From: Climacium dendroides | Taxonomy: Eukaryota; Streptophyta; Bryopsida; Hypnales; Climaciaceae | NCBI GenBank assembly: GCA_950106755.1 | Contig: OX467088.1 | Coordinates: 19,328,001 to 19,392,000 of the forward strand | Length of the DNA: 64,000 nt | Direction of reading: 5' to 3' | Shown here: piece after piece, positions 1 to 64,000 of the stretch | Position numbering within the stretch: position 1 is the stretch's first letter | Layout of the letters: each line of letters starts with the position of its first letter | The notes under the pieces: model-generated | What the model was told of the DNA's origin: nothing | Database searches by the model: none | What the model saw: only the letters and a program-made list of their open reading frames with translations | Program-made: the position numbers and the translations under genes

Positions 1-358
1 ATTACCAACAGAAACTCATCTAGTCATAAACTCGGTTAGCCTTCAATTAAAAAGTGGTGTAAGCATGACTTGTCATCTTTAAATGGAAATGAGACTTTCA
101 CTACAACCTCCTACTCTGAACATGCATACAAAATTCATAAGATATTCATACAAATGATAAGAATTTGATCTCGACAGATTTGGCTCTTGTACCCAAACAA
201 CTCTACACAACTCTACACATCCCCCAATAATCACTCCTACAAATGACAAAGAGCTCAAAAATACACAAATAGAACCCTCTATCTTATATCCTCGACAAGC
301 TGCAAATTTATACAGGGAACTAAAGACATATGTACATGATCACAGTGCTCAACGGGAT

Positions 359-1662
359 TCACTCACCACTTAAAAAGGTTGGAGCTGGACCAACTGTTTG
401 GCTGTAACTGAAGAGAGGCTCGAACTCATCTTCTTCATCATCATCGTCCACCTGGGCATCCACAATACAGGGCATACGATGAGAACAGCGAACCCTCGGG
501 GGTACTAACTTTCCATGCAGATAAGCTGCCAGTCAAACAGTGCAGCAGGTGCAAATGGTACAAAGCAAATCAACTCGCATCCATTATAGCAAAGAAAACA
601 AAGAAAATTCTATTTTTGCACCAATCAAGATTCTTGTTTTCTCCAGCTTGCCACTTCGATCTCTGCAATCTGAAGAGGCCCTAAGTTACGATAAGTGGTT
701 ATTTGAAAAAGGGAACTTCCTCTGTGAAACACCTCACTAATCATAGACCCTAATATGACCTACCACGGTAGATGACCTAGCATGAACCGTCTCCATGGCC
801 AATAAAATTTTCGCTTGAGCCCGCACCATCATACGGGGCGGAAAATAAGAGTCTACAATAAAGATTTTCGATTAAAGTCGCATCAAATTCACATGCGAAT
901 AAAAACAAAGGCTTAGGCGATAATCTCCTCCAACTAAACCCTAAATCTCGCATTCCAGGTATCGAACCGAAAACAGTACTTGAGAAGACCTAAACACGAA
1001 GCATAATTCGAATCCTACTTCCCAACAACATGATCCGCCCCAAAGGCTTAGGCGATCCGCCCTATAACATGATTTAGGGTTCACAACGCCAGTTAAGATA
1101 CCGACAGATCCTTCTAGACAGCCTTTCGTTCAAGAGACCAATCCTTTCAAGAGGTTCCCGACCTAAGTTTGACACCAGTTCCAACCACGAATTCCACTAA
1201 CCAGACATATGCTAAACCTCAAACCTTCAAACCCTCGAACTTCAAATCCACCCCATCGCGACATAAAATATTCCAGTTCCTCACAACAGATCCCAAAATC
1301 TACTTCTTACGACCGAGAAAAAGAAGTACCTCCCCACATTCAATCCACATACCACCAACCTTTTCCAAGGGTAAACCACATTCGCATGTAGTTTGCAAGC
1401 AATTCAAGAACCCAAAATCAATCCGAATTACTAGAAATGAGCCAAACAGTGCGACAAGCCAATGCTCATATTCAGTAAACTAAACACTAGAATAAACACA
1501 CCAAGCTAGCTCTCAATCCTAACAGCTCACTTATTCAAACTCCAAACCAACAAAAACACACATAAGCAAACTCCGTCACGCCTAAGCCCCCAATCCCCTT
1601 ACAGGATCGATACTTAATCGTTTCAAAGGGATGACCTCTTCTCCTCTAGCAGTGTTCGCCAT
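359..1662 (-). CDS. Candidate small acidic-tailed protein, two exons (unrecognised)
   Basis: Exons 1603..1662 and 359..508 on the minus strand join in frame (phase 0, GTAAGG donor, AAAG acceptor) to give 69 residues. The first exon starts at an ATG and reads MANTARGEEVIPLKRLSIDP. The second begins LVPPRVRCSHRMPCIVDAQ, then has an acidic run (DDDDEEDEFE) and ends at TGA. The coding-like residue pattern and acidic run suggest the last exon is real. Whether further exons lie in the 1.09 kb intron is unresolved; a longer start of the last exon (reading AYLHGK before LVPP) is possible with another upstream exon. I do not recognise the family and assign no function. The stretch 1-358 would be its 3' UTR and flank. 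Confidence 0.4.
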
Positions 1663-1996
1663 GGAAATCAATACCGACACTCGAAGAAAACTTGAAATGT
1701 GGGAGGGGAGAAGTGAACACGAGAAGCAGCAAGGAGGTTTGGCTTTGATGAAGCTCGTGGGGTGAAGCCGTGAAGGTGAAGCTTACAAGAGATTAGGTCG
1801 AAACGAAAGGGATGAATGCCTGACTGACCAGAATGATGCGGGTGGATGGTTCGCGCTGGCGTTTCATGATGAAATTGGTGGCAGGAGAGCGCCACAGTTG
1901 GGCAGCCGAATGTCAGTGTGCAGTACAATGGAGCGACGACGGAAGGACTCTGTGGAGATGATGAGCGAGGCGAGGAAGACGACGACTGTTCTAGGT

Positions 1997-2094
1997 GGAA
2001 TTCGTCCTGTGTGGACGGAAGTTGGGGACGGAGTTCGTCCTTCTGCGACGAAAGGTGTCGACGGAATTCGTCCTTCATGGACGGAATTGGGGAC
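1997..2094. repeat. 33-bp tandem repeat, three units
   Basis: Three consecutive units (1997-2029, 2030-2062, 2063-2094) share the pattern GGAaTTCGTCC..., ending in GGGGAC or TCGAC. The period is 33 bp, a multiple of three, so an open plus-strand frame reads an 11-residue repeat of the type GIRPxWTEVGD. It lies upstream of the small minus-strand gene, in its likely promoter or leader. No protein function is inferred. Confidence 0.7.
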
Positions 2095-2337
2095 AGAATT
2101 TAGCATTCCTTCCCCAATTAGAGTTGGGAAAAGTGGTTCAGGAGATGCTTAACAATATTAAGATTCATTTTATTTCCATACAGTTTTGTTCCCAAGCCCC
2201 CAACAACTCTAGAAAAAAATTCAAAAAGTTTGGCATCATAATTTATAATATTTTTTATTGGCCTTCACTATGAATAGGTATTAGAGGTAAAGCACCACAC
2301 TTAACTACATCCAAATAAGCAATCGAGAATTTTTACT

Positions 2338-3480
2338 ACTAATTATTCAATGGAGAATTTTTACTATTAATTATTTACTCAATTCCCTCATTGGATCTTA
2401 TTATAAGTTGAATATAACACTTTAGATTGACTTTAGATTTTTTTTCCCATAGATTTTTTGGATATTGTATAAATAAACTACACATGGATTTTCAAAGTCT
2501 TAAAAATAGTTGAATTTGAAAGTATTCCTAGACTCTCATCGATAGAGACAATACACTTTAAGCTAGAATGTGCTAGAGACAATACACTTTACGGTAGAAT
2601 TTTTAAAAAAAATTACAATTAGATGTACTTAACCAAATTAGTAGGGGCATATAATGGAGAGTTGAGCCTCAAATATAACACTCTCTTACAAACTTGAAGG
2701 ACATCATGAAACCTAGAAAATCTACAATTCTTTTAAAATGTGAATATTCCTTTTTCTTTTTCTAATTGTTGTGCATCATATGTCAATGAAAGTAACATAA
2801 GATGGATATTGAAAAATTCCAATAAATGTATGATAGAAATGTCATTTCAACTAGTTTGAGTCTTCAAAAGATTTGCCTCACATTCCAATAGTGAACTATA
2901 GGTATTATCAAACAAAAAAAAGTTGTACTAAGATAAAGTAAGTACAACAGTTTTTAATTTAATACTTGTATCCTACTTTCTAAAATAGTTTCAATGCACT
3001 AATTAAATGTCTCACCTAAATCTATGTACAAAAGTTACTCATTTAAAAATTGAGTTTTTATATTTCATCATCTAAATAGTTTTGGCCATTAGTTAGTGAA
3101 TTTTGGCTCCCATGGCAAAAGTGCATTGTTTGATGGAGAAGCTCACTAAATTCTAAGTCATTGAGATGCTTCAAATTTCATCAAATGTGAAAATCTTAAG
3201 TGTTAAAACTTTGTTCAATTTCTTATTTGGATGATTTCAAGTAAAATTATCATACTATAGACATTTCCAATAACTATGTAGTAATTACCAATATTTATCT
3301 GGCTCGTTATGTGGTTATAAATAAGAATGTGTAGGAATATAGATGAAATGTGGATATGATTGTTGATACAATGTTAATCATCTTTTACCTTCTGGTGATA
3401 ACTTGAATTAAAAATAGTATTTAAAACTCTGAACTTAAGAAAATAAGGATACTTGCTTGATTGAGGCCTTGGCACATTGA
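2338..3480. repeat. Outer, diverged left arm of the giant inverted repeat
   Basis: The reverse complement of this AT-rich stretch aligns by eye with 25174-26407, with many substitutions and indels. Shared blocks include the one around TTATTATAAGTTGAATATAA at left and its complement near 26340, and the block reading CATCCAAATAAGAAATTGAA near 25545. No gene is seen here. Its divergence contrasts with the apparently perfect inner arm that begins at 3481. Confidence 0.75.
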
Positions 3481-3653
3481 GCGACTATCCAGCCAGAAGA
3501 TTCTAATATCTACAAATACCGAAGATTTTCAAATGTAGCGGGCGGACTCCAAAGGTGCGAGAAGGCTCCCTTTCCGTCTCTTTTGCGAGGGAGCCTTGCT
3601 TCTCGCCGCTGCGTCGAAGCTCGCGGTCGCGCTGCCTCAGCAAGTCCGACACG

Positions 3654-4917
3654 ATGGTGACGCCTCTCGTCAAGCGCGATGTCATCAAGAAGCGCGTCAA
3701 GAAGTTCAAGCGCATGCAGTCGGACCGCAAAATTTGCGTCAAGGTCAATAAACAATCCATGCGCGCAATTGCCCTTGTTTCTTGAACACGAGCTTGTTTC
3801 TGCTGTTTCAGAACGATCTTCATTTTTCGTTTTCGGTGTTCCTGTCTGCCTTCCAATTCTCGTATTGATTAGGGTTGTGCTATTGCTTGTTTCGTGCTGT
3901 TTGGCCAGATTTGTCATTTAGGGCTAGAATTAGGGTTAGGGCGAGGGTTCTAACTTGGTGATGGTAATTGTTCTTTGGGTTCTCGGAGTTTTGCATCTGG
4001 GCTTTTGATTGTGTGGGAATTGAGACTTGGTAGTCGCGGTACCTGCAGCCTGTTGCTGTGGTGGGCGTGCTTTTAGTGTGGTTGTTTTAAGCATGAGGAT
4101 TTGGAATCTGATAGTGCGAGATGATGTGATTGTACGTGGCAGACGAACTGGAGGAGACCGAAGGGTATTGACTCGAGGGTTCGTCGTAAGTTCAAGGGTT
4201 GCACGTTGATGCCCAACATTGGTTACGGGTCGAACAAGAAGACGAGGCACGTGCTTCCCAGCGGTTTCGTGAAGTTTTTGGTCCACAATGTGAAGGATGT
4301 GGAGCTTCTGCTGATGCACAACAGGTGAGCAGTTCAATGTTTCTGTTGAAGTTTCTGCAGAGAGATGACCTGGAGGAAGCGGGTGTTGTCTGGGTTTTCT
4401 AGAGGGGTTCTTCTTATTGGATCAGCGAGGTTTGTGATGTAAGGCTGATGTGCAAGTGATGTGAAAAAGAATAGGGACATCATATATTCCCGCTAGGGAT
4501 GATGACGCATTCTGGGAATCTCTCTGATGCTATCAGTATTCCATGTTCTCTGTGAAGGATTTGTTTGTGGCGTGTGTACCACATCCGAGAACTATTTGAT
4601 GGATTTCTTATTTTTGTTATATCGACCTACCGCCGTTAGTCGTTGTCCCTATTTATTCTGCGCACTTTTCGTCATTGTCCACAGCTTTGCTTTTTGTGAG
4701 GGGGAGTGCCTTGTGCGTTAATTATCCAAGAGATTGCCTTTCTAACCTTGTAATTATGGTTGTTTTCTGCATTCAACGATGATGCAGGAAATACAGCGCT
4801 GAGATCGCACACAACGTGTCCACCTTGAAGAGGAAAGCTATCGTGGAGCGCGCAGCACAGTTGAACGTTGCGTTGACGAACGGCACTGCGCGTCTCCGCA
4901 GCCAAGAGGACGAATAG
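3654..4917 (+). CDS. RPL32: 60S ribosomal protein L32 (eL32), left-arm copy
   Basis: Exons 3654..3743, 4143..4324 and 4788..4917 join to 133 residues, the usual eL32 length. Family hallmarks are [17 protein letters not shown] near the N-terminus, [65 protein letters not shown] and the C-terminal ARLRSQEDE followed by TAG. eL32 is a structural protein of the large cytosolic ribosomal subunit. Exon 1 ends on an unusual donor (GTCAAT), while introns 2 and both acceptors look normal. The start ATG fits the family N-terminus; the frame is open further upstream without a better start. It converges with the alcohol dehydrogenase gene, whose stop is about 410 bp downstream. An identical copy lies in the right arm. 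Confidence 0.93.
3865..3950 (+). promoter_or_regulatory. Telo-box-like motifs in eL32 intron 1
   Basis: ATTAGGGTTG occurs near 3868 and TTAGGGTTAGGGCGAGGGTT near 3930, both inside the first intron. Telo boxes (AAACCCTA or its complement) are common in promoters and first introns of plant ribosomal protein genes. They fit a role in coordinated expression of translation genes, though the role is inferred. The same motifs recur in mirror orientation at about 24704-24789. They are too short and isolated to be telomeric DNA. Confidence 0.45.
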
Positions 4918-5326
4918 ATAACGATTTAGCTCATTTTTTGGTAGTTTTCTCATTGTACTTTATTGAGGTGGAAAGATACCACTTTATTATCTCAATGAGG
5001 AAGGCACATTGCTGCAAACGTTCCCAAATGGGTCGCTTTCTTCTGTATTTTACCAATGTGCTGTACTCTCGTGTTTGGAATGGAGCGCTTGGGATTCATC
5101 GGCATCCTTAAACTTTGCAGCTCACATTTTTTTGCTTAGATTACTCCCCGTGTAACTTGCAAGTTAAATTTGAATGTCAAATCGTGTACTGAAGTTGCGA
5201 GTTCCTAAAACCATGGGGTCGTTGTCAAGAGTTGGGGTTGCATATCTTTTAGTGCTGAATGCAGAGTTCTAATGTGGTGGCTTTTCAATTCGCAAGGACG
5301 AACCCCTGTATGACTTGAAATTTACA

Positions 5327-8300
5327 CTACGAGTTGTAGTCCATGATACAGCGCAAGCATTCTCCAGCATCCAAGAGCTGGACAGCTTTGTTAATTTCCG
5401 AGAATGGCAAAGTGTGCGTCACGTAGTGGTCCAGATTGATCACCTGTACAGGAGTTGAGGGAGGTAAGCACGACGTCAGTGCAATTCAAGGAGGCAGAAA
5501 GCAACACATGAGCGGAGTATTTAAAGTTCTGCAACGTACTCCGTCGATACACTTGTCGACCAGCTGAGGCAGGTGAGTTTTCGCTTTAAAGCCCCCGAAG
5601 AGTCCCGAGGTCCATGTCCTGCCCAACAGTAAGCTTTTTGGATGAAACGAAACGAGATGTCGGGAATCCACCAAGCCTAGGATCACTGCAACTCCACCAT
5701 CCTGGAAGGTAATCGAAGTCCAACACAACTTCAGTTCTGTTCACTCAACATGTGGGCCCTGGACCCAATTCCGAAGAACCACAGCATCGCTACAAAAAAT
5801 GTACCACGTTTTCGATTCTGACAAGAAATAAGCTACATTGCATAATAAGCTTTGAGAGTTTGAAACGATGCAAATCCATGGTTGGGACTAGAGACTCTTG
5901 GTGAAATTGATGTTTACCGGTCTGCTGCATTCCATGGCCTTGGAAATGATGTCAGGGTTGCCTGTACAGTCGAAACTGAAGTCCACACCTCCGTTGGTCA
6001 TTTCCCTGGTGACCTCTTCCAAGGGCTTCTCAACAGCGGTTGAGTTTAAGATGTCGGTGAGTCCAAACTCTTTGCCTGCTCACCATTTTTCTGTTTTCAG
6101 ACTTTAAGGAACAAGGTGGAAGAGCTGCGGCTTGTATCAGGGAAGAATGTGGAGTGTACCTTTTTCGAGCTTGCTTTCAAGTCGATCTATTCCGATGATG
6201 CGAGATGCCCCTGCTATCTTCGCTCCTTCAACCACCTGTGACCAAACACATCAAAGAACACGGTGCGCGTAAGCATTTCACCCCGAATATTTCCTCGCAA
6301 CATAACAGGGTAGTAGACTAAAATATCAGGAAGTTTTAAACAGCACCATCAAGAGAACCTGGTCGTGAATCATGATCACTGTAATTTCAAAGAGATATCC
6401 CCATAAATCATGGTGAGAACTTCCTCTTATGAAGCTGTTTTAAAGTTCCTGAAATAGTCTAGTTTCACTAAAACCCCAGTCAAAACATAACATTCTTGAT
6501 TTGTAGTAGCATGGCATTGTTTGGGTACGTCATCATCGAAGACTTATTATAGAAAAGTCATGCGAAATTGGAACAAACTGAGCATAATTAAAGAAAACGC
6601 ACTTTCCGATGCGAGACAGTAACTTATTGCCTTGAGGACCTCCCACTGGTTCAAATTGAGCTCAACTTTGCAAAACGAGGTATCAGAGATTCTTTTGAAA
6701 GGGTACTCCACAAGAGTTCTCTAGAATGTACGTTAAGATTGCACTCAGGCTTGAGATTCTTACAGCGAGTCCAATGGTGCCCAATCCGAACACGGCCACT
6801 GTGGAATTGGCTGTCACGTTGGCGATGTTCCAAGCGGATCCAAGTCCAGTTGAGACCCCACATCCCAGCAGACACACTTTCGACAGATCGGCCTTGGGGT
6901 TCACTTTGGCCACACTGGCTTCGTCCAGGACTGTGTACTGGCTGAACACGGAAGTGTTGAAGAAGTGCGAGATGGGCGTGCCGTCCTCCACGCGGGAGAA
7001 TCGGGACGTCTGGTCCGAGACCATGACGCCGCTGTCGAAGTGCTGCAGAAACACGTCGCAGATGTTGCTCTTGGATCCGCTGCGGCATCTCGGGCATTTC
7101 TGACAGTCCGACTGCCACACCGGGATCACCTTGTCGCCCGGCTTCAGGTTTGTTATGGCGCTCCCCACACTCTCCACAATACTTCACCTCACCAAAATCA
7201 CTCCCGGGTTTAGATTGTCTGTTTAATTTGCTCTTGTTGTCAAATGGAAGAGGATGCCAACGCAACCAAAGAAAGTGCTAGTTGGAAGCAGTGAGCAAAA
7301 GTTATGATGGATGTTTTAGATTGTATTCAATGAGTGAATTCCTTTTAGAAGGGTGGTGAGGAAGCTCCTCAAGAAAATTTATGAAGTGCATATTCAACCG
7401 CAAGACCATATCCGATTCTTGCAAAGTCGATTTCAGAATGGAAATACTCCACCATGGCGGCACTCACCCGGCTCCTTCATGGCCCATAATGCGCGGAAAG
7501 AGTTGACCCTGGTTCTGCTCAGACACCAACAAACTGCTATTGAAAAAAAATGCGAGCTTGCATCATAAATTCAGTCAACAATCAAACATCAGCATTATTT
7601 TTATTTTGTGATCCGTAATTGACGAATGTCAATTACCCGTTCTACACAAGGCATGTAAGTGTACGCAATAGGGTCCCCTTCCCAACTGCGGCCAGGTCAC
7701 TTGTACTGTGACATTTTTTTGGCTGAAATGTTATGCGTGCAGAGATAGGGGAAGCATTGGGGAAGATGACACAATTGGGAAAGACTCGCTTGGGTACGCC
7801 TATCTTACGAACACTCAGAATCTCTACAACTCGAAAAATTTAACCTAAAATCTTAGAAGAAAGGAACAAATCGTTATCGAATGCAAACTACGTAAAATCT
7901 GTTTGAGTGTTTGTTTCAGGTCATCTGTCAATAAAAACTTTCACAGCTTTTGCATATTTTATCTAAATAACAGGCTATTTAATGGGCTCTTCGGTGCGTT
8001 GAAATCCTCTTCCATTTTTTAACAAGAACATACAACATTCAATCCAATAATGGGAACCAAGCTTAGCATCCAAAATGAGGATTTCAAATTGCCCATATCC
8101 AATCACTTGATCATGTTGTATGATCTGTTAGGGGTAGCACTTGCTTTCTAAGTCTACAAGGCTTAGCTACCGGTAGTCACCCTACCCAAACATTTTATTC
8201 ATGTTGTTCCTAGAGTTAGAGTTACTCTTCCTTTTCCGTTTATTTCTGCATGATCTAAGTCAAGCGCACTGAACAATCGTTTCCAGTGGTGTTTCTGGGT

Positions 8301-9191
8301 GCAACGATTCTCGATGGGTGCACATTCCTTCTGTGCAAACACACTGTCTGGATTGCTACGTGAAATGTACACAATGCATTCATTTAAAAAGTGGGCGTTC
8401 TAAGTGCACATTCCTTTCGGTCGAACGCAACGCAACGCAACTTGTGAAGCAGGAAATGAAGGGACAAATATAATTGGAAGTACCTTGCCCTTCAAGTAGA
8501 AGAGATCACTCTGGCAAACAGCAGCGTACATCATCTTGACCCGGACCTCCGAAGGCCCAGGAGGCGCCACATGAATGTCCTCGAACGAAAGCGGCGCGTC
8601 CACCTCGTATGCAACAGCAGCTGCTTGCATGAAATTAAAAATTAAAAATTAAAAAGAAAAAACTTTTAAATCTTCAATGCCAGCACTTCAAATGGACCTA
8701 CGCTACCTGCACGTTATTGCGACCGATCTGGACATATCCTTTCCTACACAATGTATAGCTTCTATTCCTGGTTTGGGTACACCTATTTTCAACAATTCAA
8801 AAATTGATAGTTCCTTCATACGGTGTCCCAAAACTACCAGCTACGAGAATCTGGAATCCGCTTCTTCTTGAGTCCAGATTCAACAAAACCCTACATCATT
8901 ATACTTGGACAGTTAGTTTCATAATAAGGAACCATGTTCAAACTCGTATTCAGACGATTCTCAGTGCCGTCACCTTAGTTTCTCAAACTTGGGATGATCA
9001 TACTAAAGCTCAAGACAACTGTGACTACAAGACGTGGTGGCAGTTCCATTCCCATTTCTAGTACGAACTTTATTCTTCAATCACTGCAACAAATGGGACT
9101 AGAATGAATGAGTCAATTGAATTGAATTGGTACCCTTGCAAGTGATGACTTCGCCGGCAGTGCTCGCAAAGCCGTTAGCTTGATGCGCCAT
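5327..9191 (-). CDS. Zinc-dependent alcohol dehydrogenase (MDR family), left-arm copy
   Basis: Eight exons on the minus strand: 9134..9191, 8484..8620, 7468..7514, 6764..7181, 6160..6235, 5918..6075, 5540..5701 and 5327..5443, giving 390 residues. It is the exact mirror of 19463..23327, where the domain and residue details are given. Exon 1 (MAHQANGFASTAGEVITCK) is separated by a 513-bp intron and supplies the family N-terminus. The ATG within exon 2 (MQAAAVAYE) is only an apparent start, since splicing exon 1 to CTGCTGTT gives the family-like CKAAVAYE. The gene is convergent with eL32. Protein is predicted identical to the right-arm copy, so expression or essentiality cannot be told apart between them. 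Confidence 0.9.
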
Positions 9192-10144
9192 AGCTCAACA
9201 GAATATGATTGACGGACTGAAGTCAATTGAAAAATGGGAACTGATGAAACGTGCTAGCTGCGGATGCAACAACTGCGAAATCAGAGGACTTTGGAACTGC
9301 CTGGGGCTTTCTTGTGAAACGAACGGTGAGGGCGAGCATTTATGAATTCTGATTCAATAAGTCGTGACTGGCGGAACTGGTGAAACATGCGTGTCTCGGC
9401 TGCATTCAATCCATTATGAACTCATGTCTGTATGTCTGCTGGGATTATGGGACTGTAGCTAAGACTGAGACACTGCGACAGCTGTACGACGGTGGGGCTG
9501 CTAATAAATCTGTCGTCCCCGCAGTAAGTGCTAAGCTAATTAAGCACTTCACTCAGCTCGGATTTCAGCGCATTAAGTTTCTGACAATTGAGAGAGTCAG
9601 TGTACGAGTCCCCCCCGGAGAAATTCAGACAAACCCATCCATATAAGTTATGCGGATTTGTTTTATTATCACTACTAGCTACTAACAGTAGAATTCACGC
9701 CTTGGAAGGCATACCTTACATCAACGTTTGTAGCAAAGCTTCAGCATTTCCCAAACCTTGTTTTGTTTGGGAAATGAAGTGTCGAAACGGAAATTGGATG
9801 AGCCAGGGGACGTGATTATTCTAGGCATGTCACACACATGGGTCCTCCCAACAATCCCAAGAGCAGTACAGACAGTACTGCAGCACTGACAGCATCACGG
9901 GCCGTTTGCAAATCCTCCGAGACATGGCTTCGTCGTGTGCTTCAACATTGTGCGGACTGTCCACTCTCGTGGGCGGCTGTTGCTGGCAACGCGTGTTATA
10001 TGTGTGATTACTTGCCGTTGGAAGGTGCCACTTCACAACGCTCACCAGGCGTTAATGCGTTATCATCAAGACGTACGTCATGCCGTGGTCAGAGAATCCT
10101 GTGCGCCTTTGGCTAGTTGACCTCAGAGTTCGAATTTCTCACGA

Positions 10145-10224
10145 CCTCCTAAAATGTAGACTTTTTGTACATGTTGCTTTTTCATAGTCTTCATCGATGT
10201 ACAAACCTTGTACATTTTAGGAGG
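10145..10224. repeat. 80-bp foldback element
   Basis: The terminal inverted repeats CCTCCTAAAATGTA and TACATTTTAGGAGG are followed inward by further complementary TTTGTACAT/ATGTACAAA segments, so most of the 80 bp can form a hairpin. The size and structure resemble a minimal MITE. No target-site duplication was clear. The mirror copy is at 18430-18509. Confidence 0.6.
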
Positions 10225-10800
10225 AGGGCGATTTTTGAGCCCTATGTCATTTCTAACTTCAAAATTTTATAATTAATTAATTCCACAAAGCTCCAAATAA
10301 ATATGAAACGTCTTGGGTTAGATGGCAATTCCACTTGTCTTTTAAGGAAAACGTACTGGAAAATATATCAAGAAGCTTCGCCTCCTCAAACTTTCTTAGG
10401 TGGGCGAGTTATGGACTTGTTACCTTAGTTCTCTTTGCAGGGTTTGACAAATAATAGTGAGCAGATCCATTAAGGTAGACAAGCCTATTACCACTCCAAT
10501 TTGCAATCTAAATATCTTGGGTCAACTCCAAGAGGGGCACATATTTTTTTTCATTTTGAGAGGTGTGTGCTTGTTTCATGAATCAAACCCAAATGGGATT
10601 ATAATTTCTTGATTAAAATTATAATTTCTTTGAATTTCTAAAGTGGTGTGCCCAAAGCTTACAAAGTCACTCATAGAGAGGAGTCATAAACATCCCATGA
10701 ACAACCCATGAACAACCTTGTGTACTCACCAATAAATGATTGACATATTACCCCTTGTTAAAAAAAAAGAACCAATTTGAATGTTTTTTGGATGGAATTG

Positions 10801-10886
10801 GGGTCAAAAATAGGGGACGAAATTGGACAATGAATGGAATTGGGCTAGTCTACCTTAGTCCAATTTGGAGCTCTATTTTTGGATCC
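10801..10886. repeat. Imperfect inverted repeat of about 86 bp
   Basis: GGGTCAAAAATAGGGGACGA at the left end pairs imperfectly with the complement of TCTATTTTTGGATCC at the right end, with AATTGGA/TCCAATT inside. This is a plausible decayed MITE. The mirror copy is at 17768-17853. Confidence 0.4.
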
Positions 10887-11363
10887 AGTTTAATTATGTT
10901 GTATAATGTAAATTTTATCGTATTGAGTGTGCAATTAGAACTCAAAGTTTTTAAATTGGAGATGATAGGTTTGGAATTGGATTGGAAAGTCATTATTTAA
11001 TGGATTTATTGAACTTACCCATGTGACTTCTACACATAGCAAAAGGTTCATTCATTGTTTCTTTGTACAAAGAGGTGCTTGTGGCTTATCATTCAAGTAC
11101 GCCTAAGTAAGGAGGACATTAATATGAGCACTACCAAACTGTACATAGAGAGCCAAAAATAATTCAAATTTTTTCTCCCAAAGTAAATCACAATAAAAAA
11201 AAATATGAACTTTGAAAAGCTAATGTAGGATAAAAAAATTCATCAATTCACAAGCTATAAAGTGCATTGGAAAGATGGTGAAGTCCAAAATACAATATGA
11301 TAAGCTTACATTACAAAATGATAGTATCATACAATAATTTTGAAAAAAAAACATAATGCAATG

Positions 11364-12348
11364 TCTACCATCTAATGTAATACTACCTTTTACTCAAATA
11401 ATTCCTTGCATTTTGTCAAATATACCTCTAATGATGGTATGGAGTTGCTCTAAAGGTATTGGAATCTATATTGATTGAATAGTTTGCACCATTCCCTCTT
11501 TATTTCTTAGTCTACAACAATACTGCAATGAATCTTTGACAATCTTCCATATTTTCTCTATGGAGTTCAAGTCCAGAAAGTTTGAGGGTCAAATTAGTTA
11601 TGTCACACTACAAGCTATTTCCACTACAGTGGAAGGAACCTACAGTGGACTAAATACCATCTTCTACAAATGTCAACTGCTTAAAATAATTGTGCAAAAA
11701 TTACATCCAATTAATGTTCCCTCATAAACAAGAGTCACAAAACCACTTGTTGTCTTTCTCTATAATAACAAAAGGGCATTTATCAAAGCCACTAAAATGC
11801 ACCCTAAACCATCACCAAACTATAGTCAAACTTAAAAGATGGCACTATACAAATCCATGCATATCTTTCATATTATTTTTGCTACATTCTAATTTGCCTT
11901 GAATTCTTACCAATTTCAAATGGCAACTCATTTAACCAAATCACATTGCTCCAATCCTCAAAATTCCAACTTTTATGAATTGAGGTAAATGTAGACCTAT
12001 GTAGACTTTAGACTTGTCATTAAAATAGGATTTTTTGGGTGCAATGTAATTTTTGAAGCCCCTCTTATGATGGTTTGATACTTCCAATAATGGTTGTCTT
12101 CTATTGTTGATAACAAAACGTGACAACATCCAAGCATCACAATTAGACTTTTTTAATGCCTAATTCATTGATTTTTCAACAACCTCTACACTTCCACAGA
12201 CCTTCCAATTTGTCAAAACACAAAAAATGGGCAAGCATGGAACATTTAGGACTTCTCCAATGTCCTTGCATGTCATCCAACCCTTATGCATCTCTGTAGT
12301 ACAATTCTTTTTCTTAGTACTCAGCATTCTATACATCATGGTGTTCAA
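11364..12348 (-). pseudogene. Tc1-like (DD34E-type) transposase relic, left-arm copy
   Basis: Exact mirror of the relic at 16306-17290, where the motifs are described. It is read on the minus strand and is broken by stops and at least one frameshift. It sits inside the near-identical arm, so it was present before the arms were duplicated or last homogenised. Confidence 0.82.
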
Positions 12349-13963
12349 CCTAACTTCTCAAGAGCCTACAAAAAGTGGTCAGAGTCTTGCAAGGCCAAAC
12401 AACAACTTTCACCTATACAAGTTACCTTCTTGTAATATTGTTCATTGTAGTACAATGAAATTTGTTGTTCCACACTTTGGACCTTTAAAGCATATGAAGT
12501 GCAATGAACAATCGTCATAGAAGCATTACAAATGGCCTACCAATCAAAGAACCATTTCTATAAACATGACAACAAATTTTAATAACTCTCTAATTCATGA
12601 CATTTTTACACAATTAATGAGTGGAGATTAATGACAACTAATGGCTTGACAAATTGCAATTGGTGGAAGGGCGGTTCAACTCGAAGGAGCTAGATTTAGC
12701 TGAACAAGTGCCTTTTCATGAACAACTAATTCCATAAGTACAACAATTATTCTTGGAAACTATACTATCATGTTGTCATGAAATAACTGTAGCATGAAGT
12801 TGGCAAGTTGAGTACCCATGACAATTGAATACCTGACGATGTCCATTGATTCAGGAACTGAAGGTAGTAGATTGGCAAGATTCTAAAGCTGTCCATCTGA
12901 ATTCAAGCTGTACAAATTATGATATGCAAACATCAGAAGTTTTGAGTGTTGTGCAAGTTGGATCAGATATAGAGAAGTGAGAAAAGATGGGGAAATAGAG
13001 GATAATGTTGCAGACTCTCCACAGATCACAGAGCATTATGATCTCCAAGGGAACTTTACAAACAAAACAAAATCGGAAAAAATAAAGACGGAAGAGAATC
13101 CTTTCCAAAAGAGTTTGTAGTGAATATAATATTGCTATAGAGTGTTGATATATTTGAAAGATAGAGATATGCAATTGCAACAAAATATGTTCCAAATATA
13201 TCAACATTCTATGGCTATAATTAAATTTTTTAAGCATCTAGACATATTTGAAATGCTTATATGTGATTCACAATAGTCAGATTGTACTAGGATAGATTGG
13301 GTTGATCGACCTAATTTGAGTAGTTGTTATGGTTTTCTAATTGAAAAATAGGCAACATTTACAAGGTATCACAAAAAGTAGACAATCAGAGGAAGCTATT
13401 GCTTACATTTTTACCATAGAGTCTCCAAAACGTGGTCTATCACATATCCATATCCATTAGCATTTCTCTACACATATGTAGTAGGCCACTAGACCTAGAA
13501 ACTAGCCCTTATGTCTATGTATTAGAAATATCTTTCTAAAAAACAAGTATTTCTTTCTCTGTAGTTGCTAATTCTTGAAACAAATTTTGATGAAATTTGC
13601 ATCTTTGACATAGATTTTGATATGTTTAAAATAGCCTTGTTAATAAAATTCAAATTGCTTGTATTTTCTATGTTATGTAGAAGTTTTCAAAAACATATTT
13701 TTTGCAATGTGGCATTGAAATGACATACTAAGGATTGCAACAAAGGCACATTGGTTGGATAAAAAGAGGTGGCTAGATGAACATGGATGAGAAATAAGAG
13801 AATGAGTACATCCATCTATCAGACCTTGATGGACAAACCCTAACCCCTCCGTGGATGGAGGACAAACTAGAGAGGGGGCTGTGCCGAGACTCTCTTTGGG
13901 GAGTATTGCGTCTCGCCGCTTTGACAAAGCTGGCGGTCGCGCTGCCTCAGCAAGTTTGACACG

Positions 13964-15449
13964 ACAGTGACCCCTCTCGTCAAGCGCGATGTCATCAAGA
14001 AGCGCGTCAAGAAGTTCAAGCGCATGCAGTTGGACCGCAAGATTTGCATCAAGGTAACAAACAGGCCACCCATACAATTGCACTTTTCTCTTCCATGCAA
14101 GCTGTTTCTGCGATTACAGAATGATTTTTAATTTTAATTTTCGGTGTTCCTAAATTTTTTTTAAATTCTCATATTGATCAGGGTTGTGCAATTGCTTGTT
14201 TCGAGCTGTTTGGTGAGTTTTGTCATTTAGGGCTAGAATTAGGATTAGGCTAGTCTAAAATGGTGTTGGTAATCGTTCTTTAGATTCTTGTATTTTTGCA
14301 TATGAAGTTTTTATTGGAAAAGAACGGAGACTTGGTATTCATGCTGCATAGGATGTCTGAAGTCTGCAGCCTATTGCAATGTTGGGGGTGCTTTTTGTAT
14401 GGTTGTTTTGAGAATGAGGATTTGGAATCTAATAGTGCTAGATGATGTGATTGTACGTGGCAGACGAACTGGAGGAGGCCGAAGGGTATTGACTCGAGGG
14501 TTCGTCGTAAATTCAAGGGTTGCATGTTGATGCCCAACATTGGTTACGGGTCGAACAAGAAGATAAGGCACGTGTTTCCCAACGGTTTTGTGAAGTTTTT
14601 GGTTCATGTAGAGTTTCTGCTGATGCACAATAGGTGAGATGTTCAATCTTCGCATCTATCATGTACTATAGGGTTATAGGAATTAGACAAGTTCAAAGTT
14701 TCATTTGGGGTTTTAGGTTTTGTACACTACGTTGTGGTGACGGAGTCCATTATGAATCAACGAGGTTTGTGATGAAAGGTTGATGTGCAAGTGATGTGAA
14801 AAAGAATAGGGACATCATATATTCCCGCAAGGGATGATGACGCATTCTAAGAATCTCTCTGATGCTATTGGTCTCCCATGCATTCTACACTATAAGAAAC
14901 CAAAATTTATTGATGTCAAAAGGAACGGATTTTAGGTGATATTGAAAAAAAAACCCATGTTTTTATGTCAACAATGATGTCCAATATAACATCAATGGAC
15001 ATCGTTGTTGACATAAAAACATGGGTTTTTTTTTTTCTGTCACCTTTGATGTCACCTAAAATCCATTCCTTTTGATGTCAATCTGTCACGTAAAACAAGG
15101 TTTTCTTATAGTGCTATGAAGCAACATGTAATAATAGATTCGAATGGGTCTTATTGTGTTCACCATGCCTTGAGAACTCGTTGAGTTCTAGTTTTTTTAT
15201 ACTATTGAGATCTTTTATATTCGGTTTCAGTTGTCAATCCGTCTATTTACATCGTGGTAGTCTATTGATGATGCATGTCCAACCCTACATTTTGTTTTTC
15301 AATGCCAATGTAGGAAGTACAATGCTGAGATTGCACATAACGTGTCCACTTCGAAGAAAAAGGCTATTGTAGAGTGCGCAGCACAAGTGAACATTGCATT
15401 GACGAACGGGAGTGCTCGTCTCCGCAGCCAAAAGGACAAACAGATATGA
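13964..15449 (+). pseudogene. Decayed third copy of eL32 in the palindrome spacer
   Basis: Segments 13964..14053, 14464..14633 and 15314..15449 align with the three eL32 exons and keep their intron positions, so this is a DNA-level duplicate rather than a retrocopy. The start ATG is now ACA. Exon 2 has a 12-bp in-frame deletion that shortens the HNVKDVELL region. The original stop TAG has become CAG, so the frame runs two residues further to TGA. Several replacements hit normally constant sites (IVERAA to IVECAA, LPSGF to FPNGF). No other stop interrupts the frame, and an in-frame internal ATG remains about 20 codons in. Loss of the start and of conserved residues suggests a pseudogene, although a truncated product cannot be excluded. 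A MITE sits in its second intron. Confidence 0.85.
14888..15113. mobile_element. CACTA-superfamily MITE, 226 bp
   Basis: The element starts CACTATAAGAAACC and ends with the complement of CACTATAAGAAAACC, so both termini carry CACTA TIRs. It is flanked by a 3-bp direct duplication CTA (14885-14887 and 15114-15116), the hallmark of CACTA (En/Spm) transposition. Long internal complementarity (for example ACCCATGTTTTTATGTCAAC against GTTGACATAAAAACATGGGT) makes it almost a full hairpin. It has no coding capacity, so it would need a CACTA transposase supplied elsewhere. It inserted in intron 2 of the eL32 pseudogene. Confidence 0.9.
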
Positions 15450-16305
15450 CTATGCACTTTTAGTATCTTGCTCAGTGTATTTTGATGAGGTGGAAAGTTT
15501 CCACTTCATTATTTTAATGAAGAAGCTACATCACTGCAAACTCTTTTGGAAAGGATTCTCTTCCGTCTTTATTTTTTCCGATTTTGTTTTGTTTGTAAAG
15601 TTCCCTTGGAGATCATAATGCTCTGTGATCTGTGGAGAGTCTGCAACATTATCCTCTATTTCCCCATCTTTTCTCACTTCTCTATATCTGATCCAACTTG
15701 CACAACACTCAAAACTTCTGATGTTTGCATATCATAATTTGTACAGCTTGAATTCAGATGGACAGCTTTAGAATCTTGCCAATCTACTACCTTCAGTTCC
15801 TGAATCAATGGACATCGTCAGGTATTCAATTGTCATGGGTACTCAACTTGCCAACTTCATGCTACAGTTATTTCATGACAACATGATAGTATAGTTTCCA
15901 AGAATAATTGTTGTACTTATGGAATTAGTTGTTCATGAAAAGGCACTTGTTCAGCTAAATCTAGCTCCTTCGAGTTGAACCGCCCTTCCACCAATTGCAA
16001 TTTGTCAAGCCATTAGTTGTCATTAATCTCCACTCATTAATTGTGTAAAAATGTCATGAATTAGAGAGTTATTAAAATTTGTTGTCATGTTTATAGAAAT
16101 GGTTCTTTGATTGGTAGGCCATTTGTAATGCTTCTATGACGATTGTTCATTGCACTTCATATGCTTTAAAGGTCCAAAGTGTGGAACAACAAATTTCATT
16201 GTACTACAATGAACAATATTACAAGAAGGTAACTTGTATAGGTGAAAGTTGTTGTTTGGCCTTGCAAGACTCTGACCACTTTTTGTAGGCTCTTGAGAAG
16301 TTAGG

Positions 16306-17290
16306 TTGAACACCATGATGTATAGAATGCTGAGTACTAAGAAAAAGAATTGTACTACAGAGATGCATAAGGGTTGGATGACATGCAAGGACATTGGAGA
16401 AGTCCTAAATGTTCCATGCTTGCCCATTTTTTGTGTTTTGACAAATTGGAAGGTCTGTGGAAGTGTAGAGGTTGTTGAAAAATCAATGAATTAGGCATTA
16501 AAAAAGTCTAATTGTGATGCTTGGATGTTGTCACGTTTTGTTATCAACAATAGAAGACAACCATTATTGGAAGTATCAAACCATCATAAGAGGGGCTTCA
16601 AAAATTACATTGCACCCAAAAAATCCTATTTTAATGACAAGTCTAAAGTCTACATAGGTCTACATTTACCTCAATTCATAAAAGTTGGAATTTTGAGGAT
16701 TGGAGCAATGTGATTTGGTTAAATGAGTTGCCATTTGAAATTGGTAAGAATTCAAGGCAAATTAGAATGTAGCAAAAATAATATGAAAGATATGCATGGA
16801 TTTGTATAGTGCCATCTTTTAAGTTTGACTATAGTTTGGTGATGGTTTAGGGTGCATTTTAGTGGCTTTGATAAATGCCCTTTTGTTATTATAGAGAAAG
16901 ACAACAAGTGGTTTTGTGACTCTTGTTTATGAGGGAACATTAATTGGATGTAATTTTTGCACAATTATTTTAAGCAGTTGACATTTGTAGAAGATGGTAT
17001 TTAGTCCACTGTAGGTTCCTTCCACTGTAGTGGAAATAGCTTGTAGTGTGACATAACTAATTTGACCCTCAAACTTTCTGGACTTGAACTCCATAGAGAA
17101 AATATGGAAGATTGTCAAAGATTCATTGCAGTATTGTTGTAGACTAAGAAATAAAGAGGGAATGGTGCAAACTATTCAATCAATATAGATTCCAATACCT
17201 TTAGAGCAACTCCATACCATCATTAGAGGTATATTTGACAAAATGCAAGGAATTATTTGAGTAAAAGGTAGTATTACATTAGATGGTAGA
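16306..17290 (+). pseudogene. Tc1-like (DD34E-type) transposase relic, right-arm copy
   Basis: Translating all three plus frames gives ordered fragments of one Tc1-like transposase. A helix-turn-helix-like part (GWMTCKDIGEVLNVP, then NWKVCGSVE) is followed by a second HTH-like part (LSRFVINNRRQPLLEV). The DDE domain follows: DWSNVIWLNELPFEIGKNSR, then SLVMV*GAF at 16836-16860, then after a one-base shift SGFDKCPFVIIEKDN, VEDG, and PSNFLDLNSIEKIWKIVKD at 17066-17120. A degenerate C-terminus (KGSITLDGR) ends near 17290. Multiple stops and at least one frameshift make it dead. At the first catalytic Asp position (usual WxDE) the sequence reads WLNE, an Asn; the Asp of VEDG and the Glu of NSIE remain. 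Terminal inverted repeats and the TA target duplication were not found. A full family member is about 340 residues, so the coding part is nearly full length. Confidence 0.85.
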
Positions 17291-17767
17291 CATTGCATTA
17301 TGTTTTTTTTTCAAAATTATTGTATGATACTATCATTTTGTAATGTAAGCTTATCATATTGTATTTTGGACTTCACCATCTTTCCAATGCACTTTATAGC
17401 TTGTGAATTGATGAATTTTTTTATCCTACATTAGCTTTTCAAAGTTCATATTTTTTTTTATTGTGATTTACTTTGGGAGAAAAAATTTGAATTATTTTTG
17501 GCTCTCTATGTACAGTTTGGTAGTGCTCATATTAATGTCCTCCTTACTTAGGCGTACTTGAATGATAAGCCACAAGCACCTCTTTGTACAAAGAAACAAT
17601 GAATGAACCTTTTGCTATGTGTAGAAGTCACATGGGTAAGTTCAATAAATCCATTAAATAATGACTTTCCAATCCAATTCCAAACCTATCATCTCCAATT
17701 TAAAAACTTTGAGTTCTAATTGCACACTCAATACGATAAAATTTACATTATACAACATAATTAAACT

Positions 17768-17853
17768 GGATCCAAAAATAGAGCTCCAAATTGGACTAAG
17801 GTAGACTAGCCCAATTCCATTCATTGTCCAATTTCGTCCCCTATTTTTGACCC
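17768..17853. repeat. Imperfect inverted repeat, mirror copy
   Basis: Mirror of 10801-10886. Confidence 0.4.
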
Positions 17854-18429
17854 CAATTCCATCCAAAAAACATTCAAATTGGTTCTTTTTTTTTAACAAG
17901 GGGTAATATGTCAATCATTTATTGGTGAGTACACAAGGTTGTTCATGGGTTGTTCATGGGATGTTTATGACTCCTCTCTATGAGTGACTTTGTAAGCTTT
18001 GGGCACACCACTTTAGAAATTCAAAGAAATTATAATTTTAATCAAGAAATTATAATCCCATTTGGGTTTGATTCATGAAACAAGCACACACCTCTCAAAA
18101 TGAAAAAAAATATGTGCCCCTCTTGGAGTTGACCCAAGATATTTAGATTGCAAATTGGAGTGGTAATAGGCTTGTCTACCTTAATGGATCTGCTCACTAT
18201 TATTTGTCAAACCCTGCAAAGAGAACTAAGGTAACAAGTCCATAACTCGCCCACCTAAGAAAGTTTGAGGAGGCGAAGCTTCTTGATATATTTTCCAGTA
18301 CGTTTTCCTTAAAAGACAAGTGGAATTGCCATCTAACCCAAGACGTTTCATATTTATTTGGAGCTTTGTGGAATTAATTAATTATAAAATTTTGAAGTTA
18401 GAAATGACATAGGGCTCAAAAATCGCCCT

Positions 18430-18509
18430 CCTCCTAAAATGTACAAGGTTTGTACATCGATGAAGACTATGAAAAAGCAACATGTACAAAAAGTCTACAT
18501 TTTAGGAGG
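18430..18509. repeat. 80-bp foldback element, mirror copy
   Basis: Mirror of 10145-10224, with CCTCCTAAAATGTA at the left end and TACATTTTAGGAGG at the right. Confidence 0.6.
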
Positions 18510-19462
18510 TCGTGAGAAATTCGAACTCTGAGGTCAACTAGCCAAAGGCGCACAGGATTCTCTGACCACGGCATGACGTACGTCTTGATGATAACGCATT
18601 AACGCCTGGTGAGCGTTGTGAAGTGGCACCTTCCAACGGCAAGTAATCACACATATAACACGCGTTGCCAGCAACAGCCGCCCACGAGAGTGGACAGTCC
18701 GCACAATGTTGAAGCACACGACGAAGCCATGTCTCGGAGGATTTGCAAACGGCCCGTGATGCTGTCAGTGCTGCAGTACTGTCTGTACTGCTCTTGGGAT
18801 TGTTGGGAGGACCCATGTGTGTGACATGCCTAGAATAATCACGTCCCCTGGCTCATCCAATTTCCGTTTCGACACTTCATTTCCCAAACAAAACAAGGTT
18901 TGGGAAATGCTGAAGCTTTGCTACAAACGTTGATGTAAGGTATGCCTTCCAAGGCGTGAATTCTACTGTTAGTAGCTAGTAGTGATAATAAAACAAATCC
19001 GCATAACTTATATGGATGGGTTTGTCTGAATTTCTCCGGGGGGGACTCGTACACTGACTCTCTCAATTGTCAGAAACTTAATGCGCTGAAATCCGAGCTG
19101 AGTGAAGTGCTTAATTAGCTTAGCACTTACTGCGGGGACGACAGATTTATTAGCAGCCCCACCGTCGTACAGCTGTCGCAGTGTCTCAGTCTTAGCTACA
19201 GTCCCATAATCCCAGCAGACATACAGACATGAGTTCATAATGGATTGAATGCAGCCGAGACACGCATGTTTCACCAGTTCCGCCAGTCACGACTTATTGA
19301 ATCAGAATTCATAAATGCTCGCCCTCACCGTTCGTTTCACAAGAAAGCCCCAGGCAGTTCCAAAGTCCTCTGATTTCGCAGTTGTTGCATCCGCAGCTAG
19401 CACGTTTCATCAGTTCCCATTTTTCAATTGACTTCAGTCCGTCAATCATATTCTGTTGAGCT

Positions 19463-22400
19463 ATGGCGCATCAAGCTAACGGCTTTGCGAGCACTGCCGG
19501 CGAAGTCATCACTTGCAAGGGTACCAATTCAATTCAATTGACTCATTCATTCTAGTCCCATTTGTTGCAGTGATTGAAGAATAAAGTTCGTACTAGAAAT
19601 GGGAATGGAACTGCCACCACGTCTTGTAGTCACAGTTGTCTTGAGCTTTAGTATGATCATCCCAAGTTTGAGAAACTAAGGTGACGGCACTGAGAATCGT
19701 CTGAATACGAGTTTGAACATGGTTCCTTATTATGAAACTAACTGTCCAAGTATAATGATGTAGGGTTTTGTTGAATCTGGACTCAAGAAGAAGCGGATTC
19801 CAGATTCTCGTAGCTGGTAGTTTTGGGACACCGTATGAAGGAACTATCAATTTTTGAATTGTTGAAAATAGGTGTACCCAAACCAGGAATAGAAGCTATA
19901 CATTGTGTAGGAAAGGATATGTCCAGATCGGTCGCAATAACGTGCAGGTAGCGTAGGTCCATTTGAAGTGCTGGCATTGAAGATTTAAAAGTTTTTTCTT
20001 TTTAATTTTTAATTTTTAATTTCATGCAAGCAGCTGCTGTTGCATACGAGGTGGACGCGCCGCTTTCGTTCGAGGACATTCATGTGGCGCCTCCTGGGCC
20101 TTCGGAGGTCCGGGTCAAGATGATGTACGCTGCTGTTTGCCAGAGTGATCTCTTCTACTTGAAGGGCAAGGTACTTCCAATTATATTTGTCCCTTCATTT
20201 CCTGCTTCACAAGTTGCGTTGCGTTGCGTTCGACCGAAAGGAATGTGCACTTAGAACGCCCACTTTTTAAATGAATGCATTGTGTACATTTCACGTAGCA
20301 ATCCAGACAGTGTGTTTGCACAGAAGGAATGTGCACCCATCGAGAATCGTTGCACCCAGAAACACCACTGGAAACGATTGTTCAGTGCGCTTGACTTAGA
20401 TCATGCAGAAATAAACGGAAAAGGAAGAGTAACTCTAACTCTAGGAACAACATGAATAAAATGTTTGGGTAGGGTGACTACCGGTAGCTAAGCCTTGTAG
20501 ACTTAGAAAGCAAGTGCTACCCCTAACAGATCATACAACATGATCAAGTGATTGGATATGGGCAATTTGAAATCCTCATTTTGGATGCTAAGCTTGGTTC
20601 CCATTATTGGATTGAATGTTGTATGTTCTTGTTAAAAAATGGAAGAGGATTTCAACGCACCGAAGAGCCCATTAAATAGCCTGTTATTTAGATAAAATAT
20701 GCAAAAGCTGTGAAAGTTTTTATTGACAGATGACCTGAAACAAACACTCAAACAGATTTTACGTAGTTTGCATTCGATAACGATTTGTTCCTTTCTTCTA
20801 AGATTTTAGGTTAAATTTTTCGAGTTGTAGAGATTCTGAGTGTTCGTAAGATAGGCGTACCCAAGCGAGTCTTTCCCAATTGTGTCATCTTCCCCAATGC
20901 TTCCCCTATCTCTGCACGCATAACATTTCAGCCAAAAAAATGTCACAGTACAAGTGACCTGGCCGCAGTTGGGAAGGGGACCCTATTGCGTACACTTACA
21001 TGCCTTGTGTAGAACGGGTAATTGACATTCGTCAATTACGGATCACAAAATAAAAATAATGCTGATGTTTGATTGTTGACTGAATTTATGATGCAAGCTC
21101 GCATTTTTTTTCAATAGCAGTTTGTTGGTGTCTGAGCAGAACCAGGGTCAACTCTTTCCGCGCATTATGGGCCATGAAGGAGCCGGGTGAGTGCCGCCAT
21201 GGTGGAGTATTTCCATTCTGAAATCGACTTTGCAAGAATCGGATATGGTCTTGCGGTTGAATATGCACTTCATAAATTTTCTTGAGGAGCTTCCTCACCA
21301 CCCTTCTAAAAGGAATTCACTCATTGAATACAATCTAAAACATCCATCATAACTTTTGCTCACTGCTTCCAACTAGCACTTTCTTTGGTTGCGTTGGCAT
21401 CCTCTTCCATTTGACAACAAGAGCAAATTAAACAGACAATCTAAACCCGGGAGTGATTTTGGTGAGGTGAAGTATTGTGGAGAGTGTGGGGAGCGCCATA
21501 ACAAACCTGAAGCCGGGCGACAAGGTGATCCCGGTGTGGCAGTCGGACTGTCAGAAATGCCCGAGATGCCGCAGCGGATCCAAGAGCAACATCTGCGACG
21601 TGTTTCTGCAGCACTTCGACAGCGGCGTCATGGTCTCGGACCAGACGTCCCGATTCTCCCGCGTGGAGGACGGCACGCCCATCTCGCACTTCTTCAACAC
21701 TTCCGTGTTCAGCCAGTACACAGTCCTGGACGAAGCCAGTGTGGCCAAAGTGAACCCCAAGGCCGATCTGTCGAAAGTGTGTCTGCTGGGATGTGGGGTC
21801 TCAACTGGACTTGGATCCGCTTGGAACATCGCCAACGTGACAGCCAATTCCACAGTGGCCGTGTTCGGATTGGGCACCATTGGACTCGCTGTAAGAATCT
21901 CAAGCCTGAGTGCAATCTTAACGTACATTCTAGAGAACTCTTGTGGAGTACCCTTTCAAAAGAATCTCTGATACCTCGTTTTGCAAAGTTGAGCTCAATT
22001 TGAACCAGTGGGAGGTCCTCAAGGCAATAAGTTACTGTCTCGCATCGGAAAGTGCGTTTTCTTTAATTATGCTCAGTTTGTTCCAATTTCGCATGACTTT
22101 TCTATAATAAGTCTTCGATGATGACGTACCCAAACAATGCCATGCTACTACAAATCAAGAATGTTATGTTTTGACTGGGGTTTTAGTGAAACTAGACTAT
22201 TTCAGGAACTTTAAAACAGCTTCATAAGAGGAAGTTCTCACCATGATTTATGGGGATATCTCTTTGAAATTACAGTGATCATGATTCACGACCAGGTTCT
22301 CTTGATGGTGCTGTTTAAAACTTCCTGATATTTTAGTCTACTACCCTGTTATGTTGCGAGGAAATATTCGGGGTGAAATGCTTACGCGCACCGTGTTCTT

Positions 22401-23327
22401 TGATGTGTTTGGTCACAGGTGGTTGAAGGAGCGAAGATAGCAGGGGCATCTCGCATCATCGGAATAGATCGACTTGAAAGCAAGCTCGAAAAAGGTACAC
22501 TCCACATTCTTCCCTGATACAAGCCGCAGCTCTTCCACCTTGTTCCTTAAAGTCTGAAAACAGAAAAATGGTGAGCAGGCAAAGAGTTTGGACTCACCGA
22601 CATCTTAAACTCAACCGCTGTTGAGAAGCCCTTGGAAGAGGTCACCAGGGAAATGACCAACGGAGGTGTGGACTTCAGTTTCGACTGTACAGGCAACCCT
22701 GACATCATTTCCAAGGCCATGGAATGCAGCAGACCGGTAAACATCAATTTCACCAAGAGTCTCTAGTCCCAACCATGGATTTGCATCGTTTCAAACTCTC
22801 AAAGCTTATTATGCAATGTAGCTTATTTCTTGTCAGAATCGAAAACGTGGTACATTTTTTGTAGCGATGCTGTGGTTCTTCGGAATTGGGTCCAGGGCCC
22901 ACATGTTGAGTGAACAGAACTGAAGTTGTGTTGGACTTCGATTACCTTCCAGGATGGTGGAGTTGCAGTGATCCTAGGCTTGGTGGATTCCCGACATCTC
23001 GTTTCGTTTCATCCAAAAAGCTTACTGTTGGGCAGGACATGGACCTCGGGACTCTTCGGGGGCTTTAAAGCGAAAACTCACCTGCCTCAGCTGGTCGACA
23101 AGTGTATCGACGGAGTACGTTGCAGAACTTTAAATACTCCGCTCATGTGTTGCTTTCTGCCTCCTTGAATTGCACTGACGTCGTGCTTACCTCCCTCAAC
23201 TCCTGTACAGGTGATCAATCTGGACCACTACGTGACGCACACTTTGCCATTCTCGGAAATTAACAAAGCTGTCCAGCTCTTGGATGCTGGAGAATGCTTG
23301 CGCTGTATCATGGACTACAACTCGTAG
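19463..23327 (+). CDS. Zinc-dependent alcohol dehydrogenase (MDR family), right-arm copy
   Basis: Exons 19463..19520, 20034..20170, 21140..21186, 21473..21890, 22419..22494, 22579..22736, 22953..23114 and 23211..23327 give 390 residues with consistent intron phases. The family oxidises alcohols (or reduces aldehydes) with NAD(P) in the cytosol. Likely catalytic-zinc ligands are Cys55 (VCQSD), His77 (GHEGAG) and Cys188 (GCGVSTG). Structural-zinc cysteines appear as CQKCPRC...C at 107, 110, 113 and 122; the last spacing is one residue longer than usual. The Rossmann motif is FGLGTIGLA, followed by IIGID, where the Asp suggests NAD preference. The C-terminal half keeps GGVDFSFDCTGN, FGGFKAKT and the terminal ECLRCIM. 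It resembles plant ADH-like and class III enzymes; exact substrate cannot be told. It converges with eL32 (right copy), about 410 bp between stops. Confidence 0.92.
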
Positions 23328-23736
23328 TGTAAATTTCAAGTCATACAGGGGTTCGTCCTTGCGAATTGAAAAGCCACCACATTAGAACTCTGCATTCAGC
23401 ACTAAAAGATATGCAACCCCAACTCTTGACAACGACCCCATGGTTTTAGGAACTCGCAACTTCAGTACACGATTTGACATTCAAATTTAACTTGCAAGTT
23501 ACACGGGGAGTAATCTAAGCAAAAAAATGTGAGCTGCAAAGTTTAAGGATGCCGATGAATCCCAAGCGCTCCATTCCAAACACGAGAGTACAGCACATTG
23601 GTAAAATACAGAAGAAAGCGACCCATTTGGGAACGTTTGCAGCAATGTGCCTTCCTCATTGAGATAATAAAGTGGTATCTTTCCACCTCAATAAAGTACA
23701 ATGAGAAAACTACCAAAAAATGAGCTAAATCGTTAT

Positions 23737-25000
23737 CTATTCGTCCTCTTGGCTGCGGAGACGCGCAGTGCCGTTCGTCAACGCAACGTTCAACTGTGCT
23801 GCGCGCTCCACGATAGCTTTCCTCTTCAAGGTGGACACGTTGTGTGCGATCTCAGCGCTGTATTTCCTGCATCATCGTTGAATGCAGAAAACAACCATAA
23901 TTACAAGGTTAGAAAGGCAATCTCTTGGATAATTAACGCACAAGGCACTCCCCCTCACAAAAAGCAAAGCTGTGGACAATGACGAAAAGTGCGCAGAATA
24001 AATAGGGACAACGACTAACGGCGGTAGGTCGATATAACAAAAATAAGAAATCCATCAAATAGTTCTCGGATGTGGTACACACGCCACAAACAAATCCTTC
24101 ACAGAGAACATGGAATACTGATAGCATCAGAGAGATTCCCAGAATGCGTCATCATCCCTAGCGGGAATATATGATGTCCCTATTCTTTTTCACATCACTT
24201 GCACATCAGCCTTACATCACAAACCTCGCTGATCCAATAAGAAGAACCCCTCTAGAAAACCCAGACAACACCCGCTTCCTCCAGGTCATCTCTCTGCAGA
24301 AACTTCAACAGAAACATTGAACTGCTCACCTGTTGTGCATCAGCAGAAGCTCCACATCCTTCACATTGTGGACCAAAAACTTCACGAAACCGCTGGGAAG
24401 CACGTGCCTCGTCTTCTTGTTCGACCCGTAACCAATGTTGGGCATCAACGTGCAACCCTTGAACTTACGACGAACCCTCGAGTCAATACCCTTCGGTCTC
24501 CTCCAGTTCGTCTGCCACGTACAATCACATCATCTCGCACTATCAGATTCCAAATCCTCATGCTTAAAACAACCACACTAAAAGCACGCCCACCACAGCA
24601 ACAGGCTGCAGGTACCGCGACTACCAAGTCTCAATTCCCACACAATCAAAAGCCCAGATGCAAAACTCCGAGAACCCAAAGAACAATTACCATCACCAAG
24701 TTAGAACCCTCGCCCTAACCCTAATTCTAGCCCTAAATGACAAATCTGGCCAAACAGCACGAAACAAGCAATAGCACAACCCTAATCAATACGAGAATTG
24801 GAAGGCAGACAGGAACACCGAAAACGAAAAATGAAGATCGTTCTGAAACAGCAGAAACAAGCTCGTGTTCAAGAAACAAGGGCAATTGCGCGCATGGATT
24901 GTTTATTGACCTTGACGCAAATTTTGCGGTCCGACTGCATGCGCTTGAACTTCTTGACGCGCTTCTTGATGACATCGCGCTTGACGAGAGGCGTCACCAT
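23737..25000 (-). CDS. RPL32: 60S ribosomal protein L32 (eL32), right-arm copy
   Basis: Minus-strand exons 24911..25000, 24330..24511 and 23737..23866, the mirror of 3654..4917, encode the same 133 residues, with the same introns and the same unusual GTCAAT donor. Both copies look intact. Because they are on opposite strands, 18.8 kb apart, read-through transcripts of one arm would be fully complementary to the other. Confidence 0.93.
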
Positions 25001-25173
25001 CGTGTCGGACTTGCTGAGGCAGCGCGACCGCGAGCTTCGACGCAGCGGCGAGAAGCAAGGCTCCCTCGCAAAAGAGACGGAAAGGGAGCCTTCTCGCACC
25101 TTTGGAGTCCGCCCGCTACATTTGAAAATCTTCGGTATTTGTAGATATTAGAATCTTCTGGCTGGATAGTCGC

Positions 25174-26407
25174 AAGGCCTCAACCAACAAACTTGAAAGC
25201 CAAGTACCCTTGTCTAAATTTTTAACATCGGACTGGTGACCGTGAAAATTAACCCTTTTGGAGCTGTATGACATCATCAAATTTAGAAAAAACAAAAATA
25301 ATCATTGGAAGTCAAACTACTGTGGAAGATTTCTCCTTTCCACCCCTAATTCCAAAGATGAATAGTTGCATTTCTATCGTATATAAGAGAATTCCTTGTC
25401 ATCCATCGGACACAAAATGTCCACCTTGACGTTCAAAGGTTAAGTTTAGAGTTTCAAATACTATTTTTAATTTAAATTGTCACCAAAAGGTATAGGATAA
25501 TTAACATTATATCAACAATCATATCATAATTGTACTTGAAATCATCCAAATAAGAAATTGAACAAAGTTTTAACACTTAAATTTTCACATTTGATGAAAT
25601 TTGAAGCATCTCAATGATTTAGAATTTAGTCAGCTTCTCCATCAAACAATGCACTTTTGCCATGCTAGCCAAAGATTCATCAACTAGTGGCCAAAACAAT
25701 TTGGATGATGAGATATAAAAGCTAAATTTTTTTAATAATTACCTTTTGTATATAGATTTAGGTGAGACATTTAATTAGTGCATTGAAATTGTTTTAGAAA
25801 GTAGGATACAAGTATTAAATTAAAAAACTATTATACTCACTTTTTCTTAGTACAACTTTTTTTGTTTGAAAATACCTTCAGCTCACTATTGGAATGTGAG
25901 GCAACCCTTTTGAAGACTCAAACTAGTTGAAATGATATTTCTATCACACATTTCATTGACACACAATGCACAACAATTAGAAGAAAAAAAATGGAAATTT
26001 ATAGTCATAATTGCTTCCTCTATTCACATTTTGAAAGAATTGTAGAATTTTTAGGTTTCATGTTGTCATTCAAGTTTGTAATTTTATTTTATTTTTAAAT
26101 ATTACATTTAAAATTTAATCTATTCTTTTACATTTTTTCCTTCTTTTATTTTATTTTAATTCTACCCTAAAGTGTATTGTTTCTAGCACATTCTAGCCTA
26201 AAGTGTATTGTCTCTATTCATGAGAGTTTAGGGGTGCATTCAAATATAACTATTTTCAAGACTTTGAAAATCCATGTGTAGTTTATTCATACAATACCCA
26301 AATAATCTATGAGAATAAAATCTAAAGTCAATCTAAAGTGTTATATTCAACTTATAATAAGATCCAATGAAAGAATTGGGTAAATAATTAATAGTAAAAA
26401 TTCTTGG
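25174..26407. repeat. Outer, diverged right arm of the giant inverted repeat
   Basis: Diverged counterpart of 2338-3480. Compared with the left side it lacks about 10 bp right at the boundary and carries an extra segment of roughly 220 bp (about 25200-25435) that belongs to a dispersed repeat. No gene is seen. Confidence 0.75.
25220..25435 (+). repeat. Dispersed repeat, copy 1
   Basis: The stretch from the segment GACTGGTGACCGTGAAAATTAA through GAAGTCAAACTACTGTGGAAGA to GTCATCCATCGGACAC matches, with substitutions and indels, the minus strand at about 41330-41560. It interrupts the outer right arm, so it arrived there after the outer arms formed, or was lost from the left. Confidence 0.65.
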
Positions 26408-28990
26408 GAAAGTAAATCTTGGGAGAATTCCTACAAAGCCGTTTTGGGTCAGATGTTCATGAAATTTGGACACAATGTGTAAACATGTAACTCCTTGGTG
26501 AAAAATTAATTTTGGGGGGATTAGGTATTGAGATCAAGAGTTATGATGCTTTGAACTTTTAGGATAACTTAGGCCGAGCAATTTAGAAATCTTTTGGAAA
26601 TCTTTTGCAAAAAAACTCATCAACTTTTGAAATTTGGTGTGTATGTAACTAATAAAATATGGCATACAGTTTTGTTTTTTTAAATTCTTGTCCTTAAATC
26701 ACATTCTAAGAGGAATCAAACTTTGTTAGCTATCTTGCAATTTGTGAAGCCAAAGTTTGTGAAATATTTTCCACTCATTCCAAATTTTTGTCTCTAAAAT
26801 TTCACCATTTGGATTTCAAATAAAAAAAATTCTTTATTGCACAAGAAATCATCAAAAAATAACTAGTGTATTGCCAATTCACTTAATGTCCTTACATGGC
26901 AAGGTGATTTAGAGTATGCTAGACTCCATATTTTCTTCTAAAATTTTTCATGAATGAACCTAACATCACATACTTAAAAATGGTCAAAATCTTCATTTTT
27001 ATATAGAAAACAAAATTTACTCTAAAAGGTCCTAAAGTGTGTTGATCCTATTTTGCAAGAATGAAAAAAACCTCTTCAAACATTATTATCTTTCTATCCA
27101 CATGGTCAAATGGGTTGAAATTTTTTTCACTTCTATTTTCTATGGTTAAATTTTTTTTTAAACTCAACATTTATTTTTAATAACAAACCAAAAAATTGTA
27201 GTTTTCAACAATGTGTCTCTAAAAAACTTCCTCAATCATTTAACGGCCAAATTTTGTACTTCCAATTTAGATTTGTTTTTGTGTTTTGAATTGATTTGCA
27301 ACCCCTTCATGAGTCTCTCCACTCCCTCTCTACACACCAACGCTTTGCACCCCCCCACACTCCCACTTTGCGCGAAGGTGAATGTTGCTTAGATCATCAC
27401 CCAACCATTGTGATCAGAATTTGGAGTTCAGCCACATGCTATTGTTAAAAAATTTCAAATTTTTTAACACTTGTCTTGTGAGAAACAAGAAAGTGCATTT
27501 GAAATTATATTTTTTCAACAAAGTATGAATTTGCTAGGAATTTTTGAAGTGTTTAGTGCATCATGGTCCAAAAGAGTTTGTAGACTACCCCATAACCAAC
27601 AAAACTTGAATCCACAATGCTCATCTTACTACCTAATGAAGTCATACTATTTTTTAACATAAAAGGCCTAAAAAATCAATTCTTACAATGAATTTCACAC
27701 TGAAAAGTTGGAAGTTCTTAATCAAGTCACTATTCACTCCAAAAATCAACATATTTTCTTATATGTTGTATTGGACAATTCCAAATGATCTAAAAATTTT
27801 CAAGCATATAGCCAACTTGTATACTAATATTATATTGTGTTGTATATTGGTATTTACACCTTTAAATACATCAACATTGAAATTTCTAAACTTCACATCT
27901 AAATTTCAAATACAACTTAAATTATGTATTTGTTTATTATATTTTATAAAAAAAAATTTAAAAATAAAACCTAACAAGTTTAGGTTCTATTTTGTTTGAA
28001 AAGTTATTGCCATTGCAAGTTCCATGAATGAAAATCAAAATGACATAGTATTGAGTGTTTTTCTTCTATGTTTTCTATTACAAAATGTTCTAACAATTAA
28101 ATGACTAACTATGTTTTTTTTTATTTTCTATTTTTTTATATAATCAAACATCATATTTAGTACATCATATTTAGTACTAAATTGTTCTTTTAGTATTTAG
28201 TTGTGGCACTTAACACTCTTAAAACATCTCTTCTTTTATGGTAAGGTAGGAAAACCTATTTCGGACAAGCCCCCTATGATGGTTACATAGGTGGACCTAT
28301 TGTAGATAGCAATTGAATACATTAGTTATTAAGAAAGATTCTCTATTTGTACCTTCTCGCCCATTTATCTCTCTTTTTTCTTAACTTAGGAAAAAATGTC
28401 AAAGGTAACGAAAGTAGCTGAGTCTATGAAACTAGAATGGATTTGAATGAAAAAACTTCTTTTATATTCAATAAAACATTCATTCTAAGAGAAAAAATTC
28501 CGTTTTTTTTGGCTTTCTTCAGCAACCTTATTTTTACACACTCTGAATCAGTTCCTCCATGACTTTCCCAAATCATACATACTGAAATACTTAAGTTATC
28601 CGAAATAGGTATTTCTACCTCATAAGTTTATCAAGTCAAAACATGACAATTCTTTTTGAAAGAGTAGATCACTTATTTGCCCAATTGGTGGTACTCAATA
28701 TGTTAATTTAATGTTCAAAATAAATAATAAAATAAAATAAATTAAATCATACACCATCATTCCTAAATCAATCAACTATTTGTAGAAGTTGTCAAGAATA
28801 AAAAATATGCAATTTTTGCCTTGCCAAAGAAAGTCAAGGCTAGACCACATCACTTGAGAAATTCTTATCCCAAGAGGAAAAACCCAAGAATTTTTTATTT
28901 ACCTCAAATGATAATTTTTGAATTCATATTTGGATTCGAGAACCCTCAAATAGAAAAGACCGCGGCTACATTCATCCAAACAAAATAGAC
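26408..28990. other. AT-rich intergenic stretch, no gene recognised
   Basis: Only short, low-complexity frames are present. Degenerate phrases (for example TCAAGAGTTATGATGC near 26540 and TTTCACCATTTGGATTTC near 26800) resemble ones at 37700-38070 and 42240-42560, suggesting an old dispersed repeat. A short direct duplication of ACATCATATTTAGTAC lies near 28149-28178. Confidence 0.5.
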
Positions 28991-29016
28991 ATTCATTCGT
29001 CTGGCGAAGGACAAAG

Positions 29017-29027
29017 GTTAGGGTTCG
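29017..29027 (+). promoter_or_regulatory. Telo-box-like motif upstream of eL36 copy a
   Basis: GGTTAGGGTTC lies about 75 bp before the start ATG, where plant ribosomal protein genes often carry telo boxes. The role is inferred. Confidence 0.4.
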
Positions 29028-29099
29028 GACGGAGGCGCTCTTTTGCCATTCTCCGCAGGGCACGCTCGCAGAGTTGCAGCCCCAGCAGCAGCAGCAGCG

Positions 29100-29432
29100 A
29101 TGGCGCCATCCGTGGTGAGCAACGGCATCGCCGTGGGTCTTCACCGAGGTCACCAAGTCACCAAGCGCGACATCGCCAAGCGCCCCTCCGCGAGCAAGGG
29201 CAAGCTCGGCAAGCGCACTTCGCTGGTGCGCAAGCTCATCCGCGAGGTCGCCGGCTTCGCCCCCTACGAGAAGCGCATCACGGAGCTGCTGAAGGTGGGC
29301 AAGGACAAGCGCGCCCTGAAGGTCGCCAAGCGGAAGTTGGGCACCCACTTGCGGGCCAAGCGCAAGAGAGAGGAGATGACCGGCGTCCTGCGCAAGATGC
29401 GCGCCACCGGAGGAGCCGAGAAGAAGAAGTAA
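29100..29432 (+). CDS. RPL36: 60S ribosomal protein L36 (eL36), copy a
   Basis: A single uninterrupted frame of 110 residues with the family landmarks [54 protein letters not shown] and [17 protein letters not shown], ending in a basic EKKK. eL36 is a small basic protein of the large cytosolic ribosomal subunit. The ATG follows a GCAGCAGC leader and fits the family N-terminus ([14 protein letters not shown]). The coding part has no intron; an intron in the leader is possible, since a CTCCGCAG-type acceptor precedes it. Codon choice is markedly GC-rich against AT-rich flanks. Copy b at 43337 differs by one base. Confidence 0.96.
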
Positions 29433-32020
29433 CGGAATTTGCAGTGAGGGAGTTTCCCATCGCATAGATTAGGGTTAGACTCACATCGAGAGTTTTGAGG
29501 CGATTACTTGCACGGTTCTGTTGAGCTTTGCAGAACGCTACAAAGAGGTTCTGCGACTTCACTGTGGATATCTGTTTAGGGTTTGGTATGGTGGTTTGAA
29601 ATTTTAGGGTTGGTTGCGTCCTTGCGCTCCAGCTCCCCATTCTGTATGTTTTTAACCTAATTGTTCCACATCTCTGATATTGGGGTTATTTCCGACAGTT
29701 TCACCTGTGCCTTATGTGAAGTGGTGTTGTGGATTGTCTCTCGTATTTCCTTACGACTGCGAAATCAATTACTGGGTGTACCTTTTGATGGTTATTGTTG
29801 GGTGTGTGAAAAGGCCTGGCTGTTGAATCTCGCTGGAGTAAATTGATAGTTGCAGCTTCGATTTGAGTGGATTAGGTTACCTCATGATACGAGTATCGAG
29901 TTTCTTGGATTGCACCAGGGTAACTTGTGTATGTGGCAGTTCTTGTCTATGTGAGTTAGACGTTGCCTGTGCATCTGCACAATTACAGTTACAATTACAA
30001 TTTGGGGTTTGGGGATTAGGGTTTGTGGTGTTGTGTAGTGGCGTTTAGAGTTTCCAAATCATTTTCTGAAAACTGAATTTAATTTCTGTACATATGAACT
30101 AATGATGTGATTTATGAGTGCAAATTCAAGTTTGTTAATCTACTTTCTTCGGCGAAGATGCACGGGATTTGCAGGCATGGAGAGAGAGATACTGTATCAG
30201 TTGAACCGTCCTTCAAATCTTCCAGTTCAATCTTCCTCAACCGTGTTTTTATTGGATCGATCTGTTCAGGTCTGTTAACTATTATCTTCGACAAGAGCGG
30301 TGGCAATTCGAATATGTTTAGGTGATTCGAGTGAAATTAGATCTGTATTCGGACTGGATTCACTTGTTGATTCTCTATTGAAGGACTGAGTACCTTGAGC
30401 AAAGCCTACTTGGGTGATACGTCTTCTCGTTTCAAGGTTTACGAGAGTACTTGTTTGATATAATTCTACCATTTTATAGTTCTCATTTCAAACATATCTG
30501 TGGCAATCTCAGAATTCAATTAGCAATTCAAGCAAATGTCCATTGGAAGCACGTTTTACTCTGCAACCTCAGCAAAATAGTTGTTACCGGTAGCTAAGTA
30601 TTCCAGTACATTATCACGTTAGGCAGTCGGAAAAAATTGGCGGTTCGAATGAATTGCCAGATTGAATAGGCCATCTGAAACCTCAGAAGAAAACTCTGCA
30701 CGAACTTGAACTTCGCAATCGCATCATATCGGGTTTCAGGTCCAAGCTCATGACGACAACCGAGCCGGCGTATGCTGATTCTTCGCTTCTAGGTCTTAAG
30801 TTCGATCTCTTCTTTACCCTAGCCTGCACACATGATGGCAAATAAATCCAGAGACCTTTCCATGGCCAAATGCATATAACTGATCTACACAGTAATGCAC
30901 TACTGTGGTGACGGATTTTCACGCTTGCTGAGGGAATTCTTTTGGTTAGGGGACGTTTCGATTTGCGCTGTGAAGAAATCCTGCGGGAGCATTTGCCTTC
31001 TGCAAGCCCTGGGGCAGCATGAGCACATGAATATTCATTTATGAAGTCCCAGTGGCTGCTCTTAGAATTGCATGCAGCAGTGCTGGGATTTCATGCGAAA
31101 GGAGGCAGCTAGAGCATTGCCATTGCTGTAACAACTGCACCATTCTTAGAACATGATACTAACATGAAGCTCCTCGCTCTCAATTCGACTGAGGTGTTGC
31201 AATTCTGTCCTATTGTCTCTATTCAAGATCCGAATGTAAGTTCGTGACAGTTACATGTTCTGTCCCTGCACACTCAGTTTCAATTGTCATTTGCATGATT
31301 GAGACAGTCACAATTGGTATTGAATGAACATCTCTGTGCGAGGATTGACAACATCCGGTGGTTCTCTGAAATCAGCTCATTGGATATTCAAATAGAAAAA
31401 AATTATTTTTAATGCGTTCTAACATGCTTTTCTGGCATTATTTACTGGTGGAGATATGAGTATACTTGATTGGGTGGCTACTGAGCTCCTGGAAATGGGA
31501 ACCCAAAAAACACTAGCACGATCAATCCACCATCTCTACATTATATAACTGCATTGGAACATGTTGTACATGCCACACTATCATTTACTGTTGCACACTG
31601 GTCACGCATTCACAACAATTATCTCATTGCATATGAGACTGTCAAGTAAGTAGTCAAATTGAAAATTGAAGAGATTAGAGAATACTACCATCTGAGGATG
31701 TTTGAATGCAAACCAAGTGCCAAATGTAACAAAGATGATCCAAAATTCAAAGTAGACATCATCAGTTTTGAATAGGAGTTGAAAGGTTCAGCATTGGATT
31801 GCAAATTTATAAATTTACTAATTCAATGAAAAAGAGTACAAAAGACAAGACTAATTGTCAACATCCCAAAAGACAAGATAGTTCCTCTAAACTTCAAAGG
31901 TTGACAAATAATATCCCTTCCCTTGCTAAAAATGCCGAACACAAAGTTGAAATATGGCATTCTAAAGGTTTCAGGGTTTAGGATCTACAAATGTGTTGTG
32001 GACATTTGTTCCTAGAATTC
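29433..32020. other. Intergenic stretch after eL36 copy a
   Basis: The first 250 bp look like the eL36 3' UTR; short blocks (TTTAGGGTTTGGT, GAAATTTTAGGGTTGGTT, TTCCACAT) recur after copy b. Beyond that no gene, RNA or mobile element is recognised, only short open frames without family features. Confidence 0.5.
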
Positions 32021-33991
32021 TCACATCATTGATGTTGGGAAGAAGCTCACCGGTGGTTGTTGATATGCAAGACGAGCGAGCCCATTTTCAATATTGTACT
32101 CAAATTCGTCACTGGTGAATTCGTCACGTGGGTACCACCAACTTGGTGGCGGGCATGACGGCTCCACGCACATGCGTAGATAGAAAAGTTGCGGATGTGT
32201 GAAAGGCACAACATGATACCCCACAGATTCGCTTCGCATCACAGCGCTCTTCAACATTTTGCAAATGTAGATTTGCCAATCAATACCAAGAGGTGGAAAT
32301 CCAAGGATTTCCATACATACATTCCAATCCTTTACATCATAGATTCTTTGCACTTGATGAAACAATACCTCACCCATCTCTTCAGATGGATATCCATAGT
32401 GGCTGTCCAAGTCCTTGACCTCCAATTGCACCAAGCGCAAGAAGCTCACCTGAATCATGACGAGCCTCAAGGATTGCAAGCTTGCATCAAAGGTTTCCCG
32501 AAGGCGCTGTTGGGAGACATACAAATCGTCTTCCAAGTAGGCAAGGTGGGGGTATTTTGTATTTGTAGAGTTTTCTCCATCCAAGAACCACACCACATCG
32601 CGTGCCAAAAGCTCCTCCACAAAAGGGACGCAACAAGATTGCCAATCCTCGTTCAACACCACCAAGTATGTGAGAAACTCACCAATGTTGGGTATGGCAT
32701 CTTTGTGCCTACCAGCATCACTTTGTCGAAAAGCTGCGACACGCCTCTGAAGCTCAATTTCAATGGCGGGGTAGCGTTTGGACAACTTGGAGAATAAGTG
32801 GAGCAAGAGGCAATAGCCTTGCAATGCTTTCTCTATGGCACGCTTCATAACGTCGTAGTCTTGGGCAAGCTCCAACACTATCCCGTTCAAAAGGCGAGGA
32901 AGAACCTCTACCACACACAATGCCCCTATGATGAACTTCTCTGTTGGTACAAGCACACAGTGCACGCTTTGCATCACTTCTTGAATGGCGGACTCCGCGC
33001 GCAAGAAGTGACCATCATCAAGAGCAACCGGGAGGAACACATTAAACTTCTCTCCAAAGACTCCCGTTCGCACACCATGCTCATGGAAAGCTTCATACGA
33101 AAGTAAATCCAACACACGGATGGTGGTCATCACTACACCAGAGGGTACAAGGCAATCCACCTCCAGTCCAATTCCAAGCACAGACTCCGTGTACGTCTTT
33201 CTCAAAAAGAAGCATACAAGTTGCCTGCGAATGAGCAAATTATGCTTTCTAATCACATCCATGACATGAGGGGAAGCTCTCGCCAAAGCATACATATCTT
33301 GATCTGACAGGAGGTCAAGAATCACCATCCAACAATCATCCGTAAGTTTATCAATTCCGTATGTCGGATCCCCATCTACTTGTCCATCTTCCCCTCCTTC
33401 ACTTCTTTCTAGACCTCCCGGCCCCTCCACCACCACCGAAGGAATGCTCAAGTTGAATCCACAGTTGCTGCATACGTAATCCATCACCACATTCGTCATA
33501 CGCTCTCTAAACCTCTCTTCACCTTCGTAGGCCTCCCCAAGCTCAGAGGTCACCACAAATGCTTGCCCCCCATGTTCTTGCTCGACCTCATAGGTCGAGA
33601 AGAAGTTAAGCAACTGCAAGAAAACATACTTGAGGAGATATGCAGGTGTGTAGCCTCCACTGTACAAACTATCCACCGTGACATGGTGAAGAATGTCGCA
33701 ACAGATGAAGCCTCCAAACACGTTGGGGTGGGTGACTGAAGTTTGGATGGTGACTTTAGGTGGGTCATGTGGGTAGGAGCTTGGAATCTCCACATCCAAG
33801 TGTAAACGTAGGTTGCGAAAGGGGCCAGCCAAAGGTGACAGAATGAGGCACATGTGGGTCATGTTGCCGTTGTAAAGATGGTATTGAATGCCATCCATAG
33901 GCTCGCGCTCAAGTTCTATAAGGTCGCGATGGAGACGCTGTAAGCTAGCCCGTAAAGGCGGCGCCATGGCCGGCTCTGTTTGCCTGTACAA
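32021..33991 (-). CDS. Intronless E2-like (UBC) / F-box fusion protein
   Basis: A single open frame of 656 codons. Residues about 10-175 read as an E2 ubiquitin-conjugating fold: the PPKV loop, then HPN at 88-90 and GGFICCDIL, where Cys97 is at the position of the E2 active-site cysteine (usual ICLDIL). A CSNC pair follows at 173-176, then an acidic linker (about 195-210). Residues about 213-260 form an F-box-like segment (IDKLTDDCWMVILDLLSDQD, then ALARASPHVMDVIRKH). About 400 C-terminal residues have no recognised domain. If active, it could load ubiquitin and bind Skp1 in one chain; this is inference. Start is the first ATG (MYRQTEP) or the one eight codons later (MAPPLRA), which fits E2 starts. 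The absence of introns, unlike the other long genes here, could reflect retroposition or transfer. Confidence 0.85.
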   Translation of the reverse strand: MYRQTEPAMAPPLRASLQRLHRDLIELEREPMDGIQYHLYNGNMTHMCLILSPLAGPFRNLRLHLDVEIPSSYPHDPPKVTIQTSVTHPNVFGGFICCDILHHVTVDSLYSGGYTPAYLLKYVFLQLLNFFSTYEVEQEHGGQAFVVTSELGEAYEGEERFRERMTNVVMDYVCSNCGFNLSIPSVVVEGPGGLERSEGGEDGQVDGDPTYGIDKLTDDCWMVILDLLSDQDMYALARASPHVMDVIRKHNLLIRRQLVCFFLRKTYTESVLGIGLEVDCLVPSGVVMTTIRVLDLLSYEAFHEHGVRTGVFGEKFNVFLPVALDDGHFLRAESAIQEVMQSVHCVLVPTEKFIIGALCVVEVLPRLLNGIVLELAQDYDVMKRAIEKALQGYCLLLHLFSKLSKRYPAIEIELQRRVAAFRQSDAGRHKDAIPNIGEFLTYLVVLNEDWQSCCVPFVEELLARDVVWFLDGENSTNTKYPHLAYLEDDLYVSQQRLRETFDASLQSLRLVMIQVSFLRLVQLEVKDLDSHYGYPSEEMGEVLFHQVQRIYDVKDWNVCMEILGFPPLGIDWQIYICKMLKSAVMRSESVGYHVVPFTHPQLFYLRMCVEPSCPPPSWWYPRDEFTSDEFEYNIENGLARLAYQQPPVSFFPTSMM

Positions 33992-34403
33992 TCCAAAAAC
34001 TTCGGTTGGTTATAAAGGTTTGGAATTGAGACTACAAAAGTTCAAAGACAGGTTAGTGAGCGAAGGTAAGAAAGGTTACGAAGGTTTGCAACAACAATTT
34101 TATAGCTTGCACATGTATTTGTAGCAACAAATGGTTTCAACTCCACACCTACAAGCTATGGAGTTGCAACCACTTTTTGTGGTTATGGTGCTGTTTTGAA
34201 CTACAGTTTCAACAAGAATAACAAGTTTAACCTCCTAACTACAAATAAGACCAAATTATCAAAGTTTTGTTCTATAATTAGCACAAAACTTGAGAACTTT
34301 TCACACTAATTCATAGCTATTGAACAAAGCACAAATAAACAACACGTTTCTTGCAAAAATCAATAAGGATCATTTCAAGACTAAGGTGAGGAGACAACTT
34401 ACA

Positions 34404-34592
34404 AGAGACAATCGGCCTTACAACAAACCACCTTCGGAATGAACGAAACCACGCTGCAAACTACGCTCAAAGACAATCGGCGTTAGAAGACCTTCAGAAT
34501 GAGCTCGCAACCGGGCCACGTGACTACTTAAGAGACAATCGCCTTTGGGGGACCTTCGAAATGACCACAGCCGGGTCGGGTGACTACACATG
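34404..34592. repeat. Degenerate tandem repeat of about 61 bp, three units
   Basis: Each unit contains AGACAATCGgCcTT, then ACCTTCgGAATGA, then ACCGGGcCacGTGACTAC or a decayed version. It lies some 410-600 bp upstream of the E2-F-box start, so it may be in or near its promoter. Confidence 0.65.
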
Positions 34593-36104
34593 AGATACAC
34601 CAGGGTTTAGAATGAGACCCTGGTTGTGCTATAAGAGAAGAAAAGAGAGATAGTCACAAAACAGATTTCTCTTCATCACTTTAAATGAAGATTTAAAATT
34701 TACACAATAAAACCTCTTGTAACTTAAAAAGTTTGAACCTTTTGTGACTTGCTTGAAAACCTTTATCACCTTTTATAAGTGTTGAAAAGGTTTCTTAAGT
34801 CAACCAATTCATATAAAAGTTAATTTAGATCACTAATATTTTTTGCATACAACTAATTGTTGGCATTTTGCGTAACATCATTAAGAATTTCTAGTTTATT
34901 TTGTAAAAATGAACTTATTATGATGATTATTATACATCTTATTTTCTTCTAAAACTTAAGATACTTTTATTGTAATCATAAATAAACATTAAATAAATAT
35001 TAATAAAATTATTAAAATAAACATAGCATATGTTGATTAGTGTTCAATACCAATGTAGTGAAAGACCAAACATGCATCATAAGCCTACGTTCATGTTTAA
35101 AAGTGACCACTAATTAGTCGACTTGGTCTAACTCCCAAAAAATCATTTGTTCTATTGGTATTTTATTTAAATATTAAAAATTTGATAGTAAAATTGATTC
35201 TATTTCAAATATTTTAAATTCAAAAGTATACAATATTTATTATTCTTATACTCAATGAATCTAAACATCAAAATTTAGAAAATAATTAAATTGAGAACTA
35301 AACCAAATATATAATGGTTTTTAACAAAATTTAATTTTTAATTTGGAGATTTATATATTAATTTTTTATTTATATATTAAAATTTTCAAATTTACTCATT
35401 TTTAATTTTCAAAGAATATAATCTTTCATACAATGTAAAATATAATTGATCGTCATTCATTTGATAGTGGCATAAAACTTTTGATTTTAATCCAAATGAT
35501 GAAACAACACTACATGCACAAAATATGTAGAAATCAAGTTAATTTTTTTAGCCTTTCAAGATAAACCTTCATGCACTACTCAATGACTCAATCTAAACGT
35601 GTTGTTTCTTTTCTTCTCCAAAGTCATGAAAACTAATTTGATAAAAATAGAATGAAATTAATGAAAGAAAATATTTCAAATCCTCTTAAAAAAAACCTTT
35701 TAGTAATCTAGTCTCTTAAAGTCATAATGAAGTGGCTTAACTTTTTTTCAAAAGCAATATTTATCAAAAGCAAAATCAAATATTCACTCCTACATCTAGT
35801 CTTAACTCCTAGTGTTGTGATGAATGTGATTGGAAGATAGATAATCTCAATTTGAACATTGACTTATATGAGTGTAGCAACCTTGCTCAATTATAGAAAC
35901 CTTCTATTGTAAGAGTATATTCTCTTCAAAAGCGATGAAGTAGTTAAGTTGGAGATGAATTATAACCTTGTGGATTTAAATAGGAATTTAAAATCTCTAC
36001 TATGGTTGACAATTGTTTTCCTCAAAATTGGCAAAAATTGACCTTTAACAAACAAACAAGCAAGAGAAAAGAACATGCAAGGATTACTCTACTTGGAATT
36101 TTAG

Positions 36105-36515
36105 CAATGCAATTTCTTCAATGATAAATTTGAATAATAAACTTTATATAAAAAAATATAAAGATATGACACAAGTATACAACCAAATCCAAACAAACAA
36201 AGTGTAGAATAAAATCGTACTAGCTTTTGTTGGGGTTTGTTATTGATTTTTGTATAAGCTATTTTATTATCTAATTACTTTTTTAATTAATTAGAACATA
36301 AATTCCTTTGCCTTGTTTGGAATGAATATAAAATTTAATATCTATGACTATTCTTTTTCTATTTAAGTCATAACAAAAATTGAAATTAAAGAAAGGAGTA
36401 TAAGATAAATGACAAATACCACCAGAAGAATCCCTTTATTATTCATATGTACTTTATTTGGTACTCTTGTAATGGGTTTATTTCTTCTGTGCCACAACTT
36501 CAAGAAGAAAAAATG
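36105..36515 (+). pseudogene. Nuclear plastid-DNA insertion: psbF tail, psbL, psbJ remnants
   Basis: Three photosystem II genes appear in the order and spacing of the plastid psbE-F-L-J cluster. The psbF tail reads GILAMQFLQ then stop (near 36108-36135). A psbL remnant starts at ATG 36166, has an insertion of about 8 bp, then reads PNPNKQSVE*NRTSFCWGLL and ends LLSNYFFN* at 36290, with in-frame stops. A psbJ remnant starts at 36409 after an AAAGAAAGGAGT ribosome-binding-like stretch and reads MTNTTRRIPLLFICTLFGTL, losing similarity after about residue 25. Stops and the lost psbJ tail show it is non-functional. Its place among nuclear genes identifies it as an old plastid-to-nucleus transfer. 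Confidence 0.8.
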
Positions 36516-37269
36516 AAAGATGAACCTTGCAAGTGCAAAGATATGCAAAAAAACATTTTTTTACAAGGTTTTAATGTTTAGATTTTTTTCAAAGTTTTTC
36601 ACACTATTTACAATCAATGGATTTTTCTCACTTTAAAATTTTGATACAATATACTTTAGTGAATTAGTTATGTAATTTTTTAATGAAATTTAAATATCAA
36701 TATAGGAATAGTTTTTTTGATGATTAAACTAAGACTTAAAATAGATTCTAACATTAATTCCACTATTGTTTATTTGAATTGTATATAAATTAGTATCCTA
36801 GAAAGCTAGTAATGCAACATTCAATTCCTTAAAATTATTTTTAAAAGATGTTCTCTTCATAATTTACAATAGCCTCCCCCCTAAATGCAAAACATCAACA
36901 TGGACTTTATAAAGGTTAATATTATAATAGGTTAAAATTCAATAAACAAACAAATCCATGTTCTAATTTCAATGTTCTTCTCTTCAGTACCACATCCTAA
37001 AGACAAGTTCAATAATCTCAACCAAATAATTATTTAATCTGCCAAAAATTATAAATAATTTGCAAATATTTTATTCTATTTTTCTTTGTTCATACAAAAA
37101 ATTTATTTTTTGCAAAATGAACTCCCAATTGCTTTAGGTGAAATCATTTGGTGTTGACTAAACTTTGAAGTTCAATAAATTTGTACCCAAGTATTAGTTT
37201 GGATATTTATTTTTTCAATTGAATACCCTTTCAAGATTCAAGTTTATTTAAGAATCAAATATCCAATTT

Positions 37270-39050
37270 TGAGAAAATTATTTTATGAGTTTGTATTGAA
37301 CATTTTGTACAAGGTTTTTTCTTGCAAATCTTGATATTTTAGTGTTAGAAGCTTTTAGAGATGAAACCTTCAAAATGTTAGCCAAATACATTGGATCTTG
37401 GGAGGGAAATCCCATTGAAAATTCATTTAAAAAAATTGAGTAGATTTTGAGAATCCATATAGCGATTATGATTATATATATTATATCCTTTAATCTCATA
37501 TTTTTTCATGAACTCACAATTTTAGATTTGAAATGTAAATAGAGGGTTGAAAGACTTTGAATTACTTTTGTAGTTTGAACATCTTTTAGCCCCTAAAGTC
37601 CCATGTAGTCCACTCAAGGGACAACATGGATTTTGAGTAGGTTCCCATGAGCTTAATTTTTGATGAAACTTTCTTGTCACAAAGAAAAACTTATTAGCCT
37701 TCTAGGGATGTAATTTATATTTCAATTTTATCCAAGAGCAAAAGCTATAATACCACAAAAATAAAGGTAAGCCAATAACCAAACTTGACAAGCCCCCCCC
37801 CTAAAAAACTTGAAATTAAAATTTAGAAAACTTGTTTCTCATAAGTTGCATTTATCTCTATATGGAAAGCTTTGATTCATTCCATTTGGATTTGTGATAT
37901 GAGAGTTGTGAAGCATCTTGTTTGGTGAGCAATCAAAGCATCATTTCAAAATATACAACATATTGGATTCATTTTTAACTCAATTTTCATGTTTTTTTAT
38001 AACAAAAATTTTATAACAAAAAGTTTCATGGGGTTAACTTTGATTGTTAAAAAAATCTCACCATTGGGATTAGTGTGTTTAATTCCATCTTAAAGCTATT
38101 AATGATTTGTTTTTCTCTTCTATCATATACCTTCTTCTACTTAATAGTTATTTAACTCCTAAAAGCCCAAGGCCTTTTGGATTTAAAAACATCATTGCTT
38201 TGGAAGTGTTATAAATCTAAATGTCACTAAGGTATACAAACCTCAACCATACAAGATAGACCCAAAAGTAAGGGCAACAATTAGGTTGAGGCTATCTTGG
38301 ATATACTTACCTTGGGCCTTATCTTTCATGGCTAAAATGCAACAAAGTATTTTCAATGATGGAAATCATTACATTTGTGTCAAAATAAGAAAAAAAAAAA
38401 AAATTTTGATGATGAGATGATGGAGTCAAGGTGAAAAAACAATATCCACTAGTAGGTGACCTTGTGGCATTTATTTCACATGGCACACTATTCCTACAAA
38501 AAAGACATACACCTAAATTTGTTGGGTGTCCCTTTTCAAGGGACAGGGAGTAAATTTGCTTTACTACCTACTCACTTAACCCCTAAATGCTCAAGGCACC
38601 AAATTTTAGTGTCAACAATACATTAAAGTTGAATAAAATCTAACCAAGTTACTATTTTTACTTTTTTAGTAGTTTACATTTTTAAAATTCTTCTTGAAGT
38701 CTAGTTTTAGCATGAAAAATGAAAAATTCCCTTTTGAAAATGATTGATTATGATTTTTGTATTCCATATTTTGTGCAAGGGTGTCCATTGCAATCTTGAC
38801 TTTCCATAGTATTGAAGGCTCTTGGAAATGAGCCTCGAATACACTAGAGATTTTAGAGAAAAATTACATTAGAAATTCATTTAAAAAATTGTAAAGTAGA
38901 TTTTGAGAAGCTATAAATTGATAGGGGTTATGCATGTTAGGCCCTTTATCCTCATATTTTTTTGGTGACCAACTTCTTAGATTTGATATGTAAAAAGAGG
39001 ATTGAAAGACTTCAAATTACTTTCACCATTTTAACACCCTTATAATCAAA
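37270..39050 (+). repeat. Diverged direct repeat pair in the desert
   Basis: Blocks 37270-37600 and 38740-39050 share ordered similarity: TTTTGTaCAAGG, AATCTTGA, TTCATTTAAAAAA, GTAGATTTTGAGAA, CCTTTAATCTCATATTTTTT and GAGGATTGAAAGACTT. The similarity is old and indel-rich. No coding potential is left, so the original element type is unknown. Confidence 0.5.
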
Positions 39051-41329
39051 CATTATAATCTTCCAATCCATAAGTGATATTGTTGTGTTTACTTTCTCTA
39101 TGTAATCTCTAACATGTCTAGTTTGAATATGTAAAGTTACAATTCAAAAAATATTGTAACAACTTATCAAAATGTTGGCTTTTTGTTCAACCTAGAGCAA
39201 ATTCTAAAAAACCTTGGTTGTTTAAGGATCAATAAGTGAGTAGATAACAAATCCAATTACTATGTCCAATTTCATGAAGATAGTACACCTATCAAAAAAT
39301 ATACATATGAAAGTTTTAAACTACAATTGTTGTAAACAAGTCATCATTATTACATTGATACCATGCTCTTTCACTTATCAATTGTTTAATTCTTGAGTAA
39401 AGTAAGTTAACTATTTGAAGAAAATAAATGACAAAATAGCAAGAGACATGACAAGATAAAGAAATTACAATCAAAACAATGAAATTGAAATATAGAAAAG
39501 ATTAGTAGGCTTCAAAAACATACTAAGAGTATAATTCACAACCATATTAAATGCCACTCAAATAATCCAAAATATTGAATATATTTTAGTAGACAGATTC
39601 AATTAATTATACCTTAAAAGTTATACAATTAAATTACCAACACTAGAGAACAAACCACCTTACTAGACAAACTTATACTGGAAGAAATCAATGATCTATT
39701 AAAATAAAATAAAAACAATCCAACTTTACAAACTAAAAGCCCACATTAATATAAAAAGTAATGAATAAGCAAACAGACTAGCAATAGATTGTGCGAAAAA
39801 TTCTCCAAGGAAAATAAAGAAAAACTATCCAAATGCATTCACAAACCCCTACTTACTACCTAAGTCAAAACCACTAAACTCAAGCAGTATGTTTTTCATC
39901 TAGGATTTTTTTTAGATTTGGTACAAAATCTTTCTAAAATTTGCTTAAGCTTGATGGAAATACTCAACAAACTGTTATAGTTACAAAATACAGATACATA
40001 GATAAGTAGACAACAATGAATTAGGTCTTGAAGATTTAAATCATTTTTGTAATAATTCCAACATCATTGCTAAACAAATAACACAACTACTAAAATTCAG
40101 ATTTGGCCAATATATGGGCTATACTCAAAAGCACCTATTTTGACTAAATGAACATACAAATAATAATTGATATGAATGCAAAACACAAAATATGGACACA
40201 TGGCCACACCTTCTATTAGCATGCCTTGAAACAAATATTAAAAACCTCAAAATAAAAAAAGCGCAACAACAACAATGTAGTTTGGGAAATATACAAAATG
40301 ATCATGACCAATAACCCCTTAAGATGCTTCAATCTTGTCAATGTGGAGAAACCTAAGATATACCACATTCAAATGCCATCTGACTCATAGACCCTTTTCT
40401 TAATCATTAATCATTAAGTGATTTTTCTTGAATTTGATTCCAACAAATGAAACTGAAGATCAGTCCATAGCTCATAGGGTAGACCAAATTTTAGAATTAA
40501 ATAATAGAAAATAGGAATAACAATTAACTTCTCATGACATTTGACAGCTTTAATCCTATAATGAGGGGCCCATAATCATTGATTTGAACTTTGGATTGCC
40601 ATCATTTTTTTGCTTTTTTTTTGCAACTAGATTTGAATAAAAAAAATTATGTTTATTTTTCAAAGATGAAAATATGTATCTTATAACATGTCTCAAAGAT
40701 GAAAGTACAAGTTATAAATATTCCAAATAATTTAGAAAAAATTTGAAATTACTATCAAATCTAAGAAAAAAAATTCATATCAAATACAAAATATACTCAA
40801 AAAAGTAAGAAATTTTCACTCTTGATGTTTACTATAGTGTATAACATCATGGTATAAACCAAAATTACCATGTCACTCTAAAATTAGAAAATTAGCAAAC
40901 CATGGTTATAGGTCTAAAGTTCATAGTGTTATAAAATATTGGATTTTATGAATTTTTCAAAATTTCCAATTGGAGTAGAGATTGCACTTGGTAAGCTTCA
41001 TTTCATTGTTGGTTGAGCTCAAAATCCCCAAACAACATTTTTGTAGCTCAAACTCACATAAAGAGAAAATAGCAAGAAATGGCCAAAATATACTTCAAAG
41101 GTGATCCGTGGATTGAACATCTTCTTCTTTAGAAAACTTAAGTGAATAAGAGCATGATGAGGGAATTTGCAATGTAGAGTACTCTTCATTGAAAATGTAC
41201 TAAGTACCCTCCAAATAAATAAATTAGATGAAAAAACATTTTTTTTACATCCTACAATGCCAAGCAAAGTCACCCTTTGGACAGTAAGTGTTCGCACCAG
41301 CGCTACAGGGTTAATCTTGTAACGTTGCC

Positions 41330-41560
41330 ACGGACACTTAGTGTCCGATGGATGACAGAGAATTCTTCTTCTATAAACGACAAAAATGCAATTATTCATC
41401 CTCTGAGTTTTGTTGAGAAAAGGAAACATCTTCTACAGTAGTTTGACTTCAAATGAGTACTTTTCCATTTTTTTAAGCAATTGATTCCCACGGTTTCAGA
41501 AAATGATTAATTTCGTGGAGACTAGCCTATCCATATAGGGTTAAAAATGCACATAATTGT
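41330..41560 (-). repeat. Dispersed repeat, copy 2
   Basis: Read on the minus strand, this matches 25220-25435: AGTCTCCACGAAATTAATC, GAAGTCAAACTACTGTAGAAGA and GTCATCCATCGGACACTAAG. A frame running through it (41019-41429) is therefore likely repeat-derived. Confidence 0.65.
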
Positions 41561-43336
41561 CTTACCTAACTGGACTTTGCATGCTAAAATTATAACCATA
41601 AAAATTCAAAGTAGATGTGTTACACATTACATTATAATAGAAAACACAACAATATCATTTATGGATTGAAAGGTTATAATGTTTAAATAATTCCTAAGTC
41701 CTGAGGCCCGTTTTTTGTTAGAAACTCCTCAAAACTGTCATTTTCAGTGCAAAGAGCAAAAAAAAATAGGAATGGTACTTTTTCCATACCTAAGCGTAGG
41801 ATATTGTAGTAGACTAATTTGAAAATGCATGGACAAAATTTCAAAACTTTGACTACATAGATTGCAAGATAAATGCATTCAAAGTGAAGAAATCATGTTT
41901 TCTTGCATTGAGGTGAATTAGTTTATTGAGACTTTGAATCTTCTCAAGTTAAATTTTTGCACTATAGGTTTTAATTTTAATTTTTTTATCATGGAAGAAT
42001 TCAATTGAGAATATAAGAAATTTAAAATTGGAGGCTTCTACATCTCCATGTGCTTATCAAATTGCATCTCCCATTTTCAGTTTGGATTTTATAGTTCAGT
42101 GAGTTCAATTTGGCCCTATGGGGGTCAAATTGTGATTTTGAATAGGTTCAATCTCAATGTTTATTGAATTTTTTTGAAACTTTTTGTGGAGCTAGAAAAA
42201 CATATAAGCTTTGTATGAATACAATTTTTATTTCAATAGGTGCCCTAAAGCAAAAGTTATGGCACAATAAGTCAGAAACAGAGGTTAGTGGGTAGCAAAA
42301 AAAATCACAAAAAGTCAAAATAAATTTTGTGATATTTTTTCTCTCAAACATTATATATTTGTTTACATGTGAAGGTTCAATTCATTCTATTTGGACTAGT
42401 GATGAGAAATTTATAGGCAATCTTAATTTTTTGGACAATTTAAGCATCTTTATCAAAAATAACTTACAAGATTTATTTTTGAATGCAATTTTTGAGAAAT
42501 TGTTTGAAAAGGTTAAATATGCTACCTAGGGCAATCTCAACATTGGGATTATTGCTTTTCAATTTCATTTTAGAGATATTACTAATTTAGTTTTTAGTTC
42601 AATCTTAGACCAATTTCTATGTAATAATTTTTTAAAGAATGAAAATAAATTGTGTGTTTTCTGAAAAAAAATTACCAAACTTTCAACTCAATTCTTCAAC
42701 ATGATTTTTTTTTAATTCAAAGTCTATAGTAGATAACAATTTTACAAATAGCAATCAAAATCATCTTAAATTGAAAGATAGTGTTCAAAAAATCTTCTTT
42801 TCTAACTTTGAACGCTAATATCTTCCAATATGTGTAGTCAAACTTCATGAAATTTTTACCACACCATTTGATACAAGTCAAGTACAAGATCTTCTGGTTA
42901 GATTTCAAGAAAAATATTTTCTCCGTTTTCTTGGGCGAATGCAATAAAATTGGCGCTTTTGAGTGTTTTATTGACAAGAAAATGATCTTGAGATTGTAGG
43001 GATTTAAGGAATTGATAAAAGTAATCAACACTTGGACTTTTTGTTATGTTTCAAGGAAAATCCAAGGTGCTCAAAAAAGGCCTTGGAGGTTAATTTAAAA
43101 AAAAATTGGAATCTATATTTAGAATTTTTTTCCCCCTGATCTTGACCACCGGGTATAGAATTGAACAATAAACATTGTGGGTATAGTGGTATTAGAGGGT
43201 ATCAATATCAGACCAGACATACCCTAAAACTTCAGCACACATTCATCACATCAACGGAGGCATTCATCTGTTCTCGCAGGTTGGGTCAGGGAGCGGCACG
43301 CACACTCGCAGATTTGCAGCCCCAGCAGCAGCAGCG

Positions 43337-43669
43337 ATGGCGCCATCCGTGGTGAGCAACGGCATCGCCGTGGGTCTTCACCGAGGTCACCAAGTCACCA
43401 AGCGCGACATCGCCAAGCGCCCCTCCGCGAACAAGGGCAAGCTCGGCAAGCGCACTTCGCTGGTGCGCAAGCTCATCCGCGAGGTCGCCGGCTTCGCCCC
43501 CTACGAGAAGCGCATCACGGAGCTGCTGAAGGTGGGCAAGGACAAGCGCGCCCTGAAGGTCGCCAAGCGGAAGTTGGGCACCCACTTGCGGGCCAAGCGC
43601 AAGAGAGAGGAGATGACCGGCGTCCTGCGCAAGATGCGCGCCACCGGAGGAGCCGAGAAGAAGAAGTAA
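43337..43669 (+). CDS. RPL36: 60S ribosomal protein L36 (eL36), copy b
   Basis: A single 110-residue frame whose coding bases, compared by eye, match copy a except for one G-to-A change that turns SASKGK into SANKGK. The upstream match extends only through the short TTGCAGCCCCAGCAGCAGC leader; the rest of the 5' flank is unlike copy a. The 3' flank keeps only scattered similarity. The gene is intact and likely expressed. The contrast between near-identical coding sequence and diverged flanks is discussed in the findings. Confidence 0.96.
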
Positions 43670-45021
43670 AGGCATTGGAAGCAAAGGAATTTCCCGTTAC
43701 GTGCATTAGGGTTTAGGGTTTTGAGTTGAGTGTGAAGGTCTTTAGTTTGTGGAGCTATGTCCTCTGAGGTCTGCAAGACAATAAAGATCTTTTGTGATTT
43801 CACTCGAATGCTGTGGGTTCTATTTAGGGTTTGGTGTGATTCCTTGAAATTTTAGGGTTGGTTCCCTCCTGTATTTCGGTTCCTTTCCCTGTTTCTTTGA
43901 CTGAAATGTTCCACATTTCTGTGCTGGTGGTACTTTCGGCTGTTACATTTGGTCGTGAGTCCTAGCGCCATGTGTGCAATAGTCTGGAGTGTTTGTCGTC
44001 GTTCCATGTGACTCTGCTTCGTAACTACTGGAACTACTGCTTCGTGTTTCGAGTTCTTGTGTGTGTAGATCAGGGTGTGCAGTTGTGCTGGACCAAGAAT
44101 GATAGGTGCAGCTTGATGTGAGTGGGCCGGGTTGCCTGAGGGCACGGTTACCAAATTCCTCCAGGACATCCTTGTTTGTGTAATGATATATGTATGAGTG
44201 AGCTGAAATAGGCTCCATCCAGTTATGTCCTGGTAGATTGAAAAAATGTTTTCGGCTTTGTCGAGTTTAACTCACAATTAGATCCTACAATGATCATTCT
44301 TAGGGTTTGGTTAGCACCTTTTCGGGACCTTGATGTTGTGTACATCATGCCGGTTGGAGCGTCAAATGTATCAGTAAACCCGGGTGATGAGCGTTGTAGA
44401 TGTGATTAGGTGAGTTGAATTGCAAATCAGTAGGACATTCCCTTTTGCTACTTCCACTCTGGAGTAGTCGAGATGAAGTCCCGTCTACTGAATGTCATTA
44501 CTGCAATGAAGTCACTGTCTTCACAGAGATTCACTTCAGTTATCTGCGTGGCTTCCAAATCCATTAGGCGTAGAGGGTTATTAGTCCATTCTACCGTGAT
44601 GACCAACAGAACGAAATGCTGAGTAACCCAATCAAGATATGGGCAACGTCTCTTTTGATACCAGTGTTGGAGGGTCCCTCTCTCCTCTGACTTTTAAGCA
44701 CTTTAGGCACTACCCACATCTTTTGGACACTAAAAGGTACATTACCTTGCACACGCAAAGACTTGGAGATCGGTTCACGGGTTCTTTTACAAATGTTTTT
44801 CTCTCAATCTGTTGTAAACCACATGAGTCTCATGAAGATACTTTAGTCTTTTCCACGACTTCAGGAACGAAGGAAACGACCCTGGTACCGATATATGATG
44901 ACATGAGGATTGCATATGACATCATTGCATATTTGTATAACATATTGACAACTTTGGGTGGTGTTCCAAATTTGGGATGCAGTGGCACTGTAGCTCAATA
45001 AATATAGGGAGATTGTAGCAC

Positions 45022-48000
45022 GTGGCATCATTCCGGAGGGCGATCAAGTTGTTGTCTGGTCGCCTCATCTCTGATCCAGTTGCTCCAACGTCCTTTTTAA
45101 AAGCCGCAGCTTCTCTGCTCCCAGATGCGGCATTCCATTGCCGCGCACTCCTTGGATCCGGCTACCCTTCTTCTTCCACCCCAATTCCGCAACAGATTCC
45201 GCAAAGAATCTTCTGTCTCCAACTAACGCACTCAACACCGATCCAGACCTTCCTGACTTGCTTGCTCCTGCTGAATTCATGTCTCCGATTCCTTCGAAGA
45301 GTTCGAGATTGTGTGGTGGAGTATCGCAGAAGTGCTATGAATCGTTCTTTGGAGCTGGCATGGCATGTGCTGGTCAGTGCGTGTGGAGTCTCTTTGCTTG
45401 ACTTCTCTGTGGAGGCGTAGAATACTAGAATTCAATTAAGCAACAGCTTGTGGTGCAGTTGCTGCAACGAATCTGGAGTTCATGCTCTTCTGTTTTTTTT
45501 CTATGAATTCAACGCTAGGTTTAGTGCAGTCATTGGCAGCGTCGGGCTGCCAGTGCACCGCCAGTACAAGGTGTCGGACATTACCCCTGCGTAGCTGGTC
45601 TCTCTCCACGAGCGCTTCGTCATGGGGGGTGACACTCCAGGGCCACGGTCGTAATGTGAACCTCGCATTTATATCTCAGCCTAACGGAGCACAACTAGCA
45701 TTCAATAGGTACGTAAGATTCTATACAAAGCCAACAAGTGATGCGTTGAGTTCTTTCGTTCAACCAAATTTCTTGTGTTTTCTTTTTACAACTAATTCAC
45801 AATTGGGAGCTCTTGGTGAACCATGTATTGAGATTTACAAAAGGCCGTTTCTTATCTGGTGCAGAGCTTATGTGTAGACAGTTTCATGTCCCCCAATTTG
45901 CAAAACTGCTTTTCTTGCTTTCAGCGTTTGCCAGTCCGGCTTACTTGCCCTGTGCGTTTGAGCAGCAGTCCTGCAAACGAGGGGATCTTTGTGGGCACGG
46001 AAACAAAGGCAGACGATCTGGTGCAGGTCGAGGACGCCATCGCCAGCAAGAACGATGCAGCACACGAGGAGAGTCCCATGGAGAAGGAGGCTTGGGCTTT
46101 GTTGAGGGACGCCGTGGTGAGCTACTGTGGCCAGCCCGTGGGAACCATCGCTGCCAACGACCCCACGGACCCGTTCCCCTTGAACTATGACCAAGTGTTC
46201 ATCCGGGATTTCATTCCCTCCGCTATTGCTTTCTTGCTCAAGGGCGAGTACGACATCGTCCGCAACTTCATTCACCACATGCTCCAATTGCAGGTATGGT
46301 TCCCGTTTCTGAATGATGCCGGTTATTTTGTTGACTCTGTCGTGTGTGAAGAAAAAAGTGAAGAGGATCATGTCAAAGTCTCACTTCACGAAATATAGAA
46401 AGTAGGAAAGTTTTAGTTGATGGCATGAGAGATAGTTGTTCTTGTTGTTCCTGACGGTTTTACACTTTTGGATGCTTTTAGTATGGAGTCTTTGTACGTA
46501 TCATGTACGCTTTGTTTGGTATTCTCTGAAGCAATGTTATCCCATAATCCCATAAGAGAGGTTGGTAGGATGGGGAATGTGAATGTAGAGCGTCAGAGGC
46601 AAAGTGAATTATGGTTTGAGAAGAATCTAGATATAAGATTTTCATGTTTGCAAGTTTCTCTTTTCTTCTCATCTGATCCATAACCTTGCACAGAAAACAC
46701 CAAGTGACCTAGCTTGTTATTACAAAGTTGAAGAATAGACAAAAATTGCAATTTTGGACACACTTGGATGCACTTCATCTGTTTCGTATAGTTCCTCAGT
46801 ATGCTCTAAGAAACATTCATCATCCAACAACTTGATGCTAGCTGTCTTACCTGAATCCCTACATTCAATCTATTTGTCAACTAGGTTAAGATTTGACTCT
46901 TTATTTAGCAGGTTTCATAGTTACCTCTCTGGGTTGTTTACCTGTTGATAGGTGTTTTTACATTGTCTGTACTACCTGAACTTTTGGTGTGGAGAATATA
47001 TGGACTTAGGGGTTTTGATTTGACTATGAGTACAAAAGCCAATTCTTTTGAGATCCAATTTTATCACTACGTGTGGATAGATGAGTTTGCTAATAGGGTC
47101 AGCATGAGTTTGCTAATAGGGTCTCATCCAACTTTCTAGTATCCTCTACCTTGTTGGCAGTGCAGCAGTTTTCTGAATGATCCCGTTTTGGGGTCTTCTC
47201 AAGAGCAATGTTCATCCTAAATTATTCCCCATATTCATCTTAAGGTAGTGTTTGAATATTTATTTTTGCAGACACTTATTCTACCTCTCAAACTTTATTT
47301 TCCCGGATACAGTCACACCAACGGGAATATCTTTCCCTCAGAGGGAAAAACAAATCGCGCTAGGGTCAAGAGGTCAAAATAACTCCTCTGCACTGCCTCC
47401 AATCCGAGTTCCCCATCATTGTGGGGTTTATTTTATCTCTCACAATCGAGAGGTGCTTTCAAATTGTGTGTATTCCATGGACTATAGATGTGGAGAATTT
47501 GAGAATTGGGGATTTTGATTCGACCTAGATTTTGCGCAGCTTCAGATTCTAAGTTTGTTTCGTTTATGTGTTGATAGAGCTGGGAGAAGACAGTGGATTG
47601 TTACACTCCAGGCCAGGGTTTGATGCCTGCAAGTTTCAAGGTGCAAAAGATGAATTTGGAAGGGGAAGGAATGACGGTAACTACTGAAGAGATTTTGCTC
47701 CCGGATTTTGGGGAGGCAGCGATTGGTCGAGTTGCTCCAGTAGATTCTGGTAAGTTGAGGCTTCGTCTACTTTTTCATACCTTCCAAATCACGTGCAACT
47801 TCAGTTATAGAAGACCTAATTTAAGGTAACCACACTTAATTACGACACCTACCTAAATGTGACACCCAAAATCTTGCACAATGAGTTCATATTCACAGTA
47901 CACCACCTCAAAACCAGTGTCAGTTTTAGATCATCTCGCAAGTCCCAATAGAGTTCGGAACCCCTAAAAAAATTTATACGGTATCCAATAATGCATTTTA

Positions 48001-50644
48001 TGAATCCTCTCTGATTTGTTAACACAGAATTTTAAAAATCTCATTGCTGTGATGGTGTTGATTTTTGTATGTCAGGGTTGTGGTGGATCATCCTGTTGCG
48101 GGCTTACAGCAAGTGCACAGGAGATCTGAGATTGCAGGAGCGAGTGGATGTGCAGACGGGCATTAAGATGATTTTGAAGGTGTGTTTGGCTGATGGGTTT
48201 GACATGTTCCCTACCTTGCTAGTGACGGACGGCTCCATGATGATTGACCGGCGTATGGGCATACACGGCCATCCCCTTGAAATCCAGGTTCTTGCCTTTG
48301 TAGACCATACATTACTCGCTTGTCTTTTTTCATTTACAATGGTGGTTCATATCTAATTATTAAGTCATCCTGTCTCCTTCAATTTCCTCCTTGGTGTTTT
48401 TTTTGTTTGTATGTACTCTCTTCTTCATTCTATACCAGGTCATGTCCGAGTTTCAAATATAAATCCGTTGCGCTCATGTACATTCTTTAGGAGTTTGCTG
48501 CTCACCTTTGAAATCAATGAATAGTGAGCCAGAAAATGGAATCCAAATCCTTTTTGTGCCCAATATTGAGCTCATGTTATGCTTGCACAAGCGGGTGTTG
48601 CTCACCTTAGAATTATGTATTGCTCACAATAGAATAAATTGCTTCGAAAGTGCGCCAGTTCTTCAATACTTTCATGCTCTTCATTCTTCAGTGCTACAGT
48701 GAGAACGGTGCAAGGTGTGTCTTACTCTAGAAGGTTATGTACATTACGTATTCCTACTCATTTTCATTAGATGGTACAGAGTTCTTTTCTCAAATAGTTG
48801 ATAGACATTTCTTGCTGACCTCAGTTTGCTTGTGCATCCTACAGGCCCTGTTTTATCACGCCTTGCGATGTGCGAGGGAAATGCTCCATCCAGAAGCCCA
48901 GGACTTAATTCGTTCCATCAACTCCAGACTGGCGGCTTTGTCTTTCCACATTCAAGAATATTATTGGCTAGATATTCGGAAATTGAATGAAATCTACAGA
49001 TATAGGACAGAGGAGTATTCCAGTGACGCAGTCAATAAATTCAACATATATCCGGACCAGATCTCACAGTGGCTGCTGGACTGGCTGCCTGATAAAGGCG
49101 GCTACTTCATTGGCAACTTGCAACCTGCGCACATGGATTTCCGGTGGTTCACTCTGGGGAACCTGTGGTCCATCTGTAGTTCTTTGGCAACCAAGGAGCA
49201 GGCGGAAGACATTTTGACGCTCATTGAAGTGAAGTGGGAGGATCTCATAGGGAACATGCCATTGAAAATCACATACCCGGCTCTGGCTGAAGATGAATGG
49301 CGTATCATTACTGGAGCGGATCCCAAAAACACGTAAGAATTTTCCTTCTTCAGATTTCAGATTCTTCGCTTCATTGATGCTTCTTTGGACATCTTGGTGT
49401 TCGTGGATAGGTCTTGAAAAAACTTCTATCCATTACAACAAGTTTCTCACTAAACTACCTTGTTTCAAGAACTTCTAGATACCATCATAAAATGAAAATA
49501 TTCCATGATTCATGCACGGTGAGGTCTCTGTATGGTCACTCATACATTGGCCTCCTCATGTATTCCACCCAGGGAGGCTTCTGTATGGTCACCATGGTTC
49601 CTATGCTTAAGCTGCCTTCATTTCAGTTGGTTATGTTGGGGGATTGCAGAGTCTCTTTGCATGCATTTTTTGGACATTGTATGACTAAACTATGGATTTT
49701 TGAAGTGTATCCAAATTTGGCCCTAAGCTCTCATGAATAGGTGTACATTCTTGGCAAGAATCTTTAAAGGGGGATTTTGCAATTAGGTTGCAATGAGGGT
49801 ACCTTCTAAATTCTTGTCTAAAATGCAAGTCCTTTGAATCATTAGAGCCTAGGGCCAAATTCGAATTCACCTATATCCAGTACTTTTGAATTTCATAGGT
49901 AAGGGCGTCCAAGAAAGAACCCCAGTTTGACTCCCAACAAGATCCAACAATCCAAAACGTTTAGATAGTTCTATAACAAGAACCCACTTCGCCTCAAATG
50001 CTTAATTGGACGATTTTTTCAGACAATCAAACTTCATCCAAATATTGGTGAATCTCACGTTTCTTAGAGATGATTTTGACGGTCTTATCCAATTTTTCTC
50101 TCTTTTTCCTAGTGTAATGGGAGCCAGCTCGGTGAGATTTTGGCGATTATTTGCCAACCAAATTGTCAGTGGGTGCACCTCAAATGGGCGTAGTTACCTT
50201 AAGATCTTATGAGCTTGCTCTTTACCTCTGGTATGCTCACAAATCCTAACTAGCCAGTGTGACTTTCAATCGATTCTGTGCAGTGCTTGGTCTTACCACA
50301 ACGGAGGCTCCTGGCCAGTGCTGTTGTGGCAGTTCACAGTAGCCTGCATCAAGATGGACCGAGCTGACTTGGCGCAGGCCGCCGTCTCTGTGGCGGAGAA
50401 GCGTCTTGCACGGGACTGGTGGCCCGAGTACTACGACACCAAAGGCGGACGTTTCATCGGCAAGCAAGCGCGACTCTACCAAACCTGGTCCATCGCGGGA
50501 TACCTCGCTGCCAAGCTGCTGCTCCGGAGTCCCGAAGCTGCGCTCTGGCTCACTTGCGAGGAAGATGACGACACCGCGTCCATCTCGTGCGTGGTGCCCA
50601 TCAAACCCAACCGACGCAGCAACCAAGACACGTTCATTGTTTGA
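45022..50644 (+). CDS. Alkaline/neutral invertase (GH100), 5' exon unresolved
   Basis: Exons 45530..45708, 45867..46293, 47578..47749, 48076..48287, 48845..49332 and 50284..50644 join in phase to 612 codons ending at TGA. The enzyme hydrolyses sucrose to glucose and fructose. Family blocks appear in order: [170 protein letters not shown] and [11 protein letters not shown]. Catalytic Asp in MIDRR and Glu in WPEYYDT are those expected from GH100 work. The Ser/Arg-rich N-terminal extension ([18 protein letters not shown]) suggests organelle targeting, as in the alpha clade. The exon at 45867 uses an acceptor reading GCAGAG; others are possible. No ATG opens the upstream frame at 45022 ([14 protein letters not shown]), so the true first exon is unknown. 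Confidence 0.9.
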
Positions 50645-50689
50645 GGTAGTGGTGGCATTCATTTCTCCCGTATGGTCATGAGGATTCCA

Positions 50690-51360
50690 ATGAGCCAGAG
50701 AATGCATTGTTTGGATGTCATATGCAAAAGTTCACAAGGATTCAATGCATCGATTGGAGAATACATTTTTTGGATATCATATTCAAAAGGTAGAAGGGTA
50801 GTGGATAATACATTGTTTGCAAGTTGTATGCGATACTCATGAGGTTTCACAGGTTTGTTGGTAGAATTTTTTATTGGTAGTTTGATCCTGTTCACAATGG
50901 AAGATGCACTATTTGTATATTGTATGAGATGGTGACAGAGTTCAAACTTTTAAGTTTCATTGGTAGATGATCCAATGCGCCAGAGAATGCATCATTTGGG
51001 TATCATATGCTAAAAGTAGAAGGGCCTAAAGGGTAGATGATCAAATATATTGGAGGATGTGTTATTTGTATATTTTATTACCAAAGTTATGAGGATTCAA
51101 AGTTTTATTGGTAGGTTCTGAGGTTTTTATTGGTAGATGGTCCAATGCAGTGGAGAATATAATATTTGGATGTTGTATGCAAAAGTTATTTCAGTTCAAA
51201 GTTTCAGTGGTAGATGGTCCAGTGCACCAAAGACTTTGTTATTTGGATATTGTATGCAAATGTTATTAGGATTCAAAGTTTTATGGGTAGATGGTGTAAC
51301 ACTTTATTTGGATACTATATAAAAAGTTACATAGGTTCAACATTTTATTGGTAGACAATT
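50690..51360. repeat. Degenerate minisatellite after the invertase gene
   Basis: A core like TTATTTGGATATTGTATGCAAAAGTT recurs about nine times (near 50707, 50763, 50811, 50907, 50988, 51059, 51159, 51238 and 51302), separated by phrases of the type GGTAGATGGTCCAATGC and GATTCAAAGTTTTATTGG. Spacing varies from about 50 to 100 bp. It begins just past the invertase stop, so it may fall in its 3' UTR or terminator region. Confidence 0.75.
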
Positions 51361-52981
51361 TAGAATTGACACAAGGTTTTGATTTTTGGCATTCCGCAGT
51401 GCAAGTACAGGAAAAATAAAAATAAAAAAATTTTGAAAAAAATATATTAAAGAAAATAAAAAATACTAAAAAATACTAAAACCTGATGTGGCATTGACGT
51501 GGCACAAGTAGTGCCACATCAGCTGCTGTCATTAAAAAAATAATAAACAATAAAAAACAATTTTATTTCCTCTATAATTGCACCTGGGGTGACACCAACG
51601 CCTTCCCGAGGCCTGAAATTTTTTGTAATGGTGTTTGTACCCTTTGTGCAAGATTTTGGGGCATTGCATTAAGATATGTATGTCAATTGGGTTCTCTACC
51701 TTAGCATTGATTGCTTTCTGATTGTACTAGCAATTTTGAATTGCTACTCTCTTTTTCTATTATGTTGTAGTCATTTGGTGTGCATTATTCCTTGTATTCA
51801 CTATTACTCAACTTTAGTGAACTTTGATTTTGCACAATGATAAATGTACTACTTGACCAATAAAAATAAAACTCAATGGCCAAATTTCTAGAGTTTCAGT
51901 CCGAAAAATACTATCAATTGGAGTTGCGACTAAAAATAGGAGCCAAAATTTTGAAAAAAATAATTTTTATAAATTTTTTGGTGTAGGAAAATAAAGATAT
52001 TATAGAATATTTGTATTTTTAGCATGTATCAAACTTTATTTCTGAAAAGAAAGAAAAATATAGTAGAGAAGTGTCAAAGTTACCACATGGATTCATTGGA
52101 GTTGTTTAGCACATTATATGGTAGATGTTTGAACTTCAAGGAGCATTCAGAGAGGTAATAATATTGAAATTTATCTTACTATAGTAAGTAGCCATTTAAA
52201 GTCCATCCACTCATTTGCAAATTTGTGCCTTTTTGTCACCTTTGGTTCAAATTAGTTCACATTTTGTCCCCTTTTAATCCCAACCATCCACAAACCCCCT
52301 CTTCTCCCCTTCTACCTTGACTACTAATGCAAGCAAATTGATCATTGGAATGTAAAGTTGGATTATTTACTTCCTTATCCCTTTTCTACCCTCTATGTGC
52401 CTTCTCCAAATGCTAAAGGTTTAATTCTATGTTCTCAATAAAACACATTTATGTCTATGTGATTACAAAGGTTTAATCATTTTATGTAAATTAATGTTTT
52501 GTTTTACAAACAATCTTGGCATATATTTCAAAGAAACAACATATAGGATTTGTTTTTAAACTTAGAACCCACAATTTTCAAAATAATAAGGTCTTTGGAA
52601 TTAGATTGCCTACTACAACATTCTCACAATTAAAATTCTCATGTTTCTATTCCACTTTAGAATTATTCCACAAGATTTGATCTTGACTAACACATTGTAC
52701 AAGGCACAATTTATGTGAACACTTTTTTTCTTGATAGAAATATTATAAAATACATTGATACTATATACACTTTTTTTTACATAATACACATATCAAGAAA
52801 AAGAGTGTATATATCTTGAGTCACTAATAATATACACTATTCCTTCTCTGTAGTAAATTAACATTACTTTATTTATTTAAATTCATCTCCTTGTTCATGA
52901 CATGAGTACATTGATTAGACAAAAAGATACAATAACAATATCAAGAATTTCACTTAAGGGTAGGTTTGACATAGTTGTAGG

Positions 52982-53280
52982 CTATTGTTTGTGTACAAAC
53001 CACCATATAACACCAAAATATATGAGTATCCATAAAACTACAAGAACCACAATACGATCAATACGTGAATCTACACCATCAAACTTGCTTTTGGTAGAAA
53101 TCCTTGCCTCTTCAATTCTTTTTGCCAATACTATTGACATTTTTCTAAATTCATTTTTCCTAACAGTATCCACTTCTTGTTTAAAGTCATTTTTCTTGTC
53201 GTTGACTTCTTCTTGTTTAAAGTCATTTTTCTTGTTGTCAACTTCTTCTTGTTTGATGAATATTGGTATCTCCATTGTAT
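52982..53280 (-). CDS. Possible coiled-coil and membrane-anchor fragment
   Basis: On the minus strand an open frame contains three consecutive 12-residue units (KQEEVDNKKNDF, KQEEVNDKKNDF, KQEVDTVRKNEF), then a charged helix (KMSIVLAKRIEEARISTKSK), then FDGVDSRIDRI and a hydrophobic segment (VVLVVLWILIYFGVIWWF) ending HKQ and stop. The layout of coiled-coil repeats plus a C-terminal membrane segment is protein-like. The first in-frame ATG gives about 100 residues (MMNTMEIPIF). It could be an exon of a larger gene, a real small gene, or a relic. The family is not recognised. Confidence 0.35.
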
Positions 53281-54080
53281 TCATCATCAAATGATGATAC
53301 TTGAATTCAACAATTGAAGCTAACAATGTAACAATGAAGATAAAATAATGTGAATAATGACAATAGAATAGAATGAGTTATAGACAAATAATGAAATATA
53401 TTGAAGGATTTCTTTGGTCACATCAATTACACTAAAAAATTCATCCTTCTTCAAGTTTTATATAGCCAAAATAGATCTAAAGTAAAGAATGTATTTTACT
53501 TTTTTTTTTACTTCATGTATTAAAAATAAGCTTAAATACTTCACTTTTAAAATTAAACTTTAATTTCCATCTTTGTCTAGATTGTTAGAAGCATACAAAT
53601 CAATGTGTTTCATGTTCTTAATATGCATTTATTGACATTCTAAAAGGATGAAAAAAATGAATATTTTTGCCTTAGCCTTTTGATGATCAAACCAAAATTT
53701 GTGATATAATGGTAAATACAATGGATTACATTTAAGAATACAATTTGAAGTAATAATTGTAGTAACACATGAATAATTGAGCCAATATAAGATTGGAAAA
53801 GATGCAAATTGTTCTTCCTCTTATTGCAATGAAAAGTTATATGCTTTTCCTTTAACATACCCTTGAATGTAATTAATTATAACAAACTTTAGCGTTTTTG
53901 ATAGTGAAGTGACTAAGGAATGTTGGAATGTTTTTCATGTTCTAATGCAATTATTTTTAAAATAATCTAATAAACCAACATCAGTGCAATAATTGCAATT
54001 ATACAAAAAATTATACAAAAGACAAAATAGGATATCAACTCCAAGAAATTAAAATTTTGGTGTTTAGTGGCAAATCACGA

Positions 54081-54150
54081 CACTGCACATTAGGTGTTGA
54101 AAGACTTTGTTGTTTCACTGCACATTAGGTGTTGAAAATTTTTGTTGTTT
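54081..54150. repeat. 35-bp tandem duplication
   Basis: CACTGCACATTAGGTGTTGA is followed by AAGACTTTGTTGTTT in the first unit and AAATTTTTGTTGTTT in the second, head to tail. Confidence 0.8.
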
Positions 54151-54770
54151 CTGTTTGCATGTTTCATTGATCTGTTAGTGGTGATAGTGGTGCTGGTCAT
54201 GTCTTCTTGCAACTTGGAGAATACACAGGCGGGCTTACATTGCAGTGCAACATAAGAAATTTAGTAGTCATACAAGATATCCTACTGTTGAATAAGATGA
54301 CTAACTTGACCCATCATTTGAAAAGTAGAACTCAGATGGGGGCCAAATTCGGTATCACCACAAACATTGCGTGTGTTGGTCAAGAAGTAAGAAATGCACA
54401 CAGGACTTCCTGAAAAATGGTAAGAAAAACATGAAGGGCCTCTTATATCTCTACAACAATTGGAAACGAGGGCATTTCTGTTCCACTACTGTTTATACTA
54501 ATAATCTGTACGAGCTGGTCAATTGCTATCTGTTACAAGGGTAAGTCCCCACCCTCGACTTATTTTGCAAGAATGTCACAAATGTCTAGATTTGGAGCGC
54601 GTCGGAGCTCCCGCTCGTTCTCTGACCTCGTTTTCTAGCGCCAACCAAAGACGGCGGAATGGTTAATGATGAACTATAGTACACTTCGGGAGGCTTTTCC
54701 CTTCACGATTGAATTTTTCTGTTGAACTCATGATCTAAAATTATGTTTTCCTGTACATGTGGAAAGCGCT

Positions 54771-57700
54771 TCACTTCACGAGACTGGACGGTGGGGTATA
54801 CCGACCTTCGAGGTAAGCTTCCAGATACTTACTGGAATGGAGTCGATCAACCCCTCTGTGGTCCAAACTGTTCCGTGGATTGACAATGTTGCTGTCATCC
54901 ACTCCCAGCATGGCGAGGGCAAAGTGCGTCTTAATGTCCGTAGAACTACATGCATTGAACGAAGGTGTTTCTGAGATGCTCAGTTCACTTTCTTCAAGGT
55001 CTATGGAGGAGCTGTCCTCCCTATCCAACGTCACATTCTTCTTTGTGCGGTTGAGTTGAAGCTTGTTATGATTGCTGCAGAGTATTTGCAGTACCTGTGC
55101 GCAGCAAATGATATCAGAAAAAAGACGCTTTGAGGTTGATACATTCTTGCAGATTGGCATCTTGCTTTAATTGGAAGTAATAATGCATCCTGGAATTTAC
55201 ATCATTCTTGTAAACAGATTTGTGATTGTTGTGCAGTGCTTGCACATGTCTAGGGTAAAGGCAGTCTGTTGAGGTAGTTGTGCTCAAGGGTGTAGGTTTG
55301 AGCCTTCGCTGTCTTACATTGGTGTGGAGTCACTTGTCCTACATATAAAGTTCTAAGAAAATAGTACCAGTTCATGCTCAAGGGTTGATACACCAGTTTC
55401 AACTGCATGCTTCTGTTTGTTACTCATTGAAAGTATGTGTTACTCAAATACACTCGGGCGATTGTTGAAGCTCTTTACAGTAAGTTGAAGCATATGCCAT
55501 TTGGGAGAGAGATACATACCCGACTCATTTGTGGCCTTCGTTGAGAAGATTGTCGAACACAAAGCGATGCAGCAAGTAGCAATCTCTTCATCTGTTCCAC
55601 ATCGTATGCACCCTCTAGCCGTGAATCTACCAATTCGTTCAAGTTTTTGTCCTTCAATAGAGGCCTTGCCTGTCAAGCACAACCAAATGTTGGACCACTG
55701 AGTCGTCAGGAATAACAGATACATCCTTCAATTGTGTCGAAGTAGGGTGTGACCCTGTGTCAAAAATAAAATTAGCAGTCGATGTAGAATTGTTCAACAA
55801 ATCGGTGACCTTGAATGTGCAGGTGCAAGCCTTTTTTTAAACAGTTTTGTTGCCTTTTGATGAAAAAAGTATGATTAAAATGAGAACTCTAATTATTTTG
55901 AAATTGTTCTAATGTGTACATTCATCTCGAGAATAAAAAGAATACTATTGAATCGTATTTTCTTCTGATTCTCATTACAGCTCCTTTTTCTGAGGTGTGG
56001 AAATTGGTTGCAGGGAGAGACTTCTTACCCAGTTGACAAGGTTTTCATGACCTTTAGGCTTGGTATTATCGATGGGTGTCCGGCCAGTGATGAGCTCAAG
56101 CAGTACAACGCCAAAAGCGTAAACATCGGTCTTGTTGTTCACTCTCCCATACATGAAGTACTCGGGTGCCAAATACCTGCAAGGACGATCCAAAAAAGCA
56201 TTCAAATTTCCATATTTCCGTTCCCTGGATCGAATCAGGTAAGAAAGTTCCAACTGAAATCAAGATCAGAATAGGAGAAATTAAAGCTCCTGAAAGTACC
56301 CAAATGTGCCAAGGATGTCATCGCATAGTAAGTGTGATGCCTTCTTAGGAGCCCACTTCGCAAGACCAAAATCTGACAACTGCGCAACGTCCAACATTGT
56401 ATCAGTGCAGTCAAAAAAACTCTACTTCCTAAGCTTAACCCCGAAGAGCCAAAATGGTCAAAAATGGTCTCTTCCATATCTACAGAAGTTAAATGAATCC
56501 ATTAGAATGCTTCAAGACAGGTAACAAAGTGTACATCAGATCTCACATTTTGAATACTAAAAATGTGTTCTGAAAGTTACTAGTATTATTATTGACTATG
56601 AACTTTCAAAGCGAATTTTAATTATTAGTTCAGGCACCACAAGGTGAACCCCCTGAGTATTGAATAAGTAAAACCGGTCGCGTCCATGTCTATAGGAGTC
56701 TTGAAGATGGTAGGAGTAAAAGTTATATCCCCATGGTATCGTACTGCAAATCTTTAGCATTCTTTATGAAAGGAAGAGAACAGAGCAGAGAGAAAACCTG
56801 GGATTCAAAGTCAGCAGTGAGAAGTATGTTGGATGCTTTAACATCTCTGTGAATTACAGGCCGAGAGGTGCCATGATGAAGATAATCCAAAGCTTTAGCA
56901 ATGCCAACTGCTACCTTGTACCGCACACGCCAAGGCAATACCGGTGGTTTCAATCCAGTTGCTACAAAAAGCCACAGGAAAGTTTAATAAACCAACAAAT
57001 GAATAAAACCTCTTACTAAATTAGAGCTAATGTAAAACAAAATCTCCTCACAGTTTTAACAATTGGCAAGTGTTTGTTTCGAAGGGACCCTGAATGACCA
57101 AAAGGGAGGGCATCGTGGAATTTATGACTGGCCACAAAAAAGACATAAAATTTAAACAAAAATACCACTCCAAAAATACCTCAAAATCTGGCAGCTTACC
57201 ATGAAGACGGTCTTCAAGGTTTCCTTCAGGCAGATACTTGTAAACCAAAATCAGATGCGAAAAGTCAACGCAATAACCAAGCAGGGTAACAATGTGAGGA
57301 TGCCGGGAAAGAGATGTGTTGATAGCCACGTCATTGAGAAGCTCCTCTTCAGCTTGTGGACCATAGTTCAAGCGCTTCACTGCCACCAACTTGCCATCTG
57401 CCATCATCCCTTTGTACACTTCACTTCCACCCCCACACCCCACCACATTACCTGCACCAAAGCAGCACCCAAAAAAAATGAGAATTTGAATCTTTGAATC
57501 CCATGGAGCCTAAATAATAGCCACTATGCAAACAACCTGATTAAGGGACATAACGATCTTTAGCAATTCATCACACTCTTTAGCTCATAAATCTGACATT
57601 CACTATAGAGAGCATGCACGGCCAATTGGGCACTAGTGAAAATCCAGTATTTCACAGGGATTAACCACAAGTCGGGGGGAATATAAGGAACCTTATTTGA

Positions 57701-60700
57701 CTCTTAGAATGTATGTGTGTGTAATGTACTAAAAAATAGCAAGACATACACCATTGGATGAAAATTCAAGAGTTAGCATCTTTCCTTTGGTTGTCATTTT
57801 AACATCTAAACCTTACCATATTCATATACAACACCATATATGTAGAATACATTCATACATGTAGAATACATGACCATTTTGAAGCTTCTAAGACATGTGA
57901 GAAGTGCAATAATGACCTAAATTAGAGTGCCATGTGGCATGATCCAGCTCAGCATGAATACAAACTTTTTCATTACTTAATACCTCATATCATGCACCTT
58001 CTATTTCAAATACACAAAAGCCATCATGTTACATCCAAAACTGGGACTTGAGCCTTAAGGGTTCCCAGACCCTTAGGGGTTAACGAGTTTGACAGTGAAA
58101 AAAATGCAGAAAGAGAAGGAAACATATCAGTGAGGGCTGCCTTACTTGAATCGAAATTGGAAGTTGCAGCTTTGAGGTCCTCGTAACCAAACACTGTGCA
58201 CTTGAGGTCCAAGCAAAGCGAGTCCAGCCGTTGAGCAAGACTAAGGTGCTTGCAATTGCTACTCCATGACTCGCCAGGCATTTCGAGTGAAAATTTCACC
58301 TTCTTGTTGACTCGGAATGAATCCTCCGATCCTGCAGCGGAGATGAAAGCATCCCTTGCAATCTCGCCCAAAACTTGTGCATAGTCCTGCTTGGACTCCC
58401 CACTTCGATGGGGTAACTGCAAAGCCCAGTCCACCACCGACATGTGACGATTGGGAATGGTGGCGATTTGACTGGGCTCAAAATCATGCCTGTTTGCAAT
58501 GGGGGTTTGTTGCAGTAGTCCGCGGATGGGACTACTTCCTTTCTTCACTTTGTCTGAGAATCGTCGTTGGAGGGCACTGGGAGAAAGCTTCTCCACGGAC
58601 AGACGCCGTAGTGGACTTCGAGGTCGAGGCTGCTTCTCCTCGGGAGTTTCAGTGGGCTGCACATCACAAGGGAAGTAGCACAGGAATCTCTTATTGAAGA
58701 TGAAGGGCAGGGGGCTTTAAATTCACAGAAGCTAGATGTATGAGTAGACTTTGCATTCGACGAAACTACATGTATTCGAGGAAGTTTCAAGGACTTCCCT
58801 CGAAAAGCAAGGAAAAGTGAAACAAGGACCGAGCCAATTTGTAAGCAAGACTGTGCGACAAGGACAGAGTCTGTTGTAGTGTACTGTATATTGGCTTGTT
58901 TATTAGCGATTGTGATCCTAACTTATCAGAGGTAGGATCACATTATTTGTAAAAATTAAATTACTGAAGGATGAAAATGAAACTCCTGTATTTCAACAGT
59001 TTCCACACAAGGGTTAAAACCTAGTAATTGGACAATAGAGAAAACGATGAAATGGAGAAGCTATTACCTCTATGGGCATAGATGAATCATGCACAATGTG
59101 GATGAAAAAAAAAATAATGCATCTAAAAGGATGCAAGATTTTGTAGCAATTCAACGATTTTGTACATTCAGGAAGGGAGAATGTATCACCGAATTGTCTC
59201 TCAAACAATTTGTGTTTTATCTTTGAGTTCTGAATACTTTTGAGTAAGATTTAAAGACTTATACTTATTTAAATTAACTGGTCATTATCTAAATACAGAT
59301 TAACTTGTCATTATCTAAATACAGATCTAAAGTGCTACTAGAGTAACATGAATATTTTGAACCTAGCAATAGGTGAATGTTTAGAAATTCACCTTTTTAA
59401 CTGAAAGCGGACTTGGAGCAGGCTTCCTCTTTTCCACAGAGAGGCGTGGTGATGGACGAGGAGCAGGCTTCACCTTTTCTGAGGAACCACAATGTGGTAC
59501 AAGCGCTAATTCATTCTCAGGAGAAAAGCATTCTAAAACAGGTTTCACTTTGTCAAAACCAATGGTATGGTGCAAGAGGGGCCATCCAGGAATGACGAGG
59601 TCTTTAGAGGAGGTGGAAGACCCAGACTCCGTGGAAAGTATGTCTGAACCATTGTGATCTTCAAGAAGGAACATGTCAGACCTCTGGGGTTCGATTTTCG
59701 GGCTTGGTGCGAAATTCAACTCCCGAAACAGAGAAGAATGAAACAGAGACGAATCAGAAAAATAGCATTTCTCCAGTTCAGCACTGTGCTCGGTGTACCC
59801 CATGCTCTCCAGATAGGTGAAGTGTGAGGCTTCACTCGCCCTCGGCAGCGCACCCAAACCATCAAAAGACCCACCATTTCTCACCTTCATGCTCCTTCCA
59901 AAACTCTTCATGCTCCTCCGTAACGTCTTAATCACTCCTGCTCCTAATCCTGAAACAAGCCATGAAGATTATTAAGAACATTAAATCGTGAAATTGGTGG
60001 AAATTCACAGAAATTGACACGTTTCTAGACACCCCATCACATTACTCAGCAAGGCAAAAACGCTCCTCGCACTGAAAACCTGGAGGCCAATATTTTGCAG
60101 CTCTCAGATATTTGGCTCTTCGAATCACGCGAATTACGCATAAATGGTCTACTTCACATAATGAGCATAAGCTCTAATTTGACAATGCATTCAAGTGTTG
60201 ATTAGCACTGGAGAAGAACTGTGCTTGGAATGGAGCCCTGACAAGGTGTTCCAACTGTTTCATGAACATTGGCACTATTCCTCTCAACAGTGTCACAGGA
60301 TAGTGTGCAATGTGACTAGGGCAGTATGTTCCAGTGGTGAAATTTTGCCAAAGTGCAATATCTAAAATCACATTTTGTCAAACTCTCTTTTCCAGTTCCG
60401 AAAACATGAATTTATGCAAATGGATGATAATTGTTGGAATAAAATGAATAGAGTGCAATCACATAGATGAAAACACAGATTGTACTAAAAAAAAGAGGGC
60501 CAATCAAAAGAAATGTTTCAATACTTAGGGAAATATTGGAGTAGGGTATGATGGGTATGTTTACTTGTGAAGTCCGTGCGATTAAGCTTTCCGTTTTCGT
60601 TGAGAATAATTTCGCCATGCTGGAGGATCACAACTGAGCATGTGTACGGCAGCCGCTTGAGACAGTATCTGCCAAGTGACTTATTTCTCCTGCATGATGC

Positions 60701-63700
60701 AATGCAAGGTCAACAATAGTACATGCCCACGTGTATCCAACAGCATGATGACTCCCCGGAGACAAAAAGGCCATTAAGGTGACTACAGGCAAAGACCTTA
60801 TAAGCCCTGTACCAACATGGGCATGCAAGAGAAAATGATGGAATTATTTTGTACATTGGAAAACGCTTGTGAAGCAAAATGAAAGTGGTTAGGTTGTTTT
60901 GCGGGATACAATGAAGTAATTATAAATTTCGAAGGTGAAGGTAGTAGGAGACTATTAGTGTAACCAAGGTGAATACAAAACCCATTTGATTTATACAAAG
61001 ATTCTAAGCTCACATGGATCCACAATCATTAGAATTACTGTCGTCCAAATTAATTTCACAGATCTCTATACACTGATTTGTCCTATTGGTAGTGCATATT
61101 ACAAAATGAATTTGCACATGGTCATACAAGGGAGAAATATTTTCACCATTGATATTTGGATGGTTCTTCAACAAAAATAGCACTAGCACAAAAATAATAG
61201 GTAAAAATAATCCTCCCTCATAAAAATACATGCACATCATAACGCGCACTAATAGGACAAATCAGTGTAGTTGCAAACAAAATCAAAGGTCATTGCAGTA
61301 CTGCATGCTCACCCGACCATAGACAAGGAGAGAGGCAAAGTGGCTAGTACCTCGCAGTGAAATGTTTGTTGGAGCCCAGGATGAGCTTGCAAGTTTGGTG
61401 ACTCTTTGCAAAATCCACCAGAACCTTTTTCACCTGGATTCCAGGCAGGATCTCTACCTCCAACTTTATCTGTGATTTGGAGAAATTAATACTATCAGAC
61501 AAGCCCGAAGACCAGCGTGAATGAAGAGTGATTCTACTAACTATACCGAAAGAATGCAGATAGGAAGTGCTATCCTTCATGCCGGGTGGAAGTAGACATA
61601 ATGACACAAATGACTATGAGATTCATTTGTTAGTGACCCCAAAATGAAGATTTATTTTGACAAGGAGAGAAAACCTCGGCAATGCCACGGTTGCTACGAT
61701 GTTAAGTGTTGGTTGCAAGAATGACAGTCAAGACGCACTTGTTTCAGATTGCATAGGCCCTCGTAGATTGTAAGAAATTCTCGAAGAGTGTTTGCAAGCT
61801 GCTCAAAATGTTCCTCGCCCTCCCTGGCTGTAGTCGCTGTCAGCACAACAGTTTCAATAAGCGCTTCAGCTTCTCAATTCATTCGGATAGCGTACCCCTC
61901 AATTCTGAGGTGGAAGAAATGACACAAATAGACTGCAATTTGGGGTTTTGATCGGCTCCATAAACACCGTTTGCTCTCCATTGTTTGTTAGGACAACATT
62001 CTATAACCTAGAGATTTCCTTCCTTAGTCCTTCTATGATAGTTCACCAGAGGATGGTATATCCTTAAATATTATTTGCTCAGGGTTCATGAAAGAGGACA
62101 CTGACACAAACACCTCACTAGCAGGGTCCCTAATATTTTCACAGAAGGCAAAGAAAATCTTCTAAAAATAGTCAATAATGTTATGAATGAGAAAAAACGA
62201 GCAACTTTCAAGTGAGGATTGGGTGCTCACCAAATCATGCCACTTAGAGTATAACCACTAGACCTTCAAGTCACTCCCTCTAACTGAAAATCTTTCTACT
62301 AGGAGGCCAAAGCAACCCCAGTTTGGCAGGGAATGTGTAAAGAGGCAGGGAATCTGTTGCATGACTACAGTAGAGGCCAAGCTCTACAGCACCAGATTTC
62401 CACCAACACCTTCAGTTCTCGCAGACAGGCTCACGGCAGATCTAAAATAGAACGTTGACGTGGCTGTTCTACAGCTGGAAGCAAATCCTATTTGAAAGGA
62501 TGACTGCTTCACTGTATACCTGAATACCGGCATTACCTTCCGCAGGAAATTCTCGTGCACAGTACAGTAACAAGCATGGTCCTATAGCTCAAAGGGCAAG
62601 AGCAATGTGCTGGCTTCCAAGTCTAAATGTATCCCCCGACCCATTTCGGCATTTGATCCAGTCCGTCCTTTAAGGCTTAATCCAGCACCTTCCTACAGAC
62701 ACTTCTGTTTGCGAATTGACCCTGCTGTCAAGAATGCTGTTTAAAGATCGACGAAAATCACGCACACGAAGGAACTGAGTGGAAAGAGGAATAGCTACAC
62801 TAGAGAAGTGGCATGGTCTAAAATTGTACCACAATAAGGATTGGTATTGACTTCTCGAAAGCAGCAGTCGCGAATTGACAGCTTCCAGAACACTACAGTG
62901 CTACGACTTCCAACATTGGCTCAAATCCCATGACGACGACTGTACTGGGATTCCGCCCAACTTTGATAAATCAAAACTATTGGAACAATAGTCAATTTTT
63001 TGGCTCTGGATTGAAGGGGAGGCCTCACATGGACAGGAGCTACCTTGAGGAAATTTGAATAGCTACGTACTCCAAAAGCCAGCCGTGCTACAGGGACAAA
63101 GTCTTTCTTAATGTACCAGTAGTTGCTGGTTTGGTTTGGTTTCTGGGTGCGGGATTCTCTCCTACACTTGCTCTTGGGACAGGGATGTTGAGACTCGGCA
63201 GATTCCAGAACACTACTATGACTTCCAACTTTGTCCAAAATATCTAACTACGACGACCGTATTGCGCTTTTGTCCCAACTTTGATAGATCAAAACTATTT
63301 GTACAATAGTCAATTTGTTGACACGCCTTGCATCGACAGAAGTTATTCTACGCTGGGGAAGTTTCAATGGCTCGCTTATTCCAATAGCAAGCCAGTGCTA
63401 CAGCGACAGAGCCTCTCGTGCGTGTCTGTTTCCCAGGTGCGAGATTCTCTGCTACATTACGGGACGAAGATGTGCGCCTTGGCAGCTTCCAGAACACTAC
63501 CATGACTTCCAACTTTGGCCAAAATCCCATTCCGATGACTGTACTGCGACTTTGCCCAACCTTGATAGATCAAAACTACTTGTACAGCAGTCAAATTGAA
63601 TTCGTTTGGTTTCCAAGTGCGAGATTCTCTGCTACATTAGGTCTTGACACGAAGATGTTAAGACCAATAAATCTGCCGTGAGAGGCGAAGAAGATGCTAT

Positions 63701-63953
63701 TGAGTGAGGGTTTTGAATTGCGAGTACCTGAATGGATTGGGAACGCCGAGACATGGAACGCAACAATATGATCACCAGGCTTGGCCAGGTCCAGTATGGT
63801 CCATGCCAGCATTTCCCGGCAAGTGGCGTTCAGCTTCATCCCCACGAGAAGCTTGTGCCCGCCTGGCGATGGAATTCGGCTCTCGGAAAGAACGGCGTCG
63901 CTTTCCAGACGCAACTCCATCTCCAGTTGCTCCAACACCGACTCGGAAACCAT
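54771..63953 (-). CDS. Receptor-like cytoplasmic kinase with N-terminal USP domain
   Basis: Twelve minus-strand exons join with consistent phases to 910 residues: 63728..63953, 61739..61836, 61351..61469, 60565..60668, 59393..59949, 58146..58656, 57200..57451, 56798..56961, 56300..56379, 56029..56176, 55520..55669 and 54771..55094. The N-terminus is a USP-like domain ([69 protein letters not shown]). A Ser/Pro-rich linker follows ([13 protein letters not shown]). The kinase domain starts near residue 535: Gly-loop [12 protein letters not shown], lysine in [18 protein letters not shown] (Asp near 662), SDFGLAKW (Asp near 680), [11 protein letters not shown] and [16 protein letters not shown]. 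All catalytic motifs are present, so activity is expected. No transmembrane segment or signal peptide is seen. Upstream of the chosen ATG the frame stays open to the window edge (PRQPRTPSRLSNCGE), so the true start may lie outside. Confidence 0.92.
62861..63665. repeat. About 2.5 tandem copies of a roughly 300-bp repeat in kinase intron 1
   Basis: Units begin near 62880, 63199 and 63482 with CAGcTTCCAGAACACTAC, followed by GACTTCCAACTTTGgCcAAAAT, then CCCAACtTTGATAgATCAAA, then GCTACAGcGACA and GTGCGaGATTCTCTGCTAC. Spacings are about 319 and 283 bp. The third unit is truncated. It sits within the 1.9-kb intron between the first two USP exons. Confidence 0.75.
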
Positions 63954-64000
63954 CTCCCCGCAATTGGACAACCTGCTGGGCGTTCTCGGCTGCCGCGGTT

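Follow-up and report, generated by a model that had tools for sequence, protein, structure and literature searches.

Gene content and architecture of the locus

Copies of the ribosomal-protein gene eL32 (RPL32) lie in opposite orientation in the two arms of a large palindrome in the moss Climacium dendroides. We analyzed the locus in a window of 64,000 nucleotides (C37:19328001-19392000) from an assembly of 412,615,100 bases in 123 contigs, in which contig C37 measures 31.75 Mb. Each arm carries eL32, a C/D-box snoRNA of the snoR44/J54 type in the second intron of eL32, and on the opposite strand a class-III-like alcohol dehydrogenase (ADH) gene (Table 1). The exon borders of eL32 were set by eye, guided by splice sites and by similarity to plant eL32 chains of solved structure. 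Farther inward, between 8.6 and 13.1 kb, scanning two plus frames and three minus frames of the arm revealed no protein family.

The spacer between the arms contains an eL32 pseudogene. Its snoRNA stretch differs from that of the arm at three of 85 sites, against 82 of 393 in intron 1 (Fisher p = 3.3e-5), and falls below the Rfam gathering score. Judged by this pattern, the pseudogene may still be a host for the snoRNA.

Table 1. Features of the palindrome and its surroundings in window coordinates; negative positions lie upstream of the window.
Feature	Position	Strand	Remarks
Upstream partner of the older duplication	-32183 to -20710 (C37:19295817-19307290)	inverted	found by self-comparison
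Outer flank of left arm A	2354-3438	+	aligned blocks about 91% identical to the right flank; identity with copy C about 94-96%
Left arm A	3481-13123	+	9642/9643 bases identical to right arm B
eL32 (RPL32), arm A	3654-4917	+	exons 3654-3743, 4143-4324, 4788-4917; 133-aa open frame
snoR44/J54 snoRNA, arm A	4449-4533	+	in eL32 intron 2; Rfam RF00357, 51.8 bits (gathering 48)
Class-III-like ADH, arm A	5335-8558	-	putative gene; approximate limits from exon matches
Spacer	13124-15530	+	contains the eL32 pseudogene
eL32 pseudogene	13899-15541	+	direct to arm A gene; lacks start and stop; 12 coding bases fewer
Right arm B	15531-25173	-	inverted copy of arm A; self-BLAST and alignment
eL32 (RPL32), arm B	23737-25000	-	mirror of 3654-4917
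snoR44/J54 snoRNA, arm B	24121-24205	-	Rfam search
Right-hand junction	25174-25439		roughly 40 bp homologous to the left side but diverged, followed by about 220 bp that the left flank lacks; boundaries set by eye
Outer flank of right arm B	25440-26404	-	self-BLAST, alignment and block counts
Older, larger inverted duplication block	30411-40244		93-96% at 30411-36494; 81-84% at 36508-40244
UBC-domain gene	32021-34009	-	single exon; open frame of 662 codons from stop to stop; open in upstream copy too

Self-BLAST of the window aligns arm A (3481-13123) with arm B (25173-15531) in inverted orientation and without gaps over 9643 bp, with one mismatch at 13118/15536; position p of arm A mirrors position 28654 - p of arm B. 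The structure thus combines long inverted arms of at least 99% identity with a short unique spacer, here of 2407 bp. A sequence-only reading of the window had described near-identical inner arms of about 9.64 kb inside homologous outer flanks diverged by substitutions and indels, and both parts of this description are borne out. Its edges at 3481/25173 and 13117/15537 are exact to the base if the last six bases, from the mismatch onward, are excluded. The extent it gave, 2338-26407, proved too narrow for the locus, which also includes a third partial copy and a larger, older inverted duplication around it; the palindrome forms the core of this multi-copy inverted structure.

Flanks and edges of the arms

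Homology between the two sides extends beyond the arms in four blocks separated by indels, namely 2820-3254 (91%), 2354-2601 (91%), 2686-2746 (92%) and 3353-3438 (88%). Counted over the well-aligned stretches 2480-2601, 2690-2741 and 2863-3254, flank A differs from flank B at 49 of 564 sites, a Kimura two-parameter (K2P) distance of 0.093. Were the arms as diverged as the flanks, the 9637 arm bases preceding position 13118 should show about 837 differences; none is observed (Fisher p = 1.5e-61 for the difference in rate). With collinear flanks at a K2P of 0.093 and a value of 0 in the compared part of the arms, the duplication is older than the identity of the arms implies.

The two edges of the arms differ in kind. 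At 3481/25173 the flank homology is collinear right up to the edge and is broken by a stretch of about 220 bp present only in B (about 25216-25439; limits by eye); a piece of this junction, 25294-25422, resembles 41332-41464. A conversion tract that halts near such heterology behaves as expected. At 13117/15537, self-BLAST and alignment detected no homology beyond the edge into the spacer, and a conversion edge was rejected there for this reason; the position is the end of detectable arm homology, that is, the end of the repeat. Conversion stopping at sharp edges, as originally proposed for both positions, therefore holds for 3481/25173, the sole conversion edge of the two, and not for the inner edge. 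Both sides of the inner edge carry an 11-bp near-match, GTTTGyAGTGA, whose right-hand copy is part of the eL32 pseudogene, at its 3' end. The lone arm mismatch sits inside this near-match and may predate the palindrome.

A third copy and the older inverted duplication

Self-comparison of 134 kb around the window uncovered a partial copy, here called C, about 15 kb upstream at -16517 to -12315. C is inverted relative to the left arm, carries the outer flank and stops inside the ADH gene, ending at arm position 6980. In the compared 134 kb, no pair other than A-B, A-C and B-C reaches both 300 bp and 97% identity.

A genome search with the eL32 region of the arm returned 12 matches: the two arms, copy C (C37:19313176-19314782), the spacer pseudogene (two matches), contig C35 (three), contig C1 (two) and contig C41 (two weak ones). 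The search table printed 100% for copy C; by alignment, C differs from the arms at six sites over 3494-5100. The eL32 gene on C35 gives three exon matches without stops. It was considered as an outgroup for the arm and dropped, since a 10-kb stretch of C35 shares only the eL32 gene and short matches with this locus. The fragment C1:35405901-35406243 has internal stops and no intron at the border of exons 2 and 3, and is probably a processed pseudogene.

The larger inverted pair that surrounds the palindrome provides an internal control. Over 30619-36497 its copies differ by 0.8-10.6% per 250-column window, and they share no identical run above 169 bp, so that the long identity is local to the palindrome core. 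The center of the outer pair lies about 10 kb from that of the palindrome. An insertion of about 19 kb on the left side, carrying C, would fit this offset, although the fit is no proof. The surroundings do not form a simple mirror image, and the upstream match to 40269-41314 falls inward of the upstream block, between that block and C.

Conflicting relationships among the copies

Copy C permits a comparison of relationships on the two sides of the outer edge. These counts exclude gapped columns as well as flank positions that lie outside the blocks, 3255-3480 among them. In the flank blocks, sites at which two copies agree against the third divide as 13 for A=B, 28 for A=C and 18 for B=C, with one further site showing three letters. 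Inside the part of the arm that C possesses (3494-6632), the corresponding counts are 39, 0 and 0, and the share of A=B sites differs between flank and arm with a Fisher p of 1.9e-16. Outside the edge A groups with C, inside it groups with B, and the majority for A=C in the flank is modest (28 of 59; one-sided p = 0.017 against one third). Agreement of A and B throughout the arm part is inevitable for identical arms, and the conflict of relationships therefore rests on the flank. Besides these substitutions, indels shared by A and C in the flank, judged by eye, support their grouping. A and C differ at nine of 226 sites over 3255-3480, a stretch that is largely missing or altered in B.

Within the 3.1 kb of arm shared with C, the 39 differences between C and the arms are clustered. 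A run of 1051 identical sites between A and C (3499-4549), likewise shared with arm B, covers the start of eL32; from there to 6632, 38 of 2083 sites set C apart from the arms. A run of this length was reached by none of 20,000 permutations, and by none for the arm part alone. Restricting the analysis to non-coding sites of 3499-5330 left an A-C run of 694 sites, reached by 20 of 20,000 permutations, and within 4550-6632 the longest A-C run, 452 sites, was reached by 69 of 20,000. This distribution suggests that the first part of eL32 has been further exchanged among A, B and C. Given the exact tract common to C and both arms, the eL32 copies at this locus probably evolve in concert. Purifying selection was rejected as the cause of the identity, since introns and intergenic DNA are identical too and the non-coding A-C run alone spans 694 sites.

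Probable gene conversion and competing explanations

We consider it likely that an old inverted duplication had its inner 9.64 kb recently overwritten by non-reciprocal copying from arm to arm, most likely from A into B. The starting point would have been a duplication whose arms and outer flanks had already diverged, and C would have split off before the copying between A and B. Repair of a double-strand break with the opposite arm as template, that is, ectopic gene conversion, could then have copied sequence from the inner end of the arm homology out to 3481/25173, where the B flank has its private sequence and indels. In this account B would once have had a diverged 9.64-kb arm of its own. 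Gene conversion of an old inverted repeat, as the sequence-only reading had it, remains the best-supported view and is strengthened by copy C from outside the window; what changed are the nature of the inner edge, the extent of the locus and the comparison with sex chromosomes, to which nothing here points.

The direction of copying is less certain than the event itself. Had B overwritten A, arm A would be expected to differ from C by about 0.082, the K2P distance between the flanks of B and C. The actual value inside the arm is 0.012, which points to A as the donor. This argument is weakened by the divergence between A and C, which is 4-6% in the flank but 1.8% at 4550-6632; additional exchange between these two copies, or a difference in constraint, may be responsible. 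Copying from A into B is still the probable direction.

Break-induced copying could produce a similar arrangement and seems to us rather unlikely. Here the B flank would originally have adjoined only a short, C-like eL32 copy. A break would have been repaired by invasion of arm A, with 9.64 kb copied before a switch at GTTTGyAGTGA ended the process at the inner edge. In that case the flanks would be old but the palindrome recent. That such short copies exist is proven by C, which ends at arm position 6980. The inner edge does lie within the short stretch where arm A nearly matches the pseudogene's 3' end, the mismatch there can be read as pre-existing, and the rearranged upstream side indicates that other rearrangements have occurred here. 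However, an old fold-back junction would also leave a short near-match. Moreover, the outer pair would share the center of the palindrome if about 19 kb were inserted on the left, which suggests a long, old inverted duplication instead.

The main remaining risk to the gene conversion reading is an assembly artefact in which the assembler or polisher used one arm twice. Assemblers can collapse or copy sequences such as an exact 9.6-kb repeat. Arms truly about 9% apart, however, would not be merged by a long-read assembler, and C, only about 15 kb away, stays distinct. The 134 kb examined contain no N. A fold-back read artefact was rejected, as it would leave neither the unique 2.4-kb spacer nor the diverged collinear flanks. 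A heterozygosity check of the arms is inapplicable if the sequenced moss was haploid. On these grounds we infer that the assembly is correct at the locus and regard an error at the palindrome as unlikely.

A single recent inverted duplication, with the likeness of the flanks due to unrelated copies of a dispersed repeat, would yield identical arms directly but is very improbable. It was rejected because the flanks are far more diverged than the arms. Flank and arm are also collinear at both edges and in copy C, and within the 134 kb compared, every flank match of 200 bp or longer joins two of the copies A, B and C.

Age and chromosomal setting

The absence of differences at 9637 sites sets a 95% upper bound of 0.00031 per site, about 300-fold below the divergence of the flanks. 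Silent sites in mosses change at a rate near 9e-9 per site per year. On this rate, a rough estimate puts the separation of the flanks at about 5 million years and the homogenization at less than about 20,000 years ago. The locus also serves as a warning that dates derived from divergence can be seriously in error for moss gene duplicates.

A neighboring neutral invertase gene offers a hint at the chromosomal setting. Among the best 120 of 4185 matches, the closest named relative of its product is M758_6G057700 of Ceratodon purpureus (87%), followed by Sphagnum (79%). The tag presumably denotes Ceratodon chromosome 6 and as such speaks weakly for an autosomal locus; we see no sign that the palindrome sits on a sex chromosome.

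Relation to known palindromes

The best-known palindromes maintained by conversion lie on sex chromosomes, and they are attributed to the absence there of a partner for recombination. Those of the mammalian X and Y are often much larger than the one described here. According to the excerpted text of PMC8981503, gene conversion between their arms keeps identity above 99%, which parallels our case. In contrast, they reside on sex chromosomes and are conserved between primates, whereas the moss palindrome needs just one recent homogenization.

The closest published structure, going by excerpts of Zhou et al. (2020, PMC7023750), is the palindrome pair on the W chromosome of the willow Salix purpurea. 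There, arm stretches more than 99% identical lie beside less similar ones, the spacer of W.P1 is given as 2.6 kb in the text and 3586 bp in a table, and conversion was inferred from old age combined with identity. Both systems have inverted arms, a short spacer and an extra partial copy upstream of an arm, the Salix pre-arm resembling our copy C. They differ in that the willow palindromes lie in a female-specific sex-determining region, whereas the moss locus has no shown sex linkage, carries housekeeping genes (eL32 and ADH) and has shorter arms. The tests differ as well, since the willow study made use of a sister species and ours relies on a conflict of copy relationships. In the excerpted part of PMC8000587, palindromes are mentioned only for willow and in general.

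In mosses, near-identical tandemly arrayed genes of Physcomitrella have been suggested to undergo concerted evolution by conversion (Lang et al. 2008, cited in PMC3045890), and frequent homologous recombination in this moss is mentioned in excerpts of PMC3045890 and PMC3729371. These arrays share with our locus highly similar neighboring gene copies in a moss and the suggestion of conversion. Unlike them, the Climacium copies are inverted; their outer flanks are discordant, and the edge of the tract can be measured. A literature search of titles and abstract openings found no moss palindrome with conversion, which does not prove absence. The locus is a new case, in a moss, of a known process, and the evidence that gene conversion acted here is good. 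It agrees with the view that nearby gene copies in mosses are kept similar by efficient homologous recombination, and a clean case that involves housekeeping genes and has an independent, polarizing third copy would make it possible to ask whether palindrome conversion requires a sex chromosome. More tentatively, inverted gene copies on ordinary moss chromosomes might serve as mutual conversion templates, a palindrome system without a sex chromosome in which ongoing exchange between arms and satellite copy would keep eL32, with its three local open-frame copies, identical; we hold this to be possible but doubtful.

Other features of the surroundings

The UBC-domain gene within the older duplication has its upstream copy at about -24546. 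The 23 relatives of its protein comprise one from a moss, two from Selaginella, one from a fern, 11 from arbuscular mycorrhizal fungi (38-42% identity), five from other fungi and three unnamed. This composition suggests an old transfer between fungi and early land plants. Two eL36 genes on the plus strand (29060-29458 and 43300-43695) lie in direct order 14 kb apart and are 96.5% identical over 399 bp; with the eL32 copies nearby, several ribosomal-protein gene copies are thus clustered at the locus. Farther upstream, a tandem-like repeat array with units about 79-93% alike extends from -44012 to -41490.
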